From: Tetradesmus obliquus
Lineage: Eukaryota > Chlorophyta > Chlorophyceae > Sphaeropleales > Scenedesmaceae
Reading direction: 5' to 3'
Length of the DNA stretch: 64,000 nt
NCBI GenBank assembly: GCA_030272155.1
Contig: CP126197.1
Location: forward strand, 4,828,001-4,892,000
Shown: positions 1 to 64,000 of the stretch, one piece after another
How positions within the stretch are numbered: the stretch's first letter is position 1
Layout: every line of letters starts with the position of its first letter
Program-made: the position numbers and the translations under genes
Notes under the pieces: generated by a model
What the model was told of the DNA's origin: nothing
The model's database searches: none
The model's input: only the letters and a program-made list of their open reading frames with translations

Positions 1-1619
1 CGCAGGCCTCGGACCGCGGCGAGACAGCCGCTGTCCACAGCTGCCGCTGCTACTGCATTCGCCTGAGCGCTGCTCATCTCGCCTGCGCCTGGCAGCCGGC
101 TGATGCGCAGCAGTGTGGGCACCAGGGGCAACTGCTGCTGCTGCTGCTTCAAGGCGGCCTGCAGCAGGCTGAACACTTGTGCAGCATCCAGGCTGTTTGC
201 TGCTGGCAGCTGGCACAGCTTCTGCATCAGTTCTGCCTCCAAGTTGGCCTTCCTGGCGTAACGAACTGTACTGTGCAGCAGGGTGCTGACTGTACCGCTC
301 GGCAGATGCTGAGCACCGGGTGTGGGAAGCGCCAGCAGCTGCAGCATGACCTGGTAGTGCTGCCTGTCAGCTGCCAGCAGCAGCAGCTCATTGAGCAGCT
401 CAGGCGTGACCTGCTGCTGCTGCAGCGAGTGCTGCTGCTGGTGCTGATCGCTCGTCACCGCTGCCAGCAGCTGCTGCGGTGGCGTGCTGAGGTGCTTGAT
501 GAGAGCTGCTGCTGCTGTGCTGTCCTGCTGGTTCACTGCAAAGCGCAGCAGGCCTGGTAAGAGTGGCGGCTGCAGGAAGCGCAGCACCCTGTCCAGTGGG
601 AACTCCTGCACATCAGCAAGTCCAATGCATTGGTTAGATATCAGCTTATGCACGATGCTGTTGTGACCGAAGTGCGTAGCTGTCACTGCACAGTGCACAG
701 TTTCTGCACGGGTGAGGACACTGCACAGCACATGCAAGCTAAGCCAGAACAGCCGACTATGAAGCCCTCTCCAGCAGTGTGATGCCTTTCACCCCTAGCC
801 AGCTGTTTGATTCTGTCGGTTGTGAGCAGCAGCAACTCGGCAGCTGCCTGCACCGCGCAGCGCAGTGTGGTGCGTAGATGAAGAGACTTGGGCACCGTCA
901 GTACCACACACCTGTGGGTTGGCTGCAAAACACGCCACAAGCTCCAGCAAGGAAGGCCCTCCTGCTGCTGCTGCTGCTGCTGCAGCTGCTGGTTCTGAAG
1001 CAGGTGGTGTTCCTGCTGCTACTCCCAGTGGCGCAGCCACGTCTGTCCCAACATCCGGCGCTCCGCTGAATGCCGCACGCAGCTCCTCATTGCTGCTGCC
1101 AAATGCTGCAGTCGGCCCATGCACAGCAACGCGTGCTTGCACCCACAGCTTTGCGCCTGGCTGCTGCTTCACTGCAGCTGCCATCACTTGCGCATCACTG
1201 ACACGTACGCCTGCTGCTGTCAGCAAGTGCACTGCTGCTGCAGGCACGCTGGGTACGGCAGTGACAGCATCAGTGGCACCTGCAACTGCCTGCTTGCCTA
1301 CTGTCCAGCACAGCCACTTGATCCTGCTCAAGTACTGCTGCTGCAAGGGCCTCTGTTTTGGCTGCGCTGCTGCCTGGTGCAGCAGGGGCAGCAGCAGGGC
1401 CTCGAGCTTATGGGTGGCATGGCTTGCACAGATAGCCCGGCAGCGTCTGTTTGTTGCGCTGAGCTGCGCAAGTGTGTAATCTGAGCTGATGTGGCCTGCA
1501 GCTATGTCAAGCACTGCCAAGACCTTGTCGCTTCGCTGTTGCTGTGTGCTGCGTTCCTGCATGGTGCCGTGACTTTCAGGATTCAGCGTCACACAGCAAT
1601 ATTTCAAGGCACACACCAC
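1..1619 (-). CDS. Ankyrin/F-box-like protein, partial at the left edge
   Basis: Exons on the minus strand: 1619-912, 847-793 and 685 to beyond position 1. All junctions are GT-AG and phases agree (0, then 1). The open frame begins at 1619, but the Met at 1562 may be the true start, since the following stretch (DKVLAVLDIAAGH) reads like a helical F-box-type start. Further on there is an Ala-rich linker with a run of eight or nine Ala. After that come short helical repeats of ankyrin character, such as VTATHFGHNSIVHKLIS followed by leucine-rich helices interrupted by Gln runs. The 3' end lies outside the window. The function is unknown; a protein-interaction scaffold is an inference from the helical repeats. 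The third exon stays open for 685 nt, which supports a real gene. Confidence 0.6.
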
Positions 1620-2198
1620 TAAAGTTAGATAAGCATTACAGGCCGCGTGGAGCGAAGTAGCACAAAGGGAGAGGCGGGATCAATTCGATTTCAAATGCAG
1701 CAGGTGTTATGATCATGACACTTGATCAAGCTCAGAGCCCTTGTCTGGGCTTGATGCTAGGCCCGTCTTCACCCAGAGCGCACACTTGCCTGCAGGGTCT
1801 ATCCCCAAAAGTGCCACTTGTTAACTTGCGAAGCTGCTAAGACGGTGTGCTTCCAGGTGACCAAGCTGGACCAAGAACCGTGAATTAATACCACACCTGT
1901 GTATACCTGCTCCATTGTCATTGCTTGTGGAAACATGCAAGTGATAACATAATGATGGCCAGCTGGTATTTATCATTGACTCAGTCAAGGCATAGCACAG
2001 GGAAGCAGTCAGTCATGCATCCAACTTGGTTACAACGGTTTTGGTTTTAAAACGGTTTTGGTTACAACGCAGTCATCGCAGCCGCGCAACGTTTGGAAGT
2101 GCTGCAGCTGCGTGCCACTGCGGCGTCCACAATCCTATCACGGTGACATGTGTCTCAGTTGCCACAGCAACAGTGCCGCGGCTGCTGCCGGCACCAAG
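1620..2198. other. Intergenic, 3' of the mannosyltransferase and 5' of the ankyrin-like gene
   Basis: No supported coding sequence. Around 2030-2066 a short direct repeat built on ACGGTTTTGGTT occurs twice. This stretch should hold the promoter of the minus-strand gene ending at 1619 and the 3' UTR of the gene ending at 2199. No clear TATA box or poly(A) signal could be assigned. Confidence 0.5.
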
Positions 2199-2600
2199 TC
2201 ATGCCATGCTGCCATCAAACAGAGACGGAAAGGCTGCCCTGCCTCCCTCGCGCTGCAGCCACTGCAGAGCTGCAACAGATTCCTTGATCACTCTCAGCGT
2301 GCTTGACATTGCTGCCAGCTCCCCACTGCACCTCAGAGCAGCTACGGAGCCACCATCTGGCACCAGCTGCCCTGTACTGTCTGCGACAGATGCATTCCAG
2401 TAACGAGAACTTGACGCCAATCCTGCAGCATCTGCCGCAGCCCAATGCAACTCGCCCATGTTGTGCTCATGAACGGTGCTGATGATTGCATCCAGCACTT
2501 GCCTGCAGTTGCACTCCAGGTTTGGCTGACGATCTATCGGCAGCCCCAGCTGCACGGCCTGCATGTACTGGCTCAACAGCACCAGCGGACACTGCTGTTC

Positions 2601-2634
<34 letters not shown>

Positions 2635-5600
2635 CCTCCGTGTCCGCTGCCAGCGGTGTGTCTGCGTGCAAGCTCTGCCTGCACAGGCAGCCGAGTGTGT
2701 GCCTGCACCTGCTGCCAGCTAGAGCCTGCTGCACTTGGCACTGTGATGAGCGGTAGGGGGTCGATGTGCAGCTGCTGGAAGGCTGCAGGCGGCGCCACGT
2801 GCTCCCACCACACTCCTTTGGTGGGGCCCTGGCTGTTGTGGGCCAGGTAGTAGCGCAGCCACCTGCAGGCAGCATCCCACAAGGCTGTAGGTTAGGCATG
2901 CGGATGATGCACTGGTGCGAATTTGCGTGAGCTGCGTACAGGCAGTTAGGCGCTCCACAGCTGTGCATACCGGTTCCAGATATATGTTCTGCATATGTAT
3001 GCAGCAGGTGATCAAGGATTGGTGCCCTGCAGCCGAATTTGGCATGGCCACAGGGGTGGCAGCCGCAGCGTGAAGTCCATGAGGCAGGCTGGCTGGGCCA
3101 CCTGGTGTGCGGCATGCCTCATGCATGCTGCTGCAGCTAGCTCTAGTCCACTACTGGGCCAGCCGCAACAAACATTGCCGACCTCTGCGGCAGTGGCCCT
3201 GTGAGCAGCTCTGCTGGCCAGGGCTGCTCGCCCAGCTGCATCTTGTTCATGGTGCGGTGGAAGAAGGCGGGCCGCTGCAGGCAGGCGGCACAGTCGGAGC
3301 AGGATGCACATCATTTAGCGCACTTAATGACGTGATTGACAGTCAGATTGGTTTGAAAGGCAGGGCAGGGTGGGCCTCTTGCAAGCCAGCAAAGCAAAGC
3401 ATGCAGCATGATGTTGCGGCTGACCAAGGGGTGAAGGCATCTTGCCCTAATGAGATTGTGAATCACAGCTTGCTGAGCGCTGCCTGGCTTTCACAAGCTG
3501 CCCGCCGCAAACATCCACAGCAGCTGTGACTGTTGCAGCTGCGCATCCTTGGTCTTAATCATCAACCCATCCAATCTAGCTGCTGCGATTGATGCAGCAA
3601 GCAATGCAGTCTGCATGCCGTACAGGGCTTGCAAGCACACGCTGTAGCCAGAGGGGCCAATATCAGCTGCAGGGTCAGCTGCAGGTCAAGTGTGCTGTCA
3701 TATCACGTAGCTGTCGTGCTGCAGCGCCCCAGTCAGCATAGCCACCATGCTGTCATACCGCACCGCACAGCTGCCCTGCTGTCACATCTCACCGCATAGT
3801 TGTCATGCTGCAGGGCTCCCATCAGCTGCCAGCCGTCCGTTGTGTTGCAGCTGCCGCCTGCACACTTGACCTCCAGCTGCCCTGAGCCCCACCTGAACAC
3901 GCCACCAGGCGGCACAGAAACCTGCACACAGCAACGCCAGCAGTTGGCAGCAGCAGCAGGATCGAACATTGCTATGATCTGGAAGGGCTCACTGCGGAGG
4001 TATGCTGCACCTCTCTGCTGCTTTACAGGATTAGTTGGCGCCAGCATGAACAGCTGCGCTGCAGTGCTGTTACAGAGTGAGACTATAATTGAGCTCACCT
4101 GCATGTACTGGTCAGCAGCCCCCGCCAGTGCAAAGCCCAGGGCGAACGTGTCCTTGTCGCCATGCAGGTGCCTGTAGTAGAGCCTGTCGTGCCAGGTGTT
4201 GACCCACAGCACCCAGTGCAGCACAGACAGCCAGCGCGCCCTGCAGCACAATAACCAGCAGGCAGCACATCTTCACCATAGAAATGCACCAAGGACTGTT
4301 CAGCACAGCCATCTTGCCTACGCACTGCAATGGTACCGTTTAGATGTGAGGGACATAGCTGAAGCGCAGGTGGCCCACCCGGATAGCTGCACAGGTGCGG
4401 CTGCATTGTGTCAGCACAGCCACCAAAGCAGCGCGGTCGCCCACCTGTCCAGCAGCAGCATGCCTGACTCAGCGTCCCGCCCTGACCAGCCAGCGCCAGC
4501 AGACAGCAGCGGCTGCGGCATGGCAGCAGCACAGCAGCAACCACACACCACCATTCAACACAGCCTGGCGTTTTGAGTCCGCTTGAACCTTGCAGCAGAA
4601 CAATCCATGCAGGATGTGGTTGAAAGCGTAAGGTTCTTGAATCGCATGGCTGCTGTGCACAATGCAAAGAATTCCAAGTTCATCTTGTGCCTTGGCCTGG
4701 GGTGAGCTCTGCACCCATACGTAGGCTCAGCTCACCTGCACTGCCGTCCTGTTGAGCCCAAGAATAGGCCACGCCCCAGCACCAACCCAGTCACTCCAGA
4801 AGTCCGGCCAGAACAGGTTGCCAGCTGACTTATAGAGCGGGTCTTCAAAATGCGCCCCAGGGTTTGTGAGGGGCAGGTTGTCGCTGTCCAGCAGCAGCAC
4901 CTCAGCAAAGCTGCAGTGCAGCAGCGCAGCCACCTTGCCCACCCAGCGCTGCAGCGGCACCCTGCACATCAAGCAGTGCACTTACAATTATCATTTACAC
5001 AACAATGACACAATCATACAGTTGTCGACACAGTTAGAGTTGCTCTGATATTAACAGTCAAGGTGAGTCACAAACAAACCAGTACGCACTGTCACAGCCC
5101 TGTTGGCAGCTGTGCAGACACTTATTGCTGCCGGCACTGCCAACCCACTGCCCGTGCTCATCTCCGCGAGGCGCCAGGGTACTGCTCTTGCTGTCCGCAC
5201 CTGCGCAGGTGCTTGGGGTAGGGCGCAGTAGTCACGTCAAACCCGGAGAGCGGCCCAAACTGCTGCTGCAGCGCTGCCAAAGTCGAGTTGTCCATCTCTG
5301 CCCTGCCCTGCCAGGCCACTTCCACTGGCAGGCTGCAGTGCAGCACCTGGCGCAGCACCTGCCCGCATGTGCAACAGCATACGCAGCAGCAAAAGGTCAT
5401 TTTAACTGTTTCGCTTATGAGTATGAAGCTGCCAGCAGCAGTGTGGGGCCTCAGCTGCCTGTGTTGCCGTGACCCATATCGATCTGTTGTAAGGGTTGGC
5501 AGCTTCTTGTGCATGCAGTACTCAAGGTGAATGTGGCAGTGCTGATGCAGCGCCTGGCAAGGATCCAACAGCAACTCGTGGCCCTTCCTGTATTGCTTGC

Positions 5601-6197
5601 AGCAGCAGCATGATATCAAAGCGCTGGCGTGCAGATGCGCTGCACATGCTGCTGCAGGCGCAGCTGCCGCACCTTGAGCAGCACCACCAGGTGGGTGGTC
5701 AGCTTCCTGCCGCCTGCCACAACCAAGATGCCCCTGCTGCTGCGCTGCTGCTGCTGCTGCTGCTGCAGCCGTGCTTGTTCAGCAGCAACCTCGGGGCTGG
5801 CGAGGAACTGCTGCAGCGCTGCCCTGCTGGCTGCTACATCTTGCTGGCTGGGCTGCACCATGTGATGGCCTGACGCAGCAAGTGAGCTGCCAGCCTGAAC
5901 GTTGCTGCTGCTGCTGCTGCTGCTGCTGGGTGTGCGGTGACTGGCAGTGTTAGCTGTCGGCTGATAAGCTGGGTGCAGGTGCGGTCGCTGCCATAAGCGC
6001 TCCGCTGCAGCAAACTGTGGCTCTGGCCCGTTGCAGCTGCTGGTCGATATGCTTGCAGCTGGACCAAAATGAGCGTAGCTGGGCAGGTGAAACTGCAGCC
6101 GGGTGGTGCTTGCAGTTGCTGATGGCGACAGCAGGGCATGGTGCCTCCATACTGCCAATGCAACAAGTGCAGAGGTAGCAGCTGCCAACACCTGCAT
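2199..6197 (-). CDS. MNN1/MNN2-type alpha-mannosyltransferase, Golgi type II membrane protein
   Basis: Eight exons, minus strand: 6197-5673, 5358-5201, 4961-4736, 4467-4445, 4240-4099, 3921-3793, 3274-3183, 2862-2199. They sum to 1959 nt, a 652-residue protein with no internal stop. A short hydrophobic N-terminus (MQVLAAATSALVALAVW) suits a Golgi signal anchor; a Ser/Gln-rich stem follows. The catalytic part shows RGILVVAGG (about 155-163), LPVEV, the donor-binding LLLDSDN (about 250-256), LFWPDFW (about 275-281), GDKDTF (338-343), a PPG turn and FFHRTMNK (about 405-412). This order matches the fungal/plant Mannosyltransf family PF11051. It probably adds mannose from GDP-mannose to glycans in the Golgi; the linkage cannot be told. 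Exon 4 is a 23-nt microexon, required to join NRTAVQ to SGMLLLDR in frame. The last exon holds a Ser run from CAG/AGC repeats and may be a poorly conserved tail. Confidence 0.85.
3702..3737 (-). repeat. Degenerate copy of the 3' end of mannosyltransferase exon 6, with donor-like end
   Basis: On the gene strand this segment (GCGCTGCAGCACGACAGC then TACGTGATATG) resembles the end of exon 6 (GCCCTGCAGCATGACAAC then TATGCG and the donor GTGAGATG) about 85-90 nt upstream. It lies downstream of the exon it resembles, as other 3'-end copies in this window do. Similarity was judged by eye. Confidence 0.5.
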
Positions 6198-7289
6198 TGT
6201 GCCATAGGTTATTTCACTACAAATTCACAAGCATCAGACGGCGCAGCATGTAAAATGGTGGAAACCAATGCGCATCATGTGGTATATCACTTGCAGGCAG
6301 CAGGCACTGGCTTGCTTCAAGCACCGTGCTGTTCTGTCTGGTGCAAGTGCTGTTCTGTCTGCAGCCCCCAGGAAAGTCTGCATAATCTCACCACACTTCT
6401 GCCAGGAAGTCTCGTTGTATACTTCTGTAGCTTGTCTACTCTGGATTTCTTTGATGTTTCAAGCATGCGTGCAGACAACGCGCTGGGCAGTAATCGGGCG
6501 CTTGCTACCTGCTGGGCAGGTGCTGTAGCAGACGGTGAAGTAGCAATGCGATGTGCATGACAAACGTTGTAAAGCAAGTAATCTTTCCAGGGGTATAATT
6601 CCGTTGCTGCATTGCTGTGAGCAAACACGGTGGGAGAGCATCACAGCAGTGCACTTCCGCCCAGGGCAGTTGCGATTACGTTACGTTGGACTTCACTAGC
6701 CTCTCGACGGCTTACATATCCTGCGAAAATAGTGTAAAATTACACTACAGAGTTTTTGCAATATTTTTCAAGCTTTGCCGGTGTCACTCTCTGCCATGCA
6801 GCCTAAGCTGGGCTTGACCTTCTCTCGCAGCGCGGACGAAGAACGTGATTAAGTCGAGCGGTGGTTTAAGACCTCAGTCCACCATCAATATACTTATACT
6901 TGCTTGTGCGTCGTGATCAGCCCTTTTGAACAATCACGGTATTTTAAGGTCACCTTCGCAACACCTTGCAGCGTTCCGTTCTTTCGTGGTGTTTCTTCGT
7001 GCGTGGCCCTGAAAGCGGCGTATATGGTCTTTGGTTGCTAACTAGAAGCTTTTACATCTGTCTCAATATACATCAGCTGAAGCATTCGCGATTCACAAAA
7101 GGGAGCCTAGCCAAGCAACGGCAATCAGCCAACTAAGAGACAATGAAATAGTGTGTTAGGGCGTATTTGCGTTGATTTTGCGCTTCAAAAGATCGCGCAC
7201 GCTAGACTGCAGGAATCACTCATACAGCCAGGCAGCAGCTGCACAAACTACACGGCAGAACACTTGGCCGCGCACCGGACAAGCAGCTG
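6198..7289. promoter_or_regulatory. Divergent intergenic region between mannosyltransferase and SnRK2-like kinase genes
   Basis: About 1.1 kb separates two divergently transcribed genes, so it should hold both promoters and 5' UTRs. The section from about 6700 to 7200 is visibly more AT-rich than the flanking genes, as expected for promoter DNA in a GC-rich alga. A TATA-like GTATATGG lies near 7018. No operator or known cis element could be assigned, and I saw no open frame that looks like a gene. Confidence 0.4.
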
Positions 7290-9939
7290 ATGAACACGAC
7301 CAGCAGTACTAGCAGCCTGGGCTTTGCCAACCTGCAGTATGTGCAGGAGCTGGGCAAGGGCTCCTTCGGCAGCGTCGTGCTTGCCATAGATGCAGACTCC
7401 AACCAGCTGGTAGCAGTGAAGAAGCTGCCACGTGCCTCTGTACAAAGCCGCTACACAGAATCAGAGCTGATCAACCACAGGTTGGTAACAAAATAATGGC
7501 ATTCATTCAAGGCACCAGCCAAGCAGGCAGCAGCTTGGTGAAACAGCATGCGCTGCAGTGCTCAATGCAGCGGGACTGAGTCCTGCGTGGCACTGCAGCT
7601 GGTGCAGTTTGGTGTTGCAGCACAGGTGAACAGCTGGTACAGGCATCCCAGGGCAAATGCTTGGCTAAGCGACACCTTGATGGGCAGCAGCAGCAGCCAC
7701 TGAATTGCAGCTACCAAAGCATGTAGTGCCTGAAACTGTAGTGCGTCTCCTTGGGACTGTCTTGCTTGTGACCAAACCCACATGCCTGCTGCTGTTGCTG
7801 CTCTGCTGCTACTCTCCATCCGTGATACAGCCTGCTTAGGCACCCGCACATCGTCAGGTTTCACAAAGTGAGTGCGTCAAGTGAAGCGCATCCTGCTTAT
7901 GCCGTCGTATTTGTGCATATTTGTGCATATATCCACAGCCAGATTGAGAAGTCTGTTTCCTTGCGCTCCAATGCATGCAAAGAGCTTTGCACGGCACACC
8001 CTGCAAAAATATGAAGCGTGGCAAAAGTGTACAGGATAAAATACAATAAATACTGCTTGACAACATATGATTACTTGTAGATTGACATGTGCTGCTGCTG
8101 GTGCTGCAGGCCTTCCTGTCCCCCAGCCACCTCAACATCGTGATGGAGTATGTGCCAGACGGCAGCCTGCTGACACACATCCAAAACAACAGGTGCGCAG
8201 CACTAGCTCTATGCCAGTTAGCCTGGCAGTGCTTGCTCTGCCGACAAGCTGCATGCTGTGTAAGCCAACTGCAGAGCAAATGTCCACCATGCCACCAGCC
8301 ACTGCACAAGTTGGTGAACTGTTTCAGGTACAACAATACATGCAACACATACGCATGCACAGTATAAGTAGCCTGTCGTTGACAGTGAGATTGTTGTGTT
8401 GTGCTGGCTGGCCCTGCAGGGTGCTGTCTGAGGACAAGGCCCGCTGGCTCTTCCAGCAACTTATCTTTGCAGTCGACTACTGCCACAGGAAAGGTGCGCT
8501 TCTCGTTTGGATGCCTACATCATCAAATAGTGTCCATTCAATGATGGCTGGCTTCAGACCAGCTGCCGATAGTCTTGCAGCCACTGCTGTGTGACATCAC
8601 CATGTGGTGACCACCAACCATTTGCTACAGCCACGGTCAAAACACTTTGATGAGTAACACATCGCCTACATGAAGTTCAGTGCCCCAAGCCTCCTGTGAG
8701 CCGCATCTGAACACCTCATATCGCTGCTCAACGCTGCTGCCGCTTATTGTACTGCCAGGTGTGGCCAACCGTGACATCAAGCTCAACAACATCCTGCAGC
8801 AGCCACATATCACCCCAAGCCTCACTGTAGTGCCTGCTGCTGCCTCTTGTACTGCTTGTACTGCCAGGTGTGGCCAACAGGGACATCAAGCTCGACAACA
8901 TCCTGCTGGACAGCAGCAGCCACGGCAAGCGCGACTGGCCCATCCTGAAGATATGCGACTGGGGCTACGCCAAGCATGATGCCAAGTCCATCGCCAAGAG
9001 CAGAGTGGTGAGGCGAGGACGGCTCTTATCCACAAAGGGTGCAACTGAGATGTGTGTGCTGGGCTTCTCTGCCACCCATGCAAGTGCTTGGGAGCTGTAC
9101 TCTGCTGCGTACATATGGGACTGGTGCAAACATGTATGTGTTACGCGGCCCAGCTCAGCATGTTGCGCCGCTGTCCCCTGCGCATTACCCTCTGCAGTGC
9201 ACCGTGGCCTACATGGCTCCCGAGGTGCTGCGCAGTCACCTGCAACCGCTGCAGCCGTAGGTGTGATCTGCACAGTGCATTCCGCCAATTCACTGATTTG
9301 CAATGCTGCTGCTGCTGCTGCATGTCTATTGCCGCGCAGGGCACCGTGGCTTACATGGCGCCCGAGGTGCTGCAGAGCAAGACCTACGACGGCAAAACTG
9401 CCGACCTGTGGAGCTGCGGCGTGGTGCTGTATGCGATGCTGGTTGGAGGCATGCCCTTCAAAAACATCGACGGCGCCAACCTCGGCAAGAGCCTGTTGAA
9501 GCTGCTCGGCGACATGCGCGGCCAGCGCTTCGCATTCCCGAGCAGCCTCAGCGCGCCAGCACGGGATCTGGTCACAAGGCTGCTTTGCCCGGAGCCGCAA
9601 AAGCGCATCACGATTGCCGAGGTGATGCGGCACGCGTGGTTTGCGCCTGGGCTGCCGCCGAGTGCGCTGACGATGAATGAAGCATACCTAAAGCTGCAGC
9701 GCATGTGCCCACAGAGCGAAGACGAGATCCAGGCGATTGTGAAGCGAGCAGCGATGGGGCCTGAAGCACGGGATGCGAGCGTGGGCAGCTGCAGCAGCAA
9801 CGCGACGACGTACGCTGCCGTTGCCGTTGCTGCTGCTGCTGCTGCTGCTGCGAAAGGGTACACGGGGCCGAGCGCGAGGGTGGATGCACGCAGCTTGGCA
9901 CGGCAGTCGCCGGAGCTGCTGCAGGTGCTGTCCCGATGA
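7290..9939 (+). CDS. SnRK2-like serine/threonine protein kinase with DWG instead of DFG
   Basis: Six exons: 7290-7480, 7840-7867, 8110-8192, 8420-8493, 8868-9007, 9340-9939. They total 1116 nt, 371 residues. The start is the ATG just before MNTTSSTSSLGF; the kinase domain begins about 15 residues later. Visible elements: glycine loop GKGSFG (22-27), Lys44 in VAVKK, catalytic RDIKLDN (130-136), DWG (156-158), MAPEVL (178-183) and a C-terminal QSEDEIQAIVKRA matching the acidic/helical box behind SnRK2 kinase domains. The family acts in osmotic and nutrient stress signalling in plants and algae. The metal-binding motif is DWG, not DFG; Asp is kept, so activity is possible but regulation may differ. 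The Ala run near the end comes from GCT repeats. It is paralogous to the kinase at 24914-27927. Confidence 0.85.
8752..8797 (+). repeat. Partial copy of kinase exon 5 (5' end with 3' splice site)
   Basis: CTGCCAG followed by about 39 nt almost identical to the start of exon 5 at 8868. It differs at the codons for Arg (CGT versus AGG) and Asp (AAC versus GAC, giving RDIKLNN). It ends before the rest of the exon and lacks a matching donor, so it is a decoy acceptor plus a truncated exon inside intron 4. The upstream intron sequence (around TTGTACTGCCAG) is also shared between copy and original. Confidence 0.85.
9191..9234 (+). repeat. Partial copy of kinase exon 6 (5' end with 3' splice site)
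   Basis: TCTGCAG followed by about 37 nt matching the start of exon 6 at 9340; it encodes TVAYMAPEVL like the original. The match ends after the codons for EVLR. It lies in intron 5, upstream of the full exon. Confidence 0.8.
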
Positions 9940-12900
9940 GCGCGATTGCGCTGAGCCGCATACTGCATTTGATGACTGCGTGTTGGTTGCTGTGGCGTTG
10001 CGGGTGCAAAGCTATGCGTGCACTCTTTGGGTGCTGGGCTGCTGTGTAGGTGCACGTTTTGTGCAAGCTGCGCATGTATTGGTGCTGTGCTGAGTCCCCA
10101 TCTAGAGTTGCTGACGCTCCTCGCGTGAGGGTTTTTGGATGCCAGGCAGCTAGCTCACTTTGCCACATGGCACATGCATGTGTGCCTGGCACTGCTGGCC
10201 GCACGCCATGCAGCTGTAAGCCACGCAGTAGGCAGAGGTGCATTTCAACAAAACCTACAGCAATATGCCTATCAGCTGTGCTGCTCACTGCTGCAGCCGC
10301 TACTGTCAATTTCAATCTGGCTGCGGCGGAGGGTGTGATGCACAGTAGCAACTCCAGTCATGCTCAAGCTTCTGGTTGCTGTGGTGCTGCCAGTAGCCAG
10401 ACGCCTTTGGTTACACGTGTTTGAGTGTGCCTGTGCAAGCCGTGAACATATCACTGCTTGGTAGTTGTACGTTTCCTTCGTTCAACTGGTTGCTGCATTG
10501 CAGCAAGGATGCATGTCGCCCCCCTCAAATGCATTGCATGGATGTCGACGCCGCATATTTCTGGTGGGTGTCATGGTGTGGCATGTGTTGGACTTTTCGA
10601 ATGCCGTGCACCAAGCTGTTCTGCATGGCAAGCCTTGCTGCCTTCGGTTGACTTGATAGTTGAGGTTGCAGTTGGCTTTCTTCAGCCCTACAGCCTGAAG
10701 TTCCGCCGTGCAAGCGCAGGCAGGCTACTGCATCTTTGATCGACAATGCGCACGCATGCAAGACAGGTGTGTTGGGGTATCAGCCCCATGCAGCACGAAC
10801 ATGCGCTGTAGTGTCGGCAACTACTAAGCGCTGTGTCATGACTGTGACATGCCGGGAGTGTGCTGTTTTGTTGATGGGGGCACATGACAACCGCATCCGA
10901 AAGTTGCGTCCTATTACCGTGTTGCTTGACAGGTTTGGCTGCAGAGCAGGGCAAGATAAGCTGCACACCTTGCTTCGCGCTCCAGCTATACCAATCGCTG
11001 CAGTTATTGTGAAAAGACCGTACATGACTGCGTTGCAGTCGAGGTGGGATAGAGAAGTGTGTACCTCAAACTGATCAGTTGTGCAGCAAATGCTTCAACC
11101 AAGAGGCAGCTGTTGTGTTGATCGCAGATGTGAACAGGTTGTGCAGCCCCTGGATAGCGACGCTGTGTTGTTTTGGGTGGTGCACTGCAGCTGTAGGAGA
11201 TCAAGCTGCACAGAAGGGCTCTCCACAGAATTGCCAAAGCTACCAGCATAGTATGGGGAGCTACACATGATCCAGCGTCGTGGTACAGCATAGTCCTGCG
11301 CCCCGCTGCACCTTTCTTTGGGGGGTTACACGCACCTGCAGCTGTTGACTGGCATTTCAGCACAAGTAGTGAGGCAGGGCACGTGGCATACCCACACTGC
11401 TGGCATATCATGCGCATCATGTGCAGCTAGGCAGCTTCTCCAAGGTTTGTGTCTCACATCTTTGCTTCCCAGAGCTTGGCTGATGGGCAGCAGTACAAGC
11501 CCACACGTATTGCAGCTGTGCTCATACACGCATGGACAACTAGGCGCTGCTGTGACACGCAGCGTCCACAAATTCACAAGGGCGGGGTTTCTCTGTTGCC
11601 AACTGGGCAAGTGTGTGCAGAGAAGTTGGCGGGGCATTGTGTGTAGGCAGTACTATTTGGTTACGCATACACAAGCTGAGTAGAGGCAGCCACAAGATGT
11701 GTGTAGTAGAGGACAACAGCCATGCATATGGGGGGCCTAACACGACTCTGGCGTTGCTTGTTATGACAACTGGCTGAAAGAGCCACCTTTTTGGCTCTGT
11801 TCATTGTAGTATGTGTATTGCATGGTTTGCTGTAGATAGTCGGGGGTCATTGGGGCATGGAGATGGTAGTGCAGCAGCTGCAGGGGCATTTGTGCTACTG
11901 ACCTGAATTGGGTTTCAAGAGGGGTACTGTGCAAGTTGGTTTCTGCCTGTACCCTGGTACTGGAGATGCTGGCATGTATTTACGTTTATGTCAACATGAG
12001 CTGCATTGTCACATCGGCAGCAAGCAACTGCCAGCTGGCTCCTGTTGCTTTACGCAGACTGCAAGACTTATGAGTGGAGCATGTGCGTGCGCGCTTCCTG
12101 TGGCTCAACCAGCGAGTCGCTGGTAGGTTGTGGGTTGATAAATGCATGCCACATTTGTACCGTCATCTTTCGACAACGTGCAGCGATGGCCCTGTTTTGA
12201 GCAAATGTGTGTATGCACGAGCAAAGCCATTTGCACGGCTGGTACCAGCCGGTGTGCCGGTGTGCGCAATGCCATCAATCCCCAACTAACAAGCCAGGTT
12301 GATGCAAGCAGCGATGTTGTTGTGATGGTGTGGTGCCAGCCCTTGACAGCAGTTGTAGTCCTGGGGGACATTAAAGTCTTTGGGCCCAGCTTTTGCTTGA
12401 CCTGCGCAGTTAAGCATCCACCGTAGTCCTCGGGCCTCGGTGGATGGCTGGATTCGTGGATGTCTGAAGTCGTTCATGTTACACGATGAAGCACACTGTG
12501 CTCAGCACAGCCTGTGTCCCTGTGGCCCAGGTGCGGCACCTGGAGCTATCTAGATGGAGAGGTGCTGTTGCACCTGCAACCTGGTGTTGCGTACAATGCG
12601 ACTGTAATCAAGCGGCGTCCATCTATCATGCCTCCTGCTGTAACATTTCATATTCATGCTGGGCATGCACGTGCAAATCTGAGCTGGCTGAGTAGGCACC
12701 GTGACTGCTTGCAGGCCTCAAAGAAGGCAGGGCCAAGCCCCTTTCACAATTTGAAGCATGCTAGATTATATGCAAAGCAGTTGGCTTTAAAGGCATGTAT
12801 CGCTGCAAGCAGGCAGACCTGTGGTCCCACCTGTCGCTTTCACCTGTGTTGTGACGTCACGTGTGCCCATGCTTGCTGCCAGGGGGCAGCCGCATGCGCG

Positions 12901-13326
12901 CAGGCTGACCTTCCTGGTGTAGATGGGACTGCTAGATTGCCCGCCTTCAAGCTTGTGTGCTTACAGCAGCAAAACTTGGCGATAGTCCAGCATACTTGAC
13001 GTGGTAAGCCGCTAACAGCCAGTCAAAGCTTCCCCCTGGCTGCTGACATCAGCTGCGCACCAGCAGTCCCAGACCTTCACTGCCACACACACCCATGTCA
13101 CTTTCTGGCTTTCGGCCAACAGGTGACTGGCGCGACTGCTTCTCTTACACTGTTGTGCTAGACATAATACGACGTTTGCATGCTGTCAAGCGTGCTGAAA
13201 GCCTACTTTCGTCACTGCACTGCAACGAAACCGCGTCTTGCACAGACAGAGCTTGCTGGACAGCTGCCTTTTCTGCAAGCCTTATAAACAATCTACGGGA
13301 TAGCGTTGTGTCATGGTCAAGGACGA
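9940..13326. other. Long gene-poor region between the SnRK2-like kinase and RNR2
   Basis: About 3.4 kb without a supported gene. The first part is probably a long 3' UTR: a TGTAA, the usual green-algal poly(A) signal, occurs at 10215-10219. The composition is T/G-rich on the plus strand, unlike the coding exons. A TATA-like CTTATAAAC lies at about 13281-13289, some 40 nt before the RNR2 start codon. An open frame at 12514-12999 lacks family features and is not called. Confidence 0.45.
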
Positions 13327-14555
13327 ATGAAGACGCAGACTCCCACGGCAGCGCACCGCAGCAACCCGGCAGCCACGTCTGCTCTACAGGACCAGGCGAC
13401 TCAGACGTGCAGGGCTGAGTCAGCCGTGAATAAGACAATGGCTCAAACAAAGCAGCAGGAGCAGCACGCAGCACCGGGCACTCCACCTGGCGCCGAAACC
13501 CGCAGCAACAGTAGCAACAGCCAAGCAGAGTCACTCGAGCTGCTAACGAAGCAGCTAGGCACGCTAGACGTTGCTGAGGGCCTCAATGCTCCTTCAAGTA
13601 GCAGATCACGCAGCAGCAGCTGCGGAGGCAGCAGCAACAGCAGCAGCGAGGATCTGCTGCGAGAGCAGCAACGTGAGCAGCAGCTGGTGGCGCAGTTTTC
13701 TCCTGTGAAGGGTGGCAACTGGAGCTGCATGCAGCAGCAACAGCATCCACAGTCACCGGTAGTTGGAAGCAGCAGTAGCAGCAGGCGCAGCCTCGGCTGG
13801 CTAGTGCCAGAGCAGCTGCAGCAGCAGCAGCAGCCACAACAGCAGCCACAGGGCACTCTGAGCAGTAGCAGCAGTAGCCAGCAGCAGCAGCCGCAGCCTC
13901 CGGCAGCGGCATTGGATGAGCAACAGCAGCAGCAGCAGCAGCTAGAGCGCAGGGTTAGCAGGAGCGTCGAGCCGCTGCTGCAGGAGAACCCTCAGCGCTA
14001 CACGATGTCGCGCGAGTGAGTACTGGCCTTGGGATGCAGGGGCAATGCATGTGCAGCAACGCTGCAGCAGCAGCAGCAGAGGTTTGGAAGCTTTGCATGG
14101 GTCACATCTTGGGATTTGCAGGCTCGTTGCATTGCCGGAAAGCAGCAGCTGGTTGTGAATGCACATGCTTGTGGGCAAGATGCTGCAGTCAAAACGCAGC
14201 AGGGCTCATGGCTGGCAGAATGATGCTAGTGCAGTGCATTCCAGCAGCTCTGCGCTCTGTGCCATTACCCTTTTGCACAACCTGGAACTGCCAAGCACTC
14301 ACACAGTGGTGCCGTACACCCGTACACACACTCTTGCATTCCTGGCCGACTTCTGGACAAGCAGGCGCTCGTTTCATTGCTGCTGACCCCTGCCTGCGCA
14401 CCGCTGCTGCTGCCGCTGCCTTGCCTTATCCCCTTGCCACAGCCACGCCGACTTCTGGCGCATGTACAAGCAGGCGCTGGCCAGCTTCTGGACTGTTGAT
14501 GAAGTGGACCTGTCAAACGACTTGCGAGACTGGCACAAGCTCACAGGTGAGACGC

Positions 14556-14591
<36 letters not shown>

Positions 14592-17500
14592 CGCAGCGGT
14601 GGGCAGCGGCAGCTGGTGGCAGTGCTGGTGTATGAAGCGGGGTTTGCTTGGCCATGGCCTGGCGCTGCACCGGGCACGTGCACGTTGCGTCATTACATGA
14701 AATCAAAGTTGGCTTGAACCATGCGTGCCTGCTGGCCAGCTGCCACACCTGCCTGCACCCTGCAGACAACGAGCAGCACTTCATCAAGTACGTGCTGGCC
14801 TTCTTTGCCGGCACACATTCGAACTTAAAATGCAACTGACCTGTTGCTGCTGCTGCTGCTGCCGCCACTGCTGCTGCTGCTGCAGACAACGAGCAGCACT
14901 TCATCAAGTACGTGCTGGCCTTCTTTGCCGGCAGCGACGGCATCGTGCTGGAGAACCTGGCCGTGCGCTTCATGCAGGGTGAGGCACAACAGCAACAGCA
15001 GCAGCAGCGGAAGTTTATAACAGCAGTAGGAGCAGCAGCAGCAGCAGCAGCAGCAGCAACCAAGGCACAGTGCTGGAGAGCCTGGCCGTGCGCTTCATGC
15101 AGGGTAAGGGGCTAGCAGCAGAAAAGTTACAGCAGCAGCAGCAGCAGCAGCAGCAGCCAGCAGGGAGAGGAAGGGATGTCGGCGGCACGCACGCACAACA
15201 GCACAGGCACGGGATAGACCGCAGGTGCACATATCGGTGCACACAATGTGTTCTTGTTTGTTGAGACGCCATGTTATTCTTGCGTCCCTCCATGCAGACA
15301 TCCAGGTGCCCGAGTTGCGGGCCTTCTACGGCCTCTGGATCTTTCTCTGCTACTTTCCCCCACATCCTCTTTCTCTCTGTGTGCGTCTCACTCTTGTCCC
15401 CCCTCTCTTCACTTCTGCAGACATCCAGGTGCCTGAGGTGCCGGCCTTCTACGGCCTCCAGATCTCCCGTGCTCTCTCCCCATCATCATTTTCCTCTGCG
15501 CACCTCTCACCCTCTTCCTCCCTCGCTGCAATTCCTTGCTGCCCCTGCTGCCGCAGACATCCAGGTCCCTGAGGTGCGGGCCTTCTACAGCTTCCAGATC
15601 TTTCTCCCCTCATCCTCCCTCCCTCTCTCCTCCCTCACTCAACTCTCTGTGCCTCTCACTCCTGTTTCTCCTCTGTCTCACTCTCCCCACGCAGACATCC
15701 AGGTGCCTGAGGTGCGCGCCTTCTACGGCTTCCAGATCGCCATGGAGAACATCCACAGCGAGATGTACGGCCTGCTGCTGGAGACGTACGTGGCCGACCA
15801 GGCGGAGCGGCGGCTGCTGCTGGACGCGATCAACTGCGTGCCCATCATCGGCAAGAAGGCCGCGTGGGCTATCAAGTGAGCCGGCGCTGCTGCTGCTGCC
15901 GCTGCCGCTGCCATGAATATATATATCGAGTTCGGTTGCAGCTTGTAGTCGGCTGTTGGTGGCTGGTGGCCGTGCCAGATAGGGTTTGTGATGTTTTGTT
16001 TTTTTTCGATGACCCTACCACGCACACTCCTGCTTGTGCGCCGCACTCTTGAAATCCCCGCCACCCACCCTCGCCTGCTCTTCCACGCACTCCCGCAGGT
16101 GGATCGGCAGCAGCAGCAGCTTCGCGCAGCGCCTGCTGGCCTTTGCCTGCGTGGAGGGCATCCACTTCTCCGGCAGCTTCTGCGCCATCTTCTGGCTCAA
16201 GAAGCGCGGCCTCATGCCGGGCCTCACCTTCTCCAACGAGCTCATCAGCAGGGATGAGGGCCTGCACACGGACTTTGCGGTGCTGCTGTATGGGCAGCTG
16301 GCTGTGAAGCTGGGGGAGGGCGAGGTGCATGCGCTGGTGGGCGAGGCGGTGGAGCTGGAGCAGGAGTTCATCTGCGAGGCGCTGCGGGTGAGCAGTGGTG
16401 CAGTCTGAATGTGGCATTTTATGGCATGTTTATGGTATCGTACTTGTGTTTAAGCAGGTTGTTTGTTTTGCTGGTCAGATTGGTGTTGTGCAGTGTACTG
16501 CGCGTGCCGATGGGTTTGGTGTGCTGTATGGGCAGCTGGCTGTGAAGCTGGGCTGAGGTGCATGCGCTGGTGGGCGAGGCGGTGGAGCTGGAGCAGGAGT
16601 TCATCTGTGAAGCGCTGCGGGTGAGTGCAGAGCCTAGTTGTACTGTACGTGCGCAGCAGGTTGTATCGCAAACACCAGTTTTCTCAGCAAGTGAGACACA
16701 CGCGGTGCTGTGTAGGTTGTGCTGTGGGCTGCGCATGGTGTGGAATGACCAAGACAGTTGCCTTCCACGCAGGTTGCCGCTCTGATTCCATCTGCCATGC
16801 CTGCTGTTCCCCTTGTCCCAGGTGGAGGTGGAAGGCCTGAAGGCGGGGCTGATGGCGGAGTACATCCCCTGGCTGTTGCAAGCTGTTGCCTCACTTTGTT
16901 CTTACCCTTGCTTTATCTGTTGCAGGGGGAGCTGGTGGACACGGTTGCTGGGCTGATGGCGGAGTACATCTGCCAGCTGTTGCAAGCTGTTGCTTCACCT
17001 TTTTGTTATCCTTGCTCACTCTGTCGCAGGTGGAGGTGGTGGGCATGAATGCTGGGCTGATGGCGGAGTACATCCGCTACGTGGCTGACCGGCTGCTGGT
17101 GGCGCTGGGCTACGCCAAGCTGTACAACGCAGCCAACCCCTTCGACTGGATGGAGATGATCAGCCTGCAGGTGCGGCGGGGTGTTATATTAATCAACACA
17201 GACATGCTAAGGCTTTGTTGGTAATCATTATTAATGCAATGCAACAGCGTTGTCTCCCATATGACTGGACGGTAATGATCAGCCTTTGGCTGGGTGTGCA
17301 GTGTGCGGTTAGAAATCAGCTGTAGCTCGTGGGGATTGCGGTGGTGGCGGTGATGCAGCGGACAATGTATGTCCTGAACCAGGTGTGCTCAATGCGAGTT
17401 TCACCAGGCACAGCAATGAGGCGTATGCCCAGCTAATGCTGCAGCGGTCCACAGATAATGCACTGCACAGCCCTTCAGATTATGCCCAGCTCATGCTGCA

Positions 17501-17815
17501 GCAGTGTACAGATTATGCACTGCACAGCTCTGCAGCTTATGGCCAGCTAATGCTTCATTCGTCTACAGGTATTGCCTTGCACAGCTCCTCAGGTCATCAA
17601 ACCCAGCGCCTCCCCACATGCCTAGCGCATGCTCCAGCCTGCTCCTGACTTCATCATGCTGCTCTTCTGCACTTGTCTGGTTGCGCTGTGTGCAGGGCAA
17701 GACCAATTTCTTCGAGCGCCGCGTGGGCGAGTACCAGAAGGCAGGCGTGATGAACGGCCTGAACGGAAAGCAGACCTGGGACAACTTTGTGTTCACCACA
17801 GACGCGGACTTCTGA
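13327..17815 (+). CDS. RNR2: Ribonucleoside-diphosphate reductase small subunit (class Ia R2)
   Basis: Seven exons: 13327-14015, 14443-14546, 14886-14978, 15695-15875, 16099-16387, 17030-17170, 17696-17815. They total 1617 nt, 538 residues. It reduces ribonucleotides to deoxyribonucleotides with the large subunit in the cytosol. The di-iron ligands are all visible: Asp282 (SDG), Glu313 and His316 (ENIH), Glu375 ([10 protein letters not shown]), Glu409 and His412 (RDEGLH). The radical Tyr320 sits in HSEMY. The C-terminus FTTDADF is the eukaryotic tail that docks on the large subunit. The protein exceeds the usual 340-400 residues because of a roughly 215-residue Gln/Ser-rich N-terminal extension ahead of [11 protein letters not shown]. 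At the exon 1/2 join a few residues normally found before DFWRMYK are missing, so a microexon may hide in intron 1. The introns are full of partial exon copies. Confidence 0.93.
14342..14370 (+). repeat. RNR2: Degenerate copy of RNR2 exon 2 5' part
   Basis: GGCCGACTTCTGG followed by ACAAGCAGGCGCT repeats the start of exon 2 (14446 onward) with about seven bases deleted between the two blocks. It lies in intron 1, upstream of the full exon. Confidence 0.65.
14761..14813 (+). repeat. RNR2: Exact partial copy of RNR2 exon 3 (5' end with 3' splice site)
   Basis: The 53 bases here are identical by eye to 14881-14933: the acceptor TGCAG plus the first 48 nt of exon 3 ([16 protein letters not shown]). 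The spacing is 120 bp. Past this point the copy diverges and reaches a stop after a few codons. Perfect identity suggests a recent duplication or ongoing sequence conversion. Confidence 0.92.
15070..15107 (+). repeat. RNR2: Partial copy of RNR2 exon 3 (3' end with donor)
   Basis: GTGCTGGAGAGCCTGGCC, then GTGCGCTTCATGCAGG and a donor GTAAGG, repeat the end of exon 3 (14946-14978, donor GTGAGG) with one substitution in the exon part. It lies about 127 bp downstream in intron 3, so exon 3 has a 5' copy before it and a 3' copy after it. Confidence 0.88.
15298..15737 (+). repeat. RNR2: Four-unit array of RNR2 exon 4 5' end with polypyrimidine tract and 3' splice site
   Basis: The 43-nt start of exon 4 (encoding [15 protein letters not shown]) occurs at 15298, 15421, 15557 and 15695. 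Only the last continues as the full exon. Periods are 123, 136 and 138 bp. Each unit has its own pyrimidine-rich tract (CTCTC- and CCCTC-rich) and a CAG acceptor, so there are four competing 3' splice sites. Copies differ at a few positions ([30 protein letters not shown]). Confidence 0.93.
16521..16620 (+). repeat. RNR2: Partial copy of RNR2 exon 5 (3' end with donor)
   Basis: About 100 nt repeating 16281-16387, from the codons for [10 protein letters not shown] to EALR, followed by a donor GTGAGT. A small deletion near 16551 puts the copy out of frame (a TGA appears). It lies in intron 5, downstream of the full exon. Confidence 0.9.
16822..17079 (+). repeat. RNR2: Three-unit array of RNR2 exon 6 5' end with 3' splice site
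   Basis: Units start at 16822, 16926 and 17030, spacing 104 bp each, every one just after an AG acceptor. All share about 50 nt including GGGCTGATGGCGGAGTACAT. Only the third continues as the full exon ([17 protein letters not shown]). The first two are followed by a common TGTTGCAAGCTGTTGC element, so the unit includes intron sequence. Confidence 0.9.
17256..17290 (+). repeat. RNR2: Degenerate copy of RNR2 exon 6 3' end
   Basis: GACTGGACGGTAATGATC followed by AGCCT resembles GACTGGATGGAGATGATC followed by AGCCT at the end of exon 6 (17146-17168). It lies in intron 6, about 110 bp downstream of the original. Confidence 0.6.
17424..17594 (+). repeat. 57-bp minisatellite, three units, inside RNR2 intron 6
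   Basis: Units start at 17424, 17481 and 17538, each 57 bp and beginning TATGCCCAGCT or TATGGCCAGCT. The unit length is a multiple of three and the array is open in one frame, reading a 19-residue repeat such as [19 protein letters not shown]. It lies within the 525-nt last intron. No match to an RNR2 exon was seen. Confidence 0.85.
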
Positions 17816-19971
17816 TGATGTGATGCCTGATCATCAAAGTGTTGCGCTGAGGCAGCTCAGGCGACAGCTATGCACAGGGTTTGCAGTATGCAGCAGCCTG
17901 GCTGTGGCAGTGCCGTGTGCTTGCTGCACTTTTTCTGGCACAGAAAAAGCTGCAGGTTATGCAGCGGCTTTGGTGATGATGACTTAGCAGTGACTGTGTT
18001 ATCTCTTTTGGGGGCGGCCGGCGGGATGCGGCCTGCGGCTGTCTGTGCCAGTGGCAGCGGCTGCTGCATCACTGCACACAGCAGTGACAGTGTGCCTTGT
18101 GTACTGGCGGTTGTGATTTTCAAGGCCACACCATGGTGTGCAAAACGAGCAGCAGGCAGGCTTAGTTGTGCATGCAGCACATGCCACGGCTGATTCGCCT
18201 TGGGTCTCAGGCAGCAGAGCCTGGCCTTTTAAAAGGGCAAATTTACCGCAGGAGTTGTACAGGAGTTGTATGCTCTGCAGGAGTCTGTACTAGTCGAGAA
18301 TGTACGTACTTATGTTGACTCAGATAGCATGGCCGGGCTGGTACTATCTGCAGGGCCGTGGCAGTAGATCTCGTGCTGCTGTGATGGGCCTGCCAATAGC
18401 ATTCTGCGCGGCGATAGCGCGTTGTGGGAAGTGAGCTGTTGCTGCTGTGCTGGTGCCGCCCCGCTGTTGCTGACCAGCTGAAGCACTGTAAGGACGTGCT
18501 GTGGGGGTCACGGTTTGGGTCTACCTTATTTCATTAGCTGTTGCACTAGATGAGCAACAGACGCGAGCAGGTGGTTGGTGTGGCGAGGCCGCAATATTTT
18601 TTTGTTGGCGAGGGGGTGAGGTCGCATTGCATGCGCATCTGGTTGCCTGCTGCCTGCAGCTGTCAGTATTGTGGCGCGCTTCAAGTTGGTGCAGCCGACA
18701 AGGCAGGAGTTGCACTGTGGGCGCTGCTGCTGGTGTAATGCTTCTGATTGCAGATGGTGGCTGCACACGGTTGCAGCGCAGGGCACGGGCTGTGCCCTGA
18801 TAGGCATGGTGTGTTTTGTGTGCGGCATACATCGGTTGGCATGCGTGCAGCTGCGGTTATGGTCTCCTCGCTGCGTAGTTTGCGCCAGCAATGCATGGTA
18901 GATTCTACTGTCAGTACAGCTCACATCAGGTACGAGTGCAGGAAGCAGGCAGTGGTGAATGTCTGCTACGTAACACGTGATATGGAGCGCTGGTGGCTGA
19001 CATGATGTGGACTGCCTGGTAGCGCTAGGTCTGCGCCCTCTGCTGACTCAGCATGGTGCTGTACAGCACATGTGCAGCCATGATCATCATCATCATGTAA
19101 CTCATCAAGCCATAGCATGATATGGTGCATGTGGGATCGCAGGCACGTAGGCTGCACTGTACTAGTGGTATATCTATAGCTGTATGATTGTTACACAGGA
19201 TCAGTGCAGTGTTCCGATATGGTCAGTGCTTTGGACCAAGCCCGCATGTGCTGTGTGATTCTTTCAAAACAAGGCACTCTCTGGTCTTCTCCCTTTTGGG
19301 ACAGTGTGTAATTAGCATGGTGTGCTTCAATTTGCAGTTATGCAACGTCTTGTCTTTCATTCAGTTATTGCCATGTCTATCCTGCCGCTCTTGATGAGGA
19401 AAAAAGCGATGTTGTCTGTGGCACAGACAGTGCATTGTCAGCATTGCACCGACACCTGGAAGGTCAATGCAGACAGGCAGCCCAGCCAACTTGCGGCCAA
19501 GTACCAGCTTCATAGCTTGAAACAGTAATAACAACGACTATTAAGTTTATTGGTCGGATTAGGGCCTGGCAAGGTAAGGCACGTAGCAAGTTGACGGTGC
19601 AGCATGCAACAGCGAGCTACGAAACGTTCACTATCATCCGCATTTCACCAGATGCTAAATTTTTGTTTTTTACCACAAACTTTCGTGTATTACCACAAAC
19701 TTGTGTGAAAAGTGCAACGCCGAAGCTGGTAGAAGGCGGGAATTTCAGCAGGCGACATAATCAAATTTCCTCCAGCCGGCCGCTATGGAGTGGTTTGTTG
19801 GCTAGCAGCAGCTCCGCTCCAGAACTCACCTTTTATGTTACCTTTCACTTACTTAGACTACGCTTTGCTTCTCAGGCAGCCTCCAGTCTCATGTAGATCT
19901 AGCGCCATTGCAGCCGCGCGACGCGCACGTTGTGACAGCAGGTTGATCAGTCGCACGCTCAAACCACTACT
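17816..19971. other. Gene-poor region between RNR2 and the secreted ADC-like gene
   Basis: About 2.2 kb with no supported gene. The first part is presumably the RNR2 3' UTR and terminator. TGTAA poly(A)-like signals occur near 18487 and 18733. A CATCATCAT-type microsatellite lies at about 19082-19095. The last 400 bp before 19972 are more AT-rich and should include the promoter of the next gene. Confidence 0.45.
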
Positions 19972-20786
19972 ATGTCTTTGAAGGCTGTCGTAGGAGCTGT
20001 GCTGCTGCTGGCACTTGCCAGCAGAAGTCTCGGAGCAGTCACGCCCGCGAGTGCAGACACCGATCCTTATGTGACCACACCCCGCTACAACAAATTTCCC
20101 TGGGCATTTACAGCGGACTATTCTTTTGTTTTCTCGGTATCTCCAGCATGGAAGCAGCCCATCAACCCTGCCAGCTGGTCTGGAGTACCTGTTCTGCCAG
20201 GTGAGCTGCTGGCAGCTGGCAGCTGGCATTCCTCACAGCTTCCAGCAGTATCTACCATGCCAACTTAATCCAGATGACCCACCAGCAAGCCCGATGTATT
20301 GCTCAGTCGCATACACGTTACTGATGTGCACCTTGGTCATGTTTGCAACTTGCAGGCTTCCTGCCAGGCAGTCCAGGTATGCTGGCGCTGCTGCGTTACA
20401 CCGAGTCTCCAATCGGAGAGTACTCTGAGCTCTTCTACGTGCCTGGATCCTTCGTGAACCCACTCTGCGGCGACAAGGCCCTGAGCAGCATCTACCGCAT
20501 CTGGGTAGACAGCAAGTACAGTCAGCGGGCAGGCCGCAACATCTGGGGCATACCTAAGGTGGGGCTGCCCTGCTGGCAGCAAGCCACCTAAGCAGCTGGC
20601 GGCTGCAGCAGCCAGCTGCTGACAGCACAACAGGCGTGCCACCCTTCTGTTGCCATGCTGAAGCCGTGTCACAATGATGCAGCTGTTAGTCTGCGTGTTT
20701 AGGTAGCATGCAGGCACAGTCTGTCACAAGGCAGCCCGTGATGCAAGTAGTGAACAACGCTGCAAAGAAGGGACTCGCAACTCTCA

Positions 20787-20831
<45 letters not shown>

Positions 20832-21309
20832 CTCCCGCTTGCAGGAGCTCGCCACTTTTGACTGGAAGGAGACCAACAGCGGCATGGCTGTGACTGTCAA
20901 GGACGCTGCAGGCAAGATCTTCCTGCGGCTCAACACCACACAGTTCCCGCTGCCAGACCCACTCACCACAGCCGCCACTTCAATTGCGCGGCGCTTTGTT
21001 GGTGACTGCCTCACAACAATTCAATGGCCTATTGATGACCTCACTGGAAGGAGTCCTCTGGCCGGGCAAGTGCCAGCATATAAGGTTGCTGAGCAGTGCT
21101 ATGCGGCCAAGCCGCCTCTGCCGATCAAGCTGGACGTGTGTTTCCAGCTGAAGGGAGGTGTTCTGGCAAAGGTGGATGCTGCTTTCATGGACCCTGTTAC
21201 TTTCACTGGACACAAGAACAAGCTGCTGGTAGCTCCGCTGGGTTACCAGCTGCCCATGAATATGAATGCTACCCTGGGGCAGCCTATTGCTGTCAAATGC
21301 TGGGTTTGA
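19972..21309 (+). CDS. Secreted acetoacetate-decarboxylase-like protein
   Basis: Three exons: 19972-20200, 20356-20558, 20845-21309. They total 897 nt, 298 residues. The N-terminus MSLKAVVGAVLLLALASRS is a clear signal peptide with cleavage likely near Leu-Gly-Ala (about residue 22). The body shows SPIGEYSELFYVPGSF, YRIWVDS and GRNIWGIPKELATF, the order seen in the acetoacetate decarboxylase-like superfamily (PF06314 and related fungal proteins). In true decarboxylases a Lys in the PK motif forms the Schiff base. Lys144 of GIPK sits in that region, but the next residue is Glu where the bacterial enzyme has a second Lys, so catalysis should not be assumed. Several Cys and the signal peptide suggest a secretory-pathway or extracellular protein. 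Acceptor 3 follows fourteen CTG triplets. Confidence 0.75.
20788..20829 (+). repeat. (CTG)14 run upstream of a 3' splice site
   Basis: Fourteen CTG triplets followed by CCCTCCCGCTTGCAG and exon 3 of the ADC-like gene at 20845. It appears to form part of the pyrimidine-rich acceptor region. Confidence 0.85.
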
Positions 21310-24300
21310 GTGTGAGCATCGACGTCAATACCAGTGTGCAGAGTGTCGGTGGCACCAGTGTCCGGCGTTCTGCTCCCTGCGTCCAGTGTTTGTTGACCTG
21401 TGTCCAGTGTTTGACTTGAACTGTGCCTGTTGTGTGGCCGTATGTTTGCCGCTGCGTGTGCGGGGTGGTGTATCGCTGCATGCTTTCACACCAAATGTGT
21501 GGGATCACATGACTATCATAATCCTGAAGGAGCCAACGGACCGCTACAGCGGCTGTGCACAGCACGGTTGCTTGTGTGTGTTTTTGACCACCTGTGTGCG
21601 AGCTCGACTACTGCATTGCGGGTGCTGTGATGGGGCAGCATCGAGACCGGACAACTTTCTTTCAGCAATTGTTTTTGGAGGCTATCTCTTACTTGCAGCA
21701 CTTGGAAAATAGATGCCAGCACAGGTGTGCTGTATTGCAGTGCATGTTTGGCCGTCAGGCAGGCACACTGCTGGTGCACTGCCTTGCAGCCATGCCTGCA
21801 TGGCTGGTGACGTACTGTTGGATCATCTCAGCCACGCATTTGTGGCTGTTGGTGTGGCTGAGTTTACTTGAGGACGGGCTCAAACTGTACAGATCTGGGC
21901 ACTGATATGCTGTGGGCCTTGCCACTTACTGCACTGGGTACACCTGCTTGGTGCAGAGCATTTGCACAGTGTAGGCTCTGCAAGTGAGCCTATTGTGCCG
22001 GCTGGATACGCGCTGGATGATCAACCAGGGCTGTGATCAGCTTTCTGCAGGACTGCAGCAGCCAGTGTGTGCCGTATTGCATGTTGTACACTCTGCCAGC
22101 TGCAACTGTTGTTGCAAGCACGCTGATGACCGATTGTGCTATGCATATGAAAGCTAATCAAGGCTTGGGTTGTCAACACGTGGCTGTTGCTGTGCTGCTT
22201 CACCCTCAGCAGCCCCGTCTTTCAAGCCTATTTCAGGCTTATCTCCGGCCTATTGATAGGCTTGGGCGTAACATTACGCTGCTGGGCAGCTGAGACCTGC
22301 TGCACAGCATGCAATGAGCTCACATGCACCAAATGGCACACATGCCATGGTGCTACATGTGCTCATCAACGTGTACAAGATTGGGCTGCCAGCATCAGAC
22401 ATTTTTGAATTTGCTGTGTGGTGCTGTATTGCATTCACCGCCGACGCTGTGCGGTGCATCTGATATCCGTGTATCAGCTGTGACGGCAGTGCTGTTGTGT
22501 GGCTGCTGTGGAAAGGTCGTCCAGTTTTTCATTGCTGAGCAGGGCCTTGCTGGCAGCCACTCAGGCAGCTTTGCTGATGCTTCTTTGCATGGTGTCGAGC
22601 GCAGTAATGCGGTTGATACATGCCATTGTGTTGGCTGTATGGCGCCCTTCTGGACACTGCTGAGGACTGAGCTGTGTGGGAATGTGTTGGATGCGCTTAT
22701 GGACATCAAACACGTAGATGCAGTTGCCACTGGCACAACGGCACTTTTGTTTACGGCCAGCGTTGCACTCCTGCGTGGTGTGAACAACTCCATCTAGGGA
22801 GATGTGCCAGGCTGGCGCATTGAGTGGGGATGGCCTGTGCATTGCTCGTTGTGCACTGGTGCAGCCTGCACGATGTAGGCTACATGTAGCCTGTCGGGCA
22901 GGTGACGGCGCAGCTAGGCATCCTCTTCTTTTGGTGGTGGCCTTGCATTGCACCCTGCAAATGCCTGTGCTTTACACGAGATGTAATAGGCATTCTTATG
23001 CTTACACCCTTCAGCCTGTGTTGTGGCTCTCACATGTGGCCCCGCGGCAGCGCTGCCAGCAGTCTGGTGTACAGCAATGCAGCGGATTGCATGGTACAGC
23101 AGGCGCGCATACAACAAGGGCTCCAAGCCGCCGCTGACACTGTAGGCAGCCACAAAGAGTATGGCAGTTTGTTACATACACGCATGCCACCGCCCCTTGC
23201 TGTCACTCTTGTGCAAGTGCAAGTGAGGCCGCGCTGCATCTATGCAGCTTCAAACAACACTAACTGACAGGTGCCGCGTCCGAGCGTGACGCTTCAAGTC
23301 ATAGCGGTGGCATACGGCACGCATGCAACTCCAGGACTGCTCGACGCTAATTCAAAGGAACCCCAGCTCTGTGGAGACATAGGTCTAGGTCAAGCATATG
23401 CATCCGCTTATAAGAGGACTACGCACAACTCAGTGCTGTATACAGCCCCAACCTGGCGTGTAGTCACCACACAACAGCTGCACTGGACCTGGGATCAGCA
23501 CACATGCAAACTCGAGCACTGCAACCTGGCCAGAAAGCAACGTGTTCTTGTGCAGACACGGTGCAACATGAGCACAACGCAACCGCAGGGTTGCAAGTGA
23601 AGTGCTGCAACTCTAAGCACAAGACCTACACACTGATGCATTGCCTCCAACTGCCGCGGGTGACACATGAGGGCGCAAGGAGACCGGTACCACATTGCAT
23701 TGCACACACCCCATCAATCGCAGGCCAGACAGGCGTCCTGCTGCGGCATCCAAATGCCTGCCGACACTGCCGTCGCTGTGGGTCTGAGTGTATAGAAACA
23801 GATTGCTGTGCAACTTGCTGTGCAACTTGCTGTGCAATGATAGCCGGCATTGCCTGCTCATCCACTGCAACGCAGCAGAAGCTGTTGACAGAGAGCTGTG
23901 TGCCCCTATGTTGCGATGCCAATCAGGACCGTGGCCCAGCCACGCTATGCACATGCCTAACTCAGCTTCATATCATCACACTCATCACCAATCAAGATAC
24001 AGTCAAAGACCAGGCCCATTCACAATGCTCAGGCCCTGCACGAACAATTGCACAGGCCTTGTGCTGCTGCTAAAGCCGAAGCAGCACACACTGACAGCCA
24101 TGCTGAAAGAACGTATCTTTACAAACTTGCGGCCGGAAAGTACAGCCACCCAAGGACAGCAACAGCAACCTTCCAGCCAACACCACACAGCAGCTGGAAC
24201 ACTTGCAGCAGGGAACGCACGCACTCATCACAGAAGAACACACATCCGCCTCAGCATTCTTTGTGCAGCCAACTCACAAGCACATCGCTTTTGTTTCCAC

Positions 24301-24913
24301 AACCACACTACAATCCTGCCTAGCCAGTATCCTCACACAGCCAAACTCTATCGACCACAGGCCCAGCACCCTGCAGCTTCCCGGCTCCCCTGCAGCTCCG
24401 CACATCAGCTGCACTCGCTAAGCACCGCAACAACACCAGGCCCAAACAGGACAGGGAAGGGAAGCAAACGCCTGACGGCAGCTTTGCTTGTGCGCTGCAC
24501 TGGCCACGCGGACATGCCTGGTTATGCAGGGACCCCGCCCCCCAAACACAAAGTTGCCCGGATGCATTAGGCTGCCTTGCTCCTGGCATTGCTGACATGT
24601 AGCAGCAGTCGAAGCAGGCACGGCATCCTCACAGCTCCCAATCGCAGCTCGAAGTGAAGCTCACAGACAGAAACACCGCACCTCAAGTGCCCGGCACAAT
24701 ATAGCAGAGCCTGGTGCAGCAGCAGCACGCTGCACAGCCCCAAGTTTTGCTTCTACCACTGCGCAACCGCAGAGCTGCAACAGCGGCCCCGCAGCACACA
24801 CGGCTGCTTCATCAGCTGCGGTGACGCCAGCTGGCTGCACGACCAAGGCTGCCGTGACACCCACACACATAGCTTCACAGCTTGTAACAGCTTTGCCAGC
24901 TCTTCTGCAGCTC
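21310..24913. other. Gene-poor region between the ADC-like gene and the second SnRK2-like kinase
   Basis: About 3.6 kb between convergent genes, hence mostly 3' flanks. No supported gene. It contains a short triplicated GCTGTGCAACTT unit (about 23802-23838), a 9-bp inverted repeat CAAGCCTAT/ATAGGCTTG near 22222-22264, and a dispersed repeat at about 22913-22983 that recurs near 62264. On the minus strand 22600-22800 reads a Cys-rich stretch (KQKCRCASGNC), but frame continuity is poor. Confidence 0.45.
22913..22983. repeat. Dispersed repeat, copy 1
   Basis: CTTTTGGTGGTGGCC or close variants, then TTGCATTGCA, recur at 62264-62333 with about 80% identity over roughly 65-70 nt. On the minus strand both copies can be read as QCKATTKRxGCLA, so a decayed coding remnant, for example of a transposon zinc-knuckle, is possible. 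This is an inference only. Confidence 0.55.
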
Positions 24914-26197
24914 CTAGAACTGGTCCATGCCCTGCGCCGCATACATGTCGTTCGTGTTGTAGTTCGTGGCCATGGCCACGATGTTCTTGATCTCCGCCTC
25001 GCTCTGCGGGCACGGCCGCGTGTTGGCGAGGTACTTGTCGTTCATGTTGAGCGCATCGGGCGGCAGATCTGTGCGGAACCATGCATCTGCCATGATGCCT
25101 GCCATCTTGACTCGCTTCTCGCTCTCAGGGTGCAGCAGCGCCTTGAGCAGGGCTTTGCACTCGGGCGTGAGGTTGAGGGAGTCGGGCAGGTGGTACTCCT
25201 GCGCCTTCATCTTCTTCAGCATCTCCATCACCTCCTGGCCCAGCCCAGCGCCCTCGCCGGCTGCGGTTGGGGTTTGGGTTTAGGGGTTTACGGAGCAAGC
25301 GGTGGAAACATGGTGGGGTTCAGGGGTTTGTCAAGATATGTAGGGGTGCAAGCAGAGCTGAAGGCTGGGTGGAATGTGAGCAGCAAGGGGTATCAGCGGC
25401 TTGTGCATCAAGAATTGTGCACTACTGCAGCGTGACGATGCTGAGTGACAGCACTATGATGTGTTGTTGCACGGCACGACAGCATGACCTGAGCATGGCA
25501 TGACCATCAACATCCACTGCACGGCGCCACAGCAGCTGCCACGACACCACAGCCACAGCAGCAGCCTCACCGGTTGACTGACCGAAAAGGGTAGCACCCC
25601 ACCGGCATGATGGGCAAGTCGGAAGCATGCACAGCAGGCACACCTGACATGCAACAATGCCACAGGCTCATCTATTGCTACACCACAGCGCAGCAACAGC
25701 AGCAGCCTCACCGTTTGACTGGAAGGGGTAGCGGCCCACCAGCATGGTGTACAGCACCACGCCGCAGCTCCAGATGTCTGCCGTCTTGCCGTCATACACC
25801 CGGCTCTGCAGCACCTCGGGAGCCATGTACGTCAGCGTGCCCTGCAGCAGCAGCAGCAGCAGCAGCAGCACATGTTTGCACCCCGCTATCAGTATCTGTC
25901 AAACCATCCACGGCATATGTCTGCTGCACCTGGGCCAGCCAGCAAGCTGCTGCATGAGCACAGCTCAGCTGCGCACTGCAGTTGCTGCTCCTGCTGCACC
26001 ACCAAACATCGCAAGCCCTGGTCAACCAACAATATTGAAATAGCTCCACCCTGCCGCAGCTGCTGTGTCGCCGCCGCGGCTGCTACCGCCGGTTCCTGCT
26101 CACCACTTTGCTGCGCGCCACGGATCTGTTGTCGTGCTTGCTGTAGCCAAAGTCGCAGATCTTGACCAGCGGCCGCGGCAGGCCCGGGATGACCTGC

Positions 26198-26244
<47 letters not shown>

Positions 26245-27927
26245 GTTTGCAGCAGCAGTACGCTTGCAGCAGCAGCATGCTTGCGGCCTAGCCCAGCCCT
26301 GGCGAACAACGAAATGCACTCTGAGTTCACTGCCAAGTACGCAAGGCCGTACTCCAGCGCAACCGCTGCTGCAGCCTTGCTGATCTTAGAGCCGGTCCTG
26401 GAACCGAGTCAGACAGTTGCAACACACCCACAGCATATATCTCAGCTGCTGTTCACCTCGCACCAAGTGTCAACCTGCATTCCCTACTGCCGCCGCCTCA
26501 TTAGACGGCAAATCCAGCGCCCAACTACAAACGACATTAATCTCCAGTGGATGCAAAGATTGCAGCCGCGTGCGCTGCAGCTGCACTGCACTGCATGCCG
26601 CGGGCCCGACCCTGCACACCGTGTGCATCGCAGAGCGGTCCGAAACCTGCTGCCGCTGCTGCGCTGCCCCCAACTGCAGCAGCACAGGCGTCAGCTGTGC
26701 ATTTCTGCTGCTGCTGTTGCTGACTGCTACTAATTGCTACAGGCAGCTGCGCAAACCCTTGCCGCCTGACACCACAAACAGCTGCGCCCGACCACCACCC
26801 CGCACCTGCAGCAGCGTGTTCTCCAGCTTGATGTCTCTGTTGGCCACACCCTTGCGGTGGCAGTAGTCCACAGCCAGGATCAGCTGCTGGAAGAACCACC
26901 TGGCAGCAGCAGCAGCAGCAGTGTTGACATTCATGATCCAGTTGAGGGCACTGATTGTCGTCGCCATTGCTGAGCATGTGAATCACACCAAACGCCATCA
27001 TACGCACTGTTTTACTTGAAACTACATTCAACAATTCACCGGGTCCATGACCGCAAGCAGCAGCAGCTTGCAGCAGCAGCAGTCTCACCGTGCCAGTGGC
27101 TCCCTGAGCCTGTTGCGTGACTGCACGTAGCCAAACAGGCTGCCGCCGCTGGCGTAGTCCATCACGATGTTGATGTGGTGCGGGGACAGGAAGACCTCGC
27201 GGAACTGCAGCAGCAAAAACACCACGCGACGACAGGCACATAGGTACATGAGATGACAGGAGGACACCACAATAGCAGTGTGTGTGGTAGCAGAGGCACG
27301 CAGCAGTGCTAGTACTGGCAAGCACTGCCTTGGCTGCACCTGCCTGGTCTGATGCTGCTCCCCGACATGACTGTGTGCACCGGCAGCAGATGATGTCAGT
27401 GCTGGCAGCTGCCCACACAGAGCTGCATCTGCTGCAGTGCTCGGGTGACTGCTGCAGGGCAGTGGCGCAACGGTGACGCTGCCGCAGTGCTGCCGTAGCT
27501 GTTGCATAGCAGTGCTATAAGTATGGCACAGGCTGCATGGCATACAGCTGCATCTGCCGCAGTGGTTTCATATGCATACGTAACATGACACACCTGCACC
27601 ACATGTGGGTGGCGCAGCTGGCTGTGGTTGAGGATCTCGCTCTCCACATAACGCTGCAGGTGCGCCCGCTCCATCTTCTTGATCGCCACCTGCACAGCAA
27701 AAGATACACAGCAAACACAGCGCCAGCATGTTGCAAACACAGCTTGCACAGAAGGCACACGGGTTCTGCAGGAACAGCAAAGGGCCGCAAGTGAATGTCT
27801 GCAGCAGCTGCAGCTTGCAGGAGAGCCGCACCTGCTCGCCAGTTTTGGTGTTGCGTGCCAGCACCACTGAGCCAAAGCTGCCCCTGCCTAGCTCCTTGAT
27901 GAACTCGAACTTGCCCTGCTCATCCAT
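24914..27927 (-). CDS. SnRK2-like serine/threonine protein kinase
   Basis: Seven exons, minus strand: 27927-27832, 27689-27594, 27204-27089, 26899-26806, 26193-26104, 25841-25712, 25260-24914. They total 969 nt, 322 residues. Glycine loop GRGSFG (14-19), Lys36 in VAIKK, Glu in ESEILNH, RDIKLEN (124-130), canonical DFG (148-150) in [10 protein letters not shown], and MAPEVL. The tail [13 protein letters not shown] matches the SnRK2 C-terminal helix. The chosen Met gives a 5-residue lead into the kinase domain; the frame is open upstream to a Met at 28083, so a longer start is possible but looks untranslated. It is a paralog of the kinase at 7290-9939, sharing [16 protein letters not shown] and the YDGKTAD block. 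Some intron positions are shared, others lost or gained. Likely a cytosolic or nuclear stress-signalling kinase. Confidence 0.88.
25570..25612 (-). repeat. Partial copy of kinase exon 6 (3' end with donor)
   Basis: On the gene strand a segment resembling the end of exon 6 (25750-25712), including the GTCAAACG-type end and a donor GTGAGGCTGC, recurs here about 143 bp downstream inside intron 6. It is diverged and out of frame. This follows the rule that 3'-end copies lie downstream. Confidence 0.7.
26200..26241 (-). repeat. (CTG)14 run (sense) before kinase exon 5
   Basis: Fourteen CAG triplets on the plus strand, that is CTG on the gene strand, directly before the CCGCAG acceptor of exon 5 at 26193. 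Confidence 0.85.
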
Positions 27928-30900
27928 TTTGGCAGTTGGCTTTGCTGCTGCTTGGTTGGGCTGTCCTGCAAGCAGCGAGAGCAGAGTAAGGGCTGTGGGT
28001 GGGCAGTTACCAGGGCTAATGCCTGAAGGCAGCAGAAGCAGCAGACCAGCCCGCGCGCGCTGGGTGCTGGGGTGAAGCAGCATCTACACTAAATGCACGA
28101 TCAGAACAGCTTTGACTGTTGCCTGATGCAGCTGTGCTGCTGCCAGGTCTGTGCTGCTCTTGAGGCCCAGACATGCACACAAGAACGCTACTGGGCGCAG
28201 CCTCAGCTGCGCAGTCGTAAGACGAAGAAATTGTTTACACACTGCGCTACCTCTTGCCCGCAAGGCCTTGCACATCGACTACAGGGCACATCGACTACAT
28301 AGGAGACCCGCACTGGGAGCAGTCTCACCTGCCTCTGCACAGCCAGACAAGCGTCCAAAGGATCAAGGTAACCGATGCGTTCAAGCAAAGACGGCAAGAT
28401 CACTTCACGTGCAAATGCATGGGACACACAGCTGTGAGGCAAGCGCTGTGTCTATGGTGTTTTCGATCAGAGAGAAAGCAGGCGCTTCAAAGATCTGCAC
28501 TATTCATCTGCTTCTTGAAGCCGCGAGCTCGGGAGCAGCTTGTTCTGACTGTCACGGACTGCAATCTGCAATCGGAGCCTGGGCAGCTTAGGCACAACTC
28601 AGCTTCAGCTCATTGGCGTCACATCAGCCGTGAAGACTTTCGCGGTCCCGGTCGTGTGACCTTCATTGTTACTGGCAGCTAACAGCGGCTTCACTCTTTG
28701 GGCTAGGCAGCGTGGGCAGTAAAGGATGCTACAGAAGCATCCCTACCAGCAGGATCACAGCCTTTAAGGACGCTCTAGGTTCTTATGTCAGCAAATTATT
28801 CTCGCAACGGTCATGCAACACTCGCCAGGCCGGCAGGTGGACCTGGTTGGACTGCAGGTCCAATGTAGTGGTTGCACTGGGCCCCTGCTGCCAGGGTTCA
28901 CGATTTGCCAGTCCACGGTTAAAACCCATTGGCGCGGGGGGGACGTTTGAATCCTTCCGCTGGGGCCCACTTGCACGAGAGCGCCTGTACATCTTCCAGA
29001 TGACACAGTCTGGTAAACGAAAGCTAATGGAGCCCGGGAGCTCTCATTCGAAGCTCCGAAAAACGCGTCGCTGAACTCGAGTCTTTTACGGGGTTGGTTG
29101 GCCTTGCCTAGCCAACAAAGCTTCAGCAACCTTGAGCATCCAAGCTGAACTATTATCGAATGGACTGCTCGTGTCACTCTTGGTTTATATGAAAATTTAT
29201 AGCTTTGGGGAGCCTTGGGGAGATGATTTTACCACCTAGCAGTGCGGTGCAGGCAGCCGTGCGCGGAGTGGGGTCTGATGTGATGCTGCCGTTGTGATGG
29301 ACCGTAGGTGGTGCTCTTATATGCTTTATCGGTAAGAGAAGGTTGCTTTATGATTTGGTTTTCCACCGCAACTAGCCTACTGCTGGCTGGCAGCGTGACT
29401 GTGACTGATGCAGCTCGAGTACGCGTTTGTTGTGCCAGATCCACAGCTTCCTATTGTTGATATATGACTACGTAGCTTGTGGGAAGCAGCTTGTGTGCAA
29501 GGCCGCTATAGCGACTGTGCTGCGGTGACAGCACCTGCAGCAGCAGAGCAAGAGGAGGCACACGCCTATCGCGCACAGCAGATGTAAAGCAGCAGCAGCA
29601 GCAGCAGCAGCAGCATTTCAAGCACATCAAGTACAGCACAGCCTGTCAGCAGCCTTGCTTGTGCGTACATCCTGCACTGCACACCTGCTGGCAAATCTGC
29701 AGGGCAGCAGCAGAGTCTCAGGGCAGTTGTGCGTGTCCCAATAGCCTTGAACGCTTATTGATTGTGTTCGGATTGGTTTGGGGTGTTTATGATCGGTGTA
29801 TGTCGTTTGGCAGAGGCTTCTGCATTCCTGTGCAGCACTGCAGGTAGAGGTCACCTATTTAAATCCTGCTGCTTGACAGCACTTGTTGCTGACCAGCGCG
29901 GATTTCGACATTCCAAATAAATACATGGGTTATATACATCACTATTAACATCGTGGTGCAGTTAGAATTCAAATTGGCCTTTCAGCGGAAGAGTTATGCC
30001 AGTGTGACCGTTTTCCAGAGAAGTGTGACCGGAGACGCGTAAATAACACCCAGACTTTGACCAACTGGCATGATCTGATATGATGCGTGTTTGTCAAATG
30101 CTTTCTCCTGCGTATGTTAGGCATATTGGAGTGTTGTTTCCCAACTCTGCACCACGTTCGGAGCACTTTCATTTTTGGGTGCAACCACTACAATGCAGCA
30201 GTACATGCTTCCACGTGGTGCCAAGCGGGGGAACGTCCCTGAAATTCAAAGTATAGGTTACTAAACGCAGAAAAACCGTCAGCAGACTAAGTTGCACCAC
30301 TCAGGCTCAGCAACTGGCCGCTGCTGCTGAGAGCTGCCAGCCTTGGCGTCTGCTTGGCTGAAGCCTCACCCCTCATCCTGCGGCACGCGTAAAAGATCTT
30401 TCTGTGCAACGTCCAGCAGCTCTTGAACTGACGGACGACCGGGCATGGTGGCACAGCACGCTGTGGTTGAACATCACAATCTGCCAGCCCAGTGGTCTGA
30501 GCACAAACTGCCATGTCAGTCCTGAACATCGACAACACTCGCAGCAGCAACCAGCTGCTCGACACAGGTCATGGTGACGCACACAGCGAGGCTGTGCGTG
30601 TATGTCTATCAAAAAGCCTGCCACATCATAACAGAACCACCAGCATGCACTAGTATGCATCCCAAAACATTTGGGTAAGTGAAAGTACACAGCCCTAGCA
30701 CGCACCCTGAAACACCATGCATATGGCATCAGAAGTCAGCAGCCATCACATGCTGGCTTGCGTGCTGTTGAGTTGCAAAGCAGCCAGCACCATACTGATC
30801 ATGTGCTGCTGTCACATGCATTATACATCAGTTTAAGACCAGTTGGCAGCTGCAGCTTCAGTGGCACTGCTCACATATCTGTGAACTCTATGTTGGCATG

Positions 30901-31415
30901 CTGCACACAGCTGAGTCACCAGCAGACATCGCCGCAGTCAGCGGAAGCCAGCCTAGTGTGCCAGCTGTCAGCCTGGCAGTACAAACGTCTGTACACCGCG
31001 CAGTCAGCCAGCGGCCTCTATGCAGCTCATGACAGAGACAGGCACGGTGTTGTGTTCAAGCGATTCTCGCACGCAAAACACAATACATCTGCCCCAGCAG
31101 CATAAGTGTTTGCATGGCACACTTTTCCAGCAGCCTCCATCCGCCACTAGCATAATAACAACGCCAACAACAATGCAACGGCACGCCACAAACTGCTTGC
31201 TGCCAGTCTAGGCAGCGTGGGATTGGTGATTCAAAGCACACCAGCTGTCAGCGCTTCAAGTGCCTCAAATTCAACCGCCCAACTGTTGACACATTCACAG
31301 CTAACGCCTGGCGCCTGATGCCCTTGCCGCCAGCACACAGACAAAAGCGCCCACCAGATCCTGGCGCATCAACGCCTCCATACTTTGCGCTGCTGCTGCC
31401 ACTTGCGGCAGCAGC
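27928..31415. other. Gene-poor region between the SnRK2-like kinase and CAX
   Basis: About 3.5 kb. Its left part should hold the promoter of the kinase that starts at 27927; its right part the 3' flank of CAX. No gene is supported. A (CAG)9-10 tract with the flank CATTTCAAGC at about 29588-29624 recurs near 52026-52062. An open frame at 28712-29074 has no recognisable features. Confidence 0.4.
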
Positions 31416-31494
31416 TCAGCTGCTGAGTGCATAGGCAGTGGCGATCACAAAGTACGTAACGACCAGCTGCAAGCCCTCCAGCCTGATGTTTGCA

Positions 31495-31532
<38 letters not shown>

Positions 31533-32018
31533 GACGGCAGCAGCAGCAGGCAGGTTTCAGTGCAACTGTGATTGATGAACATGGCACTGGGGCAAGTGTG
31601 ACTGCAGCAACTGCCTGCTCTGCGGCTGGTGAAGATGGACAAATTCACAGTTGCGCCAACACTCATTTGTGCAGGCCTTGCATTGCTCTCGCAACGCCAT
31701 CGCGGCGGCTCCTGCTTAGTACTGCCAGCTTCCCTACCCCACAGCGCAAACAATTGTTTTGATGCTCTCATTGCAGCATGTGTGTGACCAGACAACCGCA
31801 CAGGGATCCACATGTGTGCACTCGCTGCTGCCCTGGCCACGCACCAGTGGCTCTCTGCGTCGTTGATCATGTGTGCGGAGTGCATCACGGCCAGCAGCAG
31901 CACCAGTGCAGCAAAGGGGTCGAAGCCCAGGCTGAAGGGGTGCCCCAGCACCCAGCCCACGATGGTTACAAACGGCACCGCAAACAGCCCGATCTGCGGC
32001 GCATTGGTTGGTTGCCAG

Positions 32019-32059
<41 letters not shown>

Positions 32060-33372
32060 GGGTTTGGATTTGTCCAGAAGTGGCAGGATGAAGGACTCCA
32101 GGCAGCAATGTTGAGCCTGAAGTGATGCAAGACAGCTAGGTGAGTGCTGCGACTGGTGACACCAGCAACTGACAGACAAGCAAGATAACTGCTGTTATGC
32201 AGGCGGGTGATACATTGGCAGTGCCGCACTTGTATGCTGCTGCCGATGGCCACCCCGAGGCTGAGGTGCGAGTGTCGCCAGCGCAACACAATACAGCAGG
32301 AAACAACACATTACAATCCACTCTTGGAATTCCAGACATCTGGAAACTGACGCACCTGGATGCTGCTACCGATGGCCACGCCCAGGGAAAGGTCCATCTT
32401 GTCTTTGGCCGCCACAAACACGGCCGTGATGTGCTCGCACGCATTGCCCGCAATGGGCAGCACGATGAACCCCAGGAAGCTGCGGGAGAGGCCCCAGGTG
32501 CTGCTGACCTGCGGCAGCAATGGCAATATAATTTGCAGCAGATAAGGATGTTGGGTGGAAGGTGCAGCAGCAGCAGCAGCAGCAGCACGATGGAGCAGAA
32601 AATCGCGGCTGAGGCCCCAGGTGCTATTGACCTGGCGTGACATAACACCACATAGAATCGACATGGACAGCAGCGGGTGCAGAGGTGAGGTGGAAGGAGC
32701 AGCAGCAAGGACGCTGAAGCATGCCGCGGCAGCTGCGGCTGAGGGTTAGGTGCTGCCGACCTCACCCAGAAACACGACAACCATTTTGATGCCCGTCAAC
32801 CACGCCCGCAGCAAGCCATAACTCCAAACCTCTGTACACTAGCTGAACGAACACACCATGCGTCACATAACATGTCACATAACAGGCCATGTCAGCCGTC
32901 GCACCTCTTCGATGCTTCCAGTGAGGAACTCGCTCAGGAATGCCACAATCACGGTGATGCCTGCCAGCCACCGCCCGTAGCAAGGAGCGAGTCCGAACAA
33001 AGAGTAACATATGTTGAATAACATATCACCCAAACATAACATGTTGGCCACCGCACCTCCTCGATGCTGCCCGTGAGGAACTCGCTAAGGAACGCGACGA
33101 TCACAGTAATGCCCGCCAGCCACACCCCTGCAGCGGTCAGCGTCATGTTGGCCTGCTGCGCGTCCTCGCCCTCCTCCCCCGCAAACATGTCCTTGTGCGT
33201 GCCCAGCTGGAAGATGAGGTAGCCGATGTACACGGCCAGCAGCGCGACAGCCGTCAGGCGGCTGAGCAGCAGGATCTGCGGGGCGACATGCAGACGCGAA
33301 ACAAAATAGTTGTTTGGCATTGGGTGGCGTAGGCGGCATCAGGCACGGCGGGGGCGCTCACGGTTCATGGCT

Positions 33373-33410
<38 letters not shown>

Positions 33411-34670
33411 CAGGCATGTGCAAAGATGCATCTTGAGTTTGGCAAGACTGATCAGGGCCTTGTGTGTGCCCAGCTGGAAGATGAGGTAGCCGATGTACAC
33501 CGCCAGCAGCACCACGGCAGCCAGGCGGCTGAGCAGCAAGATCTGCAGGCAAACACAAGGAGCAGTGCACGTTCAGCAGCATGCAGGGAAGCAGTACACA
33601 ATCAGCAGCATGCAGAGCAGCAGCACACAATCAGCAAACTAGCAAGATGCAGGCGCATGTACATATAACTACCACACATGCACGCATGCAATCACGCATG
33701 CAATCGCACACGCAACCAGGCACACGCAGCGCCGCACCCCCACATTGTCATGTGCCATGCCCTGAGCCAGCAGGCCCAGCACTGCTGTGCCCTCCTCATG
33801 CATTTCATGTATTTGCGACGCAAAAAGGCAATCTCTTCGCCAACAGCCGCACCTCCACCTTGTCCTGCGCCATGCCCTGCACAAGCAGTCCCAGCACTGC
33901 CACCCCCTCCTCATGCATTCGATGTACTTCCGACGCAAAAAGGCAATATCTTCGCCAACAGCCGCACCCGCACCTTGTCCTGCGCCATGCCCTGACCCAG
34001 CAGGCCCAGCACTGCTGCCCCCTCTTCGTCAGCGGTGGTGCCCAGGCGCTGCGCGGCCGTGGGGATGATGATGCCGATGGCGCTCAGCAGCAGCAGGCTG
34101 CCGCTGGTCTGGCTGGACACTGCGTTGAAGTGCTGGATCTTGTACCTGCAGCAGCAGCAGCAGCAATGAAAGGAGCAGCCGCAATGTGTTTGGCACTAGA
34201 TGCTTCAGCAGCAGCACATGCCACTGGTCTGGCTGGACACAGCATTGAAGTGATGGATCTTGTACCTGCGGAGCAGCAGCAATGAGAGAAGCAGCCGCGC
34301 TGCGTTTGGCACTCAATGGCATGCATCAGTGCAGCAGCATGCGTGTTGTGTGTTGCATGAAGAGTCTGGTGCGCACCAGTTGTACGCGCTGCACCTATGC
34401 TAGAGTAATGCAGACACCTGATTCCAGCTAGTAACATACTACTGCCAATAGTCTTGCAGTGCAAGATTGCTGCTCTTGGCCCGCTCGCAGGTGCAGCAGC
34501 ACGGCAAGCAGTACAGCTACCACAGCCTACACTTCATGCCCGCAACCATGCCCCGGCCAGCCACAGCAACAGCAGCTGCAGCTGCAGCACCAGCTTACTT
34601 GAGGCTGCATTTGCACTCATGACATTACTCCTGGCAGCACACAACAGCACAGCATGCCAGCAGTAGCAGT

Positions 34671-34716
<46 letters not shown>

Positions 34717-36290
34717 CCAGCTCACTTGAGGCCGCCCACAAAGAAGCTCATGCCCAGCACCAGCAGCAGGTTGCTCAGAATGCTGCCCAGCAAGCTCGTT
34801 GCCACAACATCATACAGCCCCGCCTGCAGCGCTGCAATGCTCAAAATGAGCTCCACCACATTGCCAAATGTTGCATTCAGCAGGCCGCCGATGGTCTCTC
34901 CCAGCCGCAGTGCGAGGTCCTCTGTTACTTCGCCCAGCAGCAGCGCCAGGGGGATGAGCCCACACAGGTTCTGCAGCAGCAGTGGGGTTGTGGTGTAGAT
35001 GTGAGGGCGGGTACACGCAGGTGAGCGCGTGCTGGGTTGGGAGTGTCGGTGCGGCAAAGAAATGTGTTGCGCGTTTGTGTTGTTATGCAGTTGTGCAGAG
35101 TGCGCAAGGGAAAGGAGCTGGTCACGTGGATGCCACAGAATCGCCATAAAAGTAGCAAGGAGGGCGCAATGGGCTGGATATGATGTCCTGGCACGCGCGT
35201 GCATTACTGCGGTTAGCTGTCGCAGTTCAAGCAGGCTTCTTCCTCTGACACAGCAGCAGTGCAAGCAGCCGCTGCCAGTTTGTGCAATGCCTTGATCTCA
35301 GCGGCTACACTGCCTGCTTGCTGCTGCTGGCGTGCTGTGCTGCTGCTGCTGTTGCTGCTGCTGCTGGTGTGCTGTGCTGTGCCAGCAGCAGTTTCTTGTA
35401 ATTGAATACGCTCCCACATCCTCAGCTGTTGCACCCCCAAGCGCTGTCTGCATCACACACTCTCACCAGCAGGAACACCGTGGTGGCGCTCCAGTGCATG
35501 TACTCGCTGGCGAATGCAAAGGGGATGGTCAGCAGCAGCACGTTGAGCCAGCTGCTGGTGAGCAGGTGCAGGCTGGCGCTGATGTCTGTCTTGGGGCTCC
35601 ACCATGCTGACGTGGCCTCCTCCCCATCCTGTACCGGGCTTGGGGAGGTTGTGACCAGCAGCGGCGCTGCAGGGTTTGACCATAATCATCATTATCAGCG
35701 GGACAAGGAGGGGCATGCGAATTGTTTTGGTGAAAAGGAAAGAAACAGAAGGATGTCAGGAGGCTGGATAGTTGCAGGCGGTGGAGCTTGTGCAAGTGTG
35801 CACAGGCGTGGGTGAGGCACAGCGGGTGGTGCCTTGCAGGAAAGCAAAGGATGGCAGGTGGCAGGGAGGACTAGGTGATGCAAGTGGGAATATTCAGCAG
35901 GCATGTGCGGCCGTGTGTACGGCATATGGACAGGAGTCACAGTTGTTTGCAGGTGATCATGCTGGGCAGTCAAGGGTCGATGGTGGCTGGCTGTATGGCA
36001 TAAACCCCCAGCTGCTGCTTGTGGCAACAAACGGCTACAACAGCAGCAGGATGCAGCTGCACCTGGCTTGCCTTTGTTGGCAGCCTAGCAAGCTCACAGA
36101 TATGGTTTTATGGCCAGAAGTGCCGTATCCGTCTGCATGTCAGCTGCTCACTTGTATCTGAGCCTGTAGAGGACCTCCTGCCTACTGTTCCACCAGTTGG
36201 AAAGCTCCTCCCGCTCTTCATAACAGCAAGAGCTTTGCCCCGGCTGCCCACGCTGACGCGGGGCGTTGTTGGAGTTCCACCTCCGTCCAT
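31416..36290 (-). CDS. CAX: CAX-type vacuolar Ca2+/H+ antiporter
   Basis: Eight exons, minus strand: 36290-36152, 35666-35467, 34970-34726, 34145-33974, 33275-33057, 32508-32356, 31993-31845, 31482-31416. They total 1344 nt, 447 residues. It exchanges cytosolic Ca2+ for protons, normally at the vacuole membrane. Hallmarks: two inverted selectivity motifs, GNVVE (149-153) after LLNATF and GNACE (346-350) after FIVLPIA; an acidic loop (GEEGEDAQQ) between the halves; and [20 protein letters not shown] at the C-terminus. About eleven hydrophobic segments are expected; several are clear, such as [16 protein letters not shown]. The hydrophilic N-terminus ([16 protein letters not shown]) resembles the regulatory N-region of plant CAX. 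Exon 1 is assigned from phase: the donor after ACA-A joins CG to give STGSDTTPLLV. Nearly every intron holds partial exon copies. Confidence 0.92.
32225..32275 (-). repeat. CAX: Partial copy of CAX exon 6 (3' end with donor)
   Basis: On the gene strand it encodes [13 protein letters not shown] and is followed by GTGCGGC, repeating the end of exon 6 ([12 protein letters not shown] then donor GTGCGTC) about 130 bp further upstream. It lies in intron 6, downstream of the full exon. Confidence 0.85.
32598..32763 (-). repeat. CAX: Two partial copies of CAX exon 6 (5' end with 3' splice site)
   Basis: Segment 32598-32637 reads CAGGTCAATAGCACCTGG then GGCCTCAGCCG on the gene strand, against CAGGTCAGCAGCACCTGG then GGCCTCTCCCG in exon 6. 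A more diverged copy lies at about 32725-32763. Both are upstream of exon 6 within intron 5. Confidence 0.75.
32898..32975 (-). repeat. CAX: Partial copy of CAX exon 5 (3' end with donor)
   Basis: About 75 nt repeating the end of exon 5 ([20 protein letters not shown] then GTGCG) at roughly 80-85% identity, located about 155 bp downstream in intron 5. A weaker third copy is seen at about 32753-32815. Confidence 0.85.
33457..33548 (-). repeat. CAX: Partial copy of CAX exon 5 (5' end with 3' splice site)
   Basis: About 85 nt encoding [20 protein letters not shown] and further to QLGTHK, preceded by TGCAG. The original at 33275 reads [20 protein letters not shown]. It lies upstream of exon 5 in intron 4, separated from it by a (CTG)n run at about 33370-33405 (sense). 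Confidence 0.9.
33728..34040 (-). repeat. CAX: Three-unit array of CAX exon 4 3' end with donor
   Basis: The true end of exon 4 ([18 protein letters not shown] then donor) is followed downstream by two copies at about 33849-33920 and 33732-33805, period about 115-118 bp. They read [10 protein letters not shown]- and [17 protein letters not shown]-like when the right frame is taken. Intron sequence between the units is also repeated, around GCAAAAAGGCAAT. Confidence 0.88.
34212..34270 (-). repeat. CAX: Partial copy of CAX exon 4 (5' end with 3' splice site)
   Basis: On the gene strand: CGCAGGTACAAGATCCATCA then CTTCAATGCTGTGTCCAGC, nearly identical to the start of exon 4 at 34145 ([16 protein letters not shown]). 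The spacing is 120 bp, upstream of the exon. Confidence 0.9.
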
Positions 36291-36684
36291 GTGAAGTCAG
36301 ATGTCGTGCGAGGCTGACCTACTGTACTTGGCCCTTAGATATCGTCAGATCGGAGTGAGGGGCGTTCGACTGGTGTTCCGCCTATGCAAGCTCAATGAAC
36401 CGACATCGCGGGGGTGTTGAAAGCGATGCGAAGTCAAAACGTGGGACCCATTAACCCCTTCTCAACTCGGTGTGGCTCGCATCACAGCTGACGCACGCAT
36501 CTTTCTTGACCAGCGCAGAGAATGCAGAGACTTGTGACAGACCTTTAAAAATGTGATCTCAAAAAACTACACTACATGCCCACAGCAGCCCACGAACGGC
36601 GATCTGAGCGGCTTGGTCGAATCAACAGCCCTGATGGCCAGTGTACAGAGTTGCAGGAAGCACACCTTGGCCAGCACCAGTGCC
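36291..36684. other. Short region between CAX and the unknown plastid protein gene
   Basis: 394 bp between the CAX start codon and the stop of the next minus-strand gene. It should hold the CAX promoter. No TATA box is evident and no open frame of note. Confidence 0.45.
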
Positions 36685-37332
36685 TCATGCAGCCCTGTAC
36701 ACCTCATTCCTGGCCCATTTGAGGCGCCTATCCCCCTCATTCTCATAGCAAAGCAGCCAGCGCACGATGGCATCTCCTGCAGATGCACTGCTGCTGCCGC
36801 CGCCGCCGCTGCTGCCAGCTTGTCCCACCACTGCACCTGCTTCAAGCACCACATCTGCTGCGCCACCCAGGCATTCAGGGCTCACATTTTGCGGGGCCCT
36901 GAAATAGCAGCCGCTGGTGTACCACACCTCCATGGCTTCAGGCCCACCGTGCAGCTGCTGGAAGGGGTTGCTGCTGCCAGCATCACCAGCATCGATACTG
37001 CCGCTGCTGAATCTGCACTCCATGCTGTCATCATAAGTCAGCTGCGTGAAGCTGCCGCTGAGCTTGCCGGCTTGCGATGCATAGTAGTTCTCGATACTGC
37101 CATGGGCCCTGCAACACAGGCATGCAGTTCACAATGCTGTTCACAGTGAAGAGGAAGCAGAAGCCATGTTGCGACGCGGAGGCATGCAGCTGAGCAGTTG
37201 TTGTCAAGAAAGACATAAGCAAAAGACACAATGATCTGTAAGCCAGCAACAGCTCCGAGAGCCACCTAGGTGTCCGAAACAATTCTACCTGTCATCGCCA
37301 GACAGCATAACACAACCTCCCCATGCCCCATA

Positions 37333-37368
<36 letters not shown>

Positions 37369-39342
37369 TTTACCAACCTGTCCGTCAGGCCTGCCTGCTG
37401 CAGCGTTGCGCTGTGTGCACCTGGCGTGAACACCTGCTGCAGGCTGCCTGGCCCCGGGCTGATGGCTGCCTCCCAGGTGGTGTAGTGTGTGAGGAAGCCG
37501 CCGCTGGCTGTGTCGTAATGTAACATAACGCTCCAGCGAAGCCCACCATCAGGGCCAGGCATCTGCGGCAAATGAAGCACAGGGTTTGGACTGGATTGGC
37601 TAGTGTTTGTTACAGCAGCGGTGTCGTAGTGCAGCATCACGCTCCAGCGCAGCCCGCCGTCAGGCCCAGGCACCTGTGGTAAATGAAAGGATGGCTTGGA
37701 CTGGGTTGGTTAGTGTCTGTCACAGCAGCGGTGTTGTAGTGCAGCATCACACTCCAGCGCAGCTCGCTGCCAGCTGACAGTGTCAGGCCCAGGCACCTGC
37801 GTATAGGAATCACATGGTGTTGTTTCGCCAATTCAGCAGCAGTAGAGGTGGTTGATTGCATGCTTGAGCAAGTAGGAAAGCATTGGAACACTGACCATGC
37901 ACTTTGCGGTCGTGCGCTGCGCGCCTGCACATGGTGCATAGGGGGAAAAAGTTTTGCACCCAATTTGGGCGTGGGTGATGCGCAGTGTGAGGTGCATGTG
38001 CAGGACTCTGCAAGCTCCCAACTGCCGTGGGTTGCTTGTGCATGATACTGTCATGTTTATTTATGCACTAGGCATGTAACACAGCTGCCGCTGCCGCGCA
38101 CCCGCATATACATCCTGTTGAACCACGTCTTGTGGGCCTCCCCCAGCTGCTCAGTGGGCCCCACCAGCGGCAGGCCGCCAGTGACAACCAGGTTGCCATG
38201 CCCCGGCACCGCCAGTACCCGCATGGCTGCCGCCAGGCCTGCAGCAGGCGGGGCGGGGCCGGACAGCTGTGCTGCTGCAGCAGCCAGGCTGGGCTGCAGA
38301 GAGAATGCAGTAGTGTAGTGTTTACACGCAAGGGAGGTTCAGCAGCAGCAGCAGCAGCAGCAGCAGCACGTGTGGCAATGAGAGACATCCAGGGGTTCAC
38401 ACACAGTACGCACAGTGTCCATTTATCGCACAGGGATGTTGAGCGCTGCGATAGGGCCAACAAGCGTACAACGATCAGCATGTGAGCATTGCATGGATGA
38501 ACCACCCATGCTGTACTACAGGCAGCACTCTGTTCAGCACTGCTGATGACGCTGCTGCAGCCTGGGGCTGCAAATATCTTCCCCACCATCTGCAGCCCAG
38601 CTACCCATCATGGTCATTATTACTCATCGCCCTTACCTCCATAAGCGGCGTGCCTGCAGCTATCTCTACAATGAGTGTGTCCATGTCTAGCTGCAGCTGC
38701 AGTGGGTCCTTCTGCAGCTGCGGCAGCTGCTGCCGCTGCTTCTGCAGCTTTGGCGAGCTCAGGTCTCCCTCCTCCGCCTTCCACACCTGACACACCTCCG
38801 GCTGGCCGTCCTTGCGCCTGCAGCAGCACAGCACGCAGCAGCAACATCAAGAGCGCGTGGTACTTTACAACATTCGAAAGGAGACTGATGCAGCTTGGCG
38901 TGCGATGCCGAGAGGTGGACATTCCCTGCAAAAGAGGTAGCAAAGTGTGCTATCTAGATTCAAGGTGCAATGCAAGCATACTACCAGCACACCAGCACAC
39001 CAGTCATCCAGTGATGAGGTCTCAATCGGCCAAAAGGGTTCACCTGAAGCCATAGATGATGTCTCCTTCTGCCAGCAGCTTCGACTCGCTGCCTTGGAAC
39101 TTCTGCCACCTGCCAACATAACCACTGATAGGGCGCTCTGCGATGCTGCCCATGTTGCTGCAAAGGTTCGCATAGTTCTGCTCCGATGTGAATTTCGTTT
39201 TGTTACGAGGCGTTGCCTCAGTTGCAGCTCCTGCTGGCTCAGAGGTTGCCATGGGCCTCAGGTGGTGCTGCTTACTGCTGCGCATTCGTGTGCTGCTGCT
39301 GCCAAGCAAGCAGCGCCTTGGTTGCACGGCACGTGACAGCAT
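36685..39342 (-). CDS. Uncharacterised, probably plastid-targeted protein
   Basis: Five exons, minus strand: 39342-39044, 38817-38637, 38293-38102, 37562-37378, 37108-36685. They total 1281 nt, 426 residues; all phases agree. The first 45 or so residues are rich in Arg, Ser and Ala with almost no acids (MLSRAVQPRRCLLGSSSTRM), typical of an organelle transit peptide. The mature part has segments NLCSNMGSIAERPISGYVG, GRWQKFQG, VPGHGNLVVTGGLPLVGP, AHKTWFNRMYMR, LRWSVMLHYDTASGGFLTHY and KLSGSFTQLTYDD. The pattern of short beta-strands with Trp/Tyr (SGSFTQLTYDD, YGFRRKDG) recalls lipocalin-like DUF3598/CpcS-type folds, but this is only a structural guess. I do not recognise the family. The last exon carries a Gly/Ser-rich insert. 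It shares a 407-bp divergent region with the gene at 39750. Confidence 0.7.
37560..37798 (-). repeat. Three-unit array of exon 4 5' end with 3' splice site
   Basis: Units begin on the gene strand near 37798, 37680 and 37562, each after an AG. They share CCTGGCCCTGA-, GCGCTGGAGCGT- and CTGCACTACGACACC-like blocks, period about 115-118 bp. Only the unit at 37562 runs on as exon 4 (MPGPDGGLRWSVMLHYDTA). The first copy has an insertion that shifts its frame. The linking sequence (GTAACAAACACTAGCCAATC) is repeated as well. Confidence 0.9.
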
Positions 39343-39749
39343 AGAAGCGTAGAGAAGAATGATATGAGCGGTCAGAAGGTTTTGCAGGGCAGCGACGACT
39401 GTCTGAAGTTAGGCACTGTTGACGGGTTGAGTGGCAGGTGGAGCAGGGTGGAGTGATGGCCCAAGGTTGTTGCGTCAATCACCAAACGCCACACCCGTGG
39501 AGCACGAAACAAGGCTACTCACAGACGAGCGTCTTTTCAAGCTGCCATGCCTGCAGGCATATGTACACCCGTCGTTTTCCCGGCTCAGGCAGGGCATAAG
39601 AAGTGACCGGCGCCAAAGCACACGCAAGAAGCAGCGATTACTATCTTGTTTAAATGTTTATTGACGTATGGTGATCTCGTTTGACCCTCAGCTACACACA
39701 ACCAACAATTTAGTTTCTCCCGCGATGTCTTGAGTTCGCACTACGCGAT
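39343..39749. promoter_or_regulatory. Divergent promoter region between the plastid protein and the secreted cysteine-rich protein
   Basis: 407 bp separates two start codons facing away from each other, so both promoters and 5' UTRs must fit here. The right half (about 39640-39730) is AT-rich (CTTGTTTAAATGTTTATTG), a plausible core promoter for the plus-strand gene. Confidence 0.45.
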
Positions 39750-41094
39750 ATGGCTCGATCATGCTACTATACTGCTTCAGTGTGCTTTTTAAAAGTCTTA
39801 TTTGTACTTCTTGTGTGTCAAAGCATCGTTGCGCTGCCTCATAGCGGACTCACTCGTTGTCCCACTGGCTCCAGCTGTTGCGGGCTAGAAGCATGCACCC
39901 CTCCTGACGCCAAGTGCATAGACGGATCGTGCTACAAGAGTGATGGCAAGCTGATTGCATGCGTGCGTGCTGCAACACCGTGTGCAGCTGGCAGTTGCCC
40001 CCAGGGCAGCTTCTGTCATGGGCCCAGCCAGCAATGCCAGCCAGAGACATGCAGCATGCGCCAGGCGCTCTGGTGCTCGCAAGACACAGGGCAGCTGAAT
40101 CAGGTTGCCTGTGCTTTTGAGCTATCGCAGACGCAGTGCTTCGCCAGCAGCAGCGGCAGGTTCACATGCAATGTCAGCGGCAGGATGCTGGCTGCCACCT
40201 GTGGCGGCAGGGCAGTCGCAGCCGTGGCAGCAGCAGCAGCAGCAGCTACGGAGAACCAACACCACTACCAGCAGCGGCATCAGCAGCAGCAGGAGGAGCT
40301 TCCACCGCTGTATGGTGACGGCAGCAGGGTCCACCCCATGCCCAGCAGCAGACGTCGCAGCTTGCTGTCTGCTCTCAGCAGCTGCCTCAGCAGCATGTGG
40401 CCCTCCTGGCCCCACAGCAGCAGCAGCAGCAGCAGTCATCATCTCCGCCACCGCCGCGCCCTGCAGCAGCTCAGCCTGTTCCCTCGCGACTTTGTGGACA
40501 TCAACACACAGGACTTTGACCCAAACCGCCCCATTGGCGGTGGCTTGCGTGGCGAGTTTGTGGATGGCTTTTTGAGCTCCCTCTTGCAGGACAGTCAGGC
40601 GACTCAGCAGATTGAAAGCAGGCTGATTGGGCCGTCTTACGGAGGGCCCATCCCTGTCGCCAGCATCAAGCCAGTGGTGAACCCCTCTGGGAATGTACTG
40701 CAGCTGGGAGCAAACCCCGGAGGTTTATTTGCTCGCATGGGGCCGGGAGGGGCCGTGCTGGGGTCATACGGAGGAGGTTTCCCAGGACCGTTCAACTCCC
40801 GTACAGGCCAGTATGGGTTAGGTGGCAGCTACGGCATGGCGCAGCCCTACTTTGGCGACGCGCAAGGCACAGCTGTATTTGCGGTGCAGAATGCCACATA
40901 CTGGCAGTCCAGAGGGTACCCGACCATCTCATATCCATGCCCACAAGCAGTGCCTGCTGGTACAATGATATCCGTGGGCATACCGTGTGGGGTTGCAATT
41001 GTGTCCATGCCGGCAGCGGACCTGCCCACTGCAAATGGCATGCCCGCAGCGCCGCAGCTAACAGCCCCTGGGGTGAGTGGCTTTGCGTGGATGA

Positions 41095-41141
<47 letters not shown>

Positions 41142-42161
41142 GCAGCATCAGCAGCAGCAGCAGCAGCTGCTGCTGCTGCTGCTGCTGCTGGGTGCTGAGT
41201 AACCATGTAACAGCAGTGGACCAGCGGATGTGATTGCATACATGTTGCTCAGCGTCAGGGCGCAGCGATGAAGTCGGGGTCACCTGTGAGAGTATGCCTC
41301 GCCAGCCCCACTGCACAGCCGATCATGTGCAATCCTCTGAATCCTCTGAAAGCATGCCTTGCTGCTGCACCTGCCATGCCATACTGTCACCAGCTGAACC
41401 CACTGCTCATCCCTTGCTAACTTATCAACTCGTGTTAACTGTTTTGCGTTGTCCTGTGTAGCCTGGCGGTGCTACTCCTGTTGGAGGCACCACTCCTGGC
41501 CCCACACCGGTCACTCCTGTGCCACCTACAACACCGCCCACCACACCGCCCATAACACCGCCCACAACACCCCCACCTACCGTGAGTCTGCCAGCCAGCT
41601 GCTGCTGCTAGCAAGGCAGTTGAAAAACTTCCCAACGTAGCTGTTGCTGCGTGCTGCAGGGTTGGTTGTGCTTGCTTTGCTGAAGTATATCGTGCATGTA
41701 TCGTCTTCCCAGTTGAAGCGGTGTAGGTTGTTGCACGGCAACTGCTGCTAGCTCTAGCAACCCCCAGTCTGAACTCGCCTGCCTGCCCGGCTGCATTATG
41801 TTGCAATGATGCTGTCGCAAAATGTAATGCCTTTGCTGCAACTCATAATACTGCTTGCCTTGCTGCTGCCTGCTGCCTGCAGCCGGCGCCGTCACCTCCA
41901 GCCATGCCGTTCAACAGCTGGCACAGCTACAACAGCATGTCGCTGGAAAGTGGAGCAGAACAGCACACAGCAGCAGCAGCAGCAGCAGTGTTGCCGCCCT
42001 TGCCAGGTGCAGCGGCAGCAGCAGCATTCGACGTACCAGCAGCTGCTGCTCCGATACCATCTGTGCCGGCGCCTGCACCGGCGCATGCAGACAAGCAGGC
42101 ATTGACAGAGTCTCTGCTGGCGGCCATGGTGAGCTACTGCTGCCGTTGCCGCTGCTGCTAA
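39750..42161 (+). CDS. Secreted cysteine-rich, Pro/Thr-rich wall-type protein
   Basis: Exons 39750-41072, 41462-41581 and 41883 onward, phase 0 at both joins. A signal peptide (about residues 1-28, core VCFLKVLFVLLVCQSIVA) is followed by a Cys-rich domain of about 110 residues (TRCPTGSSCCGLEACTPP, SCPQGSFCHGPSQQC). Then come a Gln/Ser/Ala linker and a Gly/Pro-rich domain (NPGGLFARMGPGGAVLGSYG) with conserved DFVDINTQDF. Exon 2 encodes PPTTPPTTPPITPPTTPPPT, a hydroxyproline-type wall motif. The third exon either runs to the stop at 42161 (ending SYCCRCRCC) or uses the donor after 42128 to join an exon near 42530-42772; the splice phases tested there do not fit cleanly, so I end the call at 42161. 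Likely an extracellular matrix or wall protein. The exact family is not recognised. Confidence 0.65.
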
Positions 42162-45100
42162 CCATGGTGTGTCTGTAGGCATGTGCAGCGGGTGACATGC
42201 AGTGCAGCTGGCAGCTGCAACTGCTGTCATGACAGGAACACGACGCAGCAGCAGCTGTGCATGGCAAGTTTGAGTCATCGCAATTCACCACAACTGCACC
42301 CACCCGCGTCTTTTGAAGCACACCATTGCCACAAGCAGCAGCACATGCACGTGCCACAGCCTGGCGCATTGGAAGAAGACAAACCAAGACCGCCTTGATG
42401 CTGTTCTGCAGCAGCTAACTCTTTCAACTATGATGCATTGCACCAATATGCCTCCCAAATTAAACACCTGCACAACGTGCTTGCTGGCTGCTGCTGATGC
42501 AGGGCAACTGACCTCGTGCCCACGACAGTTGCGCGGGTTCACCTGCTGCACTGGTGGAGTTCAACAGCAGCAACAGCAACCAGCAGCAGCAGCAGCAGCA
42601 GCTGCAGTATGTACCGGTGACAAGCGAGGGGCCGGCTGCAGCAGAGGCGCCGTCAACACAAGTGCAGCGCCTGCAGGAACCTCAGCAGATCATCTGGCAG
42701 TTTGGCTTAGCATGTGATGGATGCGGCCTTGTGGAATCAGCCGCACTCCGTGTGGATTGGGCTGTTGATTGATGTCAACTACATAGGCTGTGTGTTGCTA
42801 TAGATTTGGTACAGTAGGCTGGCCGCTTGCGGCTTCTGCACAAGAAGCCAGGTCAACAGCAAGCGCTGCGGCGGTCCCTGCAGTGTACAACTGCACAGTC
42901 CGTCCGACTCGCAGCCATGCGAGCATAACGGCAACTGCCTTGCTTGGACTTATCGGGGGTGACGCTCTGCCTGTGCTGGTACAGGCCAGCAGCTGAAACG
43001 GCGGCAACATTCGGCAGGCATGTGGATCAATGCCGGTGGTGTTATGCTGCTGCCGCATGACCCTGGTCTAGTATGGGTGCTTGCTTTGCAGGCTTGATTG
43101 CCGGGTCTGTGTCTGCTGTAATGGGTGGGCTTGTGGATACACCGGGCACACGGCCTCACTATAAAGTAACTACTTTGGTAACTGGTAACTGGTAATGTGC
43201 CCAAGGTTGTGCCCAAGGTTGTCTTACAATGTAAATCACAGTGCTGCTCCACACTGTGGCTCAGCTCTACAGCTCTTCCACCAGGGTATCAAATGAACAT
43301 CCAGCAAACTTTGGTTGAACCAACCTGCTAACCTGGCGGGCACAAATCGACAGTCACCGTTGCATGGCGCCATAAGCAGATTCTGGTTCTGGGTGAGATA
43401 TGGTCGGTTACAAACACAAAGCATGAGGGACACCATGGCAAGTTACTGGTGTACACCAACGTGTGACTCCAGGAAGTTCTCGCTGAGAGGCACAGTCACG
43501 TTGAGAGGCATGTGCAGAGGCTAGCAGACGAAGAGCATGAGCATGCCTGCACAAGCCTCAACAACTCATGTCACCAGCCCCCACTGCAATGACAGGGTGC
43601 CGCAACGTGCCTTGATGAGATGGAGCACGTGTCACCGCCAAAGTGCCAAACCCGAGAAACAAGTGCCAGCAGCGGACGCCAAAACATACACTCTGCAAAC
43701 GTTCAGAGCCTTTGAAGCTGCGACCATAAAAATCAGCGGGGCCGGTCCAGGCTATGCCTGTAGACACTCCACGCATGCTGCTCTTCCCTGCTGCATGACG
43801 GCATGCATCAACACGCGTCAGGCCATCAAGACATGTTGCTGCTGGCTCGATGCTGTGTCTCAAGTGCTGGCGCACCTTGCCTGGCCAAAAACACATGTGA
43901 ACTGAATTTTGAGCAACCCACAGTCATGCAGGCGCTGGCTACTGAACCCACCCATGGGTGGGCCAAGGATTGCCCCTTGGCCAAGGATCCCAAGACCAAT
44001 GGGCCCTGGGACAGTGCAAACACTCCTCGCAAGCGATTTGTGCGCTGGCAGCACCTGGACACTGAGAGGCAAGCAATGTCTTGTCCTGCTCAGCAGCTGC
44101 AGCAATCGCAGTGCCTCAGACTTCAGCTTGCCATGCATGCATAATGCACGCTGCAACTCGTGGTTGACTGCCATCAGCAACCCTGCGCAAGACACTACCA
44201 GCCACATTTAACACAGAGCTGCTGTGGTGTGCCGATACCAGCGTGTTGCAACCAAACTGCTGCGCACTGAAAGCACAAAGGATACCCTGTACGTGGTGTG
44301 CGGAGAATGGCAGTGGAAGAGGGCACACAGTATTATTCAAAAAGGCATCCAACAGCCTGACACAGCCAAAAGAACTGCAGCTGCTCAGGAAAGTGCCAAA
44401 AGCCACATGCAAGAGCTGCAAACCAGTCACACCTGTCCCAAGTGCCTGGGTACACATGCGGAGGGCACATCCACTGCCGGATTGGCAGTAAAAATGTGCC
44501 GATGACTCACTACTACTAGTACTGTAGTACAGTCCAAAGCACGCAGCGGAGATGACAGCAAACACTGGAACGCATAGGCTGCTCAATTTGCAGCCCAGCG
44601 TGGATATGCATGCCACGATGTGCGGTGGCTGCAAGCAGCGAGCACAGCAGTTTTGATGTCACCAGGCCCAACCTCAACACCTCCTCACAATGCAGAACAT
44701 CCTGATCAACAAGAATGCATGTACACTTCAACGGCCGACAACACCAGCCACCCCAACATGCAAGGCCTGACAGGCAACATCGTGCAATCACAACCAAGCA
44801 GCCCATTAATCTGAATGCACTGGCGCAATCTGGTGGAGAGACGATGTAGCAGGGTCCGTAACCAGTAGCAGCACAGCGGCGGCACAGTTAGTGCGGACGC
44901 ACAAACGTGAATGCGTACAGAAACCCTTAGTCATGATGAATAGCTGTACAGCTACTCGTTGAACCGATATCGTATGGCGCATGCGCTCCATGCTGGAGTG
45001 GCCTGCCCTGCCGACTTTGGGTGGTGAGCCGCCAGATCTGCACGTGATGCAGCATCAATCACATGCATGTGGCGCCACCCCAGCCCACCCCAGCCCACCA

Positions 45101-45624
45101 GACACAGCACCGGGCAAGTGCCACCAAAAGGAAACTGCAGCCTGCAGCCCAAAAGATGTGTACAGCCATGAGCAACTGTGAACACACCAGCCAAGCACTG
45201 CTCTTCTCAGCCGCATCATGCAGACAGTGCACTGCCGTGAACACAGGAAGGGGACATCACACGGCAGCTGCAGATATGTCCAGTAGGGTGCAACCCTGAA
45301 CCCATCCCTGCATCACGAGTTCTAGCACCATGTAAGAGCATGAGCGCAATGTTATGACTGCCACAATCAGAACTGCACCACTCAAGATGCAACACCACCC
45401 TGAGAAAGCACAGCTTACAGCACGCACCGCAGCCCGACGGCTACCAGTCCGTGCAACCCGACCCCAATAACACTTGCTCACTGATAACAGTTAGCAAGCC
45501 AGCGACGGCGCAAGCAAGCCTGCCTGCATAGCTGCATTGAAATGCACAACACACGGTGACAGCGGAGATGACCCAATCAGCCCTCGACGCAACATTGGTT
45601 CTGCTTTCAGCCCTGCCACACCAA
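42162..45624. other. Gene-poor region 3' of the secreted protein and of the receptor kinase
   Basis: About 3.5 kb between convergent genes. A possible last exon of the secreted protein lies at about 42530-42772 (LQYVPVTSEGP-like frame). Otherwise no gene is supported. Small direct repeats occur at 43170-43225 (GGTAACTGGTAACTGGTAA and GCCCAAGGTT twice), and a cluster of perfect palindromes at 43947-43986. Confidence 0.4.
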
Positions 45625-48600
45625 TCACTGCTTCCTCTCCCGTGCTGCAATGAGTGCGCCCACTGCCTCGACCAGCTGATCGGCACTGGGCCTCTCCGCA
45701 GCTGCACCAGCCCAGCACTGCAGCAGCACGCAAAGCACAACAGAGACATCTCAGCAGCCTTGCATATAAAACACAGCAACACGGGTGAGGAACGGCAAAC
45801 ACCTGCATTGTCAGCAACACAGTGGTATCCATTACAGTGCTGCGCACTAAAACAGTTAAAGAGTCTGCAGCCGCGCACCTGCTGCATGAGCCCTGCGTAG
45901 TCGGGCGGCATGCCTGGCGGTAGCGCTGGCCGCTGCCCCGCCACCACCACGGCCTGGTAGAAGCCGCCGTAGTGCAGCCGCTTGAAGGCGGCAGACCCCG
46001 TGGCCACCTCCCACATCATCACGCCAAACGCTGCAGGCGGGGAGAGGATGGTGCAAGTTAGAAGCACGTAGCGGCGTGAGAAGTGACATGACTGTCCTTG
46101 AAATGGACGAAAACACCGGCAACATTGCTGGAGACAGCCTACTTGCAACTATGCCTGATCAAGCACGTCGCGGCAGGATTAAATGCATGCTTTGGTGCTG
46201 CCTGTCACAGCTCCTGATTGCTCTGTTGCGGGTACAAGTGCTCACCGTACACGTCCATGGCGGGGCTCATGCGCCCCTCCTTGAGCACCTCGGGAGGCTG
46301 CAGCAGCAGCAGCAGCATTGCAGCATCAGCAGCAGCGTGATGACCTCGCCAGAGTCGAGTCTAAGCTTAGGTCAGCAGCAGTGAATTTGTGGCTGCTGTG
46401 CAGACACAGACCAGTGCGAGCTGCATCAAGCAAAGCATAGGCTGGAAGGCTTGCGCGGCAAGTGCAACACGCAACAGCAGCAAGCGCGGCCACAAGACAA
46501 TTCGCTATCCTGCAGCCCCCTGGGCGCGCGCGCCGCACTGCGCTGGCAAGCAACCAGCAGCGGGCGCCCATCCTGCAGATATGATCAGCACCAGGTAGAC
46601 ATCAGGAATTCCTGTACGCCGTCAATGGCAGCAGCACGGTGATGCTGAATGCTTGCAGCCCACTGCCTGACCCACCATGTGGCTCATGGTGCCGCAGGTC
46701 TTGGTGGTCCTGTGCGTCTGGTGCTGCTTCATGGCGCGGCTCAGCCCAAAGTCCGCTAGCTTGGCGGTCAGGCCGGCAGCAGCTGCTGCGTTGGAGCGCA
46801 CCAGCACGTTGCGCGCATTCTGCGGCAGCCAACCACCACAGTCCAAGTAGCAGCTCAGTCAGCAGGTCAAATGCCAACAGATGCCGATCAGCGCACACAG
46901 TCGCATGCAGCACATGCATGGCGAGCAACAGTATCAGACAGCATGCGCAAAGAAGAGCGTGCTGGGCTGGCACACCATGCATACAGCAGCGCATCTACAT
47001 CACAACTACTATGTATCAGTTGGCGAAGCAAAAACGTCACTTCAAACAAGGCCACGACAGCTGTGCTGGACCTGCCTACTCACCAGGTCACCATGCACAA
47101 TGTTGTTGCTGTGGATCACCTGCAGCCCACGCGCCACGTCGTGAAGCAGCAGCAGCACCTGTGGCAGCACTTGGCACTCTACCTCGTCACTCTGCTGCTG
47201 CTGCTGCTGGCGTAGACATGCCACAGCATTTGTCAGAGTGCCACAGTCACAGAACTCCATCACCAGGTGCGACTCTGCTTTCTGCTTCTTGGCTGCCGCC
47301 TCCCTTTTGCTTGTCTGGCCGCTGTTGCTGCTCCTGTGGCCGCTGCCGCTACGCAGCTGTTGTCCTGAATCCCGCCCAACCGTGCTGCCATCGGAGATGG
47401 AGGTGGTGTTGTCATCAACGGCTGGCAAGCGCGCCTCATTGCTGCGTGAGTATGTCACGTAGTGGTACGCCGCCACGATGCACTTGTGCTGCAGGCCCAT
47501 CATGAGCAGCACCTCGTTCTCCACCTCCACAGCGCTGGACGCGTCGTGCTCGATGACCTTGACCGCCACCTCCATGCCGTTCCAGCGGCCCCGGTACACG
47601 CGCCCAAAGCTGCCCGCACCCAGCAGCTCGCCTGTGAAGCAGATCGCAGGGAGGTGTTGAAGCAAGAGACTCATGCACACAAATGACAACATAATGTCCT
47701 GTGCAATGCAGTACAGTACAGTCACGCCTGTGATGTTCAACAGCGGCCAATGCTGCAGCTCTGAGCTGGCAGAAGGCGCAGCAGCTGACAAAGGTTGTGG
47801 CTGCGCAAGTCAAGGCAATGGCGATTGTAATGCAGGGCACCACAGCAGAGGATGCAGCTGCCGACCCTACTACAGGTGCCAGCGCTCATTTCTTCTGTTC
47901 TTTTTGTGTTGCTGTGCACGTACGCACGCACCAAACTGGATGCTGCCGTCCTTGATAGCTTCAAATGAGGGGCAGGTCACGCTGTGTGTTGTGATCCAGC
48001 CATCCTGCTTGCCGCCGCATGGCCTGCTGTGATGGTGGCGCCCGCTCTTCTCCACGTCAGAGCCGTCCCGTTCATTGCTGGAATACGTTGCGACATGCAA
48101 CGATGAGGGCGGGCTGCTGCAAGACGACAGAGGCTTTGATGCGGCTAGCGCAGCTGCGGCAGCGAGCTCTTTTTTCTGCAGCGCTTGCCTGTGGCGCCGC
48201 CACAGCAGGAAGCCAATGCCTGCCGCCACCAGCAGCACTGCTCCCCAGGCGCGATGGCAGCAGCAGCAGCAGCAGCAGCAGGCAGAATGACAACAGTTAG
48301 ATGTGAGCAACAGCATGCTGTACTGCCGTGTTGTTACTTAAGCTGTAGCACCATAAGCACCAGGCATAATGTCAGCAGGCCCGTTGCCTGCCATGCGTGG
48401 CTGCTAAAGCCACACAAGCAGCGCAACATAGACATCAACTGCAAGGTCAGCACAGCAAAGACCGCAGCATGCAGTGGCTCACCTGCAGCAACCACTGGCA
48501 CCGCAATCGCTGCAGGGTGCGGCCTTCCAGGTGCTGCAGCTGCTGTTTGTGCCTGCAGCTCCTGCTCAGTCAGGTCGTCTATGCACGCTTGCGGACTTTT

Positions 48601-50761
48601 GACAGCCAGGCAGGCGGCAGAAACCTCGTGTTTGCACAGCGAGCGCATGTTGGCAATGTCCTGCAATGCAGCAGCACAGGCGTAGCTTCAAACACAGCAG
48701 GGCACCAGCAGGGCGCAGCAACAGCATGGGTACTCGGCAGCGCAAACCCAGGGAAATCAGATAAAGCACCGCGTGTGGAATGCAAACCACAGTTTTCTGC
48801 TGCATGGGATATGCTCGTGTCGCAAACACTTACCAGTGCATACCCGCCTTCAAGGTGGTGGCTGCCTTCTTCCTTCGTGAAGGGTACGTCCACTGCAGAG
48901 GGCGAATAACAGCAGCACACACATGTATGGAGCCACGTGTCAGCATACAGCGGCATCAGCTGGGAGGATAGCAGCAACAGTGGTTAGGGCCGCATGCATA
49001 ATACACCAGTACACGCGATATAGCATGGTACACAAGCTACATGCTGCATGTGTGGCGCATGCTATGCCAACTGAGGAAAGAAACGCTACTGGGTACCTGT
49101 GTAGTTCCTGTTCATCAGAGTGGCTGGCCAGACCCGACCCTGCATGCAGCAATCACACAGTGTGTGGGGTCACCCTGCATCCCTTCAATGCTCAGGACAT
49201 TCAGGCGCAGCAGATACTCCCACTGAGCCATGCACACGCAGCAGGTGCAGAGTCACCTGGCGCCGCAGGCACAACATCATGTACGAGCACACTGATAGAA
49301 ACGACGGGGGTATGTTCTGCTGCTCGTACATCCAGCTGGGCCTTTCGCGCATGTATGCGTGCTGTATACTGTTTGCCGGCCCTCCTGCCGCTAGCCACCT
49401 GCAGCTGTCACGCTGCAGCACCGCTTGCAGGATGCGCACACACACATGCCACCTGTGCTGAACACATCATCATGGACTCATCACAGCATGCACACTTGCT
49501 TGAGCTGCACGGGAACACATTCCTGCAAGAGCAGCTACCTACATTCCACGTGACATCGCCCTTGCCGGTGATCTGCGGTGCGTTTGGCCCCGGCAGTATC
49601 TTGCTGCGCGGCGTCTGCACCACAACCACCATGTTTGATGCGGCCGATGTGCACGCCAGCCGCAGCCGCTGCGCACTCTGCACCCGCACGATGCTGGTGC
49701 CTGATGGCTGACCAACCAGTAGGTCCACCAAGCCACCTGGGCCTGCAAGTGCAGATGCGAACATGCAGAGAGCACGCAGACAGGTGGAGCTTGCAGGAAA
49801 GGTCAGCAGGCCGGCTACAACACAGCGTGCCTGCGGAGTTCAGGGTGGCACACGGCAAGTCATGCCAGAGCACTGGGCAGCAATGTCTGCAGCAGAGTGT
49901 GAGGCCAGGCGTGCTGTTGAAACAGGAAGAAGGCAGCACTTGCAGGACGCCATTGCAGGTGCTGCAAACACACAAGCAGGAACGGCCCTGGAGCTGCATG
50001 TTGTGAGAGTGAACACACAGCCACGTACACACCTCTGCGTTCATTGGTCATCGTGATGTTTGTGATATTGAACACGCATGTTGCGCACAGCTGCACCACC
50101 CCATGCAGGAAGGCCAGGTCCAGCACAGTGTCCAGGCCCTGGGCGCCCGTCAGCGTGACGTTCCTGCAACAAGGGGCAGCAGCACGACCTGCGTTGTAAA
50201 ACCTTGCTGCCGCTGCTGCTGAGAGCCAGCGAAAACCACGCCTATGGTGTATTCAGTTTGAAGGAGCTAGCCCCTTCAGGCAGAGTTCAGTGGGATGGGT
50301 AACTGATCAGCTGGCAAGGCATGTGAACCAAGCGCTATGGAGCACTTCATGCAATGCGTAATCAGCTGCTGGTTGTCTGCAGTTGAAGGCCGTGCTTCGG
50401 TAATAATGCAGGTGCTACTTCATGCGAGTTTGGTCGATGAAGTTCAAGCCTTGAAGGTGGTGGTCCTGCTGCTGCTTGTCTGGCAAAGCAGATGTCAAGC
50501 CAAGCCCTGACCCCACCTTGTCAGCTGAATGGGCTCCCCCGCTTTATCATCGAACTCCCCCGCCACTGTATGGTTCCCAGGCACGACGATGATGCTGCTT
50601 GTGCCATTGGCCAGCTCCCGGGCAAGTGAAAAACTACTGGTGCTGCTGCCCCACACCTCTGAATTGGCAGATTTGCACGCGGATAGGAGCAGAATGATAG
50701 TACCAACGCGATGAATAAGAACGCTCACAACGCGTCGTTTTCCCCTCCCTCTGATAGTCAT
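45625..50761 (-). CDS. Receptor-like protein kinase (TKL type), intact copy of a tandem pair
   Basis: Twelve exons, minus strand: 50761-50517, 50163-50033, 49742-49543, 49139-49097, 48892-48834, 48660-48483, 48237-47932, 47631-47084, 46819-46676, 46297-46246, 46030-45879, 45717-45625. They total 2151 nt, 716 residues. The chosen Met (MTIRGRGKRR) gives a signal peptide with core VGTIILLLSA. The ectodomain contains NVTLTGAQGL, CATCVFNITNITMTN and QTPRSK segments, resembling beta-helix-like ectodomains of green-algal receptor kinases, plus a small Cys motif (SLCKHEVSAACLA). One membrane span (VLLVAAGIGFLLW, from residue 286) leads to the kinase: GAGSFG (392-397), Lys412 in VAVK, HGDL (567-570) in place of HRDL, ARN, DFG (593-595), PPE and a terminal ERPSADQLVEAVGAL helix. 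The catalytic loop Arg is absent but Asp is kept. Phases match the paralog at 51915-57908. Confidence 0.85.
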
Positions 50762-51914
50762 AGTCTCCCTATCAGCCGGTATAAGCTCGGCATCTGATGT
50801 CTTGACTTGGACATCTGCGTTTGTTTGGAACACTGTAACCAGAGGTTTGCTTTGCAGCCTTCTCGTTTGGCTGTTCCATAGGAACCTGGGTTACAAGCCT
50901 CGTCACGAGGCACCTCGCCCTTTCATGCACAAAGTAGATGCCAATACATACTTTGTCATTGTTCTTATGGATACGTTTGACTCCGGCCTTGTGAATATGT
51001 GTACAGCAAACCTTGGAGAAGTAACCCCATCCTCTTCCCCCTATGCCCTCTGCAATCGACGCTGGTTGATGTAGGTTGATGCCACGCATCCTCTGAATGG
51101 TAGAGCATACACGACAGCTTCGTAGAAGCCACGGCTGCTGCTGCGCCACTGCTGAGTAAGTACATAGAGTGATCGTCACAATTAGCTGCATGTCAGGCCG
51201 GTTGCGCCTCAGCGCTGCTCTGCTACTCTCAGCATGGAAGTCTGGTCTTGGCTAAGTAGGGGCAAGATCTGCAATCATGGCAACGCAGGACTGCGCATCC
51301 ATGCGTGTGCTGCTGTACTGTCCAGGGCATTGCACAGCAGACACCGCTTGAAATCTCAAGCGCTGACGGTGATCATCCTGACAAGGGATGTTATGCGCAG
51401 GCAGGTGTCGCCGGCCACCTGCAGCGATCAGGTCAAGCAGGCACACAAACCAAGCATGTTAACACATTGCAAACGGGTCAGTAGCCAGCGCCGCTGGCTC
51501 CAGCTACTCACAGCTCCTGCACATCTGCTGAAAAAAACATCTGCTGCACCTGCTGCGGCCTTGATCAAGCTCATGAGCTGGCAATCAGAGCGATTGTCTG
51601 CTGCACTTGCAATGCAGCAGCTTGTGGTGCCTCCTGCAGCTTGGCATGCACATGCATCTGCTGAAGACACACTCCACGCTGCGCACCTTGCAGAAACGGC
51701 ACTGCCGGCAACAGTCATTGAGCCGGGTGCCGCCTTCTGTTGGCTGGTTGCTCTCTTACTGGAATCTCACTGGATGTTGATCGTCGCCATTAGCCGTGTT
51801 TGACTCCTTCGTGGTTTCGCTGGTGATCCTACTTCGATGAGCTGGTGAATTGGCGTCAAAACAGCGAAGCTGTGCAGATTGCTGCGCATGTATGTCGATG
51901 CCAGCAGCACATGA
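50762..51914. other. Region between the two receptor kinase genes
   Basis: About 1.15 kb holding the promoter of the first receptor kinase gene and the 3' flank of the second. An open frame of 189 codons at 51234-51803 (+) lacks family features and typical exon composition and is not called. Confidence 0.4.
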
Positions 51915-52924
51915 TCAGCCTGTGCAGCCACCACGTGCTGCTATCAGGGCATCAATTGCATCCAGCAGCTGATCTGCTGTTGGCCTGTCGCCTGGCTTAG
52001 CAGCCCAGCACTACAACAGTCACAAGCAACAGCAGCAGCAGCAGCAGCAGCATTTCAAGCTTGACCTCAGACAGGCACGACAGCTACAGCATCTGCAGCT
52101 GCAGCTCGCCATGCTGCAACATGACACATGGCAGAACCTCTACTGCATCACTGCCGCTGTGCCAAGTCCAGCTGCAGCCCGCCAGCTGCGTGCAAGGTGC
52201 TAGTTCAACTTAGCTGACACACCCTAGCTAGACATACTAGCGCACCAATTTAAACTCCGGTTGAAGCTGAAACAGTAACCTGACAGCAAAAGGACAGGGA
52301 AAGCAGGTCTGTGTGTGTGTGGCAGGGCACATGTTTGAGTCAGACACAGCTGTGGGTGTCTAAATTCGTTTTTATACATCTGTTCCCAGCCTCAGCTGCA
52401 GCCGCCGCACCTGCCGCATCAGCGCTGCGGAGTCCTGCAGCATGCCAGCCGGCATTGCTGGCCGCAACCCTTGCAGGACAATCGCCTGGTAGAAGCTGCC
52501 ATAGTGCAATTCCTTGAACGCGGTTTTTCCAGTGGCAGCCTCCCACATCATCACGCCAAATGCTGCATGCAGGGATATGAACATTGTGGCAGCAGCCCAG
52601 GCAGGGCAGCACTCAGCGCCATCAGTACAAGCTCAATTTCAGGCACTGGCCGCGCATGCTGTGCTGCCGAGTTCTTGCGTGGTAATCCTGACCCCTGACC
52701 TAAACCCTACACCCCGTTATCTAACAAGGTTCGCTTGCTCCTGGCCAATCGTTGGCTAGCGGCGCTGCAGCTCTTGCATGCACTCGCCTTTGCTCAGCAG
52801 CTGCAAATCCTGCATGCAAATGCTCTGTTTCTCTGTGCCCACAGATGCTGCAACTCCTCCTTGCTCACCGTACACGTCCATGGCGGGGCTCATGCGGCCC
52901 TCCTTGAGCACCTCCGGCGGCTGC

Positions 52925-52957
<33 letters not shown>

Positions 52958-54256
52958 GATGTTGCGGCAGCAGCGGCAGCAAGGCCGTGGCAGCAGCAGC
53001 AGCGGCAGCAAGGCCGTGGCAACACAGCAAAGCACAGCGCTGTGCCTTTGCAGTGTCGCTTGCCACGTGCCGGACAAAGGCAAGTACAGGAAGCATGAGC
53101 CGATACACAACCACCACATGAGGGTGTTTAGCAGCCAAGCTGCATCGCTTATGTGCTTGTGTGCTTGTGTGCTGCTGTGCACTGCAGTGGCATGATGGTG
53201 ACAGTACCCGCCATATGGCTGAGCGTGCCGCAGCAGCATCATGATTGGCAACTCTCTGGCAGCAACAGTGTGCTGGATTCTTGCAGCCCAATGCCTGACC
53301 CACCATGTGGCTCATGGTGCCCCAGGTCTTGGTGGTCCTGTGCGTCTGGTGCTGCTTCATAGCGCGGCTCAGCCCAAAGTCCGCCAGCTTGGCGGTCAGG
53401 CCGGCAGCGGCGGCTGCGTTGGAGCGCACCAGCACGTTGCGCGCATTCTGCGGCAGCAGCGGAGGGTCGAGGCATGATGTGAGCTTGGCCTGCAACTGGA
53501 TAGCTGGTGTAGCTCGCATTGTCTATATCCTTGCGCAGTCAAATTAGATGCAACGGCATGCGCCTGGCACACACAAGCTGAATAAATTGATGGAAGGCCA
53601 ATCGCCTTTTGTACTTCTGGTATGAAGGACCGAAAGGCTGCACAGTGTGACTCACCAAGTCACCGTGCACAATGTTTCGGCTGTGTATAGCCTGCAGACC
53701 GCGCGCCACATCCCGCAGCAGCAGCAGCACCTGCACAGGCATGTCAGGATCTGCTTGCTGCTGCTGCCGCCGCTGCCGCCGCTTTGTCAGCAAAGTGTCC
53801 AGTGTGTGTGTCAGCGTGCCACAGTCACACAACTCCATCACCAAGTGTGACTCTGCTTTGCGCTGTTTGGAGGCTGCGTCTCTGCCGTTGGTCTTTTCGC
53901 CGCTGCCGCGCTTACTGCCGTTGCTCAGCTGCCGTGTCGTAGACACGGTGTTGCTGCCGTTGCTGCTCGGCTGAGCTGCTGCCGCGGCAGCCGGCGATGC
54001 GGTTGCTGCATCACTTGCTGCACTTGCTGCAAACCTGGCGTAGTGGTACGCCGCCACGATGCACTCGTGCTGCAGGCCCATCATGAGCAGCACCTCGTTC
54101 TCCACCTCCACAGCCCTGGACGCGTCGTGCTCGATGACCTTGACCGCCACCTCCATGCCGTTCCAGCGGCCCCGGTACACGCGCCCAAAGCTGCCCGCAC
54201 CCAGCAGCTCGCCTGTGAGCGGGGTCAAAGCAATGCATGGTTCAGCACAGCACACC

Positions 54257-54257
<1 letters not shown>

Positions 54258-54326
<69 letters not shown>
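54258..54326 (-). repeat. (CTG)23 run (sense) before receptor kinase exon 8
   Basis: Twenty-three CAG triplets on the plus strand, CTG on the gene strand, between the true acceptor at 54212 and an upstream duplicate acceptor at about 54340 (TCACAG plus GCGAGCTGCT). It is the longest pure triplet run in the window. Confidence 0.9.
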
Positions 54327-54327
<1 letters not shown>

Positions 54328-54329
54328 GG

Positions 54330-54351
54330 CCAAAGAGCAGCTCGCCTGTGA
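54330..54351 (-). repeat. Short copy of the receptor kinase exon 8 start with 3' splice site
   Basis: On the gene strand CTCACAGGCGAGCTGCT occurs here and again at the true exon 8 start (CTCACAGGCGAGCTGCT, 54218 downward), with the (CTG)23 run between them. Confidence 0.7.
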
Positions 54352-55572
54352 GGCAGTAAAAATTGGAGATGGTCACCCAGCGCCATCCAAGGCGGTTGGT
54401 GGCAGCTTTGAAAGGAGCCATACGCAATGCAAGGTATTGTGCAGCAAGGAAGTTTTGCTACTGTTGGTTGTGCGATTCATGCAGCAACGGCAGCAGCTGA
54501 TCCTGGATCGTTTGCACCAACAGCGTGTTGCTGTCTGCAGGCACCTGTGTGTATGCATCTAGCACACACTTGGCAAACATAAGCAGCTGCTGCGCACAAT
54601 GCACAGCAGCACTACCCACCAAATTGAACAGTGCTGTCTTTCACGGGGCCAAGTGCAGGGCTTGTCAAGCTGTGAGCCAACACCCAGCCCTCTTTCCTGG
54701 TGCTGAAGGACTTGCTGCGCTGCTGCTGCTGCTGCTGCAGCACACCCTTCTCAACATCCAAGGCTTGCTGTGCTGTACTGGAAGTTTTGTGCTTGAAAGC
54801 ACTGATGGTAGGCTGTTGAGATCTGCTGCTTCTGCTGCAGCTGTCCCAGGCAAGAACTTCAAAGCCCTGGGGCGCCAATGCCGCCACCACAGCACGAATG
54901 CCACGCTCGCCCACACCAGCAGCACTGCAAGCAGGGGATTGCAGCAAGTAGGTGCTACTCATTAGTAATGAAGCCACCACATGCTGCTGAAATGCACAAG
55001 AAACCTGTGTGTGCTGTGTACCTTGGCCATCCGTGTAGTTGTTTTCACGCAAGACAGCATGCACGGCATCTAGGAAACCTTGCAGCCTCCTCTGGACCAC
55101 TAGAAGCATTTCACCCGGACAAAGCAGGTCCGCGTAGCTCATGCTGTCTTAGTTGAGACATCACTCTCCTGAATTGGCAGCTGGACAAATGAATTGCCAG
55201 GCGCTGTGATCACAGCCGCCAAAGTTGGTCTACAATGTTCAGCCAGTTCCCACAACAAACTGGTGCCTGCTGTTCCTAAATATGAAGCATACAGCCCACA
55301 GCTGTCCCACTTGCAACTGTCTTGGCTGGTTATCCCCTCTGTCACTACATGCATGGCTGCACAAGCGCTCGGCTCACCTGCACCAATGGCTGGCACCACA
55401 ATAGCAGCAGGATGCGGCCTGCCGTTGTTGGCTGCTGCTCGCCTTGCAGCCAAGGTTTCGTCTATGATCTCCTCGATGCAGACCTGTGGCTCTTTGTTTG
55501 CCAGGCAGGCAGCAGAGACGGTGTGCTCGCACAGGCTGCGCGTGCGCTTACCGTCCTGGAGCGGGTCGAAAC

Positions 55573-55607
<35 letters not shown>

Positions 55608-56392
55608 TGCAGCACACGTCAATTACAACAATCACACAGCTGGCAGCACAATTGTGTAAGCAGCAAACACCGCTTGGTGAGAGTATGTGGGGGCACCATG
55701 CCGCATCAGCGCATGCAAGCATGGACTCACGCAGCGCAGCACTGCCCTCAGAATCTGTATGCCATGCGGATGGCAGCACATTGCACCAACTCAGGTGAGC
55801 CTCAACTCTTGTGCTTTGTAAATTTTGCGCCGTTGCAGATGCGATGCATTGCAGAGTCATGAGTGTTTCCCTCACACCACGCACCACTGCATAACGTCCT
55901 TCGTGGTGTCCTCCCTCCTCCATTGCAAACGTTACATCCACTGCAACAGCAAGACAGGGCACAACTGAGCAGCAGCAGCACATACGCTGCATGAGCAATG
56001 TCATCTGCTGTTCAGGGGGTCTCTGCTGCATTTAACCAATTGCGGGCAACATGGTTTGCGCATCCCAACTGCCCGTGGCTTGACAAGTGCTATGGATGCA
56101 GTAACATTGTCAGTAGGTGTGCAGTGCAAACAAGCCTCCTGCTGTCACTGCACAGCAAGCGACCCGTGCATGCCCTGGCATGCTGCAACACCTGGGGGTT
56201 TCCTGGACAAGCACTGCAAGAAGGTGAGCAGATTTGCTTTATTCATGTTAGACTGTCCATCTTTACGTAAAGATAAACCTGTGCTTCTCCCATACCTGTG
56301 TAGTCCTCATTCATCAAGACATTCAGCCATGTGCGGCCCTGCAGACAGCAGCCCCAGCAGCGTCATACATGTGCCCTGACTTGCAACTCATT

Positions 56393-56426
<34 letters not shown>

Positions 56427-56999
56427 CCACAGTAACAGCCCAGGCAGCACATCCAGCAGCTGACAACAACCCGCCCCTATGCTCCAGCTGCATTTATGTG
56501 CATCAGGTGTGCCCACTGCGGCTCCCTGTCAACAAACGAATGCTCGAATGCACCACAGCATTTTGTCCAGGTCACCCCGCTGCGCCGCTCACGTTCCATG
56601 TGACGTTGCCGACACCTGTAAGCTGCGGCTTGTCAGCGCCCGCCACGTGCTTGCTGCGAGGCGTCTGCAGAATCACATCCCTGATAGAGGGCCCTGAGCT
56701 GCAATTCTGAGACGCTGCACGTCATGCAGCCTCAAGATGCTGCTGCCAGAGGGCTGCCCCAAAAAGAAGTCGATGAGGCCATATCCGCCTGCAAGGCGCA
56801 GTGCAGCACGCAGATGTGTATATACACAGGCGATGGGCTATTCGGCCGAACTAGCCGACAGAATGGGGCCAGCAGGTGCTTACTGCGGCTGCTGTGCCAG
56901 CAGGCGCAACACCAGTGCATGCTCAGGTGCAGGGAAGCACCAGGTGAACTTTTGCAAGGAGCTGCTGCGACATGATGATAGCAGCAGGCCAGCACGCAA

Positions 57000-57001
57000 G
57001 G

Positions 57002-57061
<60 letters not shown>
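57000..57061. repeat. (CAGC)15 tetranucleotide microsatellite
   Basis: About fifteen uninterrupted CAGC units, read as CCAG/AGCC depending on phase, inside intron 2 of the second receptor kinase gene. Confidence 0.9.
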
Positions 57062-57062
<1 letters not shown>

Positions 57063-57908
57063 GCCATCAGTGCCCGCACGCAAAGCGTTAGCCGTGCCAG
57101 AAGCCGCCAGACACACATGCATGCAGCGCACCTCTGCGGTCGTTGGTGAGCGTGATGTTTGTCATGGTGAACACGCATGTTGCGCACAGCTGCACCACGC
57201 CATGCAGAAAAGCCAGGTCCAGCACAGTGTCCAGGCCCTGGGCACCCGTCAGCGTGACGTTCCTGCAAGCACAAGTAAGCAGCAAACGCTGTAGGCATGC
57301 AGCACAGAAGATTTGCGCCGCTGCGTCTTGATTTCTGGTTAACAAAATAGGGTCAATTAACTTTGCTGCAAGTGCAGCTGCCTTGCTGGCAGCCTGTTTG
57401 GTGGCTGGCTAGCTTGCTTACCCCGTGCTGATGCAGGTGCAGCTGCAGGAGCTGATTTAGTACCTGGGCGGCGCAGCGCTTGCAAGTCTGAACCGCGCAT
57501 GTGCGCAGTCTGTGTAACAGCCTATCACGTGACTTGGTATGCTACAGTTGACAGCTGTGTTGTGCCTGTCGGGAAGCAGCTGTAGTGTTGCTCCCGGTGC
57601 TGCTGCTGCTGCTGCTGCTGCTGCCGATGCTGCTGCTGCTGCTACCCCATCACCACTGAAGGCAGCATTAGCTCAACAGGTCATGTCATCCCTCACCTGG
57701 TAAGCTGTATAGGTGCCTGATGATTTTCAAACTCCGCTGCCACAGAGTAATTGCCAGGCACCACGATGGTGCTGATGGCAGCATCTGTCAACTCATCTTT
57801 GAAGGAGAAGTTGGTGCTGCTGCTATGCCATTCGTCCTGCCTGACTGCTTCACAGCTGCCACGTAGCAGCAATGCCAGCCAGAGCGTCAAAATGAGCATT
57901 TTGTCCAT

Positions 57909-60165
57909 GCCAGTTGCAGGACGCCCATCATGCTGCTGCTGGTGACCAGAGACACATCGTGCACGAACGCGGCACCAGACTCTACTGTATATTCACAATA
58001 TCATCATCTGTGTTTGTGCGAGTTCAAGTCGCCGCGTCGATATGCATTGGTAACTTTTGACAGCCATCACCCTTCAACATGTACGTTCTCAGGGTGAGGT
58101 TGGACCGTCGAATACGTGCATTACTTTGCCAAAACAACTTATCTGGTTTATTATTACAAGTGGTGGCCGTCCCGGGGGCTGATGTCAGTGACACTCGCAA
58201 CCTAAACCAGGAGACAGACCAGGTCACCTGGTGCTTCAGCGACCTAGAAGCCCTGCTGCTTCTCGCTGCGGTTGACACCCTGCCATTCAACAAACAGACA
58301 CCACTACAAGCATAATCATCAGCGTAACCGTCTGTCGATCCTTCAAGGGTTGTCGTGGTCGATCGCCCGCAGCAGCCTCGATCATCCGAATCCGAGCTTC
58401 TGATCGTACTTTTACACGAGAAAAGACTGTCCAATATGTGTCAAATAGATTTTTGAGCGCTTTCTAGCGGTACATCTGTTCTGGGCCTGGTAGCAAAACA
58501 GCAGTCGGAAGAGACCACAGCAGTTCCGAAACCCTGCAACATGTTCCGGCAGTGCAGCGTGCCTTGTCGTGACAAACGACGCTACAGTGCAACAAATAAT
58601 TATTCAGGCCACGATGCTCCCAGCAGATGCTGTTTGAGGTGCATCTCCACAACCACCATGCCATGATGGCATTGTACAGCAAGGCATGTTCTTACTAATT
58701 CTGACAGGCCTGTACGCCTGCTGAAGCCTAAGAACCTCCGTGCATCGCATTCGTGAATGATGAACCTATTGGTGATCACTAGGTTCCATGAAACCTACTA
58801 AAATTGCTTGCACGGCTTGCCAAAAGCAGGCCAACAGCCGCTGTTGTACAGTGACTGTACCTGTCATATAGGCAGTGCACATGCACGCCTCATGCAGGGA
58901 CAACACAACATGATCACCCATTGCTGATGCCCTTCCACCTGAGCACCAGCTGCAGGATGAGTGAAGCTGCACTGCTCACAACATCAACATCTTCACCTGG
59001 CAACATGCCACCCAAATGGTGTCTTCCGATGGACTCTGTGCATGCTGCTGAGCTCTTCCCTGCTGCACTCTAGCTGTGCATAGACCCTGCATTGCCGGTG
59101 CAATGCCTCAGCACTATATGGCTGCGGCAAGCCACCGACAAAGCCAGTGCAATAAAGCGAAACATGCACAGCCATTGGCGTGCGAGCACGCCGATGATGC
59201 TGATGCAAACGATCGCACTGCTGCCAAATAAAAGGTGTAGTGCAGCGAGCAGCTTGCAGATAGCGCAGCAGCACCCGCTGCCTTGTGCCTACTGCATGCA
59301 AACAGGCATACCATTTACGCCGTGTCTCAGCAAACTGTACGTCGTGTCTCAGCAAACTCCACAGTTTCTCAGCAAACTGTAAAGCATCAGTACAAATGCT
59401 AGTCCGCGCTGGTCCAACAGAGCCCCCCAGCTCCACTGCTGCAGCATCAACCTAAAGCAGCTAGATGTCAGCAAGCACACATAATAGGCTGCTTGCATGC
59501 ATCCAGACGCAGCCATCCCGTCAATATACAGAGTGCCTACTGCCAACGTCATCCCAAATTAGACTAAATGCAGGCTACCAATGAAGCAAAAGAAAGTGAC
59601 CCACCCCATGCTAGCCGTATGGTACACTGCCGGTCACGCAGCTATATGTCAGCCAGCGCTGCTGAGCAGTTGCAGGTGCAATACAACGGATGACTTGTCA
59701 ACACAGCTGCAGCTAACGCTCAACCCGAGCAAGCTGCAGATCCTGCACAGCACACGCTACAGTCATTGCGCCTCCCCTGCAGCAAGATACATGCTGTTGG
59801 CCACACTGCACATCTCAATCACACACCTAGTATGCAGAGTAGAAAAGCAGCGCTCATTTGAGATGTATGCAGCCCACAGATGCAGTGCACAGATGCCCAC
59901 ACAATGTCTGCCGCTCAGCTGGCTACATGCAACAACACAAACTTCCACCAGCACAGGACTGTACACAGGGCCACAACAGCAGCAGCAACACACGCTTTCG
60001 TGCACTGCAGACAGCCCGCAACACAGCTGTAGCTGTACACTTCTATCCTCTGCAGTGGCTGCAGCGGGGCGCCATGGCAGCATGCTGTGTTGCGCAGCTT
60101 CCCCAGCTGCTGCTGTCTGCTGCAGCCTCACTCATGATGCAGCCCTTCTGCAGCCTTTGATGACC
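57909..60165. other. Gene-poor region between the receptor kinase paralog and the ubiquitin-like gene
   Basis: About 2.3 kb. The left part should hold the promoter of the gene starting at 57908. An open frame of 136 codons at 58024-58434 (-) has no recognisable domain. The rest looks non-coding and includes a short direct repeat built on TCTCAGCAAACT (about 59325-59378, three times). Confidence 0.4.
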
Positions 60166-60545
60166 TCAAGAAGCAGCACTGCCTGAGCCAGGTCCAGACG
60201 GCTGCGCTGCTGCTGCTGCCCCAGGCCCTCTCACACGCGCAGCAGGCCGGGGAGGCACTGCTGTGCCATAAGCAGCAGCACCGTGAAACCCATAGCCAGC
60301 CCCGCTGCTGCTGCTGCTGCGCATTGTGTACGTGTCCACGTACGGCTGGCTGCTGCTGCGAGGCGAGCTGCTGTAATGCTGCTGCTGCTGCTGCCGTGCA
60401 GGGGGTATGCTGTGCGCCGCAGCGTTCAGCATGCGCAGGCACGGCACGTAGCTGAGCACGCAGGGTATGAGGAAGGCGACAGTCATCATGCACAGCATGA
60501 CCACAGAGGTCCTGTCAAACATGTGCGCTGCAGGAAGCAGCCATT

Positions 60546-60576
<31 letters not shown>

Positions 60577-61844
60577 TAGAGGCGTTATTTGCAAGGCTCC
60601 TGCAAACAGTGATGGAGCTGGCACGGCTGGCTGCAGGCACGCTATGGCTGGGGCACACACGTAGGGGCAGCTGCAGTGGGTGGTGGCCTCCAGTGAGCAA
60701 CAAGGAGGCATGGAAGCACTGCTGCCTGGTGCTGTACAATATGCAGCTGCTGTGTAGCTTGGCTCCAGTGTCGGCAAACTGGTTCACGGCACATTTCAGC
60801 CATGTGAATACTGGTGGATGAACAAATGCTGCTGTCGCAGCTGCTGCTGGCTTGCAGGACAGCCGCACGCACCGTAGAACACAAACAGCAGCCACAGCAG
60901 CGCCAGTATTGACCCGAAGATCCACATCAGCACTGTGCCAGGGTCCACAACTTCAAGCTGCAATGCAACACAAGCAGCGGGCCGAGGCAGTTGCAGGGAC
61001 ACTGTCAGCAGCAAGCATGGCAGGCATCAAACACAGCATGAAGCAGCATATGTGCATGGTAGACTAGCTCACACAGCGCACTGAAGTGCTAGCTGAACAC
61101 TTGACCCCGCTGGCAATACCGCTTCCGCACTGTTGCTGCTGCTGGACCATACCGCACAACCTCCATGGGCACAGACACACTCATGAACACTGCATGTGCA
61201 CTAGAAGATCCTGCTACAGCGCCACCTAGTGCAGTTGTGCGGCTGGATGCAAAACAGCACTTACCCAGTCTACTGCTTGTACTTGCGCATCCGCCTTGCA
61301 TCCTGCCTGCCTGGCAGAGGTGTATCTGCTGGCTGTGTCTGATGCTATGCAGTGCAGGACCGAGCAGCATGCTCTGCTGACGCTGTCCTGCATGTACATC
61401 TCCTGCCCGCTGCATATGAACCTGACGTTTTGCTGCTCTTCCCATCCCCTGGCGCTGCGAACCTGATTCAACAGGAAGCAAGTCCAGGTCAGTACAGACA
61501 AGCGTACGATACTGGTGACTGAGGTCCAGCTTGGTGCTGGCATGTCTTAACAGGCAACAAAGTGAATCATAACAACATACCGAGGCAGCAGGAGTAGCTG
61601 GTGGTGCCGTTCTGTGATGAGAATAACCAACAGCCACTGCAAGGGCAAGCCCTGCTGCTGCTGCTGCATCATGCCCACTGTTCCGGGCATATCACCTCAT
61701 GCCCGCACTACCGGATGTTTGTTAGGATCTATATAAACGTCTGGAGATGCTTACTTGCACAGCCACGTCTTCAAAAGTGGCGGAGGCACCGACCTCCACT
61801 TGCACTTCTTGTTCGTCGCTGAACCGTACACGGAACTCGTGCAT
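60166..61844 (-). CDS. Ubiquitin-like domain protein with two membrane helices (TMUB/Dsc3-like)
   Basis: Four exons, minus strand: 61844-61755, 61462-61382, 60957-60873, 60527-60166. They total 618 nt, 205 residues. Residues 1-57 look like a ubiquitin-type beta-grasp: MHEFRVRFSDEQEVQVEVGA (two strands), a helix (TFEDVAVQVRSARGW) and NVRFICSGQEMYMQDS, equivalent to the 'LIFAGKQLED' strand of ubiquitin. Next come two hydrophobic helices, VLMWIFGSILALLWLLFVFY and VVMLCMMTVAFLIPCVLSY, and a Ser/Gln/Ala/Pro-rich tail. An N-terminal Ubl followed by C-terminal membrane helices recalls TMUB proteins and Dsc3, which act in ER-associated degradation; that role is an inference. The donor after exon 2 (GTCAGC) is weak but the only phase-compatible one seen. 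Acceptor 4 follows a sense CTG run. Confidence 0.7.
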
Positions 61845-62100
61845 GGCCCTCAATCAAAGAATCAGCTGCTTCAGATGTTTGTTCAGCACTTTGCAGGGGG
61901 TAGAGGCGTTCTGGTGTCCAATGAGGTGTCGGACAGTTAGTGGAGCAACCTGCTGGGGCCTGTGTAAGCTATCCCGGCGGGTGCACTGGCAGACTACGCA
62001 TGTCCTTGGTAGCGTTGCACTGCTGATGCTGCGCTGCGTGCAGCGTAAAAGGCTTCACAGAAGTTTGTCATTGAAAGGGTTCAGGGACAGCCCCTGGCAT

Positions 62101-62121
62101 CCCTCAGCCTGAGGCTGAGGG
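62101..62121. repeat. Perfect 21-bp palindrome
   Basis: Arms CCCTCAGCCT and AGGCTGAGGG around a single central G; it could form a strong hairpin in RNA. No gene next to it explains it. Confidence 0.85.
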
Positions 62122-62263
62122 TCGTGTCATGCCACAGCTTGACATGCTAGCTGACTTTGAATAAATTGCGCGACGCAAAGCCGTAATGACAGACTGATGC
62201 AGCTGACAGCAAACGCCAGAAGCAAGCAGCGTGCAACACACACAGCATTCGCTAGACATCCTC

Positions 62264-62333
62264 GCTAGACATCCTGTTCTTTTGGTGGTGGCCTTGCATT
62301 GCACTTTGCATTTGTATGTGCTTGACACATGAT
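62264..62333. repeat. Dispersed repeat, copy 2
   Basis: About 65-70 nt matching 22913-22983, including TCTTTTGGTGGTGGCC and TTGCATTGCA. A short tandem duplication (CGCTAGACATCCT twice) sits at its left edge. Confidence 0.55.
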
Positions 62334-64000
62334 GTTCACAGAGAGTTTGCACATAGCATGAAAGCATGGAAGTATCCTCAGCACGTTTCAATCTAGAAGC
62401 GCGTCGAAAGCATTCATAATATCGCGACGTGAACTGGTAAAAGCATGTTCCTTCCTGTGATGTTATAAGCATTTTTACGCTGTTCCTTAACAGCAGCAGC
62501 AGCAGCAAGCTTAAGGCTTGACGTGCAGCTGTTGGCACTGTGAAAATGCACACGCACACGCCCCACACCACGCATGTCATTTCACACTCTGCTGGCATCA
62601 GCCGCCACAGTCATGTTGGCACCACGCTGCACTGCAGCCTTGGCAAGGCAAGCATCATGCATGACACTGTCCACGGCATGTTGGGCACATTGATGCTGCT
62701 TATTTCAGACAGACGACACAGCGGCGCCTGTGCTGTACTGTCACCAGGTCCTAGTTGACTGTAGCTGTAGGTTACATGGCGCTGAAGAGCGGCCAACAGC
62801 AGCGCCGCATGCAGCCTCACAGACGTCAAAGCGCAACAACTGTTGAAGGTGTCACGGTGCCACTTATTTGGCGAAGTTGGTGCTGTGACGAGTTGCCAAG
62901 GTGCGGTGCCTGAATGGAGGAACTTCTCTGACGAATTCAAGACACCATTGAGGCCTGCAGTGGCTTATAAGGGCACAAAAAATGCAACGGTTATTGAGGC
63001 TTAAATCGCTGCGTCGACGGCATTCTTGATTTTAGTTTAAATAAGGATAGCATGTGCTGCGAGGCATGGGAGTGAGCAGCACAGGCTGTGCTGTAGAGCA
63101 GCAGCACAGCAGTGCACATGAAGTACAGGGCAGCGGAGTTCCGGCGTAAATCAGCAGAGAGCAATTTGCTGTCATCAAGGGCGGCTTCGTTGCTGTGCGT
63201 ATGCTGGCAGCTCGTGATCGAACCCTCCTGCCTCCTGCGTTCATCGCACTCGATACAGGGCAGATAGATGCAATTAAGAGGAAGTTGATAAACTACACTC
63301 GCAGCCTGTGATCAAGTGCGACAAAGCAGTGTAGGGCTTGTTGTACCCTAAACCTGCGTGACCTTGCGTGACGGACGGACGGAAGGACGGACAAGGAAGC
63401 ACCGGTAATCCCTTCATGACCTAAAGGTCATTACTGGTATCCTGCCTGATTTGCCAACACCAGTCGCGTCAGTGGCTGTGGTTCACCTCCAAGCAGCCCT
63501 ATGGCTGGATTGCTGATTTGAAGTTGAAACAGCACTTCCGGCTTCAAGCTACTAGCGCGTAGCATGCGGATCTCGGCAGTGCTGGAGACCCTCTTGTTGA
63601 AACTGTCGCAACTAATTATCACATTTATCAGCCAAGCTGTGCGGCTGCATCCGGTGCGCACAATGTACACGGAGGGTTGCCAGTTACATGAGTTCAGTCC
63701 ATCACCATCATGGTGATGCAGTGACTGCACAGTGTCACACCGTGCACAGCACCCCCATCACAATGCTGCTCATGCCGTACAAGCAGGAGCGCGTGTGACC
63801 TAACCAGTACCACACATTGCGGCTGACAACAGCTCTGAACAACAGAGACCCGAGGTCGCGACATCACAAGCCAGCCCCATGGCGTTGACGCAACGTTGCC
63901 GCAGGCTGATCACGCCATTTCTCAGGCTTCTGTCCTCAGCGCAGATGTTTGCGCCTCCAGCGACTTGGCTGGCCCAGATACTGCTGGCTCAACAAAACAA

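What the first reader, a model, noticed from the sequence alone, without database searches (positions are those of the whole stretch)
3702..54351. Introns in at least six genes carry partial copies of adjacent exons together with their splice sites, with strict polarity
Seen directly: copies of an exon's 5' end always lie upstream of that exon and bring a 3' splice site; copies of an exon's 3' end always lie downstream and bring a donor. Examples occur in the mannosyltransferase, both SnRK2 kinases, RNR2, CAX and the unknown plastid gene, with a short one in a receptor kinase. Tandem duplication of a segment spanning an exon-intron junction would give exactly this layout. The density (about 20 copies in 64 kb) and range from exact to worn copies suggest a continuing process that lengthens introns and builds competing splice sites. 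I know of no named element type that does this.
Basis: partly seen in the sequence, partly recalled or inferred. Interest (0 to 1): 0.9.

Follow-up and report, generated by a model that had tools for sequence, protein, structure and literature searches.

The report
Exon-edge tandem copies crowding algal introns
In this green-alga-like genome, short stretches covering the boundary between an exon and its intron have been duplicated side by side many times, which appears to lengthen introns and leaves look-alike splice sites that the cell must ignore; each event is of a known sort, but finding so many of them is unusual.

Summary
I find 23 partial exon copies at 17 of 88 internal exon edges, in six genes. 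The polarity is not a separate law: a tandem duplication across one splice junction leaves the used copy joined to the exon body, so a spare 5' edge must lie upstream and a spare 3' edge downstream. The same pattern occurs elsewhere in the genome. In 16 measured units the intron part is at least 50 nt; once that is required, breakpoints fit random placement (threshold read off the data). Best explanation: a general tandem-duplication process, filtered by the need to keep one working splice site. The kind of event is known (potato RdRp, PMC4974935). Open points: larger duplications sit on exon edges in 13 of 15 clusters against 42% expected in gene bodies, P 0.02 if such copies stay visible twice as long; in 9 of 20 copies tested no duplicated intron flank is recognisable; four arrays, picked after the fact, differ from the real exon almost only synonymously. 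Three spacers tested showed no mobile-element family.

The parts
3693..3737 (-). Copy of the 3' edge of mannosyltransferase exon 3793-3921
   Evidence: score 43 vs maximum 37 in 500 shuffles; copied donor weak (-1.8)
8747..8797 (+). Copy of the 5' edge of SnRK2-1 exon 8868-9008, 109 bp upstream (with 12 nt of intron)
   Evidence: intron flank also recognisable (P 0.017)
9198..9231 (+). Copy of the 5' edge of SnRK2-1 exon 9340-9939, 142 bp upstream
   Evidence: flank not recognisable
14766..14813 (+). Copy of the 5' edge of RNR2 exon 14886-14978 (nt 1-48, identical)
   Evidence: 48/48; flank not above other-intron pairs
15064..15103 (+). Copy of the 3' edge of the same RNR2 exon (nt 54-93)
   Evidence: 37/40; flank similarity is CAG-rich and ambiguous (above null, P 0.16)
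15298..15600 (+). Three copies of the 5' edge of RNR2 exon 15695-15875, starting 15298, 15421, 15557
   Evidence: 38/44, 43/47, 41/44
16518..16620 (+). Copy of the 3' edge of RNR2 exon 16099-16387, with gtgagt donor
   Evidence: 99/109; flank not recognisable
16822..16973 (+). Two copies of the 5' edge of RNR2 exon 17030-17170 (16822, 16928), 104-bp unit
   Evidence: intron part 45 of 55 identical between two units
17256..17285 (+). Worn copy of the 3' edge of RNR2 exon 17030-17170
   Evidence: 24/30, score 36 vs null maximum 33 (weak)
25579..25612 (-). Copy of the 3' edge of SnRK2-2 exon 25712-25841
   Evidence: 27/34; intron flank recognisable
34220..34265 (-). Copy of the 5' edge of CAX exon 33974-34145
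   Evidence: intron part 45 of 55 aligned columns identical, 10 gap columns
33744..33912 (-). Two copies of the 3' edge of CAX exon 33974-34145, 115-bp unit
   Evidence: intron part 54/61
33453..33542 (-). Copy of the 5' edge of CAX exon 33057-33275
   Evidence: 80/90; flank not recognisable
32905..32981 (-). Copy of the 3' edge of CAX exon 33057-33275; codon differences 10 synonymous, 0 nonsynonymous
32758..32812 (-). Older copy of the same CAX 3' edge
   Evidence: 40/57
32588..32631 (-). Copy of the 5' edge of CAX exon 32356-32508
   Evidence: 34/46, score 41 vs null maximum 34
32231..32267 (-). Copy of the 3' edge of CAX exon 32356-32508; 7 synonymous, 1 nonsynonymous
37617..37796 (-). Two copies of the 5' edge of unknown-gene exon 37378-37562, about 110-bp unit; inner copy 9 synonymous, 0 nonsynonymous over the 18 codons counted
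   Evidence: outer end 37796 read by eye. The exon start is a hand choice (the HMM began this exon at 37465): open frame and a consensus acceptor, no homologue

Best explanation
The introns hold the products of frequent short tandem duplications (mostly 85-270 bp) that happened to span one exon-intron junction. After such an event the copy still continuous with the exon body stays in use; the other is stranded in the intron with a spare splice site and decays as non-coding DNA. Some stranded edges are then re-amplified into arrays. Selection keeps only duplications that leave the used junction with enough of its own intron (at least about 50 nt in this sample), which would also explain why few junction units are shorter than about 85 bp. 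The initiating lesion is inferred, not shown; repair of nearby nicks or staggered breaks by fill-in synthesis is the most likely class.
For: All 23 copies lie on the predicted side. In arrays such as CAX 33731-34027 and L023:3464-4107, intron and exon parts are duplicated together. In 11 chosen unit pairs with a recognisable intron part, exon-part divergence is 0.54 of intron-part, against 0.65 expected if the stranded copy is neutral (P 0.09). Leaving out four outlier arrays (6 of 30 copies), codon differences are 45 synonymous to 43 nonsynonymous, as expected (46% synonymous). Unit length is under 85 bp in 2 of 44 edge clusters but 13 of 24 others (P 5.5e-6), and the intron part is 50 nt or more in 16 of 16 measured units (one per edge, 16 of 17 edges, weak 17256 left out; 50 in the mannosyltransferase, next 54); breakpoints are uniform once 50 nt is required (KS 0.64 against 5e-6 without; threshold chosen after seeing the data). 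Unit lengths fall in all three residues modulo 3 (8, 3, 5). The same unit sizes occur in 7 of 17 usable random 10-kb loci. Three spacers have no dispersed relatives other than matches of a CTG-rich part.
Against: In 9 of 20 copies tested the duplicated intron flank cannot be recognised although the exon part is about as well conserved as in the others; RNR2 14766 is 48/48 identical in exon yet its flank does not match. Larger duplications in the window sit on exon edges in 13 of 15 clusters (14 if 37583 is counted) against 42% expected in gene bodies; with doubled visibility of exon-bearing copies P is 0.02 (0.004 for 14), with threefold 0.10 (0.03). Four arrays show few nonsynonymous differences and make the total of 89:50 exceed expectation (P 2e-5). 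In two of the 11 pairs both members are stranded copies, where a ratio of 1 would be expected, and L022 shows 3/102 exon against 22/77 intron differences, so some slower decay of exon-derived sequence is not excluded. No RNA, no second assembly and no related species was available.
Confidence: 0.74

Rival explanations
1. Duplication is directed to exon edges, by transcription- or splicing-coupled breaks or by a template switch that copies the exon edge without the intron flank, rather than by random tandem duplication plus selection.
For: 13 of 15 larger clusters in the window contain an exon edge against 6.3 expected in gene bodies (0 of 3000 placements); within-locus placement 42 of 55 vs 18.9; nine copies whose similarity stops at or near the splice consensus.
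Against: A two- to threefold longer visibility of exon-bearing copies removes much of the excess. Tandem duplications of the same size occur without recognisable coding in L020:5078-5709, L024:4602-4850 and L026:9532-9705. Introns lose alignability quickly in places: of two paralogous exons 139/144 identical, the 5' flanks do not align, though their 3' flanks do over 50 nt. In the sample loci the HMM sometimes called copies exons, which inflates the enrichment.
Confidence: 0.13
2. Some copies were born diverged, through unequal exchange between long-separated haplotypes whose introns no longer align, so that copy and exon come from different alleles.
For: Four arrays differ nearly only at synonymous sites (single-array P 0.0003, 0.0005, 0.024 and 0.055). 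In L006 all three copies share four codons that the real exon lacks, and two share a fifth.
Against: Needs very high synonymous divergence within the species. A search of the held assembly found no near-identical second copy of the CAX exon stretch tested and only distant CAX paralogues, but an assembly that keeps one haplotype would not show it. Most arrays fit simple decay.
Confidence: 0.06
3. The copies are functional, as alternative exons or splicing decoys kept by selection.
For: Many copies keep consensus-like splice sites; synonymous excess overall. That decoy exons can regulate intron retention in mammals is recalled; one search showed only a listing of papers holding these words.
Against: Unit lengths are not restricted modulo 3; several copies carry frameshifting indels, or stops before the real junction if read on; exon-part conservation in recognisable units does not exceed the neutral expectation significantly (P 0.09).
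Confidence: 0.04
4. Assembly artefact, such as haplotype sequences laid in series.
For: No reads or second assembly could be checked.
Against: Copies carry private substitutions and indels, form graded arrays, and recur in several loci.
Confidence: 0.03

Closest known systems
Internal gene duplication (Gao and Lynch 2009, PNAS; not held in the library; known here through PMC4974935 and recall)
   Same: Segments inside genes duplicated, with intronic and exonic parts
   Different: There a survey over genomes (recalled); here 12 of 22 exon edges of two genes of one window are affected, with arrays
Potato RdRp tandem duplication across the intron 1/exon 2 boundary (PMC4974935, abstract and passages seen)
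   Same: The duplicated segment crosses the intron-exon boundary and brings a 3' splice site with its signals
   Different: There a cryptic donor turned the copy into a new intron; here the copies are inferred to stay inside a lengthened intron
Small tandem duplications from fill-in at staggered breaks (PMC8355091, passages; Schiml 2016 and Vaughn and Bennetzen 2014 only as titles in its reference list)
   Same: Head-to-tail duplications from repair of nearby nicks or breaks, a plausible source mechanism
   Different: Sizes and the enzymes involved were not tested here; the passages read concern other organisms
Introners (PMC9860276, search listing and start of abstract only)
   Same: Bring introns into genes in numbers
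   Different: Introners are elements that insert copies of themselves across the genome; the three spacers tested here have no dispersed relatives and the copies come from the adjacent exon

Membership tests
Tandem (internal gene) duplication spanning an exon-intron junction | Copy near the parent, same orientation, on the side left by an intact reading frame | tested here: met
   23 of 23; inverted matches (6 rows) were between the two SnRK2 genes or distant stretches
Tandem (internal gene) duplication spanning an exon-intron junction | Exon and intron parts of the unit duplicated together | tested here: inconclusive
   20 of 23 copies tested: clear in 9, uncertain in 2 (15064, 33797), not recognisable in 9
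Tandem (internal gene) duplication spanning an exon-intron junction | Stranded copy decays without coding constraint | tested here: inconclusive
   As expected outside four arrays (45 syn: 43 nonsyn), not over all (89:50, expected 64.3 syn, P 2e-5)
Introner or other mobile element | Related copies of the inserted sequence elsewhere in the genome | tested here: not met
   Three spacers tested; matches only in a CTG-rich part of one, none dispersed for the other two; the search skips simple repeats and very common words
Intron gain by tandem duplication (Rogers model) | A new intron made from an AGGT-containing exonic repeat | tested here: not met
   Copies lie in introns of the gene models and begin at or within 4 nt of the parent's own splice site, except the truncated outer copies 37763 and 32812; ancestral intron positions were not compared
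Repair-associated tandem duplication | Origin from paired nicks or staggered breaks | not testable with these tools
   Needs mutation-accumulation or break-induction data
Functional decoy or alternative exon | Use or binding in RNA | not testable with these tools
   No RNA data held

The most novel reading that the evidence does not exclude
Exon edges in this lineage are a preferred target of duplication, and the spare splice sites so created put selection on the real exon edge, which answers by synonymous recoding until it out-competes its copies. In the unknown gene the two copies share six synonymous differences from the real exon, and in L006 the three copies share four; most of the copies' codons there end in G or C while the real exon's end mostly in A or T.
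Probability: 0.1. Interest if true: 0.85.

Novelty: new variant of a known kind. Interest (0 to 1): 0.52.

Why it matters
As far as I recall, intron growth and cryptic splice sites are usually traced to transposons or slippage. Here introns appear to grow by repeated duplication of their own junctions, leaving copies of different ages of the same splice site side by side. That is a natural experiment on how a spliceosome picks one site among near-identical neighbours and on how much intron a junction needs (about 50 nt here). It also warns annotators: my own gene finder called several copies exons.

Tried and rejected
Dispersed element: three spacers searched in the own genome, no family. Source in a paralogue: no near-identical second copy of the CAX stretch tested; the best other CAX-like matches are on C3 (45-82% identity) and C13. 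RNA families: none at gathering score in the window. A fixed mechanistic unit of about 125 bp: considered because offsets peak at 100-150; dropped as the main reading because short units are missing mainly at exon edges. That classification is imperfect: the unknown-gene array at 37583 and, by eye, L022 at 1276 and 4941 were counted as non-edge. General coding constraint on the copies: considered from the synonymous excess; the pooled divergence test is not significant (P 0.09), and the excess sits in four arrays picked after seeing the data. One search gave 65:44 for 21 copies of the window (expected 44.7 synonymous, P 7e-5); one search trimmed the ends of some of those alignments, used only the part of 16518 behind its indels, used measured transition bias, and left out 17256, 32812, 37763 and the mannosyltransferase. 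In one search the polarised count took a copy of the unknown gene as the real exon, so its 39:25 and 9:0 totals are not used. One search scores masked N against N as a match, which inflates the 14766 and 15064 rows. Exon overlap, as against exon edge, is not enriched in gene bodies (12 of 17 vs 10.5, P 0.31; 12 of 15 vs 9.8, P 0.17). One search used an expected edge share of 39%; one search recomputed it for the 15 clusters (42%) and replaces it. The first HMM runs over-called introns or merged genes; one search replaced them for the window.

Literature: I saw listings of eight searches (at most the best 20 of up to 5,893 papers) and passages of three papers. No listed title describes this pattern in a green alga. 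The library is open-access only; Gao and Lynch 2009 is not held.
Full report
Setting. The window is C7:4828001-4892000 of a 104.66-Mb, 17-contig genome. G+C 56% and predicted splice sites of the form GTGAG and CTGCAG fit a chlorophycean alga (recalled). PMC5966456 (passages seen) lists Tetradesmus obliquus at 108 Mb, 57% G+C and mean intron 462 bp; the identification is an inference and was not tested.

Gene models. I trained a small HMM on the window and sample. PDB matches support RNR2 (E 3e-118), CAX (2e-74) and SnRK2-1 (4e-40); Pfam gives mannosyltransferase PF11051, acetoacetate decarboxylase PF06314, and a tyrosine/serine-threonine kinase domain PF07714 for TKL1; the unknown gene matches nothing. 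I curated exon ends by hand knowing the finding, so the curation was not blind.

Observation. Exon edges of ten models were aligned to their own introns. Twenty-two copies passed the shuffle threshold and one more, in the mannosyltransferase, was found unmasked. They touch 17 of 88 edges, nine 5' and eight 3' (edge total). Two are weak (17256, 32631). The copy in the receptor kinase was not found.

Why polarity is automatic. If a unit made of intron end plus exon start is doubled, only the downstream copy is joined to the rest of the exon, so the spare lies upstream; the mirror image holds for exon ends. Duplications wholly inside exons should survive mainly in whole codons; the two seen, 114 bp in L026 and 24 bp in L015, are multiples of three. 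The polarity speaks against dispersed copying but points to no new element.

Elsewhere in the genome. Over 26 loci (261.5 kb, window included, satellites L013 and L021 left out), 57 clusters of local duplication with offset 60 bp or more were found; 36 contain an exon edge against 16.5 expected (maximum 28 in 1000 placements). Placed within their own locus, with offsets of 85 bp or more, 42 of 55 against 18.9, and in the random loci alone 24 of 35 against 13.5. Here the HMM sometimes took copies for exons, which inflates the figures. With curated exons in the window, 13 of 17 clusters contain an edge against 6.7 in gene bodies (P 0.0025). For the 15 clusters with an offset of 85 bp or more it is 13, or 14 if the unknown-gene array at 37583 is counted, against 6.3 (0 of 3000). 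If exon-bearing copies stay visible twice as long, P is 0.02 for 13 and 0.004 for 14; three times as long, 0.10 and 0.03. Plain overlap with exons is not enriched in gene bodies (P 0.31 and 0.17). Seven of 17 usable random loci have units of 85-170 bp. L022 (SNF2 helicase) and L023 (MRS2-like) are packed with them.

Filter. In 16 window units (one per edge, 17256 left out; lengths entered by hand) the exon part is 34-103 nt and the intron part 50-177 nt. Random breakpoints predict many units that are mostly exon; none is clearly so (largest exon share 0.51; KS 5e-6). Requiring 50 nt of intron restores a uniform fit (KS 0.64), a threshold taken from the data. Units under 85 bp are rare at edges (2 of 44) and common elsewhere (13 of 24, P 5.5e-6). 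I infer that a surviving junction must keep its own branch site and flanking intron.

Decay. Where the intron part can be aligned (11 pairs that I chose, two of them between stranded copies and three sharing one array), exon parts have diverged 0.54 as much as intron parts, near the 0.65 expected for a neutral spare copy and a conserved real one (P 0.09). Codon differences over 30 copies (19 of the window's 23, 11 from L006, L022 and L023) are 89 synonymous to 50 nonsynonymous, expected 64.3 synonymous (P 2e-5); one copy per edge gives 63 to 29 over 21 edges, expected 42.4 (P 1e-5). Leaving out CAX 32981 (10:0), CAX 32267 (7:1), the unknown gene (9:0) and L006 (6:1, 6:4, 6:1) gives 45 to 43, as expected; the choice was made after seeing the counts, and L006 alone is not significant. 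In L006 four codons differ between the real exon and all three copies, a fifth between it and two of them.

Flanks. The intron flank of copy and real junction is clearly alike in 9 of 20 copies tested and uncertain in two (15064, 33797); in nine it is not recognisable: 9199, 14766, 15298, 16822, 33542, 32631, 16518, 32267 and the mannosyltransferase. On their edges these are the sole or the outermost copy. Fast intron turnover is one possible reason: in the tandem kinase pair an exon 139/144 identical has an unalignable 5' flank, though its 3' flank still aligns 43/50. RNR2 14766, identical over 48 nt, remains hard to explain that way.

Verdict. A known kind of event, at what looks like unusual density and leaning towards exon edges, with a sign of selection on splicing. 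The flank-less copies, the remaining excess at edges and the four synonymous-only arrays are the open points.

Noticed in passing
45641-50184 and 51934-57284 (- strand): A tandem duplication of about 6.6 kb carries a TKL-type kinase and a second gene; two kinase exons are 94-96.5% identical while another is 75%, which looks like patchy gene conversion.
   Followed up: partly
L026:7844-8397: A 114-bp unit repeated several times inside one open reading frame (38-residue protein repeat).
   Followed up: no
L013 and L021: Long arrays with a unit near 312 bp, satellite-like.
   Followed up: no
window, many places, e.g. 54257-54326 and 41096-41167: CAG/CTG microsatellites are abundant, and some spacers between copies contain CTG runs.
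   Followed up: no
14766-15103: The two copies of RNR2 exon 14886-14978 cover nt 1-48 and 54-93, nearly complementary halves of the exon.
   Followed up: partly
L020:5078-5709: A 141-bp array of several worn units without recognisable coding sequence.
   Followed up: partly
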